Below, in pieces: positions 1 to 64,000 of a DNA stretch of 64,000 nucleotides. The stretch lies in contig JAEVLN010000006.1 of assembly GCA_018350325.1 (NCBI GenBank), positions 2,556,693-2,620,692 on the forward strand, written 5' to 3'. The notes below the pieces were generated by a model. That model saw only the letters and a list, made by a program, of their open reading frames with translations, did not search any database and was not told the origin of the DNA. Position 1 is the first letter of the stretch. Every line of letters starts with the position of its first letter. Made by a program: the position numbers and the translations under genes. The DNA comes from Globodera rostochiensis (Eukaryota; Nematoda; Chromadorea; Rhabditida; Heteroderidae).

Positions 1-650
1 TAAACGAGAGAAATGATCAAAGTGATCAGAATAAGAACTGATCAGTATGTTAAAATTAAGCAAAAGTGATCAGAATCTTATTAATTAGCGAGAGATAAGT
101 GATCAGAGTAATCAAAATGAGAAGTGATCAGAATCTTATAATTAAGCGAGAGATAAATGATCATTAGAAGTTTCAGAATGTTATATTTAAGCGAGAGATA
201 AGTGATCAGAATGATCAGAATTAGAAACGATCAGAATCTTATAATTAAGCGAGTGATAAGTGAGCAGAGTGATCAGAATCTTATATTTAAGCGAAAGCTA
301 AGTGATCAGAATGACCAGAATTAGAAGCGATCAGAATCTTATAATTAAGCGAGTGATAAGTGATCAGAATGATCAGAATTAAAAGTGATCAGAATCTTAT
401 AAAAGCGAGTGATAAGTGAGCAAAGTGATCAGAACCTTATATTTAAGCGAGAGATGGTGATCAGAGTGATCCGAATAAGAAGTGATCAGAATCAGAGTGA
501 TCAGAGAAAATCAGAATAAGAAGCGATCAGATCTTGTAATTAAGCGAGAGATAAGTGATCAGAATAATAAATGATCAAAATCTTGTAATTAAGCGAGAGA
601 TAAGTGATCAGTAATAAATGATCAGAATTTTGTAATTAGGCGAGTGATGA
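1..650. repeat. GATC-rich satellite array
   Basis: Degenerate tandem repeat of about 60 bp per unit. Units combine 'agtgatcagaatcttat', 'aattaagcgagagata' and one or two more TGATCA palindromes. The array continues beyond the left edge. It lies where the next intron of the receptor guanylyl cyclase at 704-2716 should be. No coding potential is visible. Confidence 0.9.
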
Positions 651-703
651 GAAAATTAAAGTGATTAGAAGTTGTGATTAAGTGGGAATTAATAATTCCT
701 TAC

Positions 704-2716
704 GGTTTTGCTCCAGTGCATTCTAGAATACAGGGCCAGCAACGAATCCTTCACAATTTTATACGGGCTGGAGATGCGCGTCATGAATTTGTAATCATTT
801 CGATTATCTGACAAAATGTTAAAGAATTAGTGAGGGCAATATGTTTATGTGGCATGGCACAAAACGCCCGTCACAGACTTGGCAAAAAAATGGACAAAAT
901 GTCGCGCCTCGTACCAAAATGGGACAGAAGACCAACTGTGGTTTATTCGTTTTTGTTAGAGTAGGCCGGGACCGTGGCTGGTACTGAAGTCTCCAATTTT
1001 GGGACTGAATTTCCCCCTTATAAAATCCCGGGTTTTTTCAAAATTTCAAATCTTTGTTTTTGACCATTAGTCCCGAGTTTTTGGACCGGGATTTGATTAA
1101 TTTTCCCACTCATAAAAATCCCGGTTTTTTAATATTCTCAATCCCGATCCCGGGTTTCCCCAAAAATCCCGGTCCCGGCCTACTCTAGTTTTTGTTTTGT
1201 TTCGCTTGGCTGAGTTGGCGTTTTGTCCCCAATTCAAAAAAATATTTTTGGACATTCTTTCCAAAAATTACCCAAATTTGTGGTCAGCCCAATGGAGGTG
1301 ATCACTGGGATGCCGTTGGAGTCTTTGTCGTGCCAATATGGCGACATTCGGGCCACTGGTGCCAATGCGTAGACAAATGCATAGCCTGGGGCAAATCAAA
1401 TTTTTAAAAAACCCAAACATTCTTTTTTATTGATTAATTTTCCAACCGATTATGACGTCAACACGATTTTCCACCAGCATGTTGATGGCCACATTGGGCC
1501 CGTGGGCATCCGACATTTGTGTGTCATTAAAATGGGTGATCAACGAATTGATGGGCGCCAATTGACGTCGATACACCTCCTCAATGCCCTAAAAAATGCC
1601 AAAATTTGTAGATAACAATTTAAATTTTTTAAAACCGGCATTTTTTTCTAACAAAATATTTCGTAATTTTAACAATCCAGTCCATAACTCTTTCAATTCT
1701 TAAAGTGACGAGCCGATCAATATCAGCGGTGCGGATTTTGCCTGAAAATTCGGCACATTTGCCGAGATTTTGGCTTTTCGGTTTTTTCAAAATTATTATT
1801 ACGGGACGAACAAGATTTGGTCTAATTTTGTAAATTTTGTACCACAATTCCTAAAAATTCAGTTAAATCCTCAAAAAAAAATTCTCAGCGCGGGCTTCTG
1901 AGTTTTTGTATATATTTTACAAATATTTTTGAGTTTTGTTGTCCACCGCATCACTGATCATTTTATTGTATTCCTGTTTTAATCACTAATAAAACAATGA
2001 TTTTAACTAGGGTTGCTCCCCGTCCCCAAACCCCGACTTTTTTTTAGTCGGGGTTTTCGTCTCCGACCCCGACTTTTTTGAATTTTTTGGGGTTTTTGCT
2101 GGGAATACCCCGAACCCCGACTTTTTTGGGCGGGGACAAAAACTCCGACCCCGACTTTTTCCGTCCCCGAAGGCTCGGGGAGCAACCCTAATTTTAACAA
2201 TGGCAACAAATCACCAACCTCGTCCACCACCGGACGTGCCTTCAGAATGGTGATGCCGAACGGGTTCTCCGTCTTACGTCCCTCCTCCGCCGGCAACGGG
2301 AACAGCATGTGGATGGGATGTGCCGTGTCCACCAGAAACTTTGGCTTCTTCTGTTGCTTCACAATGACCCGCCGTGCCGTTCGCTGCAGTGCCAATTTGT
2401 CTTCCATATCGTCCTCTTCAGACGAAGATGATGATGTTGTTGATGAGGAATAAGACGGCACCCTTTTTTGGTCAAGCCTAATCCGTCGTCGCTTCACCAC
2501 TTTGTTGATGCCAACGCGTTCTTCAAGCAGTACATCCAACAGCTCGGCAACATCTCGGTCCGGATTTTCCAATGGTTGAGTTCGAACATTTGCTGACGCC
2601 GTTGTTGTCGTTGAAGCCGCCGTGTTATTGTTGGCAAATGTAGCGGGCAGTGCGAGCGTTAGGAGCATGAGCAGTAGGGGGCAAAAAAGTGCCGAAATTT
2701 TGCACAGCATTTCCAT
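704..2716 (-). CDS. Receptor guanylyl cyclase, N-terminal half (partial, runs off left edge)
   Basis: The sequence shows minus-strand exons 2716-2219, 1588-1447, 1385-1272 and 807-704, all with GT..AG borders and compatible phases. The chosen Met at 2716 begins a signal peptide (MEMLCKISALFCPLLLMLLT...), followed by a Ser/Thr-rich, basic and acidic linker of about 100 residues. The ligand-binding (ANF-receptor type) fold starts near HPIHMLFPLPAEEG. Later exons carry FNDTQMSDAHGPNVAI, ALAPVARMSPYW, GIPVITSIGL and TRISSPYKIV, which match family landmarks. Members sit in the membrane, mostly of sensory neurons, and make cGMP in response to ligand. The remaining ectodomain, transmembrane, kinase-homology and cyclase exons would lie left of the window. 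Two hAT elements occupy introns. The exact family member cannot be named. The start could lie further upstream because the frame stays open to about 3301. Confidence 0.85.
957..1187. mobile_element. hAT-type MITE, TAGAGTAGGCCGGG family
   Basis: Ends TAGAGTAGGCCGGG and CCCGGCCTACTCTA form an inverted repeat. The exact 8-bp target duplication gtttttgt lies at 949-956 and 1188-1195. The interior iterates 'atcccggttttt'-like words. It sits in an intron of the receptor guanylyl cyclase gene. The same termini bound the much larger element at 51072-52854. Confidence 0.95.
2008..2190. mobile_element. hAT-type MITE, TAGGGTTGCTCCCCG family
   Basis: Terminal inverted repeat TAGGGTTGCTCCCCG / CGGGGAGCAACCCTA with exact 8-bp target duplication attttaac (2000-2007 and 2191-2198). 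The interior iterates CCCCGAC. It lies in intron 1 of the receptor guanylyl cyclase gene. A related, one-ended copy lies next to exon 1 of the kinase-homology fragment at about 25849-25940. Confidence 0.95.
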
Positions 2717-3301
2717 TTTGCCAGGGGCAATTTGCCGCCGTCGCTTGAGCCTGACACGCCCCGGGGGATGTTGCGGATAACTCTGACTCTGTCGGCATCC
2801 GCAATGATGATGACTTCCGGCTCGTGCCGCCACTGTTCTTCCACCGACCATCCTCCTCACTCTGCCATCATCCCCATCCGCCACTTGATAATCGCTTCCG
2901 GCATCATCCGACGACGACGACGATGGCATCCTCCGTTCCTCCTCCTCCTTCTCCTCTTCCTGCTGCTTCCCATTTGTTTCCAACAATTTCCATGGCAAGC
3001 AATTGCAACCGCAACAACATGAGGGACCTTCCACAAGGTGAGCGTGTCCAACCGGTTGTGCCAGCTTCAACGGCAAAGGTTGGCACGCTTTTTGTCTCAA
3101 GAAGATGTGCGTTGTGATTGGGTGGAAGAAAGACGGGGAGGCGGATTTTGTGATCGAGAATATATTTAGTGTTTGGGTTGGCACCAACAATTTAGGGAAA
3201 AATGTGAAATTAACACGCGCAAAATTGTCAGGTACTGCTCCCCAACCCCGTGGTGGTCCGGCCGGTCCCATACAAAATGCCAATGCACCTAACGCAACCA
3301 A
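2717..3301 (-). other. Open reading stretch upstream of the chosen Met
   Basis: The minus frame stays open upstream of the signal-peptide Met at 2716. The translation is low-complexity (EEEKEEEERR, SSSSSDD, RRRR) and does not resemble the family. It is most likely 5' untranslated or upstream sequence. An upstream start cannot be excluded. Confidence 0.4.
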
Positions 3302-5384
3302 AATGCCATCGGAGCCGGCACCCTAGTTTTTGAGCTTGGGAATATAATCTGTGAAATGTAATGGGTAGTACCCACACACATAACAACCATGTGAAGAGGT
3401 AAAATATGTGAGAAAAATTGTGCCATTCGCGGGAGGCGGGCCCCGGGCACGGGGCGGGGGGCGGGGGCGGGATTTGCTGATGAAATGGCGGCACCAAATA
3501 AAGTGGGCACCGCCGCATGGAGGTGAGAAGACCGTAATGGCACGGTCGAGAGTTTGTTTGTGTGCCGAGATTATGGTTTATTGAGGATATGTTTGGGGGG
3601 GATGAAAAATGAACGAATGAATGATGGATGATGTGAAGAACGGCATTTGTTTGGTAAAGTCCATGAATGGGCAAAAGCAAAAAAAGGAAAAGCCCAAATG
3701 GCGGCACGCACCAAAAGGCCGCTAAATATTCGACAACGATTTCGTCACTCCAAAAATACTCTCAATTTCATAGAAATTAATGTATAAAACTTTTTGTTAT
3801 TCAAATTTTTAGGCACAAGAAACTGGCACAAGTAAGTGCCAAGGTGAAAAAAAGATAGAAAATTAAAAGAAAAATGGGCGAAAAAATAGACAAAATGTGC
3901 CAAAATATTATAAAAATTTAAAATTGTTTTAAAAATATTTGAATAATTATTGAATTGAGCGGCTCGCCGTTTTAGAGCCTAAGAACAAAGTTAAAATTCA
4001 GGAAAAATTTCTTAAGAAAAATGCAATAAAATTTGTTTTTTTTTAAATTTTTTTGTCAAGAATCTCTCTCATGCTTTGAGGAAGGTGCAAATCATTCAAA
4101 CAAAAATTTTGTTCTCAACTTGGAAATATGAAAAAAAAACAACTACATTTCATCAAAAACTCTGGAAATAAAAATAAATTTTCCATTTAAATATGACGAA
4201 TTTGGCCACATTCCAACGGGGGGGGGGGGGAATGTCCTTTCGGCCCCGTCCGGTAAGCTTTTGCGTTCGATTTTGTTCCCACACATTCGCATTCTTCCCC
4301 CGCTCACCACCACCACCCCTCGGGGGATGGGGATGTTATGGCCGATGAATTGGGGGGGGGGGCATCAGAAAACAGACACATCGAATCGATCGCCCCCGGA
4401 CTATTGGCCAAATGAAATTGTGCTTAATGCAAAAACACTTTGAAAAATGTATTGACAAAATTGCCGAAGGGCAATAGACTGAAGCCTGAATTTAAAAATT
4501 CCATAATAAATTTCGAAAAACTTGAACAAATCCCCCCAGGGGGCATCAAAGACAGATCGCCAAAACGAGAGAAAAAGAAAATTTGTTTTTGGATTTTTAT
4601 ATAGCCCAGGATAAAACAAATCAAAAAAGCGAATTTTTAAATTTTAAAAAAGTAATTTTTATAATAATTCTGTGATATGCTATAAATAAAAATAAATAAA
4701 TAAAATGCGGGGACCGGAGAAATTTGCTGACATTGGCAAAGAAGTTTTTTATGGCTATTTATTTATTGGCCACGAGGGAATTCTTGCCAAGATCGCCAGG
4801 CCCCGAGACAATTTTATAAAAATGAAAAATTTTAAAAATGAAAATTTCGGAAACTTTAATTTGAAGAGCATTTTGGACAAAATGGAAATTCTATTACCCC
4901 GAAATCGGTGTTCGGCGCTTTTGGCAACAACAGATGGTGCCGTCTCGCCCGGGGGCAAGGAAACTATAAAATTTTGGGGACGATTCATGGCTCTTAACGA
5001 AATTTAATTTCATCGATTTAAAAAAAACCAAATTAAATGCTCATAACAAAGAGCAGAAAGTATTGCAAAAAAATAGGTCCAATTTCTTTGCAGAGCCCCT
5101 CAAGGGACGCAGAATGTTTTTTAACTTTCTGCAAAAGTTGAGGAGGGGGGAAAATGGGGGCAACAAATATGACATGGGCGGTGGCCTCCCCTTCGGACGG
5201 GGGGAGGGGGGTGCAAACGACGAAAAATTGTTCCCCCCCCCCCCCGAGGGGATTGGAAGGTTTGATTATTGGACTGGAGAGTCAATTTTTGCAAAAATTG
5301 TACCTTAACCTATGTGTGTATATTAAAAAAATAAAAATTTACTCAATAATTTGAAGAAAAAAAAACTATGTCATTGTCGGGAGG
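3302..5384. other. AT-rich non-coding stretch
   Basis: No exon with family similarity is visible on either strand. The stretch has A/T runs and G/C homopolymers, for example a G run near 4218 and a C run near 5234. Short GC palindromes such as CCCGAGGGG also occur. Confidence 0.5.
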
Positions 5385-5640
5385 AGGACCCCCTCACTAC
5401 CTCACTACCAGGGCGATTTGTCGGGAGGAGGGACCCCTCGGGGAGCGATTTGTCGAGAGGAGAACCTCTCGGGCAATTTGTCGTGAGGGGGCGATTTGTC
5501 TGGAGGGGGTGATTTGTCGTGAGGGGGCGATTTGTCTGGAGGGGGCGATTTGTCGTGAGGGGGCGATTTGTCTGGAGGAGTAACCCCGCGGGCGATTTGT
5601 CTGGAGGAGGACCCTCGCGGGCGATTTGTCGGGAGAAAGG
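5385..5640. repeat. Minisatellite with GCGATTTGTC core
   Basis: About ten to twelve imperfect tandem units of roughly 20-28 bp. Each has the core gcgatttgtc followed by (g/t)ggaggag or gtgaggggg. Frames stay open through it only because the repeat lacks stops, so coding is not implied. Confidence 0.85.
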
Positions 5641-8600
5641 CCCCGCGGGGTGACGTCAGGGGCTGGGGGTTCTTCGGGTACGATATGTCGGCAGTGGGTA
5701 GGGTGGGGGATAGGCTCTTAAATGCCGTGGCTCCTGTACGTGGGCGTCATGAATGACAAAAGAATGAAACATGTGAATCTGGTTCTGTTCCATAAATGGC
5801 GCAACAAATTTTTGCAGAAAAAAATTGCAAAAGCTACAAAATTTTCCGTGCAAGAAACGCTCAGTTTTCTTGCAAGAAATGTTCTGTCCCCGTGACGCCA
5901 TTAGTCCATAAAGCCCATCAGGACAGTTTTGGCGCTCAGACAGCTAAGTAAAGGGCAAAATTAATTCTGTTGGCCGGACGATTTAATCCAACCAGAAAGT
6001 CGAAGTCGTCGTCCAATAAATGTAAAAGGAAAATATTTGAAAAGGGCAAAAATAAATTACAACAAAAAAAACATTCGTTAAAATGTTAAAAAACTATTTA
6101 AAAATGTTGTTAATCTTTCTTTCCACAAATTGATTTTATAATAAAAAAAATTCGGGGACAGGACACTTACTATTAGTAAAATGGGATGAGCCCTCTAAAA
6201 ATCCGATCCCTTAAGGCCAAAACGTTCCTGGTTTTAGTGAAGTTACCTAACTTAGTCAATTTCAAAAGCCTTACCAGAGGAATTTATTAAAATTGAGGAA
6301 TTTGTTAAAATTCCCGTCTCAAGCCATAAAAATTGCAACAAAAAAATGAGGTGGACCCAATAATATTCCACCCAACAAAAAAGTTAGTTGATTACCTAAA
6401 CTCTTCTGATCAAATTTTCTTATAAATTTCGTAATTAAATCATTAAATAAGTAGAAGCTCAATTTGGATTCAATGCTTTACACAAAAAACTTGTTTTTTT
6501 TGGGGGGGGGGGAGATTTTTTAATTTTTGGGCGGAGGCAACGAAAAAATTGCTTTGGGTCATGTCACGTGGCGCAACATTTTTATGTCCATGGTCGTCTG
6601 CCTATTGATGGGATTCAACACGAAAACATTGTGCCAAACCACCGGCGGCGGCGGGACGCAACGCTTTTGTCGTCGTCATTTCCATGGAGAATAATCCCCG
6701 GAGGGGAAGAATTTATGGATGGTTCGTCGTTCAGTAACGCCCACCGGCCCAGCAAGCCCCCCACCCCCCCCCCCCGGGGGGAGGGGGCTATGTTATGTTT
6801 TGTGCTTCAGGACTTCCGCTGAGGGCGGCACACTGTGCTCAGCTCAAGGCGGCACATAAACTGAATGTTCGGCCAGATGGCATTGAAAATGCCAAATTCG
6901 CAAAAATGCCAAAATGGGTGAGACAAAACGCCAAATAGAGATGAGACAAAATGACAATTGACAGACAGAAGAACTGCTGAGGGTTTAGCATCATTTTGGG
7001 GCGTTTTTTGGAATTTAATCAGCCTTTTTGGGACTTTTTGAGATTTATTATTTTACTTAATTTTGTTAACGAAATGTTTGCTCAAACATAAATCGCCAAA
7101 ACTAGTTAAAAAGAACCTTAAAAATAGAATAGCAACAATTTTTCAATAAGAGGTGGCATCTCTCAAAACTTAAAATAAATTTTTTTTCTGGAATTTTGGA
7201 ACTTCGTTTTTTTTTAAAAAAGAATGTTTGGGGTAGAAAATGCGGAAGTCATTTTGAGAAAAGAGAAGCACTTTCTCAACACCTAACATCAAAAAATTGG
7301 AGTTTTTTTTTCACCATTTTTGTCGAGAAGAAAATGGTGTCAAAACGGGCGCCGTTGGGGGGAGGGGAGGGGGGGGGGCGGGCGGCATAATAATTCCATC
7401 ATTCTTCTCCCCCCCGGGGGTCACTGGCAATGCCCCCCCCCAACAGACGCAATTTCATTCGTCGCCCCCCGTGGGGGTCTAATGGCACAAAATGCGGTAA
7501 ATAGGCGGACATTTTTCCCCCTCACCTCGCCGTGCATTGATTTTGAGAAGGTTGGCCGAGAATTAATTTGATTGGGTAATGAATGTGGCCGACAGCCCCG
7601 CGGGGGATGATAATTTGAGAGAAAATGGGGGGGGGGGCAAATTTGGGGTCACACACAAACACAATTGCTTTAATTCAATTTAATATGTGCACTTCAAACT
7701 GAGCGTGAAGTGTAAGATAATTTATTGTCCCGGATACAAAAAGTCTTTTAAAAACATTAAAACTCTTTTTAAAATAACAATAAATATTTTTCCGAGAATT
7801 TGGTTTAAAATGTTTGCACACCTGTCCTATTATTAATTTTATGGCATCAATATTTTCATTAAATCAATAAAAGCGCCACGCATTGGTTTAGGTAATTTAA
7901 TTTAAATTTTAAAAACCCAATTTTTTCACAAAAATTAAGGGCAACTAATAAACGCGCAATTACCGGTATTGCTTAATTTGAGTGCCGCCAATTTAATCAT
8001 TGCTGCGCAAATAGAGACCGTAACCCGATCAATAAAAAGTGGTGGCTGCTGTTGATAAGCGATACTGTAATTGTAGCGAGAAAACCAATTAAGGTTAACA
8101 AATCGACTCGGGATTCTCGAACTGTAGAGGAAAAAGGTGGCCGCTTGTCAAACTCGACCAAGCAGCCGGAAGAGCACCATTCATTATTGCCTTATTTAGG
8201 TGAATAGTGTGAAGAAGCCCAGCCTCAAGTAATGCCCCTCCCCCGGGGGGATAAGGAACAGAAAAATGGGTCCCGGCTTGGTGTTATGTGACCAAGCGGC
8301 CGAGAACGGCGGGAGACGGATGGAATATGAGACGGAGGATTAGAGACTTAGACGGGCACCGGAGGGGAAAACTCCAATTATTTTTTGTTGATTAAGCTTT
8401 TATTTTTGTCGGAAGAGTTTTGTCTTATTTGTTAGGCATAAATTCCCAGTCAACAATCTAAGACATTTTGCTCTTAGAGTAAAATGTCTTAGACAATTAA
8501 TTCGCTTATTTGTTAGTTATAAAAACAAGGAGACAAATTTAATAAGTAAAAGTCTAAACATATTTGCTTGAAAAATCAATTTTTGAATTCCCGCTCCCGG

Positions 8601-11399
8601 AAATAATTCCCTGACGAAGTGTTTCAAAAAATTTAACTTTTTGGACCAAATTTCGTCACAAAACCGTTAAATTTCAAACATTAAAATTTGAAATCATCAG
8701 TTTTCCACTTGGAAATTGTTTAAATTCAGTTCGAGACCTAAAGTCTGGGGAAAATATTAACGAAACCTCCAAATGCAAAATTTGAAAATTTCATGCATTC
8801 AAGCCCCATGTCAAGACTCTCGACAATTGTGGAAAAAATTTCTTCCCCCGTCCATGGCAATAAAAATGATGGGGCATGTGATTCATTGGCCCCCCACCCC
8901 ATCAGCATACGCAAAAAACGGTCTCTGTCCGTAAGCAAACAAATCTTTCCAACAAAAAACGGCGTCGTTTTCGTTCCAAAGTCTTCCGTGTCCCATCAAT
9001 TCCCCCCCCCCCGTCTCTCATGGCCAATTCCAAACATTTTTTGTGCCAATCCCCTACTCCCCCCCCCCCAAAATGCCATCATCAATCACGCAAAAATTGG
9101 GCACAAAAATGTCTATCAATGTATGTGGCCCCAAACTCGGCCAAATGTGTTGTGTACAGACAGACAGAGATGGCCTCAAGTCCCATGGGCTGAGTGAGAA
9201 AAAAAGATAAAATTTTAAACAAACTTTTTTGACATTTTCGAATATCGTAGAGCCGCCGTTCAAACCCGAGCATTTTTGGAAAGAATAAAACTCAATTTTT
9301 TGGGGGTTCCCGCTCTCAAAAAATTTCGCGGGATTTCTAAACAAAAACTTTGTAAAAATTCTGAAGCTATTTTTGACACAAAAAAACGTTTTCTATTCCC
9401 AAACTTCGAAATGCCAGGCCAATGGCGTGGGCTTAGCTTGGGCTAGATTGGTTGGCATTGGCATTGGCATTGGCATTGACGCTGTGAAATGCCAACTTTT
9501 TGTTGGCATTTCCATATTTGTCTTGAAAATCAGAAAAAAAAAAAATGGGCGAAAAATGCGAGCTTTTGATATTTTTTTAGGCATGGCACATAATGTCGTG
9601 AGAATTGGCGTAAGTTGATAATTAATTGTAAGTGGGCGACCACTTTTTTTATACCTTTTCATTTTTTGGCACAAAGAAAATTGGAGGAGCAGAATGGCGT
9701 GAACAAATTCGCTAATTTGGCTATCATCACTATTATCAACATCGCGCACAATAAAATGCCAAATGCCAAAACGAAAATGCAAATGGCACAAAATTCAAAC
9801 AATCTGTGACATCAAAATGCCAATGATTTGGTGCCAAAACGAACAATGCTATAAAAAAGTGTGCAAACCCCAAAAAAATTTGTTTGAATGGACTGTTTGT
9901 GGCACCAAAATGCCAAACATAAGTTGCTCTGCATGGTTTAAGGGAGTTAAAAAAGAAATAAGCAAATATAAAATATCTAAAAAATGCATTTTGAATTTAT
10001 TTTTATCCATGGGATACAAAATGTGCACCTGACAAACAAACGTTTGATTCATTTTGAATTTGTACATTTGGCGTTCTGTCCATGCTAATGCTAATCCGTG
10101 CCATTGCGTCCCAATTTGGTTAATAGGTATATTTATTTGTGTTTGGCATTGTGGCAATTCGTGGTGGAAACAATCTCAACGCGGGCAGCAAGCACATCAT
10201 GCGGTTTTGGCAAAAAAAGAAAAGTAATTTCCGCTTTCACAAAAACGGGGGGGGGGGGGGAAAAACACCGGCGGGGATGGAATGGAAGAAAAAAATTTGA
10301 AAAATGTATCGATGGGCCACGGGTGGGGGATTAGCATTTTGTGGATGCTTGTTGAGCGGGAAATGTGCGCTGCTCGCCCGCAAGTCTTGCTGTTGGTCGG
10401 GAGGAATTTTTGTTCGCAATTTCCTCCACAGCATCCATCTGAGCGCGGGATTTTAAGCCCCCCCCCCCCAGTTTTGCATAACAATCACCGGCCCGTGAAT
10501 TTTTTTTCCCCAAAAAATTCTCGTCCAACCGCAAATCCCCGCGTCAAAACGCGACTCCGCGCACCTCCCGACGCGGTCAAAATTTGAGCTAAAAATTGTT
10601 GATTTTCAAGAACTTCACTAAAAACTATAGGGCTGAAAATTTCGGGGTTTTCAAATTTTATCGATTAGGTTAACCAAAGAATTTTCAACAAAAAAGAACG
10701 CCTACCCTAGAGGTTAACATTTTTACAGAAAAAGTATTAAAAGTTCCAAAAATTAAATAAATAAAAGTAAAATAATAAAAAAAAAGTAAACGTTGGCATT
10801 TCATGCCAATTCACAACAAATATATCAAAAAAATTTAAATTAAATAAAAAAATTATTAGGTATATAAAACAAAAAAAATGTTGGCATTTCTGTGCCAGAT
10901 ATGCAAAAAAAATGGCAAAATTTCTCACAGTCATGAGGAATTCCAAACAAAAAAAATCAGCAAATAATTCATTCAATGAAAATAAAAAACAAAAATACAT
11001 TAATTTATATTTGGATCGTCGCAAAGTTTGTAACGGAAATGGACGGAGTGGGAAAATTTTCTTTCATAATGGCGTCGTTTTTATTTTATTTATGGACGGG
11101 GGGAATTGTGCAAAAATGGCGGAAATTTACGCAAAATCCTAATTAAGATCGATTAAAAGTTAATAAATAAAATATTTGTTATTAATTTTAATAATTTGGC
11201 AAAATGACACAAACAAATGAATGAATTTTGAACATTTGGAACGAGAACATGAAGCAGTACAACCAACCAACCAACCATGAACAACAAGCCAACAACGAAC
11301 TACAAAATCAGCCACAAAACGATAACAACAATATGCCAAAAAAAAAATACAAGACAATACGCCAAAACAAAACATTTGAATTTTGAGTCAGCCCCCCAC
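5641..11399. other. Non-coding stretch with G/C runs and a GGCATT microsatellite
   Basis: No reliable exon was found on either strand. Noted items are G/C homopolymer runs near 6507, 6762, 7370, 7430, 7627, 9001, 9060, 10247 and 10461. A short (GGCATT)n tract lies near 9450-9478, and a small hairpin (AGACATTTT..AAAATGTCT) near 8461-8489. If the receptor guanylyl cyclase at 11400-16179 had further exons they should lie here on the minus strand, but I cannot identify any. Confidence 0.45.
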
Positions 11400-14300
11400 C
11401 TCCGTTGTTGACGCCGACCAGCTCGACAAGGTCCTGGCGTGCCCAATGTGTGCCGCGCGACGATGGCACAATTGAGGCGGACATTTCCAAGCCCCAGCGT
11501 TTGGTCACTGTCCGTGCGTAAAGGCCCTGAAAATGTTTTTCTTTTTTAAATGAAATTTTAATTTTTGTTAAAACTTAAATGTTTTTTATTCAAAATTTGT
11601 GTGCAGTGTATTTTTCAGCTATTCGGCGATTTAAGGAATCTATGATTTCTGCATGTTTTCGGTACATTGGTATCAGGGATTTACCGGATCCGCAAAAAGT
11701 GCCCGGAATCCGGCATGCCGGATCCAAAAAGGTCCGAAACCCGGAATCCGGCAAATTTTCAAATTTTTCTGACATTTTTTCGCCCTCCTAAAAACCAAAA
11801 TTTTGATCTAATATTTTAAAATGAGAAAATCTTCGAAGCGAATTTAGCGCCCCCCCCCAATTGGGCAAGATTATGTGGTTTTTGGACCAATTTTCTTTCA
11901 TAACAAATTCCATCAAAAATTTTCTCGGCGGGGGATCCTTTTTGCCAAAAAGTCCGGAATCCGGCATCCATAATTCCGGCTCTCAAAAAAATGTTCGAAA
12001 TTCGGCATCGGGCCCAAAAATATCCGGAAAGCCTAAATCCAGCATCCGGTTACATCCTTGATATACATATGTTACGGGAAATTGAATTTCTCGCTCAAAG
12101 CAATAAATGTTGGAATTTCCAAATTTCCCCGGGAAGTTCCAGAATTTACCGATTTCCAAAATCTCCCCTAACATATATATCAATCGACATTTTATCGAAA
12201 AACACCGATCAGTGGCCGACGATCAAACAACAACAACAAATTCTGATCTGGAATCGTTTTGATCACATATTTTCACTTACGTTCATCAACAGTTTGCAAA
12301 AGCCGGCCTCGTGCAACTCCGTCTCCCAAAACTGCTTCTCGTAAAACATTCGGGAACGCATCCAACCAAATTGACGAAACAACCGTTCCAACAACTCGCT
12401 GATGTGATCCTGAAAGTGCCAAATGTAAACAATTGAAAGTGGCGCCTCAATTTTTGCTGCCCTTTATTAGTGGCCTTTTTTTGGGGCCAATTTTTAGTCG
12501 GTGCCGCGACAAAAAAAAAAAAGAATTTTAATCATTTTGCTAAGAAATTAGGTCCAAAAATTATTGTTTTACCATAATTTAAAAATCGAAAACTAAACAA
12601 AAAATTGCTAAATTCGGAAGCGAATAAATTAAAAATTTTCAAAAAAAATATCGAGACTCAATCTCGACTCGAGAAAAGTCGCGGGTTTTTTGGGTCTCGG
12701 GGTGAAGTCGCGAGTTTCGCTCAAATTTAGGTGCCTAAATAAGTGTAACATTTGAATTTTTTAGTGCCAATTTGGCGCGCTGAGCCTTAACGAGTCTTTA
12801 AATTAAGTTAGATCGCTAAGCTTTTTAAATTTTAGCTTCTAAAAACATAGAGCGCTTTCGGCTATTAGCTAGCATATTTTGATCGTTGATCAGTCCGTTC
12901 CCGAAAAGCAAATGGCACAAAAAGTCTCAACATTTACTGCTTTTACCTGAAGCGGTCCAACCCGGGTCAACAGCACAGTGCTTTTTTGTTCGATGAAAAA
13001 TTCGCTGAAATTTTGTAAAATTTTATAAACAAGCCCTAGCTAGGCCAATCTTAGCACACACCTGAAGCCTGCATTTGTGAAAATTGGCACCCGATAGAAG
13101 CTGAGAATGCGTGTCACGGTGGCCAACACGTAGTCGCAAGCTGGGCCAAACGCCACGTCCAACTGTAATAAGCAATAAGGTATAGGTAGGTAGTAGTGAT
13201 GCACGAGAGTCTCGGTCTCGAGTCTCGACTCGAGAAAAGTCTCGGGTTTTTTGGGTCTCGGTATCGAGTCTCGGGTACTTGGTCTCAAAAAACGAGACTT
13301 TTTTACACCCCTAAAGATGGCATTGGTCTCGGTATCGAGTCTCGGTAAATTTTGGGTCTCGTGCATCACTAGTAGGTAGGTGACCCTTCGGAAAGGTAAA
13401 AAGATTTTTTGAATTATTTAATGCAACGAAATTGGCAAAATATTTAATCAAAAAAGTGTCTGGAGTCGTTTGGCCTAGCACAACAACATTGAAACACCAT
13501 AACTAGAGACACCGGTCGAGACGAGATCTCGAGACAAAATCTCGACGAGATTCTCTAGAAATCTCTTTCTCGACATCTCGTCTCGAATAAAAGTGAATTT
13601 TCGAGAACCGAGATTTTTTCGAGAATCTCGTCTCGAGTCTCGCTCGAAGCTCAAGTCCGGTCTCTAACCATAACCCTTTGATCAACGCTACTAAGCCCCA
13701 CAAAGCAAACGTTGAGTGATTGGACAAATTCAAAAATATGGCCAGAAAATTTTTGAAAAACGCCAAATTTGGCACTTTTCGCAAAGAGTTTACGTAGAAA
13801 TCGTTTATTGTGTAAAGATTGAGCGTGTTCAAAAAGTGCCAAAGTCGTTAGCTGCTGTTAGGGCTCCAATTTCTAACCAAAAAACTTTTTTTTGCAAATT
13901 TTAAACCAAAAAAATTCAAAAGTTTTATAACCCCAGTGCCATTGGTCCATTGGACGGCCTCCAACGCTGCCCAAGCGGCACGGCCCTGATCATGGCAGTG
14001 GAGAATGGGTGCCATGTGAATTTGGAGCCATTCCGGCGCGGCCGTCCAATGGGCCAAGTAACGCCGGTGAGCATCCCGAATGGCCACGTCGATTATCTGT
14101 GCCAAATTATTTATCTATTTGTATTTATTTTAAAACATTTTGACAACTTTTGAATTGTTTCAAAATAAAAATTCATCAAACAGTACCGGCATCACTGAAG
14201 CGATGGTGGCCAAGTGCCGTTCCGATATTTCTGAATAAAAGTGAATAGATACTTGAAATTTTTCCGATTCTCCTAAACTATTTCACATTTTCGAATCCCG

Positions 14301-16039
14301 GAAATTTTTGAATTGCCAGAATCGGGACTCCTTAAGATTCGCATTTTTTGTTGGCAAATTCCCGACGTATTTCAATGTAAAGGCCGCGTTCTGAACTACT
14401 GGAAAAACGTTTTCAAATTCGCAAAGAGTTAAATTTATAAAAAAATTCCGCCCAGTCAGCCCTGTCTCAAAAATGCAAAATGCAAATTTTTACACTAAAA
14501 ATGCCATTACCAGTTCAATTCAAATGGCATGAGTTTTTTAACAAAAACAAAAGGAATGCCGTTTCATGCGTGGTTTTAAAAATTGACCATTTTTTGTCGA
14601 GCTCCTCTCAATTTCAGCATCATCTGGCAAGAAGATGGCACCAAGCAATGGAAACACGGCATCAGTTGGTGGTGGAAGATGCCGTTGCCAACGGCGATAA
14701 TCTGACAAAAAAAATTCTTTTTTTTTTTGAAATTTAAAAAAAAAAATGTTTAAATTTGAAAAGCGCTTTTTAGATCGGAATCCTGGATTTCCAAATCTAA
14801 AATATATTTTTAAATTTAAAGGCTTCTCTAAAAATAAAAATAAATTTAAAAGGACATAAAGAATTTTTTTGAAATTTTAGAAAAAAAAAAGTTTAAATTG
14901 CAAAAGTGCTTTTAGGTCGGAATCCTGGATTTCCAAATCTAAAATATATTTTTAAATTTAAAGGCTTCTCTAAAAATAAAAATAAATTTAAAAGGACATA
15001 AAGAATTTTTTTGAAATTTTAGAAAAAAAAAGTTTAAATTGCAAAAGTGCTTTTAGGTCGGAATCCTGGATTTCCAAATCTAAAATTTTAAAAGGCTTCT
15101 CTAAAAATGAAAACAATTTAAATAAAAGGACATACAGAGAAAATGTTAAAGTGATGTATTGAGGAGGAAAATGAATGATGTTTTACCGCTACGGGCATAT
15201 GAAGCCATAAAAAGCGACTCGGACTAAGGAGGGTTGCGCCCCCGACCGACCCTTCGGGGGTGGGGAAGTCGGAGGGTTCTTTGGAGACGGCATGCCGGTC
15301 GGGTCATTGGGGTTCTTCGGGGGGTCGGGGGCTTCCGGGGACGGCATGCCGGTCGGGTCATTGGGGTTCTTCGGGGGGTCGGGGGCTTCCGGGGACGGCA
15401 TGCCGGTCGGGTCATTGGGGTTCTTCGGGGGGTCGGGGGCTTCCGGGGACGGCATGCCGGTCGGGTCAGTGGGGTTCTTCGGGGGGTCGGGGGCTTCCGG
15501 GGACGGCATGCCGGTCGGGTCATTGGGGTTCTTCGGGGGGTCGGGGGCTTGCGGGGACGGCATGCCGGTCGGGTCATTGGGGTTCTTCGGGGGGTCGGGG
15601 GCTTCCGGGGACGGCATGCCGGTCGGGTCATTGGGGTTCTTCGGGGGGTCGGGGGCTTGCGGGGACGGCATGCCGGTCGGGTCATTGGGGTTCTTCGGGG
15701 GGTCGGGGGCTTCCGGGGACGGCATGCCGGTCGGGTCATTGGGGTTCTTCGGGGGGTCGGGGGCTTCCGGGGACGGCATGCCGGGGGTCAGGCCCAAAAC
15801 AAAACAGAAAAATTTGTCAATTCAAGAACCGCGCGGCTCTCACCAACATGCTAAATACTAGAGACCGGCAACTCAAACCAAACAAAATTTTTTTGGTATT
15901 TTGGGTTGAGCTCCATTTGGACCAAAACCAAAACCAAAAAAAAAAACTTTGGTCAAATTTCTTGTACAAAATCACCAAAAAAAAAATTTGGTTTTGGTCC
16001 GGACTCTACTAAATACCCGCAACTGTCGATGATTGAGCA

Positions 16040-16071
<32 letters not shown>

Positions 16072-16179
16072 TTGCTGGAGTTGAAGTTCTGGATGCCGTA
16101 AGGCATGAGAAGCGTTGCCCGAGGCGATGTTTGGCACATTAATTATGGCAACGAGCACAACAATTATGACGCCAAACAT
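11400..16179 (-). CDS. Receptor guanylyl cyclase, ligand-binding part only
   Basis: Minus-strand exons: 16179-16017, 14230-14187, 14096-13932, 13162-13062, 13004-12947, 12409-12281 and 11526-11400. Further exons are likely between 14.3 and 14.7 kb but unresolved. Exon 1 encodes a signal peptide (MFGVIIVVLVAIINVPNIAS) followed by a run of eleven Gln (Q) residues. Later exons parallel the gene at 704-2716 segment by segment. IIDVAIRDAHRRYL matches its GIEEVYRRQL, FGPACDYVLATVTRI matches YALAPVARM, and ISELLERLFRQFGW matches IVKDSLLALYSRMHW. This identifies an ANF-receptor-type ectodomain. No transmembrane, kinase-homology or cyclase exon follows on this strand. The matching downstream half may be the plus-strand fragment at 25952-29708, separated by an inversion (inference). 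Exon choices from 13.9 to 14.7 kb are the least certain. Confidence 0.75.
11674..12060. mobile_element. hAT-type MITE, CAGGGATTTACCGGAT ends
   Basis: Ends cagggatttaccggat and atccggttacatccttg form an imperfect inverted repeat. The arms iterate words such as 'ccggaatccggc'. No exact target duplication is visible (flanks attggtat and atatacat), so this is an older copy. It lies in an intron of the receptor guanylyl cyclase at 11400-16179. The termini resemble those of the element at 31467-31613. Confidence 0.75.
13194..13371. mobile_element. hAT-type MITE, TAGTGATGCACGAG family
   Basis: Perfect 14-bp inverted termini TAGTGATGCACGAG / CTCGTGCATCACTA. The exact 8-bp target duplication gtaggtag lies at 13186-13193 and 13372-13379. 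The interior iterates GTCTCGG(T/G)ATCGA. It is inserted in an intron next to the exon at 13062-13162. Confidence 0.95.
13504..13666. mobile_element. hAT-type MITE, TAGAGAC.CCGG family
   Basis: Ends tagagacaccgg / ccggtctcta with exact 8-bp target duplication accataac (13496-13503, 13667-13674). The arms iterate GAGATCTCGA / TCTCGTCTCGA. It is intronic in the receptor guanylyl cyclase fragment, 132 bp from the previous MITE. The two share related words but have different termini. Confidence 0.93.
14736..15130. repeat. Three tandem units of about 141 bp
   Basis: Three near-identical AT-rich units marked by 'ggtcggaatcctggattt' (first unit 'gatcggaatcctggattt'). Starts are near 14771, 14913 and 15054, so the period is 141-142 bp. 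The third unit is shortened. The array lies in an intron of the minus-strand receptor guanylyl cyclase. Confidence 0.9.
15285..15790. repeat. 54-bp GC-rich minisatellite, nine units
   Basis: Nine almost identical 54-bp units, each with ggcatgccgg and ttcttcggggggtcgggg. Since 54 is a multiple of three and no unit contains a stop, frames are open on both strands. On the minus strand the 18-residue unit reads MPSPEAPDPPKNPNDPTG. On the plus strand it is Gly-rich. A splice acceptor joining it to the neighbouring exons is not visible. It could be an intronic minisatellite or a Pro-rich linker exon of the minus-strand gene. The array is very homogeneous, which suggests recent expansion. Confidence 0.9.
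15859..16008. mobile_element. hAT-type MITE with AACCAAA word
   Basis: Ends TAGAGACCGG and CCGGACTCTA. Exact 8-bp target duplication ctaaatac (15851-15858, 16009-16016). The two arms are made of repeated 'accaaaa' on one side and 'ttggttttggt' on the other, so the whole can fold back. The right target duplication forms part of the donor site of exon 1 of the minus-strand gene (gtatttag). Confidence 0.95.
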
Positions 16180-19100
16180 TTGAAAGCTGATTTTTTTCGC
16201 GCCTTTTTCCGGTTACCTTTGGATCATTTTGAGAATAAATTGCTGCCAAAAATTTAAAAATTATTTCCTTAAATTATTAAAATTAAAAAAATATATAAAA
16301 ATGCCAAAGAAATGCCGATTATAAATGGTGTCAATTGTTTGTGGGGAGAAAAGCACACCCGTCGGCAGTGCCAAAGTAATGAGTTTTGAATGGCATAAAA
16401 ATATGTTCAGAAAGAAATGGCATTATTATCCCTTCGGGGGATGGGCTGCCACAACAGTTTTGGCACAAGCTTACAAGAATTGATTGGGTAGAAAACACAA
16501 ACATTAGTCCGAAAATACTTGCATTCTGACAATTCGGTCTCGGGAGCCAAAGAATTGGCAACAATTTTTTGCAATTGGAAATTGAATGATAAGAAAAAAG
16601 CATCGAAGCCCACTCAGCTTTAGCCCTTCCAATCAATTTAATTCATTAATGGATTGAATACATACAATCAGAGTCAAGTCTGGGCCAAACTGTCATTATT
16701 AATCCGTTCCGGGCATTACGCCACGCGGTGCCGTGCCACCGAGAGCCGCTGGCTGCAACTGGCAGGAAGCAGCAGCATTAAATGCATTGGCACAGATGTT
16801 TTGGACAGTGTGCGGGAGGGGGGGAGGGGGGGGGCAAAAAAAAGTTGTCGCGTCCCCCGCGGCATTTTAATATGCAACGGCACCGGAGGGGGGGGGGACG
16901 TCGTCGTGTCCACCGGACGGCGCCATTTTGCCCCCCCCCCCAAAACTTTTTTTTGTTTGGTGAGTGAAGCAGTGGAATAAAAGTCAATACATTTTTGGAG
17001 CTTAATTTAACATCCATCCGAGCGGAAAAAAAAGCAAAAAAATAAAATGATTAAAGGCACGGAAAAAGCTTAAAAGCTTTGCTGTTTTGTTGCTGTTCGT
17101 CTGATGCTAAGTGACGCAGCAAAAAAACGGTGATAAAAGTGCTTCCATTAAAAACTAAATAATTTTTGTAGTTTTTTACAATGTTATGGGTAAACTTACA
17201 AAACAATCTTACCAATTATTTTGTTGCATTTTTATAGATAAAATTGCAAAACTCCCCCAGATTAAGCATTTTTTAATTTAATTGTTTCAATATTTAAGAA
17301 AGTTTCAAAACATGGCAAAATGGTCATAATGTTGGGCTTGTCACAAAGCATAAAAATACAAAAAAAAATCAAAAATGTTTCAAAAATTTCCATACAATGA
17401 ACAAGCGATTTTGACTTTTCGAGACCATCACAAAAAGGGGAGATTAAGTCGGCACAAATGCAAAGCCAGGGAGAGGGACCAAAGCAATCCAACTTACCAG
17501 CTTTTGGGCATTGTTTTGCGCTGACGAGAGGAAATATATATTGAATGGATTGGGTTGGTGCAAATCCCTCGAGGGGATGGGCAGGAGAAAGGCACCCCCC
17601 CCCCCCCCCCCCCCCCCCGCGGGGCATGAGCCGAGAATCTCGAGAGAATGGGCAAGGATGGCACCGGATGAATGGGGGGGGAGGGATATATGTGCCATTG
17701 TGAAGATGAAAGGGATAAATGTGGGAGAATAATTGGAAAATTGTATTAAATGAACGATGGGAATGCACAGGAAAAGAGGCACAGTCAACGTGCCAAAAAA
17801 AAAATTGCGCTCAAATGGACAAAATATTTAAATATTAAAAAATGGAGCGCATTTAAAAGACGCTGTTAAAGAAGTCTAATCAGAATTTTGGTATGCTGCA
17901 AGGGTACGGATTCGGCTTAAAAACGCGCAATCCCGAGACTCTCGATACTAAAAAATGATGAAGCCGAAACGCTCGGCGCCGAACTCACCGGAGCCAAAAT
18001 AAGTACCAAAATCGGGTTCATAAGCAAAAATAGGTGTGAAAAATTGTGTGTAAAAATAGCTTAAAAACTAACTACATGGTAAAATTATCAGTCAGGTATT
18101 ATTTCACATCATTTTTTGAAATATAAGGAAAAAAATGCTTAAAACTAAGTTTTTTCGAAATTTCAAAAATGCTTGAAAACTTTCAATCCTTAAGGATGTT
18201 CTCTTCCTTCCGGTCAGTTCTATTGAAAAAAATAATTTTATTCATTTCTTATGAAATTTTTCAAAAAAACGCCCAAATATTGGCAAAAATAGGGGCAAAA
18301 AGGAGTCTTTACTGAAATATATTTGCCCATATTTTAGTTGCGATAATCCCCCCCCCCCCCCAAATTGTGAGGTTAAACGACAAAATTCCCGACTAAAAAC
18401 AAAGCTGCAGAAAAAATAGGTACATAAAACTTAAAAATCTCTTTCGTTTAAGGCATTTTTTCAAAGGCTTATTATTCATTCCTTAATTTTTGGTTCGGAC
18501 ACAATAATCAATCAGAACTCAATTAAGATTGATTAGTGTGAAACATATATTTCCGCCCAAGCAATATGTAGCAATATCATAAAAATCAAAATACTAAAAG
18601 CACGTAGTAGCGCCTAAAAACGATGAAACCAACAAAATTTTTAAAAACCGATAATTAAAAATATGCAAATTCCATAATTAACAATGGGGAGTTGCGCAGA
18701 ATCAGAATCGGCAATATTTGCCAGCCCAAAATCCAGGTTTTTGGTCTGGATCGGAAAATCGGAGAAATTCCGGGTTTCTTTTTACAAAAATCCCGGATTG
18801 AATGTAATCTCTGGTCCATGTTTGAAGGACAATGGAAATTGGAAACGCATTTAATAAATAATAAAAATTGTAAAATGGAAATATAGCCTTGAAAACTGCA
18901 AAATCTGAGAGGACCTGGCCCAATGAAGGAGACCATAAATTTTGAAACAGAGCCGTGCCAGAGACATATTCAAGCAAAAATGATAATGTGGCACTTGATG
19001 TTTTTGGAGTGGAAAAAATTTGTTGGCCCTACCCTCCGCTCCCGGCCCCCTCCGGCGGCGGTCCCATTTCCCATGGGGCTTTTTTGCTTGAAAGCCGGAC

Positions 19101-19581
19101 CAATTTTTTCGGTTTTTATTTCACCGATTTCTTTGCTCTATTCGGCATCACCAAAGGGGGGAACAACGAATAGGGGGGTAAAATGGAGTTGGGAAAGGCT
19201 ACCACCGCCGGCCTGCCTCTGATGATGTTGTTTTTTGCAGTTGAAAGAAAATTTCCCCCCTGGGGGGAAGTCGCCACGGGACAAATAATCATTTGTCTTA
19301 TGTGTATGTGTGTGCCCAGCGCCCCCAACGGCGCTCTGCTGCTCTCCCTCTCCGCTCGCTTTACCCCCGGAGGGCGAATTCCTGAGTCTCTCTAAGGGCC
19401 ACTAGAGAAATGATGGGGGGGGGGGGGGGGATGGGGATAATTGCTTGCCAGCGATGATGAGAAGCAGCAACAAAACATTCCAACCTCCCCCCCAGCTTTT
19501 TTTATTATGTAATGTCCAGATCAGTCAGCAGCAGGGGTACTTTTCGGTTTGATGCCTCCCACGCCGCGGATCAGTTTTTGA
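16180..19581. other. Non-coding stretch with long C and G runs
   Basis: No exon could be supported. The stretch contains a 24-nt C run at 17595-17618 directly followed by gcgggg, and G/C runs near 16817, 16890, 16930, 18350 and 19416. Local translations over these runs are artefacts. Confidence 0.5.
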
Positions 19582-19964
19582 CAGGGTACCGATATCTGCG
19601 GATTTTTCCCCATTCTGTGGTTTTTGAAAAGGCCAATGAGGATTTTTTTTGAAATGCGGATTTGCGGATTTTTGTGCTCTTTCGAGTTCCATGTGGACTT
19701 TTTGTGGTTTTTTGGGAAAAATGACTTTTAGCCTCATTTTGTGGTGGACAATAAGGCAAAATTTACAATTTTTAATGCAAAAAAGCATCACATTCTTTCC
19801 ACTTTTGGTTGCAAATCGCTTAAGGTCAAAATTTAAAAATTTTTCCCGATGCTCTTCTGTGGGTTTTTAATGAAGTAATGCAAAATTTGCGGATTTTAGG
19901 TATCAAATAAGGATTTTTTTAATGCTCCGATGCGGATTTTAAAAATGTTGAGATCGGAACCCTG
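19582..19964. mobile_element. hAT-type MITE, CAGGGTACCGATATC family
   Basis: Imperfect inverted ends cagggtaccgatatc and gagatcggaaccctg. Exact 8-bp target duplication gtttttga (19574-19581, 19965-19972). The interior iterates 'tgcggattttt' / 'aaaatccgca' words. Confidence 0.93.
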
Positions 19965-20858
19965 GTTTTTGATCAAGGGGAAAATAAATTTTGATCAGAA
20001 AATTCAAAAATGCATGAGCTTTTTGAATTGGAGACAGTGCTGTTGAAGAACTCGGCTTAATCATTTTAAATATTTGATCATTGCAAATTTTGACGAAAGA
20101 CCATGCGCAAATGAATATTTGATCGAATTATTTGAAATAATCGAATTTAACCAAAATGAAATTTAACAAAAGAGTTCTAAAGCAATATTTTGTTAAAACG
20201 ACAATTCAAGTCAAACAATCTTGGTACCCAGGTATCTCAAAGTGCCCTATTTGGTGAACCATCAAACAATTTTGGTACCATTTGGATTACCGGCAATTTT
20301 GGAACACAAACGGTAAAAACTGGTAACAGTAATTACCGGGATTTACCGTTACGGGGAAAGATCATTTGCCTACAAAAATACGAAAAAATAGCCATCGACC
20401 CAACCAAAAATTCGCAAAATATAAATTGAATTCAGAATAACGGATCGCTTCATTGGTAAATCTTTTTCCGAAACATCAGCTTTTCATAAAATTTTTTGAA
20501 TTTTATTGCGTTTTGAATGATTTTTAAAGGCTAAAATTAATTTTTGAAAATTGTTAATTTTCGAAAATTGTTCGAATTCCGGGTCGGGGATTTGAAATTA
20601 GTCGAAATAAATATCAGGTTTAGAATCTACGGCCTCGAAGACCCCTAGGAACTCCTTTTTATCCACTTAGAAAATTATTTTTATTATTTTCACAGCTTAA
20701 GTATTACCAAATGATGTCCTAGTACGACACGTTGGGATGAAAAGGATTGTCCGTCCCCGGTATGGGATCCCCCTCCCCCGGCTCCTACCCTAGTTTTTAG
20801 CTAAAATTTTTGGGGAAAAAAAGAAATTAGTAAGCAGCATACTTAAAGAGCTTCTGAA

Positions 20859-20953
20859 TAAGGCTGTCGATTTCAAACCGAATCAAACCGAAACCCGACA
20901 TTTTTTCGATTCAGTCAGTTTGAAACCGAAAATAATTTAAAACCGCAGCCTTA
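20859..20953. mobile_element. 95-bp hAT-type MITE, TAAGGCTG ends
   Basis: Very short element with ends TAAGGCTGTCG and CGCAGCCTTA and exact 8-bp target duplication cttctgaa (20851-20858, 20954-20961). The arms repeat 'aaaccgaa'. A one-ended relative (accgacagcctta) ends near 33450, just past caspase copy B. Confidence 0.9.
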
Positions 20954-21851
20954 CTTCTGAATGCTATTGTTTTTGTTTGATTTGCTCCTAATGACTAAGA
21001 TATGATTGATAGCGCCAAAACAATTGGTGCCAAATTTTTAACATTTTTCATTTATGAAGAAAATAAATATAAATGCTACCTTCTACATCCGGCGTCTGTC
21101 TGTACTCTTCTTTAGCAAAGACGTATATTTTTACCAAAATTTCTTACAGACGCCTATTGGCCCCTTCGGATCGAAAAAACATCGTTTAAAAAACAACGTT
21201 TAAAAAACAATAGAGCAAATTTTCAGAGGAAAGTCGGCCAAAGAGCAACAAAAAAAAAGAGACTAAACTCGGCGGTAGGGGCGGAGAAAAGTTTGACAAA
21301 ATAAGTTTTTAGTTAAAGCTACCAGACATAGTACGGTGTAAGACGCGGTTTTTTTCGGCATAACCAGTTCGGTCAACCTAAACATTTATTTGTCCTGGCA
21401 TTTTTCGGTATCATCGATTGGATATACCGCGATCTAATTTAAGGATTTTGAAAATGCCGGCCCCGGTAAACAGGGCTTCAGCGAATTTTTCACCAAACGC
21501 GCTAGGATTTTCGTTATTTCGATTTCATATTTGCGGACGGAACCCTTGGCCACCAAAAAGCTTATAAATGCAATATTTTCCCCCATTGAAAGGGCTTTTT
21601 GGCAAATGCTATTATGCCAGGATAGCACAGGACATTTTGCTTTAGATTTGGACTAAACGCACAAAACTTGACATAATTTGGTTAGACTGCAAATCAAAAA
21701 AATTTTAATCTAAAAAGAAAATATTTTTGACTTTTATGTTTGAAAAACTCAGACGATTTCGGTTACACAAATTTCGGCAAGTAATACAATGATGCTTTTA
21801 TGAAAAACATACATACATGATAAAATGTGGATTCCGGGGACTTTATACTTT

Positions 21852-22665
21852 TTAAAAGTAATACAAAGATGTTTTTATGAAAAACATGCATACATAATAA
21901 ATATGTGTATTTGGTTGGGAACATCGATTTTGAACGGACACCCCCCCCCCAGTACAGGCGGCACGGGTAATCCCGGGATAAAAGTAAAACCTCTTCGTCA
22001 AAGAAGAGGTGTATTCAGGCGTCTGCCTGTACTCTTCAAGAGGAGCTTCTATCTTTGCGTAAACCATCTCCGTCACCAAGCCATTCACTCGCGTCAACAT
22101 GGTGCAAATATCCTCCTCGCCGGCGTACCGGCCAAACACCGTGCACAATGTCTGCACCCACCACGACCCTGTTCCGATATTTCGCCACGATTTGAAATGC
22201 GGGCACGTCGAATGAGCTGTGAGGATGTCCGCGTTGGTGGTTATGTTGATCCTAAATCAGACGAGGAAGAACCTTTGGTTATTAAATCATGTTTCAATTT
22301 TATTGCCTTGATCTGGACTCAATTTGTAGATCTGAATTTTTTGAATTCATTTACGTGGTTGAGGGTCCGGGTCGGCTGTGTTGCGAAACATCACGCGCCG
22401 TTTTGTTATCGCCGTCACATTCGAGGTACCGGTGCTACTCTCTTCTCGGTCTAAAATATTTTTACATTTTTGTTTTTTGTGAAATGAGTAAATCTATATT
22501 AAGATGAACAATTTTTAAAAACGGCCAGAATCTATCTTTTTGGGTGCAATATCTTGAACTTTTGGTCAAAAATTTCAGACTGAATGTAAAAAAATATAAA
22601 TTCAAAATCATACGAGCTTTGGTTTCCCTATCTGCAGTGGAGCATTTTGGTCGTTGATCAAGTCT
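21852..22665 (-). pseudogene. Caspase copy A, degraded
   Basis: On the minus strand, 22665-22603 reads LNLNEFKDLINDQNAP, which matches the large-subunit exon of the gene at 55098-59452. The linker exon lies near 22450-22350. The small-subunit exon begins at 22251 (INITTNADILTAHSTCP, then FKSWRN and GSWWVQTLCTVFGRYAGEE). The active-site exon (QACRG) is absent because the intervening intron has lost the segment that carries it in the intact copy. Everything upstream of LNLNEF is also missing. The reading runs through the former stop near 21978 because the palindromic tail has collapsed. Without the catalytic cysteine it cannot be a working protease. It lies inverted relative to copies B and C. 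Confidence 0.85.
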
Positions 22666-22998
22666 TTGAACTCATTCAGGTTAAGCGATTAGTTTGCAAG
22701 GAGTGGGGGTGGTTGAAAAATGTGTTGTTAAAAACAAATACGATGGAACGGGAAGTTAGGCCAAGGCTTAGTGGTGTGTCAGATTGTCAATCGATATTTG
22801 TGTGCCCCGTATCGTCAAAGAAAGAGAAATATGCACATATTATGGGTAGAGAAACATACAAGTTTGTTTGTATGGGTGTGTACTTACATAGCACGAACGC
22901 GGACGGCTACCGGCCAAAATCCCCACACTGGCTGATTCAGTCCCGTACGGAAGCTAAAATTAAATCTAGCCTAGGCCTAAGCCAGGGAACCGGTCGTT

Positions 22999-23190
22999 TC
23001 AGGTGTCCGGACATTTCGCCCATCGGATATTTCGCCCGGTAATGAAAAACGGACGTTTCGCCCAGTAGTGAAAAAAACGTTTGCCCTCGGACATTTCACT
23101 CATCGGACATTTCGCTCATTGGACATTTCGCCTGGTAACGAAAAAACGGACGTTTCGCAGACTGAGGGCAAAAAGACGTTTCACCCATAA
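22999..23190. repeat. GGACATTTCGCCC word array (possible transposon end)
   Basis: Starts with aggtgtccggacatttcgccc, then repeats 'ggacatttcgccc', 'cggtaacgaaaaa' and 'ggacgtttcgc' variants. An opposite-facing partner lies at about 34018-34063 (cgttaccgggcgaaatgtcaggacacct), and a shortened one near 54190-54222. It looks like a terminal inverted repeat built from an iterated word. No target duplication joins the two nearest ends. Confidence 0.6.
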
Positions 23191-23874
23191 ATTTCGCCAC
23201 CATTTAATAAAAGCTTGTAAAGTGTTTAGATAGATGGATAAATTTTAAATTAAGCTAAAGTTGAATATTTGAATAAATTGTATTCAAAAATTCATTATGT
23301 TATCAAAACAAACTCAAAAAACACAATGTCAACCGATTTTGGCCAACTTTTGGTCGAACTAACAAAAATGTCGAAATCGAAAATCGAAACTAATAAAATG
23401 TCGAAAATCGAAACAAAATCGAAATTTTTTTATGTGATTAGAAAAAAAATTTTTAAAATAATTTATTTAATAAATATTTTTTGAAATATTCACTTTTCAT
23501 TTTTAAAATTTTGAAGAATGCATTTTTTGTTTCAGAGGCCTTCATAAGTGGGAGACTTATGTAAAAATGTTTGTCAAAAAGTTCGCAAGACCCACCGCCT
23601 CCTCGGTAAAATTTAAAACCGGGACCTCCGACTTTCGAAATTATTTTCGAAAAACAGCCCATTTTCTCGAAATTCGAAAGGAAAAAAACGTCGAAAATCG
23701 AAATTTCGACACAGCCTGCTCTGAAACAAAAATCTCAACGATATTGCGAAATTGGATGGATTACTGAAACCTTTTTAAATTTCCTTGCAACTAGTGGAGT
23801 GCTGTACAACGCTTTTATGTGCTCTTAAAGCGCTGACGCGCTTATCGAGCTTCGCTACCTAGGTCGGGGTTCGG

Positions 23875-24140
23875 GGTGTGCAGTTTTAAACTGCTGATTG
23901 AGCCAGGTACAACGGTTCGGGGAGGACAGTCTTGAACCGTTGATTAGCCAGGTACAACATTCGGGTTTGGGCAGTTCCGTTTTTACTGTTGATTGAGCCA
24001 GTTACAACGTTCGGGGTACGGGATGACAGTTTTGAACCGAGCCAGGTACAACGGTTTAGGATGCGGGGAGGGAAACTTGGAACTGTTGATTTAGCCAGGT
24101 ACAATAAAACCCCTAAAAATAAAGCCAGGTACAACATTTG
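23875..24140. repeat. Minisatellite with AGCCAGGTACAAC core
   Basis: About six imperfect units of 40-60 bp containing agccaggtacaac and a 'cagttttgaaccgttgatt'-like segment. No gene is visible around it. Confidence 0.8.
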
Positions 24141-24149
24141 AAACAATCC

Positions 24150-25848
24150 CTAATTTCATCCACCCAAATAATGAAAATTTTTAAAATTTCTGAATTTCCA
24201 CAAAAAATATTTTCAAAAAATTGGAAATAATGATTTTAATTCTTGAAAATACTTCCCACATCATTAAAAAACAAAATAAATTCATTTTGATTAAATTTGT
24301 AATAAAAAATATTTTGATCAGATTCCATAAGGGTCCCCCCTTTGGGTTTGAAATCTAAATTCACTTTTTTCAACATACCTCAGTTTTGTGTTGAGGCATT
24401 AATACGAAGTAAAATAGTTTCTAATAGAGAAAAAAATAAGCTATTTATCTAATTAATTAGTTTTTGAAAATTTCATTTCCGAAAATTTTTATGAATTTTT
24501 TTGTGAAAAATTCATTTTTTTCGAAAAATTGACCTTAACTTTTTGACTTTTAAACTTCTACAAAAACTAAAATACTAATAAAATAGCGCCGATTTTTCTG
24601 CATTTTATGACACCAAATTCATTGCGAATGCTCTTCATTAAAAAAAGTTATGAATTTTCATAACATTTCGCCAATTTTGGTGACCAAAAAAATGAATTTT
24701 CAAAAAATTTCCAAATACCCCCTAAAAATATTTTTAAAAACTCGGGAATAATTTAAAAGAATTTTAGAAATTGTTTCCAGCCCCATACATATTCACAGAA
24801 AGTCGTAAAAAATGATTTAAGCCAAGCGGATTCGAACCCCCACCCGACCCCCCACACCAACACCACTAACCATTCCGCCACCGGTGCATTTGGCTGGCAA
24901 AAAGCACTTTTTGGAATTTTCAGGCGAAATAAACACCAATCGATAGCTCTTCAAAAGTTGGGTTTTGAAAGCGATCTTTATTTCGCCTGAAATCCAGCCA
25001 AAAAAAAGTTAATGACAAAAAACCGAAAAACCTTCAAGGGGGCCTAGCTCGAAAATTTTCGAAAATTTTCAAACCAACTAAACACCTTCCGACGCAGTTT
25101 GAGAATCTCTACAATAATGGAGAAAATCGCAAATCAATACAGTCAACCCAAAAAAAGTTAGGCACAAAAAACGATTTTCGAAATTTCGACCCAGCAATTT
25201 TTATCCATTTTTCCAGAAAAACTGGGCAGCCCAACCGAAAAATGTTCAACAGCTAACTTATGCCAAACATCCCAACTTAAAATCCTCCCAGCAAGTGCTA
25301 AGCGATTGGGGCAAAAAGAAAAGAATTTCCCTTTGTGCAACTGCCGTTGTGACCCACAACCCGCTTCCTGGGACTCAGTCGTCCACCGTACTGAAAAATC
25401 CTTATTTTTCCCAGATGCACGACAAAAAGTTGAAGAAGTAATCCACAACTTGCCAGGGGCTCCCGATTCCCGGAAGAGAGATTTTGTTTTTCGGCACGAA
25501 ACTCAAATTCATTCTAATATTGTATTAATTTTCACATTTTCCCCTATCGCATTTTATGTCATTTTTTGACCAAAGTACAGAAGATTCAAATTGACATATT
25601 TATTTTATATTTATTATTCCCATCTCACTTTGAGCCGTCCGTGCGTCCGTCCGTCCGTCCGTCGTCTCTCCTCCGTTTGTTGGCTTGGGTTGTTGGGTCG
25701 CTATTTTGCTCGAATCAATAAATTCTTCTCATATAAATATGAATAGCCCACACATACTGAAACATTTGTTACCATTCAAAAACCACTTTGACGAGTTAAA
25801 TAATTATTAAATATGTTCCTTTATTAAAATTAAACAACTTTTAAAACT
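24150..25848. other. AT-rich stretch, no assignable exon
   Basis: Apart from the tRNA-like sequence near 24828-24883, no feature can be assigned. One stretch at 25180-25450 has moderately open frames on both strands (for example LSDWGKKKRISLCATAVV on plus). It resembles no family I recognise. A (cgtc)n microsatellite lies near 25637-25662. Confidence 0.4.
24828..24883 (-). other. tRNA-like (SINE head) sequence
   Basis: On the minus strand a box-A-like segment (ggtggcggaatggttagtgg) is followed about 25 nt later by a box-B-like segment (ggggttcgaatcc). The flanking bases do not pair into an acceptor stem, so this is not a credible functional tRNA. A tRNA-derived SINE head or tRNA pseudogene is most likely. 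Confidence 0.6.
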
Positions 25849-25945
25849 AGGGTTGTAACCCCGACCCCGCAAATTTAGGCCATTTTTTGAGTTTTTCCGT
25901 CCCCGACACTTCTAACCCCGAAACCCACGAACCCCGACTGTTATA
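25849..25945. repeat. One-ended CCCCGAC element remnant
   Basis: Begins tagggttgtaaccccgaccccg, resembling the end of the MITE at 2008-2190. It continues with 'accccga' words up to the acceptor site of the first exon of the truncated receptor guanylyl cyclase. No second terminus is visible. It is a candidate rearrangement breakpoint. Confidence 0.5.
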
Positions 25946-25951
25946 TTCTAG

Positions 25952-28900
25952 CAAGCTGAAGCAGATGACCAACTTCCACTGGGTGGACGGAAAGTCGCCA
26001 CGGGACTCGCCGTAAGTTGCTTGTGCCATAAAAACAATTGTTTTGTACGAATTTTCAAAAAAAAATTTTGGTTTTGTACGAATTTTCAAAAAAAAATTTT
26101 GGTTTACGCCTCCCCCGCCCATTTGCAGTGTTTGCGGTTGGGACCATTCAAAGTGTCCAGAAGGCTACCCGGCACATACGTACATACTCGCGGGCCTTGG
26201 CATTGTGGTGGTCAGCTTGTTCATCGCCTTCATCCTCATCTACAGGTTGTTCAAAAAATTATAATTTGTTTTGTTTTTTAAAAACTGAATCAATTTATTT
26301 TCAGGCATTATCGAGCCGCGCCCGAGTTGGCCAAGATGACATGGAAGGTGCTTAATGAATAAAAATACTTAATATTTTACATATGCGCGGGGCTTATTTG
26401 GTCAATTTTAAAATGTTTTTGGGTCTGATCTGATTCATACATAATCTGTGGACATTGGGGCAATGTTCTGATCTGGAATGCCTGAAATTGGGCTCTGATC
26501 TAACACGTGCCTGAGTCATGTTCAGTCTGATTTGGCGCATGGTCCCACGTGACCCCTACTTGTTTTCATAGTGATCTGGTCGGAAAATTTGATCAGACTC
26601 GTGCATGTGCACGCACTTGGCTGATCTGGTACCGAAATTTGATCAGACACCCCAAGGGGCTCCCACTTAGCTTCATAGTGATCTGACCCCCACATTTGAT
26701 CAGACTTCCTCATTGAACCCCACTTCTGGCTCCGAATGATCAGACTCCCCAATGGGCTCCCATCATAGTGATCTGGTCCACGAATTTGATCAGAACTCCT
26801 AGACCCCCACATTTCTTTCATAGTGATCTGGTCCCCGAATTTTATCAAATTCTTTGATCATTTGCAAATATAAATCGATCAGTTCCACCCATTTCCCAAA
26901 TACTCTGATCACCCAAAAACAAATCCAGATCAAATGGGAGGAGCTGGACGGTGAGGACTGCCGACGGGAGAAGAAGAAGAAGCGGCAGCAGAACAGCTCA
27001 GCTGCAAAGTTGGCCCGGTCCGACGCCATTGAGCAGTCCGAGGCGCTGCTGCGCTGCAACAGCCGAATGTCCGTCGGCTCGGACAAGGTACAGTAGCGCC
27101 ATAGTCAGAAGCTTACAGTATACTCAGTAATGTACAGTACTCCCCTCCTCCATTGTCTACAGTAACGCTAACCTCTTTTGTGCACGTCTCGTCCACTTTT
27201 TTAAAAACATTTTTTGGTTGAAAAAATTCTTGCAACAACAAAAAAATAATAATTTTTTTCAGAATTTTAATATAGGTAAATAAATGTATGAAGAAACAAA
27301 AATTGTTTTTTTTTGACATAATTTTATTTATTTTTTCTCTTGTCGTGTCTTTTTTGCACTTTTGCACCTCATCGGTTGGCGTTTTGTTTACGCTAAATTT
27401 TGTCAAATTTTTTCAAATCGAAAAATAAAATTTCTCAATTTTTCAAAATCGAATTCTCCCTTTTTACAAATAGCTTTATGCAGTGCTAAAATTTTTATGC
27501 CAAAAAAATGCTTGTAGTAATTTGAATAGAAAAAGGGACGCTTTAGGCTCTTTTGGAACAGCGTTTATTGGACCCGATACCCTGATCTGATCCAACGTTT
27601 TGGTTAATGTAAGCTTGCTGATCAGTGGGTTTGTCGGTGATTTGGGTGGATCAAATCACGGATCACCGAAACTATAGAAAATTGTGGCACTCCCCCGCTT
27701 CATCAGCAGCATTCCCAAATACTCTGATCACCCAAAAACAAATCCAGATCAAATGGGAGGAGCTGGACGGTGAGGACTGCCGACGGGAGAAGAAGAAGAA
27801 GAAGCGGCAGCAGAACAGCTCAGCTGCAAAGTTGGCCCGGTCCGACGCCATTGAGCAGTCCGAGGCGCTGCTGCGCTGCAACAGCCGAATGTCCGTCGGC
27901 TCGGACAAGGTACAGTAGCGCCATAGTCAGAAGCTTACAGTATACTCAGTAATGTACAGTACTCCCCTCCTCCATTGTCTGTAACGCTAACCTCTTTTTC
28001 TTGTTTTTGTGCCCTACCGTAACCCAACGCAAAAAATAAAAAATCACGGGTCACTGAAACTATAGAAAATTGTCACTCCCCTCTTCAGCATCAGCGTGTT
28101 TAATGCCATTTTTGTCCCAACCATTCAGCGCAGCTCGTCGTCTGGTGCCACGCGCAAAATTTCGACGATGATTGACCGCAAGTTTAGCATGTTCACGCGC
28201 CATGTTGACACTGGCATCAGTGCCATGGAAATGCAGAAAAACCAGATCTTCATCCAAACAGCCATGTACAAGGGCACCATGGTGGCCATCAAGATGTTGA
28301 ACTTGGACCTGAAGAAGTACCAGAAACTGGAGCTGCCCCGCTCGCTGCTCGTCCAGCTGAAGGAGATGAAGGACCTGCAGCATGAGCACATCACGCGATT
28401 CTACGGTGCATGCGTGGACGCGCCCAACTACTGCATTGTGACGGAGTACTGCCAGAAGGGCTCGCTGGAAGACATCCTGGAGAACGAGACGTTCAAGCTG
28501 GACAAGTTGATGAAATACTCGCTGCTGCAAGACTTGGTCAAGGTGGTGTGCACACATGCAATTTGGAAACTTTTGGTGTAATCTGCTGGTCCAAATTGTG
28601 CAGGGCATGCACTACTTGCACAGAACTTCGGTGACCCATGGGCGGTTGAAGTCGTCCAACTGCGTGGTGGACAGTCGCTTTGTGCTCAAAGTGACCGACT
28701 TCGGGCTGGCCGAGCTGCACGCCATGGAGGAGCCGGAGGAGTTGGGCACGTACTCCTACTACAAAAGTGCCAATTTTGTTTTGTTTGTGTTTGGGATCAG
28801 CATTTTTTGATCAGAAATTGTTGCGGGGATCGGAAATTCATTTTTTGATCACGTTCAACTTCGGTTTCTGGTTTTCCAAAACAAAATTTTCAGAAAAATT

Positions 28901-29708
28901 GTGGACAGCACCGGAGCTGCTCAGGAATCCGAACGCGCCCATCCAGGGCACCCAGAAGGGCGACGTGTACAGTTTTGCGCTCATTCTGCACGAGATGCTC
29001 TACAGAAAGGGTGCCTTCTACAGGGGCGACGAGGAAAGCCCGACCCCGCAGGGTGTGCAATTCGTTCACACACACAATTCAAAAGCATTAATTTAATTTA
29101 CAACAATTTTCAGAGATACTGCAACAGCTGCAGATGATCACGCCGATGGACGCGCAGCTGTACAGGCCGGTCATCCCCGACTTCTCGCCGGTGGACGACA
29201 CGCCGGAGACGGTGAAGAAGCTGCTCGACCTGATGATGGCATGCTGGGGTGACATTCCGCACTTACGACCCGACTTCAGCACCATTCGTAAAGTGGTGCA
29301 CACGCTGAACAAGTAGGCATCAAAGCAGCAATTTTTTCGTAATTTTTGAACAATTTTTTGAAAGAATTTATTTTATATTTATTATACAATTTTTTTTTTA
29401 ATTTAAAATGGTTTTCATCTGTTTTTGTTTAAGAGCTATTATTTTTTGCTCAAAATAAATATTTTAAAAGGTCAATAATTTAGGGTAATTATTAAATTCT
29501 ATTTTCAAAAACACGATTTTTGTTCCGGCAAAAACAAAAAATGTTTGCCATGCCAAACACTTTCAGGGAAAACGAGACGAGCAATTTTGTGGACAATTTG
29601 CTGAAGCGTATGGAGCAATATGCGACCAACTTGGAGGGGCTGGTGGAGAAGCGGACGCAGGAGAATTTGGGCGAGAAGAAAAGGGTGTCGTGGGCGCAGA
29701 TTCTCTAA
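25952..29708 (+). CDS. Receptor guanylyl cyclase fragment: transmembrane, kinase-homology and linker domains
   Basis: Exons read: 25952-26011, 26129-26245, 26305-26347, 26929-27087 and/or 27748-27909, 28129-28542, 28604-28766, 28894-29052, 29114-29312 and 29567-29708. All phases fit. The order is a membrane-proximal [23 protein letters not shown] segment, a transmembrane helix ([20 protein letters not shown]), a basic juxtamembrane region and a kinase-homology domain. Landmarks in the latter are [52 protein letters not shown] and CW.D.P..RP. The dimerisation linker ([25 protein letters not shown]) follows. The frame stops after [11 protein letters not shown], exactly where the cyclase catalytic domain should start. 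No cyclase exon is seen downstream, and no ectodomain exon directly upstream. It is therefore probably a truncated gene. An unseen distant cyclase exon, spliced from AAAAGG/gtgtcg, cannot be excluded. Confidence 0.87.
26513..26860. repeat. Intronic TGATCTG/GATCAGA repeat
   Basis: Five to six imperfect units of 50-70 bp repeat 'catagtgatctggtcc' and 'aatttgatcagactcc'. They lie in the intron before the first copy of the duplicated exon of the receptor guanylyl cyclase. Confidence 0.8.
27711..27996 (+). repeat. Tandem duplicate of the 26892-27179 exon block
   Basis: About 288 bp containing a complete exon, its acceptor (acaaatccag) and its donor (gacaaggtacag) occur twice, at 26892-27179 and 27711-27996. 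They are nearly identical. The second copy has one extra AAG codon in the Lys run and lacks 'aca' in the 3' flank. Both exons (53 and 54 codons) begin and end in phase 0. Each can be included, skipped or joined without a frameshift. They encode the juxtamembrane segment [16 protein letters not shown] through RMSVGSDK. Confidence 0.93.
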
Positions 29709-29716
29709 ATTTATGG

Positions 29717-29830
29717 ATAATAATCCCGCCCCCTCTAATAATCCCGCCCCCTCTAATAATCCCGCCCCCTCTAATAATCCCGCCCCCTCTAATAATCCCG
29801 CCCCTCTAATAATCCCGCCCCCTCTAATAA
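29717..29830. repeat. 18-bp minisatellite taataatcccgccccctc
   Basis: About six tandem copies directly after the stop codon of the truncated receptor guanylyl cyclase, one of them 1-2 bp short. Confidence 0.9.
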
Positions 29831-29923
29831 TTCACTTTTTTATAAATTCTGTCCTTATTTTTCGAATTTTGTGAAGATTTTCATAATTTTTGTATCCAAA
29901 TTCGAAATGAGAAAAGTTCAAAG

Positions 29924-30491
29924 TAGGGTTGAGAGGGACCGGGACTTTTGGGAAAAACTGGGACCGGGACTTCCCGGGACCAGAAAAACCGGGACCGGGA
30001 CCAAGATTTTCAACCGGGACCGGGACTAACCGGGACTTTTCAATGGAATTTTTTTTTGTAATTTTTTGAGATTCAGCTTTACTTTTAGGGGGAGGTGGGG
30101 GTCTGCCGATAGGCGCCGCCGAGAAAAATTTTTGAAATTTTGACTCAATTTGTTAAGGAAATTTCATCAAAATTTTAGCAAAATTAGGAATTTTGCTTCG
30201 AAATTCAGAGAAAAAAAACTGGTTTAAGTAAGAGTGGAGGATGTCCAAAAATTTTTACAAAAAGTGACAATCTTTGTTAAGGAAATTGAAGCAAAAAATT
30301 CAAAGACGTGATGATTGATGATGCCATCATTAGGGGTGTATATTTAGTCCCGGTTGGTCCCGGTCCCGGCGGGACCAAAAAACCGGGACCGGGACTTTCA
30401 GATTTTAAAAAGTCCCGTCCCGACCGGGACCGGGACCTGAAAAACCCGGGAAATCCCGTCCCGGTACCGGTACCGGTCCCGCTCAACCCTA
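29924..30491. mobile_element. hAT-type element, TAGGGTTGAG ends, CCGGGAC word
   Basis: Ends TAGGGTTGAG / CTCAACCCTA and exact target duplication gttcaaag (29916-29923, 30492-30499). Both arms are dense in ggaccgggac / gtcccggtcccg words. The middle holds an AT-rich core and a copy of the GC hairpin (ctgccgataggcgccgcc, near 30103). Confidence 0.95.
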
Positions 30492-30649
30492 GTTCAAAGC
30501 GAATTTTATTCGCTCCAATTTCATCAATCAAATAAAATTCAAACTGCGGTCGGCGAATGGCATGGCTTCAATTACAAAATTTTTGATGCTCAATTAGCCG
30601 GTGGGGGGATTTGGACCGGTAGCCGTCCGGGTTCGTGCTTTGTAAGTAC

Positions 30650-31289
30650 TATAGACGAGATTTTCAAGTTTTAACATTTGCGAATAGGGAATCATGAGAG
30701 AAGCCTGGAAATAGCATTCATTTCGAAAATACAATTAGAGCGACTTTTTTAGTCAATACTTTTTGAGAATAACTCAATATTTCGCCATTTTTCCGTAATA
30801 AATCAATATTTTAGGCATTTTTCTTGAGAAATATGCAATTTTTAGGCATTTTTACGAAAATTTTTGAAAAAATTCAATATTTCAGGCACGTTTTCCCAAA
30901 ATTTCTTCAAAAAATGCAATAAAAACGACAAAATTTGACCCTAAAAATCAAAAAAAATTTCAAACCAAAAATGCTCGACTTAAAAATGACTTTTTCTTTG
31001 ACCAAAATCCACCCCCCAAAGATCGACATTCCTAAATTTTTTTTTTTGATATTTTTTATAAAATTTTTCAAAACATGTGAAAATATTATATTTCCAATTA
31101 AAAGAGGAAAATTAATAAAGAATGACGAATTTTGAAGGTTTTTACTCAAAATTTGACTGAGGGTTAGTTTAGCCATTTTTTAATCAATATTTTGGCACTT
31201 TTTGGGGTTTTGGTCTATATTTTGAGAGTTTTAGTTCATATTTTAAGTCCATATTTGGCGTTTTTTAGTCCATATAAATCTCGTCTCTA
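30650..31289. mobile_element. hAT-type element, TATAGACGAGATT ends
   Basis: Inverted ends TATAGACGAGATT / AATCTCGTCTCTA and exact target duplication gtaagtac (30642-30649, 31290-31297). The unoccupied site survives as a single gtaagtac in the paralogous sequence of copy A (about 22884) and copy C (about 54313), which proves insertion after the duplication. The arms iterate 'aatattttaggcattttt'. Part of a similar element lies in the caspase intron at 58459-58675. Confidence 0.95.
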
Positions 31290-31466
31290 GTAAGTACACA
31301 GCAATACAAACAAACGTGTATGTTTCTCTACTCACTATATGTGCATATTTCTCTTTTTCGTATTTGTTTCAACAACACATTTTTCAACCATCCCTACTCC
31401 TTGCAAACCAATAGGTATTTATTAATTTCATAATAAACATACGTTTGTTGTACTGCAAGTACACAA

Positions 31467-31613
31467 CAGGGATTTAACCGAATTACGGTCTTTTTGGCAG
31501 AACGGTAAGATCCTTAATATTTAAAACAGGATTTTCGGTCACATTTTTGGGTCCGGCCTGGACATTTTTTAGGACCCGTACACTGACTTTTTTTTGGCTC
31601 CGTTACATCCCTG
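31467..31613. mobile_element. 147-bp hAT-type MITE, CAGGGATTTAAC ends
   Basis: Ends cagggatttaac and gttacatccctg with exact target duplication gtacacaa (31459-31466, 31614-31621). It lies upstream of caspase copy B. A one-ended copy of the same start lies at 54544 upstream of copy C. Confidence 0.93.
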
Positions 31614-31919
31614 GTACACAACAATAGTCATGGAGGTTTGGTTTTGTGAAATTAGACGAAAATAGCTCACCTCAGCTTTCTAATGAGTAAATTTGAAATT
31701 TGAAATGCCCTTTAACGATTCGTTCTTCTTTGTGGTGTCACAATCTTTGAAATTTGAAAGCCCTTTTAACAATTAGTTCTGTTTTGTGGTCCCCCAATCT
31801 GAACGGCATCCAACTCGTTCCGCGCCAACTCGTTCATCCTCAACTAGTTAACCTACCCCGCTTGTTTATGCGTTCCTTTTTGTGATGTTCCAATCACTGC
31901 AATTAATAGGTCTTTTTTT

Positions 31920-32898
31920 AAAGATGTGTCCTTGGCAAGTGGCTGATGGGCCTCTTACTTTTCTGATCAACAAAATCAAAAAAAGGAAAGTGCCAAATTC
32001 CGTTGTGGACTATGAAATGAATAAAAAACACGTAAGTCTAAAAATGAGCAAGTAAAAATAAAAGAAACAATTCCCCCCATTAGGTGTATCCGAATTTCTC
32101 CACTCCGAAAGGGCTGTGTATCATTTTCAACAATTATTCATTCAAGCCGCCGAGCTGATCAACGGCCAAAATGCTCCCCTGCAGTTAGGGAAAGCGAAGC
32201 TCGTATGATTTTGAATTTATATTTTTTTGCATTCAGTCTGAATCATTTTAATATTTAAATTTTCAAACTATGAATCAAAATTTCTATCTTTGTACAAGCG
32301 TGCCGGGGGGGGGGGGTATATGCATCTTGCAGTTTTTTGCTTAGATACTTCAAAGAAACATCTCATTTTTCTCATCAGCTTGATTTTAATGGTCATAAAA
32401 TAGCATATTTTGCATAAGGGACTCAAAAAATATTTAGACCGAGAAGAGACTGGCACCGGTACTCCAGATTTACTCTTTAAATTTTTTGATTTTTGAAAAA
32501 TTTGTTAAGAAAATTAATCAAAAAATTGTATAAGTGCAAAGAAGCAATAAAATGAAAACATGACTTAATATCAAATGTTCTTCCCCGGCTGATTCAGGAT
32601 CAACATAACCACCAACGCGGACACCTCACAGCTCGTTTGACGTGCCCGCGTTTCAAATCGTGGCGAACGTGATGGGTGCATACATTGTGCGCGGTGTTTG
32701 GGCGGTACGCCGGTGAGGAGGACGCGAGTAAATGGCTTGGTGACGGAGATGGTTCACGCAAAGATAGGCGCTCCTCCTGAAGAGTACATGCAGACGCCTG
32801 ATTACACCTCTTTGACGAAGAGGTTTTACTTTTATCCCGGGGTTACCCGTGGATAAAAGTAGACCTCTTTGTTAAAGAAGAGGTGGAATCAAGCGTCA
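31920..32898 (+). pseudogene. Caspase copy B, degraded
   Basis: Recognisable pieces are exon 2 (VADGPLTFLINKIK..., ending VVDYEMNKKH before gtaagt) and the first half of exon 3 (VYPNFSTPKGLCIIFNNY). A deletion fuses the latter to the end of exon 5 (ELINGQNAPLQLGK), removing the substrate-binding RTGTK and the catalytic His. The active-site microexon survives as FVQACRG near 32299. The linker exon is truncated near 32465. The small-subunit exon (from 32600) has a frameshift after INITTNAD, and a gap replaces part of the SWRN..GSWW segment. The 3' palindromic tail (about 32785-32898) is intact and followed by a G run. This is a clear pseudogene in the same orientation as the intact gene. Confidence 0.88.
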
Positions 32899-32899
32899 C

Positions 32900-35571
32900 C
32901 TGTACTCGGGGGGGGGGGGGGGTGTCCGTTCAAAATCGATGTTCCCAACCAAATACACTATTCCCCGGAATCCACATTTTATTATGTATGTTTGTTTTTC
33001 ATAAAAGCATCATTGTATTACCTTCCGAAATATATGTAACCGAAATCGTCTGAGTTTTTCAAACATAAAAGTCAAAAATTTTTTCTTTAGTCGGCGTTGT
33101 CAAATTTTGTGCGTTTAAATGTCCTGTGCTATCCATTTAATTTGTACGAGTTTAGCATAATAGCATTTGGCAAATAGCCCTTTTTGCATTCATTTTTGCG
33201 TTATTCAAAAACATGTTGCACCCGCTAGTAGAATCAATATCACACAAATTTGCGTATGCATGTTGCACGCCGTAGCCCGATTCCTGATTAGAGTCAATGG
33301 GGGAAAATATTGCATTTATAAGCTTATTGGTGGCCAAGGGTTCCGTCCGCAAATATGAAATCGAAAATAGAGAAATTCTAGCGCGTTTGTGAACGAACCG
33401 AAAAAATGTCGGTTTCGGTTCGATTTGGTTTGAAACCGACAGCCTTATTCAGAAACTTTTTCAAAAAAGTTATAGCTTAGAAATCGGCAGAGCTTTTTGG
33501 CTCGGGGTTTTTTTGTGGTTAGTGTGGCAAATATTGCCGATCCGTAAAACAGATTTTTGTCCTGGAAAATATTGCCGGTTCTGATTCCTATCCTTAAAAA
33601 TTGTTTATTGTGTAATTTTGGTATAAACAAATCTTTTTGTTTCCATCGTCTTTAGGCGCTTACCACGTGCTTTTAGTATTTTGGTTGATATTGATTGCTA
33701 CATATACAACATTTTTGGTCGTCGTCCAGTTGAATTTAACACCCATTAAGATGACATCATCAGTGACAATTTTCAATCTTTCTTTTACAAAAATATGGCA
33801 AGTAATTGATGGTCTAGTGGTTTGTCTTTTCGGCAAGCTTATGTTATGTGTTGGGGGCTAACCCGCTTGAGTGTAATCACTTATTTTTTTTCCTTTATTC
33901 ACATACCGCTTCCTCACATTAATAAAATTTAATACAGACGCATGCTTTTACCCTAGAAAACATGCATTTAAAAACGACGAAATGTCGCCTAGACCAAATG
34001 TGAGCGTACCGAAGCATCAGTTTTTTCGTTACCGGGCGAAATGTCAGGACACCTTGAAAAACATAAAAAACTTAACACCTAATTAAAGCCTACACAAAGT
34101 TTGATTATAACTGGTCGACATTCGGACCGATTTTGGCTTGGTCGGTATTCGGACGGTCGACATTCAGACCGTACGCCCTGAACATTTTTGATTTTTCGAA
34201 AAAATGTTCGAATTCGGGTCAGGGGTTCGAAATTGGTATGAATGGAGGTCAGATTCGGATTCTACGCCCCGGAATACCCCTAATAAAAATTTTTTATCGA
34301 CTTTAAAAAAAAATTTATTTTTTTTTTGACATTTCGTGGTTTTTGGCTGAGTTGACATTTCGTAGCTTTGACATTTCGTGGCTTTGACATTATGTGGGGC
34401 AGCGGCTCACAAATTACACAAGTGGAGTATTAATGAGGATTTGTATTGATGAAACAATTTATTAAATTTTTAAGAATTTAAAAACTTTTTTGGGCCGGCT
34501 TTTTATAACATTTTGGAATTTTCATTTTTTGGTTGGACGAACTTACAAAACCATAGGGGACCTTTATTTTACCTAAGTACAAAATTGGTAAATAAATGGA
34601 CAAGTAGTCTTGGATAAATAAGAAAAAGCTCAAATGATAAAAATTGAACAATTCGGTCTAGTTTGAAAGGAGTTTTGATTTTTTGGTAAAATTAAAAAAT
34701 CCCGCGCGGGATCCCGCAAAGATCCCGCACGAGATTTTGAATTGTAATCCCGCAGCGGGATCCGCAAATCCGGTTTTGCCGCACTCTACTAGAGACGAGA
34801 TTTTCACGCTTTAACATGTCTTTTTTTGCGAATACGGACGGATCATAAGAGAAGCCCAAATTGCATTTTTCGAAAAATTTTAGAATTAGAGCGACTTTTT
34901 AGTCCGCATAAATTCGTAAAATTCTAAAAATCATATTTTGAAACTTCAAAAGAAACAAAAATATGCCCTCTCATATTTTTAAATCAAAAATGCATTTTTT
35001 TTGAACCAAGAATGCACCACCAAAGATCGAGAATTTGAAGAATGACCAGGGCTACGATATCTGCTGCTTTAGCAGCTTTTTGTGGTTTTTTCAGGGGTAA
35101 GTAGGCAAAAAAAAAGCAACAGCAATTTTTTAGAGAATTTTAAAGATTTATTGATTTTTATTTTTTTATATGTTTTCACGGAACAAATTATATGTATATC
35201 ATTCGACTTCTCAAAAAAAGCAGCAGCAATTTTTTAGAGGATTTTAAAGATTTATTGATTTTTTTATATGTTTTCATCTGTTAATTTATGATTTTTTTTG
35301 CGGGAAACCGAAAATCATTTTGAAGCAAGATATGAGCCCGGGACTGAACTGTCTCTTTCAATAGAGACTCAGTTGTCCACTGATTAAAAAAATGGGCAAA
35401 ATCACTTACCTAAATAGGGCTTCTTAAAAAATGCTGGAGACGAAATGGAGTAATATTTTGCTACGATTTCTATGTACGACAACAAACTTCACCCGATCTC
35501 GGCCAACTCAACTTCAAAGTGGTTTGCTAAAGTGATTTTTGAATTATTTATCAGAAATGTACTGATATTAG
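32900..35571. other. Duplicated caspase 3' flank, then AT-rich repeats
   Basis: Positions 32900-33390 match the 3' flank of copy A (about 21890-21430) in inverted orientation. After that no gene is visible. Noted repeats are a one-ended TTCGCCC transposon end at 34018-34063, a TTCGAA-family repeat at 34190-34290 and a GCGGGATCCCGC-word end at 34690-34786. Confidence 0.5.
34390..34560 (+). repeat. SINE tail copy (5'-truncated)
   Basis: Ends in ttggttggacgaacttacaaaaccatag, the same tail as the tRNA-headed repeats at 51298-51525 and 61963-62175. The tRNA-like head is not recognisable here. Confidence 0.55.
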
Positions 35572-35574
35572 GAG

Positions 35575-35690
35575 CAGGGATGCGATCGGCAAATCACAAA
35601 AACGTGGAAAACGAGTTCAAAAACGTGGAAAAAACGTGGAAAATGTTTTCAAAAACGTGGAAAAAACGTGGAAAATTTTTTAAGCCTTTA
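35575..35690. mobile_element. One-ended hAT-type remnant with AAAACGTGG word
   Basis: Starts cagggatgcgatcggcaaatc and is then made almost entirely of aaaacgtgg units. It is inserted into the sequence 'ttatcagaaatgtactgatattaggag', which belongs to the CAGGGTTGCC family at 35939 and 49576. This records nested insertion. The right end is missing. Confidence 0.6.
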
Positions 35691-35938
35691 TTTTAATATA
35701 AAATTGCTCGAAAAATCATTAAATAACATATTTATCACCACTTTTCACCATTTTGAGCAAATTTGGCAGAGAAAGGAAGTAATTATGGGCTTGGGGGCAA
35801 GTCAAATCGGAATTGAATTTTATGGAAACAAGTGCATTCAAAAGATGCGTTCCCATAAATCGATCAGTTTCGAACCCTTGGCCCGAATTCGAAGGTTTTT
35901 CGATTTCAAAATTTTTTCGGAATCTTTTGGCCTTAAAG

Positions 35939-36449
35939 CAGGGTTGCCAACTGTACTTATTTATCAGAAATGTACTGATATTAGGAGGCATAATCTGACA
36001 AATTAAAAATGTACTGATTTGTCAGAAATGTACTGATTTCAACTCGGCGTACTGATTTTGTACTGATTTTCAGGATAATTCCTATTTTTGGACCAATTTT
36101 CTTAACAAATTGAGTCGAAAATCCAAAAATTTTCTCGGCGGCGCCTATCGGCACCGCCGATCCCTCACCCCTACTAAAGCAGAATTTGGAAAAAAATTGC
36201 ATTTTTGAAAAAAAAAACGAAAATCGGCAAAACTCAAAAATCCATGTGAACAGCTGCAATTTCCAACCCCCGAATTGTTGGAAAATTGTTGGTGACGAGA
36301 AATATGGTTAAAAACGCACATTTCATGCGAAAAAAATAAAGATTTACTATATTTTGAAACATTTTTTATAATGTACTGATTTTTGACCCCAAAATCTGAT
36401 ATTTTGATTCCAATGTACTGATTTTGGAAAATTTTTGTTGGCAACCCTG
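35939..36449. mobile_element. hAT-type element, CAGGGTTGCCAAC family (copy 1)
   Basis: Ends CAGGGTTGCCAAC / GTTGGCAACCCTG. The arms iterate 'atgtactgattt', and a GC hairpin lies at 36137-36158. The left flank (about 70 bp ending ccttaaag) equals that of the copy at 49576-50072, but the right flank does not repeat ccttaaag. This copy therefore arrived by duplication or capture with its left neighbour, not by simple transposition. Confidence 0.9.
36137..36158. other. Recurrent GC hairpin GGCGGCGCC-TATC-GGCACCGCC
   Basis: Two 9-bp arms (one G.T-type mismatch) around TATC, inside AT-rich sequence. About ten copies occur in the window: near 30103, 36137, 37152, 38178 (decayed), 49773, 51585, 51698, 59014, 62334 and 62469. 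Those inside complete elements belong to families with unrelated termini. Flanking sequence (caattttcttaacaaatt, aaaaattttctc) is partly conserved too. Confidence 0.9.
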
Positions 36450-36626
36450 AGTAATAGTGTTTGGTTTGAAAATGAACTTTTTGATACATACTATATGTCT
36501 AACAACATTCTCTCTCTCTCTGCCCTCACTCAGCACAAATTATCGATTGTGTCTTAACCTTTACCGATCCATCGCCCATAAAAGTTACATTCTTCTGCTT
36601 TCCTTTTCCCGCATTTGCCTTTCCAA

Positions 36627-37995
36627 CAGGGATGTGCTCTGGTCGACTTTTTAAAAATCAGAAACCAGAAACCAGAATTCTGGTTGCATAAAACAAAAAT
36701 CAGAAACCAGAAAACAGAATTCTGGTCCTTATTTTAAAAATCAGAAATCAGAAAACAGAATTCTGGTGCCCAAAATGACCAGAAATTCTGGTAAATCAGA
36801 AAACCAGAACAGAAATTTTTTAATCATTCCCGCATTTTTCTTAAGCAATTTTTCCTCCAAAAAGTTCGATTTTAGGGGTGTGTTTGTTGGGTTTTTTATT
36901 GCATTTTTCTTATCAAATTTTCCAAAAAAGTTCAATTTTCAGTAAATTTTTTAGAATTTTTAACATTTTGGTAGAAAAATTTCAAAAATGTTGTCGATTT
37001 TTAAATTTTTCAAAAATGCAAATTTTTTGCGAATTCTGCTTGCGGGTGGGTCAAAATTTTGAATTTTTGACTTTATTTATTAACAGATTTTCAACCAAAA
37101 CTTAAAAAAATCGACACTTTTTTTAATATTTTTTAGAAATAGGAGGGGGTCGGCGGTGCCGATAGGCGCCGCCGGGAAAATTTTTTTGATTTTTGATGAC
37201 AAGTTAAGAAAATTGGCCCAAGAATGAATAATTTTGCAAAAATGGCTATTTGTAAAAGGTGTTGTAAGTAAAAATTTTAACTTAGAATTTCTGGTTTTTT
37301 TCTGGTTTTTTCTCTAAAAAACCAGAAATCAGAATTCTGGTTGCAAAAAAAAAACCAGAAATCAGAATGGTTCTTATGCTGTTTGTCCCCCACAAATTTT
37401 TTTTTTGCTAAAACACTGAAAAAATGTTTTTAGGGGTAATCAAGGGTGTAGAATCCGATTCTGACATTTATTCCGCTCAATGCCGAACCCCAGACCCAAA
37501 TTCGAACAATTTTCGAAAAATTCAATTTTTTCAAAATTCGCATTTATTTCACAAAATCGATTCAAATGCACGAAAATCATTATTAAATGAGTGACAACGG
37601 AAGTATTCATTGAGCACGCTCACATGGGTACAAAACACTCACTTGAGACCAAAAAATTATGAAACACAACATTATAATTGCCGAACTGTTTAGCTATAAA
37701 AACTCTGGCAGTTTTCGTGCATTTGGATCGATTTTGTGAAATAAATGCGAATTTTGAAAAAATTGAATTTTTCGAAAATTGTTCGAATTTGGGTCTGGGG
37801 TTCGGCATTGAGCGGAATAAATGTCAGAATCGGATTCTACACCCTTGATTACCCCTAAAAACATTTTTTCAGTGTTTTAGCAAAAAAAAAATTTGTGGGG
37901 GACAAACAGCATAAGAACCATCAGAATTCTGGTGCCCAAAATCACCAGAAATTCTGGTAAATCAGAAAATCAGAACGGAACAGAGCACATCCCTG
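36627..37995. mobile_element. hAT-type element, CAGGGATGTGCTCTG family, 1.37 kb
   Basis: Perfect 15-bp ends CAGGGATGTGCTCTG / CAGAGCACATCCCTG. Exact target duplication ctttccaa (36619-36626, 37996-38003). The arms iterate 'aatcagaaaccagaattctggt'-like words. The middle holds the GC hairpin (37152-37173) and a large nested palindrome (37372-37921). No transposase is visible. It lies directly upstream of the F-box-like gene start at 38092. Confidence 0.96.
37372..37921. repeat. Large palindrome of the TTCGAA dispersed family
   Basis: Two almost identical inverted arms of about 215 bp (ggttcttatgctgtttgtcc ... and its complement) around a spacer of about 120 bp. Each arm has the motif cluster gttcgaatttgggtctgggg, ggcattgagcgg and gattctacacccttgattac. 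Related single or paired arms occur near 20580, 34195, 45060, 47690-48050, 52900, 54860 and 57345-57640. Confidence 0.9.
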
Positions 37996-38091
37996 CTTTC
38001 CAACACACACCATTTTTTATTCGAATGAAAACTTTTTTTATAGTTTTTAGATCATTGGAATCATAAAAATCATTTCGATTTGCAACAAAAA

Positions 38092-41000
38092 ATGTCTGAC
38101 AATCCGAAGAAATTGAAGAAACAATTGAAAGAAATGTGAGTTTTTTTTCGAGGCTTATATGACTAAACGGGAGCAGGGCCGTCGCCGGGAAAAATTTTTG
38201 AGTTTTTTGATGGAATTTGTTAAGAAAATTGGCCAAAAAATTATTAATTTTACAAACAAGTGGGTGCCACCTCTTGTGAAGTGACGGCGGATGATGGGCG
38301 CCGTCAAAACAAAAAACTCGCAGCTCACGGTAGAGTGCGAGGGGGTGGGGCGGGCGAGAGTTGGAGGTGGGAGTTGGAGAGGCAGCGGAAGGAGGAAAAA
38401 TCACGCACAAGAATAAAATCAAATTTATTTGCGATCTCAAACTTGGGTAATTAAACCCACATTTACATGAAATGTGGAAAAGAAAATGATCACCGGGGAT
38501 TGAGGTGATCACACTGAGTAATGGGGGCAATGGGTAATTGATGAACCGGGCAATTGGATAAAATGATAAAACCGAATGATTTGATGACCGGGGGGTCCCA
38601 GAAATGGATGAAACCGGGATGATTGGGTTGGACTAGAGGTGTCAGATGAGAAAGACTAGAACATGATTGAAATGAATAATTGATTTGGGTGAGGTGGCCA
38701 AAAAAGGGTAATGGATTTTATGGGGGTGACGGACTGTAATTGGTGAATATGTAAAGGATCTGGTGAAATGTGGGCAAAGGAATGTTGAGAGGGAAATTGT
38801 CGATGGGCGGCAAAATGCCTCGAACGTGGTCCAAATGAATGACTGATTGTGGTGAAGAATGGGGGCTTATAAAGAGGACAGAATTGTTGGCCAGACGGTG
38901 GGGTGAGAAGAAATTGATTGACAATTAGTTAGTTACTGGGGTGATGTTGGCATTCACGTGCGTCAATGTGGAGGGGACAATGTTTGGTGGGGAGGATTGG
39001 GCCAAACATATTGAATGTGGGCATTCGTAAAGGTGAAAAATGGGCTGATAATTGGCGGCGGGGGATTAGGACGTTCGTACGTCAATGTGCAAAGAGAGAC
39101 CTGTTAGTCGTTGGCCGCGAAGATTAGTTAGATAAGTTAAGAATTTGGTTGGTACGGCCAACGACCAACATTTGGTTAATTCCAAATTCAAACTATTTGA
39201 ATTTTCGAAATGGTGTTTCGACATTCCTAAACGAGGAAGGGAAAGGGAGGGAAGGAGATTGATCGATTCGGCGGAAATCATCTGATCTCAATCCGTCTGT
39301 TCCTGGTTATGCCTCCGATAGTCGGAGGGGCCTTGAACGTCCGAACGGTGACTCCCAGGTGTTGCTCACGTTAGCGCGTCCTCTTGGCGGTTGCCCGATT
39401 CCCGTCGAGGTGATCGATCTGTGGCCGATGGTGAACTGATCGTTTGTCGAGGATTGGTATGAGCATTTTGCGGCCGAAGAAAAAAGTTGAGTGAGCGCAG
39501 GCCAAGTGCTGAAGATGTTGGACTCGGTCTCGCAGGGTTCGTAGGCCGCACTTGCGTTGTTGAATTCGGCCAAGGAATTTGTTGTGTCCACCGCATTTGG
39601 ATGAATGGCCATCAGTCCGATCAGGCTGATGATCATGAGTAAACCAAGAGTCTGTTTAACTTTTGGGTTGCGTTGTCTTGTTGGTTGCGATGCTGAAGGC
39701 TTCCGAGCCGGTGATATTGGTTCGGTTTTCTCGCGATCAATGAGTTCCCCTTCTGATGAATTTGATTTATATTCCATTTTGCTGTTGTTGATGTCCGACG
39801 TCAGATCGATGAGTGGTGGATTTGTTGCCTGAGCTGCTGCTAAGTGAGTAACAATTGTGCGCAGCCGAGCTGTGTTTGAGAACAGCTTGTTCCGTTGATG
39901 CTGTCTGAGAAGTGCTTTCTCCATCTCTTGTCGGCGATGTTCGTCGCCTGAAACCGTCGCTTTTGGTGCAACGTTGGTGGTTGAATTCGAGTTCAGTCGG
40001 ATATGGTGCTGTTTCTTCTGAACCGATTTGCGAGTTGCTTTTTCTTTGTTGGAATGTTTTTTGGTCGGTTGGTTGCAGGTTGGCTTTTTTCGTGCGGCTT
40101 GGGCATGCACTGGCCCAACAAAGGTGATGTTGGAGGCTTCGGTCATTTCGATGCGTCCTGATCCGCTGAGGATCTTGCCAATTGTCGAGTCACAAAGCAT
40201 GAACCCGCTGGGTAGGCGTTCGATCGGTCGAACTTGGAGCTCGTGCCAGACATCCATGCCAAGCATGATGTCTGGTTGTTTTTCCAGATGTGGTGGCGCT
40301 AGCGTGGTGCGTTGAAGCTGTGCTTTGTCCAATTTATTTAACTGGATTACGGGCATGTCGTTCACTAGAAACTCTAATGCGTTGAGGTTGAAGATGTGTC
40401 GTTGTCCACCTCCGCCTTGAAATCCGAGTTTAACCAGATCGCTGACGTACTTTTTCGACTTTCGAGCGCCAAAGCTGGTAAGGTGGCATTCTTCCGTAAT
40501 TACCACTGGGAGATTAAGTTGCTTTGCCGCCCTTTTTGTGATGAATGATCGATGACTTCCAGGGTCGATAAACACTGTTGCGTTCATGTTACGATGTGGT
40601 TGCGCTGGGTTGAAGACCGCTGAGGTTGTGGTCATGAGAACGGCTTTTATTTCGTTGTCACTGGTCGCATTGCATTGTTGTGACAAGCCTTCCGTTCTGA
40701 TGCCGTTGAGTGGCATGACATCTGCTCGGGTGGCGTTTGCGGATTCAGATCCTCGTCTTGAGTTGATTGGATCAATTGCTGTTGTACTTTTAGTTGATCC
40801 ATGGCCGCCGTTGCGGCAGAGTGCTGTCGGGTGGAGCTGTCGACATTTGAAGCAGTTCTTCGGACTTGGACAGTCGCTTGCTCGGTGGTTGGTTTTGAGG
40901 CATTTGAAGCATAGCCGTTTCTCCCAGACAACGGCGTTGCGTTGCTCGAACGTACTGAATTTGCGGCATTCTTCGTGCCAGTGATTGTTGCCACAAAATG

Positions 41001-44000
41001 CGCAGGATGATGGCGGTTTTGGCTGATTGTACCCTTGAGGTTGCCTGAACGGGGGCCTGTTGTGTTGTTGGGTTGTTGGTGGTACTGCGCGTGCCAGTTG
41101 CGGAATGGGTGGATTGGGGTAGTTTGTGTGTGGACTTGTTAGGAGACGTTTGTGAATGTTATCGACTGCCGATTGGATAAAGGTGTGGTCCTGAGGGTGA
41201 GCGAGTTGATTATTGTGCCGGAATTCCGCTCCGGCGGTGATTGGAGGGGGTTGCGGTTGATGGTGCCCATATTCGCCCATGACTTCTTGAATTTGAGACT
41301 CCCTTCGGACGGCATCGTTCAGGACTTCTCGGAGTTTTGTTGTGGTCCAGTGAGTTGGATTTTCGCCTTTCTTCGTCAGTATTGTGCGCAGGAAACTAGG
41401 CGGTAGCTTCTTCTCAAGCATGAGGAAGGTTGGCGGGCCTTCAATGTCTTCTCCCGCATTGTTGAGTTCTCGTGTCAATCGTTCGAGTTGTAGAAGGAAT
41501 TCCTTTGTGTCGCGCAGGTTTTTGCAGGATTTGAGGTTGGCCAGTTCAAAATGTAGAGCCCTGATGTGCTCTTCCGGGGCTCCATACGTGTCTTTGAGAA
41601 GCTGCAGGGCCACGTCGTAATTCTGGTCTTCGAGCCTGAAGCCGGCGACCAGATCCCTTGCTTCACCGCTGAGCAAGTTGCGCAAAATGTTAAACTTTTC
41701 AGCTTTGCCGATCGGATGTCCTGCAACTGCCGATTTGTAGGACTCGTAGAATTCGGGCCACCGTATTTTGGTGCCCGAAAACTTTTCCAACTGCAGTGGT
41801 TGGAATTGGTAAAACGGCGTTGCGTATTGTTGCGTCTGGACTGCTTGGTGAGCTGCCACGTTTGGTTGCATGGCTTGCTGCAGGGCTCGTTGATGGTTTG
41901 CTTGAGCTTCGCGCTCTTCTTTGTCCGCTCTGTTGCGATAAAGCCGGGCTTGGACTGTAAGCGTGCTGATGAGATCGCGCAAGTTGCGGAGTTTGACGGA
42001 AGCTTCATCGGCCTTGTCGTTTATTTTCTCCTTCGTGTTGAACGCGCTGAATTTGTCTTCCGCCGCGTCCCGCTCTGCAGCTGTCAGTTTGCGGAGAAGG
42101 TCGGCCCATGCGCTGGACGCCTCGCGTATGTCGTCCAAGAATATCTCCAACGTCCTGGCCTCCTTTTGCACTTTTTCGAGCTGTGTTTCGAAGTTGAGCG
42201 CATTCTCGAGGTGCTCTGCGTTGTTGTCGGCCAGGAGGTTCAGTTCCGCAGCTGTGCGTGTGCGGGCCAGAATTCTGAGTGCTGCTCCCAATTTTTGCTG
42301 GATTGGAGCCGACATTGTTGCTGAGTTGAGTGAAAAACGGCTTGGTTGTTGACTGTCGAGAAGTTCAAGCAGTACAACGACTGCTCTGCTTTGATTTGAA
42401 CACGCAACTATCCCTTATGAATTGCTGCCGGTGTTCGACCGTTGATGAATGAGTAGTCTGCTGTCACGGAGAGGAAGCAGTACGCCGCTGAATGGATTGA
42501 CTGTGGTCACGGAGACCGAGCAGTTCACTGATGTTGATGATGGCCGGTGCCCCCTTAGGAAGTTTGGTCGCGAAGGACCGAAACTCCCTTACTCCCTCAG
42601 ATTTTGAGTTGAACAGCTTCGGCACAAAGACCAAAAACTGTTCACTCTTTCCCACTTTTGCCCGACCCCTTTTTGTTCGATATCAAGTTCGGTCACGAAG
42701 GACTCGAACTTGAACCGTTCTTGTTGAGTTTTCCCGAATGGCAAAACTACCACAGTTGATGGAGTCCTGCGGAGATCAGAAGGGTTGTCGTGTTCAAGTC
42801 ACGTCGGGGTCACCACTTGAAGTGACGGCGGATGATGGGCGCCGTCAAAACAAAAAACTCGCAGCTCACGGTAGAGTGCGAGGGGGTGGGGCGGGCGAGA
42901 GTTGGAGGTGGGAGTTGGAGAGGCAGCGGAAGGAGGAAAAATCACGCACAAGAATAAAATCAAATTTATTTGCGATCTCAAACTTGGGTAATTAAACCCA
43001 CATTTACATGAAATGTGGAAAAGAAAATGATCACCGGGGATTGAGGTGATCACACTGAGTAATGGGGGCAATGGGTAATTGATGAACCGGGCAATTGGAT
43101 AAAATGATAAAACCGAATGATTTGATGACCGGGGGGTCCCAGAAATGGATGAAACCGGGATGATTGGGTTGGACTAGAGGTGTCAGATGAGAAAGACTAG
43201 AACATGATTGAAATGAATAATTGATTTGGGTGAGGTGGCCAAAAAAGGGTAATGGATTTTATGGGGGTGACGGACTGTAATTGGTGAATATGTAAAGGAT
43301 CTGGTGAAATGTGGGCAAAGGAATGTTGAGAGGGAAATTGTCGATGGGCGGCAAAATGCCTCGAACGTGGTCCAAATGAATGACTGATTGTGGTGAAGAA
43401 TGGGGGCTTATAAAGAGGACAGAATTGTTGGCCAGACGGTGGGGTGAGAAGAAATTGATTGACAATTAGTTAGTTACTGGGGTGATGTTGGCATTCACGT
43501 GCGTCAATGTGGAGGGGACAATGTTTGGTGGGGAGGATTGGGCCAAACATATTGAATGTGGGCATTCGTAAAGGTGAAAAATGGGCTGATAATTGGCGGC
43601 GGGGGATTAGGACGTTCGTACGTCAATGTGCAAAGAGAGACCTGTTAGTCGTTGGCCGCGAAGATTAGTTAGATAAGTTAAGAATTTGGTTGGTACGGCC
43701 AACGACCAACATTTGGTTAATTCCAAATTCAAACTATTTGAATTTTCGAAATGGTGTTTCGACACTTGTTTTTTTTTGTCAAAAAAAATTTCGGGGGTGG
43801 GCCCTGGCCCCCTCGGCCCATATTGAGTTTATGTCATCTAGTCACCTTTTTTAAACAATTTCATTTTTTTCAGTTTCATTTGCGACGACGTTTTGTTCGA
43901 AGTGTTCGCATTTTGTGGACATTTTGTGCTCGGACTGAAAGTTGCGCTGATCAGCGATCGATTTGACCGTTTGGTGGACGCGCATTTCAAATTGAATGGA

Positions 44001-45055
44001 TGGTCGTTGGGTCAATTGGTAACCCGTGAAATTGACAAAGGAAATGCCGCTCTTATCAAAACAATTGGCTCTTGGTATAGAGACGAGCGTCAGCTGTCAA
44101 TTCCGCAAGAGCCGCTTCCTGACAAAGTGATCGGATTTGAAAGCCTTCAAATAAAGTCGGTTTTGAGCATTTTAATTATTCAATTTTTTTTCATAATTTT
44201 TTAGTTACATCGACCGAAGTGTCATCGAATTTCTTCAAAGCATTCGCCGACTTTTCGACTCCAACAGGACCATTCTTTCCATTCAAACAGAGAACAACGA
44301 ACACCGCAGTTGGGAAATCATTTGTGAGAAGATTTGGCCGTTGTTCAACGACAACATTTGCGGACTTGAGTTTATTTACATCAAGCGTGACTGTTTGTGC
44401 CGTTTTTTTCCGACCGCTCTTCGCAATTGTGCAAAGCTCCGAGTGATCGAATCCGTTCAACTTTTCCCCAAATTCCCGGCCGATGACAGTGCTGGCGCTT
44501 CTTATCCCCAAGCAGTGGCCAAATGGTTGCACACGCCCCGCGGGGATGGACTTCCGAAGGTGTTGCGATGCGGATTTCGGCAAATGGAAGAATTGAAAAT
44601 GGTGTGATTTTTTAATTTATTTGTATTTTCAATTTAAACGGCAATTGGATGGATTGAAAATGGTGTGATTTTTTTAAAATTTATTTACATTTTCCAATTT
44701 AAATTATCTTATTCCACCTAAGGAATTTGTCAACTCGACGGAGCCGGTCAATTTCATCATTTGGGCTTTATGGTCGTACGCATCCGACTTAGTGCCATTC
44801 GAATTGAAAAACAATTTGACGGGGGAGCGATTGGAGTTGCGATACTTTGCCAAGGATGGCATACGCAATTGGCTGTTGGTTCGTTGTCCAATTGAGCGCG
44901 ACGAAGCGAAATGGGCCGAGTGGGTGAAGGAGGCGGCTGAGTGGGATAGGCGGGGTCGGAATTTTTTTCACGGAGTTTTTTTCTGGTACTTATGTGTTAT
45001 GTGCCAACAAGAAAAACATTTTTTTTTCTCAAAGTTGATAAAAAAGTGCTTATAG
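38092..45055 (+). CDS. F-box-like protein of the expanded cyst-nematode family
   Basis: Exons 38092-38135, 43874-44155, 44205-44601 and 44723-45055 join in phase to 351 residues. The start [20 protein letters not shown], then [72 protein letters not shown] and [14 protein letters not shown] are typical of a large F-box-like family in Globodera/Heterodera (recognised from memory). Such proteins are thought to link substrates to Skp1-type ubiquitin ligases; residues about 15-45 would be the F-box. After [12 protein letters not shown] the normal ending is replaced by Phe-rich sequence stopping at 45053, next to a TTCGAA repeat, so the C-terminus is probably altered. Intron 1 is 5.7 kb because a BEL/Pao element sits in it on the opposite strand. 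Whether splicing still works is unknown. Confidence 0.82.
38277..39223 (-). repeat. 3' LTR of the BEL/Pao element
   Basis: 947 bp. It ends in tttcgaca on the plus strand (TGTCGAAA in element sense). It matches the LTR at 42818-43764. Confidence 0.95.
39307..42315 (-). CDS. Gag-protease polyprotein of BEL/Pao element, 1002 aa
   Basis: A single uninterrupted frame. Residues 1-150 are helical and charged. About 175-310 match the DUF1759-type gag region ([39 protein letters not shown]). Cys/His knuckles lie at 438-500 ([40 protein letters not shown]). A retropepsin-like domain is at about 555-700, with the putative active site [10 protein letters not shown] near residue 584 and MLGMDVW near 687. 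The last 220 residues are basic and Ser-rich with a hydrophobic helix ([16 protein letters not shown], about 885-900). They may be an envelope-like or polyprotein 3' remnant fused after loss of the polymerase region (inference). The active-site triplet reads D-P-G instead of the common D-S/T-G. Confidence 0.93.
42774..42815 (+). promoter_or_regulatory. Primer-binding site matching the 3' half of tRNA-Trp
   Basis: Two bases inside the 5' LTR border, the plus strand reads gatcagaagg...ttcaagtcacgtcggggtcacca. This matches the last ~40 nt of eukaryotic tRNA-Trp, including the CCA end, apart from two inserted bases and one substitution (from memory of that tRNA). In element sense this is a primer-binding site starting TGGTGACCCCGACGTGACTT. 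A normal site needs about 18 nt; here the match reaches the anticodon stem. Confidence 0.8.
42818..43764 (-). repeat. 5' LTR of the BEL/Pao element
   Basis: 947 bp, TG...CA in element sense. It should hold the promoter and polyadenylation signals. A 'cttataaag' motif lies near 43407. It matches the LTR at 38277-39223. Confidence 0.95.
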
Positions 45056-46387
45056 GAGGGGTTTACGGGGTCGTAGTGTCCGAACCTGTTTTTGCAAAAT
45101 TTCTTCGACATTTCGACGATTTAATGGCAAAATTCGGAAAAAAGAATTTCAGGAAATTGTTCGAATTTGGGTTCGGGGTTCGGAATTGCTCGAAATGAAG
45201 GTCGAATTCGGAATTTACGACCCCGAAAACCCCCAGAATCACCTTTTCGCTGCTTTAATAAAAAAAATGTCACATAACGCATAAGTCCTTTTTTCTTTGG
45301 GTAAAAACTTGGGGAAATTTCTTAGGTTTTTTCAGTTTAAGTTCCTGGATTTCACTAGGGTAGCGTCCGATAGAAAAAAAAATGCAATAAAATGGTGAAT
45401 TAATAAATTCCCAATGTTTACCTGGGACATTTCATTATCTATTTAAAATATAAATTGTATTATATTATTTAAATTGGCCCGAAAAATCCGTCCACTTTCC
45501 TCCTACCACTCTTTCGAAAAAACTTATCAGATTCCCCCGCCCACGCCGATTTGGATTTTTAAATATTTTTCTATTTTCAGGCTCCTTGACGAAAACGAAG
45601 GTCCGAGTGAGCCCAAAAAGAGAAAGAACTGATTTGTGAGGACGACGGAATTTGGAGGGAAATTCAAACCGAGAAAATGGACTAAACATTATTTGCAAAA
45701 TGCTTAACACAAAATTCTGCGAATTTTATAAATGTTTAAATCCAGAATAATCGCTCACCAAAATGTTATGGCCGGAAACCCCCCCCCCCCCACCCTAAAA
45801 TTGGCCATTTTCACACTACTTGGCCATTTTATTAGCCATTTATTTCAATGGAGCGAGCGGAAAGGTCCGTTTTGATGTGAGGAGATTGAAGGAAATTGAA
45901 TTAAATCAAAAATTTTCTAAACATTTATTTTTGGTAATAATCGGGTTGTTCAAAAGTCGAGGTGTTTCCGGTGGTATTCGGGGGGCGCAGAATTCGAATT
46001 TGATCTCCGTTTCGACAAATTCCGAACCCCGAACCGAAATTGACGAACAATTCATCGAATAAAAAGACAATTAATTTGTCGTGACTTAAATGTGCACGAA
46101 CACGGAGCAAAGACAAAACCGATCAAAAAAAATCCGCTTTTGGGCCAAAAAATGAACAATATTTGTAAAATTTTGTCTGGATATAAGTGGGAAAATGAGG
46201 CAATTCGGTGGGGATGGGTATTACATTAATCGAGTCGCATCACCCCGTTTAGCCGGAGGGTTTCAATACATTCATACAAACAAAAAAAATTTTCAGAGAT
46301 CGATTTTTTTTTTTTTACAAATGGAAAGCACCAATTGAACAAGCTAAATTTGTGTAAAAAATCTTTCATTAAAAAGAAACAAAAATT
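45056..46387. other. TTCGAA-family repeat and AT-rich spacer
   Basis: At 45057-45245 two facing arms of the TTCGAA dispersed repeat occur (gttcgaatttgggttcgggg, gtcgaattcggaatttacga). A possible terminal exon at about 45582-45632 on plus (acceptor ttttcag, LLDENEGPSEPKKRKN then TGA) ends with a nuclear-localisation-like cluster, but it cannot be tied to a gene. A C run lies at about 45780. Confidence 0.45.
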
Positions 46388-47217
46388 TTAATCGTCGTCA
46401 TCTTCAATTTCTTCCTCCGCACTTCCGCTCTTTGCCGCCTTCCTCCGCGCCCGCGCCTCTCTGTTCCGTCTGAAATGGGAAGGCTTTGAATCAAACAAAA
46501 AAAATGTTTTGATCATTTGCAAATTTAAAATTAATTCGATCAAAAAATCAAAACAAGATTGATCAAATTGCATTTTTTTGGGTTTCAAATTCCACCCAAT
46601 TCGTTCCTTTTCCGCCTTTTTTTGTTCCGCCATTTTTTTTGTTCCGCCATCGTTTGCGCCCAGTTCTCGTGCTTCTTGTCGATAGCTTTCTGCCGCTCAT
46701 GCTGTACTTCGTGCTCATCGATCATATGTTGACGGAACTTTCTGAAAAAATTTCAACAAATTACGGGTTTGGCATTAATTTTTTAATATGTTTCCGTTCA
46801 GAATAAAACCGAACGATGGGCAAAAATCTTTTTCCAAATTAATAAATTAAAATAAACAACTCCCATCTCTGATCAATCAGTGGAGCTTCATTATTATTGG
46901 TTGATATGATCAAAAAAAAATCCGAGTAGCGTCAGATCACACAATCCCATGGGCCCGAAGGGGAGTACACAGCAAACGCCCACCGATCACATGTGATCAG
47001 CAAAAAGTTTCACAATTTTTTTGGACAAAAAAAAAAATCAAAACCACCTAAATGCGTTGTTCTGTTGTTGCTGTTTCGGCGTCGTCGTCCACCCGCCGTC
47101 GTTGGTGGTGTCCTTCTCACTTTTTTTCCTGTTGACGATCATCGTCGTACTGCTTGAAATCGTCGGCAAACCGCCAAAGTTCCCTCTCATCCAGTTTACC
47201 ATAATCCGATAGCGCGG
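46388..47217 (-). CDS. Small charged protein of unknown function, probably frameshifted
   Basis: Minus exons 47217-47121 (LDERELWRFADDFKQYDDDR), 46741-46596 (KFRQHMIDEHEVQHERQKAI, KKHENWAQTMAEQKK) and 46469-46388 (RNREARARRKAAKSGS, ending EEEIEDDDD) have good splice borders. The product is rich in Lys, Arg, Glu and Asp and probably helical. Upstream exons were not identified. Inside the second exon a 17-bp direct duplication (atggcggaacaaaaaaa) puts the exon end out of frame with exon 3. Removing one copy would restore the frame to ..EKERIG/RNREARARR. Either the gene is disrupted, or translation starts at the second ATG, or the copy number varies among individuals. I do not recognise the family. 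Confidence 0.55.
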
Positions 47218-47687
47218 CTGAAGCGAAAGAAGATTAAGGAGTTCCGGATACCCAAAAAAAAGAACGATGAATCGATACGAGGTTTGAGCCCGGAGGGAGT
47301 GCTCGAAAAATTTCAAAAAAAAAATTTTTTTTTTGTTGAAATTATCTCAATTTGTTCGTAAAATTACGAAACAAAAAAATTAAATTTAAGATGAATGTTG
47401 AGCGGCACCAAAATGGTTATTTGAAATCGATTAAAAAATTGTTTTTTTTTCGAAATGCCATCAAACTGACCTCTTCATAATGGGCATAGTACCTATAAAA
47501 AAAATATTGCAAAATTCCCTTGAATTTTTGGCAAGATATATTACAAAATTTAAAATTGATAGGCACACAAAACAATTTTGGCTTTCAAAAAATACGCAAC
47601 ACTTTTTTTGAATTTCTAAAAAATAATCCCTAAAAATCGACTTTTTGATCGCCCCTCCCCCTCACGAAACGCAATTTTAAAAATCCA

Positions 47688-48050
47688 GAATGCATGTTTT
47701 CTAGGGTGAAAAAATGCGTTTACATAAATCCGAGCTCGGATTTTGCGAATGTATCGAACCCCGAACCGAATTCGAACATTTTTCGAACTTTCAAAATGCA
47801 ACATTTTTTGGGTTGACTAATTTTTTATTTGCACTTTCCTACCCCGTAAACGATTAAATTGTTTTGTTTTCTCATTAATACAAACGTTTTCGTGCATTTT
47901 TAAAGGTTTTAACCTTTTTGGACTCACACAGAAATTATTTTTCACAGGGCTGAAATTTCGAAAAATGTTCGAATTCGGTTCGGGGTTCGACATTCGCAAA
48001 ATCCGAGTTCGGATTCGTGTTCTACGCATATTTTTACCCTAGGAAACATG
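47688..48050. repeat. Palindromic TTCGAA-family element
   Basis: Inverted arms: catgttttctagggt ... atcgaaccccgaaccgaatt at the left and gaattcggttcggggttcga ... accctaggaaacatg at the right. Spacer about 150 bp. Confidence 0.8.
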
Positions 48051-48130
48051 TATTCAAAATTATAAACATCCGAAAATAAAATAAAAAAGTTCAGCGGGAC
48101 CGCCAATTCTGCACCATTGCCCAATAAAGG

Positions 48131-49377
48131 TGTCCCTACTGGTGACCCGACATTTCAACACTGGACATTTCAACACTGGACATTTCAACACTGATTTTAA
48201 ATTTTAAAATAAATTGATAGTGCCAAATTCAAAAATACCTAGTTATAATTAAATAAATGCTTATTAATTAGCAGGGCTGGCACTTTTAGGCACTAAAAAT
48301 TGCAAAATAGGCGCCTAAATAGGCACAAAAAAGTTCTAAAATAGGCATGAAATAGGCACAAAAATCCTCAAATAGGCACAAAAATAGGCAAATAAAATTT
48401 TTTACAGAAGGTTTTAACAAAAAAAAAAGAAAAAATATTTCTGATACAAATCAAAATTTTTTCGATGTTTTCCTGGTAAAGCGCATCCGAATTTGTTTAC
48501 AAACACGATTTAGACCATGACATAAACACCTGATATGTATAAGATTCGGGTAGAAGAGTTTGAAGCCCTAAATTTAATTTTTGTTAATCCAGGTAGCTTT
48601 TGCCTTTATTTTTGGCATTTTTTGCAAAATATCTCAAAATTCTGAAAAAGTCGCCAAAAATGCCGAAATAGGCACAAAAATGTCGAAATAGGCACAAATA
48701 GGCATTAGGCACAAAAACCCCAAAATAGGCATAAATAGGCATTATAAAGTCCACTCCAGAAGCTCCAAATAAAGCTAAAAACATGTTTTTCGTGCTTAAC
48801 TCACTGTGCCAAGTTCGCAGAAAAAATAGGCATTTGCCTAAAAGTGCCAGCCCTGTTAATTAGTCAGTCTTGCTGAGCTAAATGATACGAAATCGTTCTA
48901 AGATAACGAAGTGCGTCTTCGCCAGCCCTCTGGGCAAATTCTGCAAAAATCTGCTGAAGATTATGGTCCAGCGCCACATAAACGCTCTTCCTTTTTAGTC
49001 CTCTCCCTCTCACGCCATGCGCTGGTGCATTTCGATTAGCAGAACCAAATTGACCCCTGATCCATCATGCTACTCAAACATTGGTTCAGTAAGCAAATGT
49101 AGTTTGTGCACTTATTTTTATTTCACCATTTCAATGTCAACAATAACAAGGACCATTTAAATATTTTCGAATTTCTCAAATTTCTTATCACATATCATTT
49201 AGCTCAGCAAGACTGATTAATTAATAAGCCTTTATTTAATTATAACTAGGTATTTTTGAATTTGGCACTATCAATTTATTTTTAAAATTTAAAATCAGTG
49301 TTGAAATGTCCAGTGTTGAAATCAGTGTTGAAATGTCTAGTGTTGAAATGTCCTGTGTTGAAATGTACAGGAGCCGT
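48131..49377. mobile_element. Long-inverted-repeat element with ACATTTCAACACTGG word
   Basis: Both ends carry gtccctac and several copies of the word acatttcaacactgg (inverted at the right end). Arms then match for more than 100 bp (aaattgatagtgccaaattc..., gtcagtcttgctgagctaaa...). A hAT element (48272-48854) is nested in the left arm. The layout resembles Mutator-like or foldback elements. No transposase is visible in the short middle (about 48890-49190). Confidence 0.75.
48272..48854. mobile_element. hAT-type element, CAGGGCTGGCACTTTTAGGC family
   Basis: Perfect 20-bp inverted ends CAGGGCTGGCACTTTTAGGC / GCCTAAAAGTGCCAGCCCTG and exact target duplication ttaattag (48264-48271, 48855-48862). 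The arms iterate 'aaataggcacaaa'. It is nested in the element 48131-49377, whose right arm still shows the uninterrupted target (ttaattaataagc). Confidence 0.97.
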
Positions 49378-50181
49378 CCCTACTTTTTGCCAACTGTACA
49401 TTTTGCCAACGTTACATTTCGCCAACCCAGCAAAATATTACGTTTTGCCAACCCAGCAAAATTGTATATTTTGCCAACTCATCAAAAACTCAAATTTCGA
49501 TCAGTTTCGAACCCCTGGCCCGAATTCGAAGGTTTTTCGATTTCAAAATTTTTTCGGAATCTTTTGGCCTTAAAGCAGGGTTGCCAACTGTACTTATTTA
49601 TCAGAAATGTACTGATATTAGGAGGCAGAATCTGACAAATTAAAAATGTACTGATTTGTCAGAAATGTACTGATTTCAGCTCGGCGTACTGATTTTGTAC
49701 TGATTTTCAGGATAATTCCTATTTTTGGACCAATTTTCTTAACAAATTGAGTCGAAATTCAAAAATTTTCTCGGCGGCGCCTATCGGCACCGCCGACCCC
49801 CACTCCTACTAAAGCAGAATTTAGAAAAAATTGCATTTTTGAAAAAAAATCGGCAAAACTCAAAAATCCATGTGAAAAGCTGCAATTTTCAACCCCCGAA
49901 TTGTTGAAAAATTGTTGGTGACGAGAAATATGATTAAACGCACATTTCATGCGAAAAAATAAAGATTTACTATATTTTGAGACATTTTTTAAAATGTACT
50001 GATTTTTGACCCCAAAATCTGATATTTTGATTCCAATGTACTGATTTTGGAAAATTTTTGTTGGCAACCCTGCCTTAAAGACATTTCATCATACAAAAAC
50101 GTAAAGTTGGCAAAAACAACAGCTGGCAAAACGTAACATTTTTGCTGGGTTGGCAAAATGTACAGTTGGCGAAATGTAGGG
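49378..50181. mobile_element. Long-inverted-repeat element with TTTTGCCAAC word
   Basis: Ends ccctacttttt-gccaactgtacattttgcc and its complement share about 32 bp. The arms continue with repeats of 'ttttgccaacccagcaaaa'. A hAT element and its old flank (49500-50085) occupy the middle. It abuts the preceding element. No target duplication was recognised. Confidence 0.7.
49576..50072. mobile_element. hAT-type element, CAGGGTTGCCAAC family (copy 2)
   Basis: Ends CAGGGTTGCCAAC / GTTGGCAACCCTG with exact target duplication ccttaaag (49568-49575, 50073-50080). Word 'atgtactgattt'; GC hairpin at 49773-49794. Nearly identical to 35939-36449. This copy has both target repeats and is the better reference. 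Confidence 0.96.
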
Positions 50182-50254
50182 TTAACCCCAATAAATAATG
50201 TTATCTTTGAAATCTGGGCTCACAAAAACAAAAAAAAAATCAGCAGCAACTCAC

Positions 50255-50959
50255 ATGCCAAACAGAAGACCGCCAATGTGCGCGGCGTGGTCAAATGACA
50301 CCAAACGATGGAGGGGCAAAATGCGTAGCAAACAGACAGTTTCGAATGCCAGCAGTCCGTAGAGAGCATCTTGAAACAAAAATTGGTTAAAAATTTGTCC
50401 CAAATTCAATTCGTTTCCGAGTTTTTGGTTAAAAATTTGTCCCAAATTCAATTCGTTCCCGAGTTTTTGGTTAAAAATTTGTCCCAAATTCAATTCGTTC
50501 CCGAGTTTTTGGTTAAAAATTTGTCCCAAAGGCACAATTTGTTCCCGAGTTTTTGGTTAAAAATTTGTCCCAAAGCACAATTCGTTCCCGAGTTTTTGGT
50601 TAAAAATTTGTCCCAAAGACACAATTCGTTCCCGAGTTTTTGGTTAAAAATTTGGCCCAAAGACACAATTCGTTCCCGAGTTTTTGGTTAAAAATTTGTC
50701 CCAAAGGCACAATTCGTTCCCAAGTTTTATTAAACCGTATTATATTGTTGTTAAAAAACAAACAATTAGCAGAAAATGAAAACATCGGCAAAAAGATGAT
50801 GTGCACCGGCAAGTCCGGCAACTTGGAACAAACGTAACCGATGACGGCACAAATTGCCCCGCTGGCGCCCAACGACGTAATTGCTGAGCCCACGTAAGCG
50901 CTATTGCACAGCGAAAGCAGCCCGCTGAACACGCCACCAGACAAATACATCGCCATGAA
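50255..50959 (-). CDS. PARL/ROM-5-type mitochondrial rhomboid protease (two core exons)
   Basis: Minus exons 50959-50764 and 50369-50255 join in phase. The first has SLGASGAICAVIGYVCSKLP and IIFLPMFSFSAN; the second has FDHAAHIGGLLFGM. These match the two catalytic blocks of the mitochondrial rhomboid PARL (nucleophile Ser in GASGA, catalytic His in HAAHIGG), an intramembrane serine protease of the inner mitochondrial membrane. Several hydrophobic helices are evident. The exons for the N-terminal mitochondrial part and the last helix were not found. They should lie right of 50959 and left of 50255, where transposons now fill the sequence. The visible catalytic residues are intact. The intron between the two exons is a 42-bp tandem repeat. 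Confidence 0.87.
50383..50730. repeat. 42-bp tandem repeat in the rhomboid intron
   Basis: Eight units of 'ggttaaaaatttgtcccaaa' plus 'ttcaattcgttcccgagttttt' and variants (40-42 bp). Units three to eight diverge in the middle ('ggcac', 'gacac'). It fills nearly the whole intron between the two catalytic exons. Confidence 0.92.
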
Positions 50960-51297
50960 CTGTCAAATTTTTAAAAAAAAAAGTTTTAAAAATTTCTTCA
51001 TCAACAATTTTATTTTTGTCGATTATATCTGCTGACCACGATGCCGCCAAAATTTTAAAATGTTCCGAAAGTAGAGTAGGCCGGGATCGGGATCCCGGTC
51101 GGGATCGGGCGGGATTATCCCGGTTTTTGGAATCCCGATCCCGATCCCGGTCCCGGTTTTTGAAAAGTCGTAATCCCGATCCCGACCCCGGTTTTTAAAA
51201 TGTCGTAATCCCGATCCCGATCCCGACTGGGTCGGGATTTTCGGGATAAAAATGCACCCCTAAGGAAGGGATTTTTGAGCGGAAATATTCAGTTTGG

Positions 51298-51525
51298 TCG
51301 TGGTGTAGTGGTGAGTGGTGGATGCAGTTTAAGTGTGGGAGGGGTGTGGTTCAGTTCCCCGACTCTGTAAATTATTTTTTCTAACTTTTCTCTGAACATT
51401 TACGGTGGTTTAAACAATTCTAAAAATTATTGTAACTTTTTTCAAATATTTTATGACAATTTACATGTTATTTATTTGATTTTGGTTGGACGAAATCAAA
51501 AAACCATTGGGTGGGGACTCTTTGT
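51298..51525 (+). repeat. tRNA-derived SINE
   Basis: Box A-like tcgtggtgtagtggtgagtg at the start and box B-like ggttcagttcccc at 51348-51360, spaced as in tRNA genes. The AT-rich body and tail (ttggttggacgaaatcaaaa...accat) are shared with 61963-62175 and 34390-34560. It could be transcribed by RNA polymerase III. Confidence 0.75.
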
Positions 51526-51872
51526 TTTGCAACATTCCTAATTTTTGGTAACAAATCTTGTTCAATGTTCAAGAAAATTTCCCCGGCGGCGCCTATCGGC
51601 GCCGCCGGACCTTTACCACCCCTAAAATGGTCCGTATTTTTTAAATTTTGGTTGCAAATCTCTTAACAAAATTCATTAAAATTTCAAAAAATTTTCCGGC
51701 GGCGCCAATCGGCACCGCCGACCCCCACCCCCCCCCCCCAAAAGTTAATCAGAATCTCAAAAAAATTTATGATGGATGAGGCAATAGAAGTTGAAGAAAA
51801 TGAGAAAAATATTTTTAATAATAAAAAAAAAATTTGTCTTACCACTGACCATAACAAAAAAAAGGGAAAGGG

Positions 51873-52659
51873 ACGTTTTGTTCCCGCCGTTTTGTTCCCG
51901 CCGTTTTGTTCCCGACCAGTTTGTTCCCGGGTACGTTTTGTTCCCGACCAGTTTGTTCCCGCCGTTTTGTTCCCAAACATTTATTACATAAAAAGCGACC
52001 CGCCGTTTTGTTCCCAAACATTTATTACATAAAAAGTGATGTCAAACGTATCTGAAACTGCCACAAATCGTCGCATCGGAGGCTCAAGCGTGCATTTTTC
52101 TTGCACACACCCAACCATTTGGCACTTTATCAATGTGCTGAGAACTGAACAAAAGTCAAGGGATGCCGATTTTGCCCGTTTTGTGATGGGAGAAGAGCCG
52201 CCAAAGAAAGCTGAAAAATTTCGCAGGGCGGATGCGCAGATACTCCGACTGGTCGAACGAGATGACCCTCTGAACATTGTTGAAATGCTCCGGGGAATTT
52301 CTCGTTGTTATGTTATGGATCCCGAAGCCGAAGCATAATTTTTTTTGTTTTCATCTACTCCGGAAATGTTTCTCAATATCCCAAAAAACCTTCCTTCATT
52401 TTTTCCGGTTATGATTTTCTCAATTTATGAATCTTATTTTTTTTATGCTAATCAACAACTGACTTAACTTACGGGCATGTTTTTCGAGTGTTTAGATAAA
52501 TGGTTACCTATTTGTGGCAGTTTCAGATTCGTTTGACATCATTATGTAATAAATGTTTGGGAACAAAACGTACCCGGGAACAAAACGGCCGGGAACAAAC
52601 TGGTCGGGAACAAAACGGCGGGAACAAAATGGCGGGAACAAAACGGCGGGAACAAAACG
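51873..52659. mobile_element. Mutator-like element with TTTTGTTCCCG word ends
   Basis: Both ends consist of repeated ttttgttcccg(cc) words (inverted at right). Inverted arms of about 70 bp follow: ccaaacatttattacataaa ... gtcaaacg.atctgaaactgc. A transposase remnant lies inside. No target duplication was recognised. It is nested in the hAT-bounded element 51072-52854. Confidence 0.78.
52036..52338 (+). pseudogene. MULE transposase C-terminal remnant
   Basis: A 100-residue frame with CTHPTIWHFINVLRTEQK followed by EKFRRADAQILRL. This matches the end of animal Mutator-like transposases (..HP.IW.FI..L..EQ...; from memory of the family). The catalytic core is missing. Its position inside long inverted repeats supports a deletion derivative of a MULE. 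The first codons overlap the inverted arm. Confidence 0.65.
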
Positions 52660-52862
52660 ATACCCACTCCAAAAAAAAAATTTCGCTGTTGTCAATCCCG
52701 ATTAATCCCGATCCCGATCCCGGTTTTTGAAAAGTCGAAATCCCGATCCCGATCCCGATTCAACATGCTGATCCCGATCCCGATCCCGGCTTTCACGATC
52801 CCGGTGAATCCCGATCCCGGTTTTTACCAGAAATCCCGATCCCGGCCTACTCTATCCGAAAG

Positions 52863-55097
52863 TAACGGACCCAAAAAAGACAAATCATGAAAGGGCCCAA
52901 TGTTCGTAAATTATGCCCTGAAACGTCAGATTCGGGGCGTAGAACCCAACGCTGTCTTCCATTTCGAACCCAAATTCGAACAAGAAAATTCAAAAATTCA
53001 AAGAGCTCAAAACTCGTCAAAAAGCACAAAATTACAAAAAAAAATCGATTTCGAGATCCCGACCGAGATTTTCCAAGAGTCCAGGTCTCGAATCTCGGAA
53101 ATTTGTCGAAAACTCCGAGACCTGGACTTTCGGAATTTCGAGAAAATCTCGAATTCGATCTCGGTCTCGAATTTTTCAAAATTCCGGGCTCTAGTAATGA
53201 TTGCATTCTTTTCCGGATACATTCCCTCAAACCAATGTTCCTAAAGCAAAATTTTATTCATAAAAAATGGAAATGCTTTCAACCGATTAGCAGTTTTTTC
53301 GGAAAAAAAAGATCGGGCTCAGTGTTTGAATAGAGTCAGGGTAAGAACATACAAAAAGAATTCTTTTTTTGTTATGTATTAGTTAATTAAAAAAAAATCA
53401 TTAAATAAAAAATTGTTGGGCACCTTTGAGAAACGTTAGGGGGGCCCAAACGTGCCTGGGGCCCAACGACCCTCACTCCCAGGCTAGATCTGGTTGTTTT
53501 CAAAAATGTTTTTTCTTTAATACTAGCAAAATATTCACTTGTTTTAATGATAAACAACTGTTAATGAGGTAATCCAATCTTTATTTTAACCAATTTTAAG
53601 GCAAAAATGAGAAGTTAATATTTTTTGTGGAATCTCCCAGGGCCGCCGTACCCCAAAAAACTTTTCGGTGGGGGCGGCACGCCAAAAATGTCGATTCAGA
53701 GATTTGCTATCAAAACACAAAACAAATTTTAAAATATTTGAAATTTGGCGTTCTGCCATTTTGACGATTCGTCTTTAAAAGTGTGGAAATCGTATTTGTC
53801 GGAGCACCACGCTTCAGCGCCCAAAGCAAATCAAATAAAATTGATATCATACAAATGCTTTCAGTATGCTTAACCTTTGATCAAGATAAAGCTAACCGAT
53901 TCGCCATTTCAAAAAAAGTCATAGCTTATAACGTGTAAAAATTGCCTAACGTTCGCTTAGCTTTTGCCTTCATTGCATGTTTTTGAATGATAGTCGTGAA
54001 GGCACTCCCAATGAAAACACCTGCATCAGAATTGTTGACTTGATTTCAAATTTTGCAATCCTCTCGTTGTGTTTTTTGAGTTTGTTGATAAAAGAATGAA
54101 TTTTTGAGTACAATTTTAGCCAAATATTCAACTTTAGTAAAAATACTTTACAAGCTTTTATTAAATGTGGGCGAAATTTAAAACATCCGTTATTTCACTA
54201 CCGGGCGAAAATTCCCTCGCTTAGGCTTAGGCTAGCTTTAATTTTAGCTTCAGTACGGGACTGAATCAGCCAGTGGGGGGATTTGGGCCGGTAGACATCC
54301 GCGTTCGTGCTATGTAAGTACACACCCATACAAACAAACGTGTATGTTTCTCTAACCATAAATATGTACACATTTTTCTTTCTTTGACCCTACGGGGCTC
54401 ACAAATATCGATTGATATCTGACACACCACTGAGACTTGGCCTAACTTCCCATTCATTCGTATTTGTTTCCAACACATTTTGAAGCCATCCCTACTCCTT
54501 GCATTCCCAATATTTATTAATTTCGAATAAACATAAGTTTGTTCAGGGATTTAACCGAATTACGGTCTTCCCGGGGTTAATCTTAAAGAACATTGGTCCC
54601 GATTTTTTTTGGTTTTAATGAAGATTTTATGGAATTCTAAGCAGTACTCGGGTGGTTATCGGTCACTGATCACGAATATGATATCAGATTTATCTATTAC
54701 ATCATCTAATACATGATTTTCAACATCTATTGTTTTTGAATTTTCTTCAAAAATTAATCTTAGCCTCAAAGCATTTAAAAAGCACAATTCGTTCAATACT
54801 TGCCTTTTTGGGCGTAATTTGAAGGTTTTTTTGAACAATTTGGGGCCAAAATGGATTTTTCGAAAATTTTAAAATGTTGACCAAATGTTCGAATTCGGGT
54901 CCAGGTTTCGTAATTGGTCAAAATGGGATCCAAGTTTGGCTTCTACGGCCCATTAACCAGGATCGGCATTGATTTGAGCTTTTTAATGAGTAAATCCAAT
55001 CCAAATCTTTAACTTGTTTTAAGAATAAAATCCAATTGCTATAATGATGGTTTTTAAGTAAATTGTTCGATATTCTTTCTTTCAAGAGCAAATCATC
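52863..55097. other. TTCGAA repeats and duplicated 5' flank of the caspase gene
   Basis: 52880-53000 and 54860-54960 hold TTCGAA-family arms; 53040-53200 has GAGATCTCGA words. From about 54120 the sequence matches the 5' flanks of copies A (about 23220-22660) and B (from about 30590). The shared part includes the 'ccggtag..ccgcgttcgtgctatgtaagtac' segment. No exon is recognised before 55098. Confidence 0.5.
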
Positions 55098-58000
55098 ATG
55101 CCCAAAAAAACTGACAAAGTTGCGAAACGACGACACGAACGAGAAGGGACGACTTCCCAACAGGTGTTTAAAAAAATTCGGTCTGATTAATGATTCAGTT
55201 TTGCGATGATCTCTTGAAGATTCGTTTTTGGGTGCCACAATTTTTGTTTGAATTGTCCTTTGAAATGTCCTTTTAACGATTCGTTCTTTTTTGTGGTGTC
55301 CCAATCTTTGAAATTTGAAATGTCCTTTTAAAGATTCCTTCTTTTTTGTGGTGTCCCAATCTTTGAAATGTGAAATGTCCTTTTAAAGATTCGTTCTTTT
55401 TCGTGTGTCCTAATCCTTAACGATTCGTTCTTTTTCGTGTGTCCTAAACTTTGAAATTTGAAGTGTCCTTTTAACGATTCGTTCTTTTTCGTGTGTCCTA
55501 AACTTTGAAATGTCCTTTTAAGGATTCGTTCTGTTTTGTGGTGTCCCCTCAGTACAACTGGCTAGTAAAAAAGCGTTGGGTCCCCCTAAGTTTTGCAAAA
55601 AAAAATGTCAACCCCCCCTGTTACAAAGCGTCTAATTTGTTTTTATTCACTAAAACATAGGATTTGAATAAATGCTGAATTAAATATTTGAAATTTATGA
55701 ATAATTCTGCCGAGTATTCTGTAGTGAATGGTTCTGAGCGGGGTTGTCCGTACACGTGCCACAATCTTTGCAATTTGAATTGCCCTTTTTTTAAAATGCG
55801 TTCTTTTTGTGATGTTCCAATCACTGCAATTTTAATCGGTCCTTTTTTTAAAGATGTGTTCTTGTTTGGGGGTGTCCCAATCTGAACGGCACCCTTCTCG
55901 TTTCTTTTAAAATGAAAAAAAATTTTTAGCAAGAAGAGAGTGACTCAGATTATGAAATAAATGAACAAGTGGCTGATGGGCCTCTCACTTTTCTGATCAA
56001 CAAAATCAAAACGAGGAAAGTAAAGTCCGTTGTGGACTACGATACGAATAAAAAACACGTGAGTCTAAAAATGAGCAAATGTAAAAATAATAAGAAATAA
56101 TTCACCCCATTAGGTCTATCCGAATTTCTCCACTCCTAAAGGACACTGTATCATTTTCAACAATTATGAATCCGAGCCGAAGCCAAGAACGGGGACGAAA
56201 TTGGACGAAGCAAGTCTCCAGCGCCTTTTTGAGTCCTTTGGTTACATCGTTCACATACACAAGGAAAAAACCGCTGCTGTAAGTTATAATGAAACAAAAT
56301 AACTATTTATAAACCGTGCTGGGTTGTCCCGGTTTTTGGGGTCAAAATCTCCCGGAGCACCACGATTGGGTGCGCACGATTTGGCGCGGCACGACCTGGG
56401 ACTGGGGAGTCCCCGTTTGCGGGGATAAGCAAATCGGGGAACAAAGATAAAAACAACTTGCCGCCATAATTAATGTAATTTTCCGACGCGCTTGTCGGCA
56501 CCATTGGGCACTCCTTCCCAGATAAATTAGATTGATCTTTAAAAGATTGCAACTTAAAATGAGTTTTTTTGATGCTTCTTAAATGGGCGGAGTCGATGGA
56601 TAAATTTTTTATGACGATTAACGATATTTGCTAAGTAAGTTGGTTGAGATTTTTTTTGTAAAAAGGCTATGGCTAAAGGAAACCTGAATTTCTTAATTCA
56701 AAATTTCTTTCCGACTTGTCGAAATATCAGAATTTGGCTTTTTTTTTTGTTGTAATTTTTCTGATCGTTTTTCGCCTTTTAGCGAATGAAGTATTTGCTT
56801 ACAAGCTTTGCGCACCGCCGATTCCATGAGCATGCTGACAGGTACTGCACATTTTTTGGTTTCTATTACGTTTTGTTGCAAAAAAAGCAGGAATGCGCAT
56901 TACAGTCGTGTTTTTTAAAAATCAGAAACAAAACTTGACCAAAACCCCCTGCAAAATCTTGGTTACAAAATGTGCTAAAACTGATTAAGTTCATTAGAAA
57001 TGTGTAAATATCTAAAAATAATGAAAAAAGTCTATCTTTAGGGGGGGGCATTTTGATCTAAAAATCAGTGTTTTCAACTTGGTTTGAAGCTTCTAGACAT
57101 TTCCATGTGCATATTTTTGCATATTTCATGATTTATGTGCATATTTCGCTGGGAATGGGACAGTTGAGTCTGGGGTACGGTTGAGTCTGGCCGTTTGAGT
57201 CTGCCAGTTAAGTCTGGTTAGGAGAAAAAAAGAACGTCACCCATAAAAAAAAATTTCGGTGTCTAGAATAGGCCTTTAAGCCTAGGTTAGCTTAGGTTTA
57301 GGCTGAGCCTAGTTTTTGAAAAAATCTTTTTTCAAAGTTGGCTAAAAGGTGTTTCTAGGTGTAATTTGGGGCGTAAAATCCGATTCTGACATCCGTTTCT
57401 ACCAATTCCGGACCCCGGACCTGAATTCGAACAATTTTTAGAAATCAAAATTTCCAAAAATCCCATCATTGATTGCCTTTATGTTGTAATTGTGCGCTTT
57501 CTGAACGATTTTGAGCCCCAAATCTATTTTTAAAATTTTTTGAATTTTCTAGAAATGTTCGATTTCAGGTCAGGGGTTCGAAATTGGTCGAAACGGAGGT
57601 TAGATTCGGATTCGACGCCCAGGAATACACCTAGCAAGATCTTTAGATAACTTCAAAAACATAAAAATCAACCGGCCAGACTCAAACGGCCAGACTCAAT
57701 CGTCCCCTACCGTATTTCGCTATTTATGTGCATATTTTTTCCATTTTATGTGCATATTTGGGCATTTTGCAAAAATTAGTGAGCTTGGCACGAAAATATG
57801 ATTTTATTTCATTTTTCTTAAGAAATTTAAAAAAAAAAGCGCAAAATAATCATAAAAGTTCAAAAAAGTCGCCAATAATGCCAAAATAGTCACAAAAGTT
57901 CAAAAAAGTCGTCAAAACACTTGAAAATTAAGGAAATGTATCTTATCAGCAATTTTAACCAGTGTTAAATGAATTTGAAGAATTTAGGGGAGATTTTATA

Positions 58001-59452
58001 TTGAATTAGAAAAATTTATGTGCATATTTTGCAATTTTTCGTGCATAATTATGCGCATATTTCAAGATTTTATGTGCATCTTTTTGGTCACCCTAGTATG
58101 GTATTTTTCTTATGAAATTTATTTCATAAAGGCGGGTTCCCATCGAATAGAAATAGGCTATAATTCTAAAAATTTCTTAGCTGCATTGTCTGTGTGCTCA
58201 CACACGGGGATGAACACGTGATTCTAGGCAGAGACAAGCAACCGATTAACGTGAATGAGTTCAAAGATTTGCTCAACGGCCGAAATGCTCCCCTTTTGAT
58301 AGGAAAGAAACTCGTATGTTTTTGATTATTTGCATTTAGTCTGGATCATTTTAATATTTAAATTTTTCAAACTATGAATTAAATTTAGTTTTTCGTCCAA
58401 GCGTGCCGTGGTGGTAAGTTAAATTAAAATATAATTAACATTTTTTGATTAATAAGTAGAGACGAGATTTATATTGACTAAAAAACGCAAAATATTGACT
58501 TAAAATATTACCAAAATACCCATAAATATTGATCAAAAACCCCAAAAAATGCCTTTTCTTAAAAATTTTTTGGAAAAAGTGCCTGAAATATTGAATTTCT
58601 AAAAAAATTTTGCTGGAAAATGCTTAAAAATTGTATTTATCTCAAGAAAATGCCCAAGATATTGCACCCAAAAAGATAGACCTGGCCGTTTTTGAAAAAA
58701 TGTTCATGTTAATATATTTATTTACTCATTTCACAAAAAAATAAAAATGTAAAATATTTTAGACCGTGAAGAGACTGGTACTGGTACCTCGAATGTGACG
58801 GCACCAACAAAAACGGCGGCAGATGTTTCGACACAGAGCCGACCCGGACCCTCAACCACGTAAATGAATTTAAAAAATTAAGATCACCAAATTGAGTCCA
58901 GAAATGTTCGATTTATGGGGGTGTTTTCCATTTTTACTCCATTTTTGTTAAGTATTTTTAAAAATGCAATTTTTTTTTGCGAATTCGGTTACCTTTTGGG
59001 ACGGGAGTGGGTTGGCGTGCCGATAGGCGCCGCCGGAAATTTTTTGATTTTTGATGGATTTGTTAAGAAAATTGATCAAAAAATTGTAAAAGTGCAAAGA
59101 AGCAATAAAATGGAAACACGATTTAATAATCAAAGGTTCATCCCCGGCTGGTTTCAGATTCAACGTAACCACCAACGCGGACTTCCTCATAGAATTTTCA
59201 ACATGCCCACCTTTCAAATCGTGGCGAAATACCGGAACGGGGTCGTGGTGGGTGCAGACGTTATGCACGGTGTTTGGAAGATATGGCGGAGAGGAGGACA
59301 TTTACAGCATGTTCACGCGAGTGAATCGCTTGGTGTCGGAGAAGGTTCGCGCAAAGAAAGACGCTCCTGCTGAAGAGTACAGGCAGACGCCTGAATTCAC
59401 CTCTTCGTTGACGAAGAGGTTCTACTTTTATCCCGGGGTTACCCGTGGATAA
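55098..59452 (+). CDS. Caspase (CED-3-like cysteine protease), apparently intact, 322 aa
   Basis: Eight exons in phase: 55098-55163, 55930-56058, 56114-56278, 56783-56841, 58181-58313, 58389-58413, 58763-58859 and 59158-59452. The short basic N-terminus (MPKKTDKVAKRRHER) has no death-fold prodomain, suggesting an effector-type caspase. Large subunit: YPNFSTPKG, P1-Asp-binding Arg in RTGTK (R90), catalytic His in LTHGDE (H148), catalytic Cys in FFVQACRG (C190). The linker, rich in Thr and Ser, has Asp at D193. Small subunit: SWRNTGTGSWW (R248), VFGRYGGEEDIYSMFTRVN, TPEFTSSLTKRFYFYPG. All catalytic and S1-pocket residues are present. The active site is on a 25-nt microexon. The family cleaves proteins after Asp in programmed cell death. 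The 3' end lies in a 129-bp palindrome. Copies A and B are decayed relatives. Confidence 0.9.
55190..55540. repeat. Imperfect tandem repeat in caspase intron 1
   Basis: Six to seven units of 40-65 bp containing gattcgttctttttcgtg, gtgtcc and aatctttgaaatttgaaatg. Similar units occur upstream of copy B (about 31690-31800). Confidence 0.85.
57345..57640. repeat. Palindromic TTCGAA-family element in caspase intron 4
   Basis: Inverted arms: ctaggtgtaatttggggcgt / gacgcccaggaatacacctag, with gttcgatttcaggtcagggg and its counterpart between. It lies in the 1.3 kb intron between the exons at 56783-56841 and 58181-58313. Confidence 0.8.
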
Positions 59453-59503
59453 AAGTAGACTTCTTCGTTAAAGAAGAGGTGATATCAGGCGTCGCCTGTA
59501 CTC
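59375..59503. repeat. Palindrome made of the last caspase codons and an inverted copy
   Basis: The last 25 codons plus stop form the left arm (gagtacaggcagacgcctga ... ttttatcccgg). Sequence directly after the stop is the inverted copy (ggataaaagtagacttcttc ... aggcgtcgcctgtactc). A G run of about 11 follows. The mRNA would carry a long hairpin across the stop codon. The same structure stands in copy B (about 32785-32898), and in collapsed form in copy A, so it predates the duplications. Confidence 0.93.
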
Positions 59504-59764
59504 GGGGGGGGGGGGAGTGTCCGATCAAAATCGACGTTCCCACGCAAAATACACATTTTAGTATGTATGTTTTTCATAAAACATTATTGTATTACTTTCA
59601 AAAAGTATGAAGTCCCCGAATACGCATTTTATTATGTATTTATGATTTTCATAAAAGCCATTGTGTTACTTTAAAAAAGTATAAAGTCCCCGAATCCGCA
59701 TTTATTATGTATTTATGCTAATTTGTACGAGTTTTGCATAATAGCATTTGGCAAAAAACCGTCA

Positions 59765-60180
59765 GGTGTGCCATTTGTCCTTATTTATAAGATTTGTCCT
59801 TATTTGGACGGTCCTAATCTTATAAATTAAAAATGTCCTTATTTGTAAGTTTTTTCTTATTTTAAGCATCCATCCTTATTTTGTCCTTATTTTCGGGTTC
59901 TCGGGTAAAATCAATAAAGTTTTACTGAAATTAGTTAAGTTTTGAAGATTTTGCGTAATGTTTTGGTCAATTTTTTGCTACAAAACTTCAAAATTTATTC
60001 TTTTCTTTGCATTTTCAAACAATTTTTTCCTTTATTATGCATTTTTTAATTTAATGTTTCTGTAGACAAAAACAATTTGTCCTTTTTATTCAAATTCTGA
60101 TTTTGTACTGATTTCAAGATATTTCGAATTTCGGACCAATTTTCTTACCAAATTGAGTCGAAAATCAAAAAATTTTCTCA
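59765..60180. mobile_element. hAT-type remnant with ATTTGTCCTTATTT word
   Basis: Starts caggtgtgccatttgtcctt and has the same plan as the CAGGGTTGCCAAC family (rigid repeats, then an 'accaattttcttaccaaattgagtcg' core). It stops before the GC hairpin and right arm. It abuts the end of the caspase 3' flank. Confidence 0.65.
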
Positions 60181-60192
60181 TTAAAAAGAATA

Positions 60193-61190
60193 ATGCCAAT
60201 TATTTTCCAAAAATGCACACGCCCAAACTGTGCAGACTTTCTGAAGATCCAACCTTTCAGATCGGTCAAAAAAGTGCCGAGCCTTGGGACAGTGCCATCC
60301 TTGCTGTTGATGGGGTTGTTCAACACCGCCGTCCACCATCGTCAGATTCAAGTCGCTTTGGTCCGACGAAAAACTAAAAACCCAAAAAAAAAAATTCTGC
60401 CAGAGAACTCTGTTCATTAGCGGGTCCGTCGTTCTCAGATACAAGTTCATGCGTCAACCATCTACCAATCGATTTGTCTTATTAAGCTAAGCACGAATCT
60501 GCAAATAAAATTTCTACAAAACCCTTTCTCAAATAATTGAAATGATATTGTATAAATTTTAGCTTTGTGATGCGTTTGGGCGCGTTAAAAACGCGCGCCG
60601 CTCAGTACTCCAACTGAAATCTTACTTTTCTGGGCGCTTCAAAGATCTGTGCCTAATTTAAGAAACTTATTATAAATTTTAACTTTCTTGCAAATTTTAG
60701 TGCATGCAATGGCGGTGGATGATCAGGCAAAGAAAATGTCCAAGCCCTAAGAGAACGTTGTGGACCCGAAGACGGTACGGTAACTGAAACTTTTCATGCT
60801 TGGAATCACAGTATAGAACATATCCAGATCGCCGGATGTGATCACTCATCTTCTGCCTCCTCATCGTCGTTGCCCAATGGGAATGCCGATGCCTTTGGGG
60901 TGGACGGACTTTGTCTTTGGTGTGCTTGGCTGGCTTTCGAATCTTCCAGCAGCGTCAGCATTGGGCCAAAAACGCTCAAATTGGTGTGTAGGCTATTGTG
61001 CCCCCGTCAAATTTATTGTTAAAAAATTGTAAAAAATTTGTCTCCCTCCGGTGGAAACGCGTTTGCAGCAAATCCATCGGATTCTGCGCTTCATTCTCGG
61101 CTCACTGGAACCCGCGGCAGAAGCGAAGCGCAAAAGTGGCACCGACTTAGCCGTACATTTTTTGTCGGGTTGGATTTTATGGACCTTCTG
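60193..61190 (+). other. Possible coding stretches, unassigned
   Basis: Three stretches look less repetitive than their surroundings. They are 60215-60375 (SLLLMGLFNTAVHHRQIQVA), 60710-60776 (acceptor aaattttag, MAVDDQAKKMSKP then TAA) and 61040-61170 (VETRLQQIHRILRFILGSLE). Their GC content rises and possible splice sites exist. No consistent gene can be built, and the middle stretch has an in-frame stop. They may be remnants of one broken gene. Confidence 0.3.
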
Positions 61191-61268
61191 ACTGATCTCC
61201 GTTTGAGTTACCGCTTTGGTGCTTTTGTTGAACAATATTATCAGTTTTTGCATACCGCTCCGTATACA

Positions 61269-61335
61269 TACTCTTGTAATCCCCCCATGGGGGATTATTT
61301 TTCAACCTATTCAGAGTAGGGGGATTACAAGAGTA
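61269..61335. repeat. 17-bp perfect hairpin
   Basis: Arms tactcttgtaatccccc and gggggattacaagagta around a 33-nt loop that contains ccatggggg. Possibly a tiny foldback element. It lies directly before the left end of the next element. Confidence 0.85.
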
Positions 61336-61340
61336 TATAG

Positions 61341-62961
61341 TAGAGTGCGGCGCGGGAGCGGATCCCGCGCGGGATTTTGCGGGATCCCGCTCCGCAATCC
61401 CGCACTTTTTGCGTTTTGCGGGATTTTGCGGGATTAATCCCGCAAATCCGCTCCCGCAAAGATTTCAAAAAAAAATCCCGCAGCGGGATCCCGCAATTTA
61501 GGTGCGGGATTTGCGGGATTGATCATTTTGTTAGTGAATATGTCATTTATTCAAAATTAATTGACATTTTGCCAAACCATTCAAATTAAAGTACAGCTCA
61601 TAACTTTTTTCAAGACCCGCCAATCTTCATAATCTTTATATCAATTGAAAGGCCGTAAGAAGAAGAAGCTATTTGTAAGCATTCGAAAAGCATTGGATAA
61701 AGATGAACAAAATTATGATCAGAAAACAATGAAAAAGTCCGATTTTTACACTTTTTCATTTATAACTTTCTAATAGAGCATTGAACCGGCTCGATGTTGC
61801 TGATATATATCTTCTAATCATTTAGAGCTTTCGAATGATATAAAGTTTATGAAGATTGGTCAGTAATGAAAAAAGTTATGAGTTGCTAAACGTTCCCGAG
61901 ACGCAGTTGGCCAGACGCAGTTGGCCCGCTTCGGGGATTTTTGGTGACGAATCAAGACATAGTGTGGCTAAGTGGTACTGGTGCTGTCCGTAAGATTTGA
62001 GGGTGGAGGTTCAAACCCCTACGCTGCAAATTTATTTCATAGCTTTCAGTGAAGATTTGTACTAAAGTAAACAATTTCTTCTTAATTTTTTCAATCTTAA
62101 AAATTTTTTTGGCATCTTTTTACTTTTTGTATTTCTTTTTTTTTTAGTTGGACGAATTCCAAAACCATAGAAAAGACCAGGCCCGTAGCTAGGGGGGGGG
62201 GCGAGTAGGGGTCATGGCCCTCCCAATATTTTTTGAGTAAAAAAAACCATAGGGGGAACCCTCTCGTTTTGCAAAATTAATAATTTTAGGGCCATTATAA
62301 CAAATTTCATCAAAAAACTCAAAAATTTTTACCGGCGGCGCCTGTCGGCACCGCCTGCCCTCCCCCCCCCCCCCCCGATTCTTAAAAAGGTTCAAAAAAT
62401 TACCGTATTTTTTAATTTTAGGGTGCAATTCCCTTAACAAATATCGTTAAAATCTTCAGAATTTTCTCGGCGGCGCCTATCGGCACCGCCGACCCCAAGG
62501 AGGGGGGGGGGGGGGGGGGAGGCAAGCCAAAAAAAGTCGTTTTTTAGGGGTGTGTTTTCTTCCCCTCTTTATTGCATTATTCATAAAGTAATTTTCGAAA
62601 AAAATGTTTGAACAAAAAAATTCCCACATTGTCAATCCCTGTTAATCCCAATCGCGGTTTTTAAAAAGTCAAAATTCCGATCCCGGCTTTCACGGTTCCG
62701 GTCCCGGGTTAAAACCCCGGTCCCGGCCCTAGTTACAAGTAGTTTCAGACAAATAAGAGCATTCAAAAGATACTAAAATTGAACGATTCGGTTAAGTGAA
62801 AGGTGTTTTGATTTTTTTGAAAAAATCCCGCAATCCCGCCGGGATCCCGCAAATTTAAAATGCGGGATTTGCGGGATTTATCCCGCAAATCCGCTCCCGC
62901 ACGACTTGCGGAAAAAAAATCCCGCAGCGGGATCCCGCAAATGCGATTTTGCCGCACTCTA
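61341..62961. mobile_element. hAT-type ends with GCGGGATCCCGC word
   Basis: Starts TAGAGTGCGGC and ends GCCGCACTCTA. Both ends are dense in gcgggatcccgc words. The flanks (gtatatag, gtgcattt) are not a target duplication, so the two ends may belong to different copies. A SINE, two GC hairpins (62334, 62469) and long C and G runs lie between. A single right end of the family is also at 34690-34786. Confidence 0.65.
61963..62175 (+). repeat. tRNA-derived SINE (second copy)
   Basis: Box A-like tgtggctaagtggtactgg (61963-61981), box B-like ggttcaaacccct (62008-62020), AT-rich body, tail ttggacgaattccaaaaccatag. Same tail as 51298-51525, with a diverged head. Confidence 0.75.
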
Positions 62962-63107
62962 GTGCATTTGTGCCGTTTGTCCACCGATTTTTTTTTGCCT
63001 TTATTACGGTTTTGTTTGAGCTGATTCAACACTGAATTTTCCGATCACATTTAAAATTGAATAAGTGACAGATATAAAAATTGTTTTAAAATTTGAATTT
63101 TAAAATG

Positions 63108-63890
63108 TTAGACCAGAAGTGAAATTTTTTGCCCACCTCCGCCATTGGTGATTACTGCTGCTGGAGGGGGAATTGCCAGTGCTGGCAGCGGGCTGGCAGC
63201 TCTGTTTGCCGCCTCATCATCAGTGTACGTGCCGAAGTCGTCGATGGCAATGTTGGGGATTGAAGGCGCTCGGCGTTTACCACGACCGTTGCCAGCAAAA
63301 TTTTGTCCTTGAAGATGGAAAAAATGGCATATATGTATAATATACGTGCCTTTTTATTTTAATTAATAAATAAACTCAGTTCTAAAGAGATCAAATTTAA
63401 AAAAAAGCCTTTCTGTTCTGAACTCGAGAACAAAAGGCCAAGCTGGAACAGGAAAACACTGGTTTTTTCTGAATGTTAGCATGGTATTATTCTCAACAAA
63501 ATCGGTTAAATTTGTATTTAAACACTTTTTCTTCGGATTGAACAATGTTTTTTCCATTGAATTAATTACCGTTTCCATTTATTGTACCATTTAGCACGGC
63601 AACTGCCTTCTGCAAGGCGACGATGTTCAGTTGCTGCTTGTTTTGATTTGCTCTCATCCTTGCGAGTTCCAGTTCCAACTTTTCAATTCTTTCACTTTCG
63701 ACACATTTGGCGGCTTCTGAAAATTCTTCTGTAAAGAAAGAAAATTTCGATTGCGACTCCCAAAAACGCCTGCCTTTTTCCATGGTGCTGTCATAGGCTT
63801 TTACTAATTTTACACAAACAATGCCTCCAGGCCAAAAAATAATTTCTAATTCTGACGCATAGATAGCTGCGACTCCCAAAAACGATTACC
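63108..63890 (-). CDS. Unknown protein with coiled-coil segment (partial, right edge)
   Basis: Minus exons 63728-63570 and 63307-63108 join in phase and end in TAA at 63108. The first encodes a heptad-like helix (RIEKLELELARMRANQNKQQ ... LQKAVAVL). The second is basic and then Ala/Pro-rich (GKRRAPSIPNIAIDDFG, LPALAIPPPAAVITNGGGG). Upstream coding sequence may continue on the minus strand through 63729-63890 (ASELEIIFWPGGIVCVKL, with ATG codons) into a tandem repeat. The family is not recognised. Confidence 0.6.
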
Positions 63891-64000
63891 TTTTTCCATG
63901 GTGCTGTCATAGGCTTTTTCTAAATTTACACAAACAATGCCGCCAGGCCAAAAAATAATTTCTAATTCTGACGCATAGATAGCTGCGACTCCCAAAAACG
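63753..64000. repeat. 116-bp tandem repeat at the right edge
   Basis: Units starting gcgactcccaaaaacg at 63753, 63869 and 63985 are nearly identical, and the array runs off the edge. Each unit includes part of the minus-strand frame of the coiled-coil gene. Since 116 is not a multiple of three, the frame changes from unit to unit. Confidence 0.93.

What the first reader, a model, noticed from the sequence alone, without database searches (positions are those of the whole stretch)
949..52862. A swarm of hAT-type elements whose arms are each built from one family-specific repeated word
Seen: 14 elements with inverted ends and exact 8-bp target duplications (957, 2008, 13194, 13504, 15859, 19582, 20859, 29924, 30650, 31467, 36627, 48272, 49576 and 51072). 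Of the duplications 11/14 have T at position 2 and 12/14 have A at position 7, the nTnnnnAn pattern known for hAT transposases. Ends fall into TAGAG/TAGGG/TAGTG and CAGGG classes. Most arms are made of one short word repeated many times, different in each family: CCGGGAC, ATCCCG, CCCCGAC, GTCTCGG, AACCAAA, AATAGGCACAAA, ATGTACTGATTT, AATCAGAAACCAG and others. Inference: the word may be the family's transposase-binding site multiplied in the arms, so words and ends would evolve together.
Basis: partly seen in the sequence, partly recalled or inferred. Interest (0 to 1): 0.8.

Follow-up and report, generated by a model that had tools for sequence, protein, structure and literature searches.

The report
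Jumping genes with word-filled ends
This stretch is littered with small cut-and-paste jumping genes (hAT type) whose two ends are packed with copies of one short DNA word, a different word in each family, most likely the docking sites of each family's own transposase; in one family most copies of the word have changed at the same letter.

Summary
In detail: all 14 elements have inverted ends and exact 8-bp duplications; NAG-ended 8-bp structures number 13 (12 of them listed) against a mean of 0.55 in 20 shuffles. Arms of 11 of 14 are clearly richer in repeated words than shuffles. In the same 92.6-Mb genome I found relatives with transposase domains (BED finger, hAT dimer domain or both): strong matches for six elements (957, 13194, 13504, 29924, 36627, 51072), weaker for two (15859, 20859), none found for six. 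In 17 transposase-bearing elements the word picked from the 5' arm alone recurs 7-18 times in the 3' arm and is absent from the interior in 16. Words start after a word-free 9-bp terminus (14 of 19 lineages, one mismatch allowed). Word similarity follows BED similarity, but not once close relatives are removed. Two copies from different subfamilies, about 90% identical, differ by the same base at 20 of 26 aligned word sites. The word is very probably the BED-binding subterminal repeat known from Ac and Hermes; binding was not measured. Ends and words do not simply evolve together: identical termini (TAGAGCCCGG) carry different words. New member of a known kind, valuable as a natural dictionary of fingers and sites.

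The parts
949..1195 (.). A957: hAT MITE, TSD GTTTTTGT, ends TAGAGTAGGCCGGGACC, word CCGGGA(C/T)
   Evidence: right end 92%/50 bp to transposase-bearing L041/L051; other copies L003, L004, L006 with perfect TSD
2000..2198 (.). B2008: MITE, TSD ATTTTAAC, ends TAGGGTTGCTCCCCG, word CCCCGAC
   Evidence: 120 exact termini genome-wide, reversed-pattern control 0; no transposase partner found
13186..13379 (.). C13194: MITE, TSD GTAGGTAG, ends TAGTGATGCACGAGA, word CGAGAC
   Evidence: 93.8%/129 bp to the 5' arm of L046; right terminus 24/24 to its 3' end
13496..13674 (.). D13504: MITE, TSD ACCATAAC, ends TAGAGACACCGG/TAGAGACCGG, word TCGAGA
   Evidence: 81-94% to both arms of hAT-dimer-bearing L016/L017
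15851..16016 (.). E15859: MITE, TSD CTAAATAC, ends TAGAGACCGG/TAGAGTCCGG, word CCAAAA (weak in this copy)
   Evidence: 86.5%/52 bp to L027/L028 and the TAGAGACCGG end and word in common
19574..19972 (.). F19582: MITE, TSD GTTTTTGA, ends CAGGGTACCGAT, word ATCCGCA
   Evidence: no transposase partner found
20851..20961 (.). G20859: 95-bp MITE, TSD CTTCTGAA, ends TAAGGCTG, word AACCGAA
   Evidence: terminus TAAGGCTGTC and word shared with BED-bearing L067 (by eye, no blast hit at 1e-8)
29916..30499 (.). H29924: MITE, TSD GTTCAAAG, ends TAGGGTTGAG(A/C)GGGACC, word CGGGAC
   Evidence: 157 exact termini genome-wide; right arm 91.3%/172 bp to the 5' arm of BED-bearing L065
30642..31297 (.). I30650: element with TSD GTAAGTAC, ends TATAGACGAGATT/TAGAGACGAGATT, word weak
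   Evidence: z 2.9; no partner found
31459..31621 (.). J31467: MITE, TSD GTACACAA, ends CAGGGATTTAAC/CAGGGATGTAAC, word weak
   Evidence: z 2.2; no partner found
36619..38003 (.). K36627: element, TSD CTTTCCAA, ends CAGGGATGTGCTCTG, word CCAGAA, with internal inverted repeat 37361-37927
   Evidence: 84 exact termini genome-wide; 94.9%/197 bp and 97.4%/76 bp to the two arms of the 2.26-kb BED+hATC element L040
48264..48863 (.). M48272: MITE, TSD TTAATTAG, ends CAGGGCTGGCACTTTTAGGC, word TAGGCA(C)
   Evidence: 44 exact termini, 36 of them in 18 pairs, 17 pairs 557-598 bp long; 3 of 3 fetched copies have perfect TSD and 12-15 TAGGCA; no partner found
49568..50080 (.). N49576: MITE, TSD CCTTAAAG, ends CAGGGTTGCCAAC, word ATGTACTGAT
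   Evidence: 4 exact termini genome-wide; no partner found
51064..52862 (.). O51072: 1.8-kb element, TSD TCCGAAAG, ends TAGAGTAGGCCGGGATC, word TCGGGAT
   Evidence: 81-84% over about 200 bp at both ends to L041/L051; word base shifted against them
35931..36457 (.). Second copy of the N49576 family, not in the finding; left duplication CCTTAAAG only

Best explanation
The elements are non-autonomous hAT transposons (MITEs and larger derivatives) made largely of the two ends of hAT elements whose transposase genes, or relics of them, sit elsewhere in the same genome. Each end is a word-free terminus of about 9-10 bp, which the catalytic part of the transposase would cut, followed by a 100-300-bp array of one family-specific word in both orientations, which I infer to be the site read by the transposase's N-terminal BED zinc finger. 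Many words would let several BED fingers of a multimeric transposase hold the end cooperatively and would give specificity that one short site cannot. Because only ends are needed in cis, derivatives that keep little but the arms spread. Shown here: element structure, relatives with transposase domains and the same arms for six families, confinement of words to arms, the usual register of the first word, correlation of words with BED among close relatives, and a shared word-base change between subfamilies. Inferred: binding, cooperativity, and that selection for binding keeps the words.
For: Structure beyond chance. PF05699 scores at 150 places, 117 over its cut-off by my count of the table, none in the 14 control genomes. 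A profile of 11 hATC domains matches four PDB sequences at E <= 0.01, all at about 1e-18: two named Hermes transposase, two named only transposase (recalled as Hermes). BED fingers found by Pfam and by a local profile. Arms of window elements match arms of elements with transposase domains. In 17 transposase-bearing elements, the commonest 6-mer of bp 31-220 of the 5' arm (chosen without looking elsewhere) recurs 7-18 times in the 3' 350 bp and 0 times in the interior in 16, 3 times in L042. In 19 arms of 220 bp one 6-mer occurs 6-26 times exactly (about 0.1 expected for a 6-mer named in advance), and 73 of 226 neighbouring pairs are inverted. With one mismatch allowed a word starts at bp 10-13 in 14 of 19 lineages (6.5 expected, P 4e-4) and never at bp 1-9 (11.9 expected); in Hermes the BED substrate is bp 11-27 (PMC10368747, passages). 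Word spectra correlate with BED distance: r 0.37-0.47, P <= 8e-4, 17 lineages. Precedent: Ac transposase binds AAACGG hexamers in its ends (PMC3260210, passages); Herves binds CGATTCAT repeats (PMC3143072, passages).
Against: No binding or transposition was measured. Six of 14 window families have no transposase partner among the sequences I held; for H and G only a BED, no hATC, was seen; three families have weak words. With four close relatives removed (13 lineages) the BED-word correlation vanishes (r 0.09, P 0.24). With exact 6-mers the register test is not significant (5 of 19 against 3.5). My BED profile matches ZBED1 (1.3e-5) and ZBED2 (3e-4) structures but scores a C2H2 protein best (HIC2, 6e-8), matches many C2H2 fingers and does not list Hermes at E <= 1; the Pfam BED search also rings, below its cut-off, in 3 of 14 control genomes. 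In Hermes, putative BED motifs beyond the first 50 bp of the left end were judged not needed, though some other feature of the ends was (PMC10368747, passages), so not every word need be a working site.
Confidence: 0.86

Rival explanations
1. The words are by-products of tandem duplication, replication slippage or conversion inside transposon ends, homogenised like a satellite, without a binding function.
For: TRF finds tandem arrays in several arms; the B terminus also recurs head to tail at C38:218492-219213 and C1:735536-735803; neighbouring words are mostly direct (153 of 226); the shared word-base change between subfamilies could come from conversion.
Against: 73 of 226 neighbouring pairs are inverted; words keep to the ends in 17 elements; between L015 and L014 the word base changed inside a framework of spacers that still aligns; arms are kept in derivatives that lost the gene.
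Confidence: 0.08
2. The words are sites for a host protein or a transcription or silencing signal and not for the transposase.
For: Nothing here measures who binds; 5' arms also hold the presumed transposase promoter.
Against: Words differ by family and follow the family's BED among close relatives; both ends carry them, also in elements without a gene; terminus and first word are usually adjacent.
Confidence: 0.05
3. The elements belong to another superfamily and hAT genes in the genome are coincidence.
For: Six of 14 families lack a found hAT partner.
Against: Arms match elements with hAT-type domains at 81-97% for six families; nTnnnnAn duplications; hATC profile match to Hermes.
Confidence: 0.01

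Closest known systems
Ac/Ds of maize (hAT)
   Same: 8-bp duplications, 11-bp TIRs, terminal 200 bp with multiple AAACGG hexamers bound cooperatively by the transposase, and many derivatives that keep only ends (PMC3260210, passages read).
   Different: Here many hAT lineages lie in one genome, each with its own word; three hexamers suffice in Ac, while here 6-26 exact words lie in one 220-bp arm.
Hermes of the house fly (hAT) and its BED domain
   Same: N-terminal BED finger, subterminal repeats beginning right behind the terminus (BED substrate bp 11-27), a quasi-palindromic first pair; hATC profile match (PMC10368747, passages read).
   Different: Hermes repeats are 4-bp (AAGT/AAGC), 17 and 14 per end, and the first three of the left end are contacted; here words of about 6 bp cover on average 35% of the arm. 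The BED profile built here does not reach Hermes by sequence at E <= 1.
Herves (hAT) of Anopheles
   Same: Short repeated motif (CGATTCAT) at both ends, shown to be sufficient for transposase binding (PMC3143072, passages read).
   Different: Several copies only; different motif.
Galileo (P superfamily, Foldback-like)
   Same: Long internally repetitive ends with multiple binding sites for the transposase's THAP domain (PMC3688188, abstract and outline read).
   Different: Different superfamily; THAP and not BED.

Membership tests
hAT transposon superfamily | 8-bp target-site duplication, nTnnnnAn | tested here: met
   14 of 14 window elements exact 8 bp; NAG-ended structures with 7- and 9-bp duplications number 2 and 1; T2 41/48, A7 38/48 in pooled duplications
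hAT transposon superfamily | Short terminal inverted repeats of T/CAGNG type | tested here: met
   12 of 14 window elements have NAG at both ends; 20859 has TAAGG, the left end of 30650 TATAG
hAT transposon superfamily | Transposase with hAT C-terminal dimerisation domain | tested here: met
   PF05699 inside TIR- and TSD-bounded elements that match A, C, D, K and O; for E in L027/L028 without both ends held; for H and G only BED seen; no partner found for B, F, I, J, M, N. Profile match to Hermes
hAT transposon superfamily | N-terminal BED zinc finger | tested here: met
   PF02892 at 76 places at E <= 1, with sub-threshold hits in 3 of 14 control genomes; fingers read in L018, L022, L037, L040-L050, L065 and others; profile reaches ZBED1 and ZBED2 but also C2H2 fingers, not Hermes. 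Not seen clearly in L016, L017 and not in L015, L023
hAT transposon superfamily | RNase H-like DDE catalytic core | not tested
   Genes appear in pieces and many copies are internally deleted; the catalytic residues were not mapped
Ac/Hermes-type subterminal repeats | Repeated short motif near both ends | tested here: met
   17 of 17 transposase-bearing elements; 11 of 14 window elements at z > 4
Ac/Hermes-type subterminal repeats | Motif bound by the element's own BED finger | not testable with these tools
   Only indirect: BED-word correlation among close relatives, register
MITE | Short, non-coding, many copies of similar length | tested here: met
   M: 44 exact termini, 17 of 18 pairs 557-598 bp. 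H: 157 termini, pairs of varied length, about 127-950 bp, in the first 100 listed. K: 84 termini, B: 120. N: only 4, so not high-copy by this count. A, C-G, I, J, O not counted by terminus

The most novel reading that the evidence does not exclude
This genome is a natural dictionary of BED-finger specificities: each hAT lineage advertises its own finger's binding word by repeating it dozens of times, and finger and words change together in a concerted way, most copies of the word shifting at the same base inside a conserved framework (TTACCG to ATACCG; CCGGGA(C/T) towards TCGGGAT). If so, a recognition code could be read off, for instance K/R at the Hermes-66 position with W at 69 for GGG words (L041, L065, L037) against S66 for GAG words (L045, L046, L050), and the puzzle of how a protein can change specificity when some 30 sites must follow becomes testable.
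Probability: 0.35. Interest if true: 0.78.

Novelty: new member of a known kind. Interest (0 to 1): 0.56.

Why it matters
That hAT transposases bind repeated subterminal motifs is known from a few elements (Ac, Tol2, Tag1, Herves, Hermes). A single genome with 17 sampled BED-plus-word lineages (some close to each other), including subfamilies caught with most word copies altered at one base, gives matched protein-DNA pairs for a zinc-finger class, and a direct way to study how a DNA-binding protein and dozens of its sites change together. It also explains why some MITEs here look like satellite DNA: they are little more than arrays of presumed binding sites. I saw no account of this in the listings of eight library searches, which does not show that none exists.

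Tried and rejected
Tandem slippage as the whole cause of the words was set aside because many neighbouring words are inverted and because the L015/L014 change lies inside spacers that still align. In one search words were ranked by arm minus interior density, which favours words absent from the interior; one search repeats the count with words chosen from the 5' arm alone and gives the same picture (interior 0 in 16 of 17). L070 first looked like a transposase with a changed word array; alignment to L048 showed an insertion, so it was dropped. The word cluster in L077 belongs to a TAGTGTT element and that in L071 lies 1.1 kb from its BED; both were left out of the BED-word test. L066, L069, L075, L078-L080 and L083 have BED-like fingers but no convincing word array within 1.3 kb upstream; they were left out and may be host genes, relics or genes with long introns; they are misses for a rule 'every BED has words'. 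L074 is a weak copy of the L046 type; L068, L072, L082 and L084 are further copies of the L048 type; none was used. So 4 of the 19 BED regions (L067, L073, L076, L081) entered the test. An exact-6-mer register test was not significant; the 1-mismatch version was. The BED-word correlation is lost without close relatives, and word against hATC alone in 15 lineages gives P 0.35, 0.08 and 0.008 for 4-, 5- and 6-mers. In one search the L027 arm was anchored at a wrong terminus; it was replaced by its 3' arm. A protein search with the 186-aa BED-bearing reading frame of L040 found nothing at E <= 0.001. The host organism was not identified.

Of the 30 loci from the hAT-domain search, 15 show a TIR+TSD pair enclosing the domain within the 3.2 kb held (L009, L012, L014-L020, L022, L023, L025, L032, L033, L037); the other 15 do not, partly because the locus is short; for three of these (L010, L021, L029) a larger region showed it. 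Of the 12 larger regions 10 do; L043 and L047 do not.
Full report
Observation. All 14 elements of the finding are present with inverted ends and exact 8-bp duplications. In a neutral search (up to 2 kb) the window has 13 NAG-ended, 8-bp-duplicated structures, 12 of them from the list; 20 dinucleotide shuffles give 0 to 2 (mean 0.55), and 7-bp or 9-bp duplications give 2 and 1. Duplications show T2 in 11/14 and A7 in 12/14. Arms hold more repeated 7-mers than 100 shuffles by z > 4 in 11 of 14; 15859, 30650 and 31467 do not stand out.

Genome copies. Exact termini, with zero hits of the reversed control pattern each time: H 157, B 120, K 84, M 44, N 4. Of eight loci of family A, one of which (L001) is the window copy itself, four have perfect duplications, one differs by one base (L007), three lack one recognisable end. 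Of four H copies fetched, two have perfect duplications, one differs by one base, one has none; 3 of 3 M copies are perfect. The H copies hold 5 to 22 CGGGAC, the M copies 12 to 15 TAGGCA.

Transposases. PF05699 scores at 150 places, 117 over its cut-off by my count of the table, none in 14 control genomes; PF02892 (BED) at 76 places at E <= 1, with hits below the cut-off in 3 of 14 control genomes. I read 30 loci of about 3.2 kb around the hAT domain, 12 larger regions where BED and hATC lie close together, a region for family H and 19 BED regions. Elements of 2.26 to 2.98 kb holding both domains between perfect 8-bp duplications are L040, L041, L042, L044, L045, L046, L048, L050 and L051; L049 is a 1.75-kb relative of L048. 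The hATC profile of 11 sequences matches four PDB sequences at E <= 0.01, each at about 1e-18, two named Hermes transposase and two named only transposase. The BED profile matches ZBED1 (1.3e-5) and ZBED2 (3e-4) along its length but also many C2H2 fingers, one of them better, and not Hermes at E <= 1. Intactness of reading frames was not tested and activity is not claimed.

Match to window elements. K36627 to L040 (94.9% over 197 bp, 97.4% over 76 bp), C13194 to L046 (93.8% over 129 bp), D13504 to L016/L017 (81-94%), O51072 and A957 to L041/L051 (81-92%), H29924 to L065 (91.3% over 172 bp; BED seen there, no hATC). Weaker: E15859 to L027/L028 (86.5% over 52 bp, same terminus and word), G20859 to L067 (same terminus TAAGGCTGTC and word, by eye; BED only). 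No partner found for B, F, I, J, M, N among the sequences held.

Words are an arm property. In 17 transposase-bearing elements (L012, L015, L016, L022, L023, L025, L037, L040-L042, L044-L046, L048-L051; chosen for TIR and TSD, several from one family) the commonest 6-mer of bp 31-220 of the 5' arm occurs 6 to 17 times in the first 350 bp, 7 to 18 times in the last 350 bp, and 0 times in the interior in 16; L042 has 3 (an earlier count that ranked words by arm minus interior is). In 19 lineages, using 220 bp of one arm (the 3' arm for L027), a single 6-mer occurs 6 to 26 times exactly and covers on average 35% of the arm; 73 of 226 neighbouring pairs are inverted. The first 9 bp never start a word even with one mismatch (0 of 19; 11.9 expected from arm density), and with one mismatch a word starts at bp 10-13 in 14 of 19 (6.5 expected, P 4e-4); with exact words the register test fails (5 of 19 against 3.5). 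In Hermes the BED substrate is bp 11-27 of the left end, and base contacts come from residues 63-67 and 70 just before the zinc histidine H71 (PMC10368747, passages).

Words and fingers. Word spectra of 17 lineages correlate with BED distance (r 0.37 to 0.47 for 4- to 6-mers, P 8e-4 to 1e-4). In the 13 with both domains, BED given hATC keeps r 0.27 to 0.29 (P 0.02 to 0.04) while hATC given BED does not (P 0.14 to 0.53). Without four close relatives (13 lineages) the correlation is r 0.09, P 0.24. So words track transposases over short distances; a code is not shown. The residues before the zinc histidine read GSTKGLWK (L041), GSTRGMWK (L065) and HSTKGLWD (L037) in GGG-word lineages and GNTSGMDR, GNTSGMDK, GNTSGMVR (L046, L050, L045) in GAG-word lineages, a hint only, since relatedness within each trio is not excluded as the cause.

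Concerted change. In the TAGTGTT family, L015 and L014 align at 90.8% over 873 bp, a stretch that is mostly interior and runs into the 3' arm. I counted only word sites whose core TACCG is the same in both: of 26 such sites with letters on both sides in the two arms, 20 differ by the same change (TTACCG in L014, ATACCG in L015), one the other way, five are alike; four more sites face a gap. Independently of alignment, 17 copies with perfect duplications fall into two groups: 10 with 22-36% A-type words and 7 with 62-92%. Six of these seven come from 12 loci fetched by a terminus pattern that fixes one word (the other six of the 12 had no TSD-bounded pair and were not counted); the seventh, L015, came by its hAT domain. 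A second, weaker case: O51072 against L041, where 8 of 17 aligned sites shift from C to T before CGGGA, two shift the other way, one differs otherwise and six are alike; CGGGA is followed by T in 31 of 34 cases in O51072 but 14 of 36 in L041. Deeper in time, a block CACCCCTAA lies at bp 117-191 of the 5' arm in 6 of 19 lineages whose words differ (CCGGGA, CGGGAC, CGGGGA, CGAGAC twice, AAACCG): it looks as if the frame of the arm is kept while the word is replaced.

Ends against words. L016 and L044 share the ten-base terminus TAGAGCCCGG but have words TCGAGA and CGGGAA. Terminus distance follows hATC distance (r 0.36, P 0.0016) and BED distance (r 0.36, P 1e-4).

Known background. Ac transposase binds AAACGG hexamers in the terminal 200 bp and three copies are required (PMC3260210, passages); Herves binds CGATTCAT repeats and its authors note short repeats bound in Ac, Tol2 and Tag1 (PMC3143072, passages); most hAT elements are said to have sets of subterminal repeats (PMC10368747, passages); Galileo, of another superfamily, has multiple THAP sites in long repetitive ends (PMC3688188, abstract). 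The mechanism is therefore known in kind. What is added is the number of lineages, the saturation of the arms and the concerted word change. Verdict: real, hAT, well explained; moderately to highly interesting as a test bed.

Noticed in passing
window 30105, 36137, 37158, 49773, 51585, 59019, 62469: A module around GGCGGCGCCTATCGGC, in 5 of 7 cases preceded by (T/C)TTAACAAAT, sits inside four otherwise different element families (H, K, N, O) and twice outside them; 2,711 exact copies genome-wide, reversed control 0; among the first 100 places listed, pairs 117-124 bp apart recur. Nature unknown.
   Followed up: partly
L041, L065, L037, L046, L050, L048; window 13306, 30331, 36873, 51255, 51617: Block CACCCCTAA just inside the word array of 5' arms, shared by lineages with different words; its complement TTAGGGGTG resembles a hAT terminus.
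   Followed up: partly
window 35931-36457 and 49568-50080: Two copies of the N family share about 68 bp of left flank but not the right flank: probably a segmental duplication rather than two insertions.
   Followed up: partly
window 39307-42414 (-): 1035-aa open frame with DUF1759 and DUF1758, recalled as typical of BEL/Pao retrotransposons; frames at 37970-38632 and 42799-43173 on either side share a long identical translated stretch, as long terminal repeats would.
   Followed up: no
G000:C38:218492-219213 and C1:735536-735803: The terminus of family B recurs head to tail every 94-119 bp and 59-68 bp: an element end turned into a satellite-like array.
   Followed up: no
G000:C11:100852-112057: Five hAT-domain hits with the same score spaced about 2.72-2.76 kb apart: a tandem array carrying a transposase fragment.
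   Followed up: no
window 15286-15784: G+C-rich 54-bp tandem repeat, 9.2 copies, 98% matches, ending just before element 15859; open in several frames on both strands.
   Followed up: no
L066 (C12:2980572-2982182), L083 (C4:192490-194118): BED fingers without word arrays within 1.3 kb upstream; the C4 finger lies in a 251-aa open frame: possible host genes derived from hAT.
   Followed up: no
L027 and L028 (C3:1839945 and C3:1844931): Two hAT copies of the E type lie back to back (divergent strands) about 5 kb apart with equal scores and identical domain residues.
   Followed up: no
   Followed up: no
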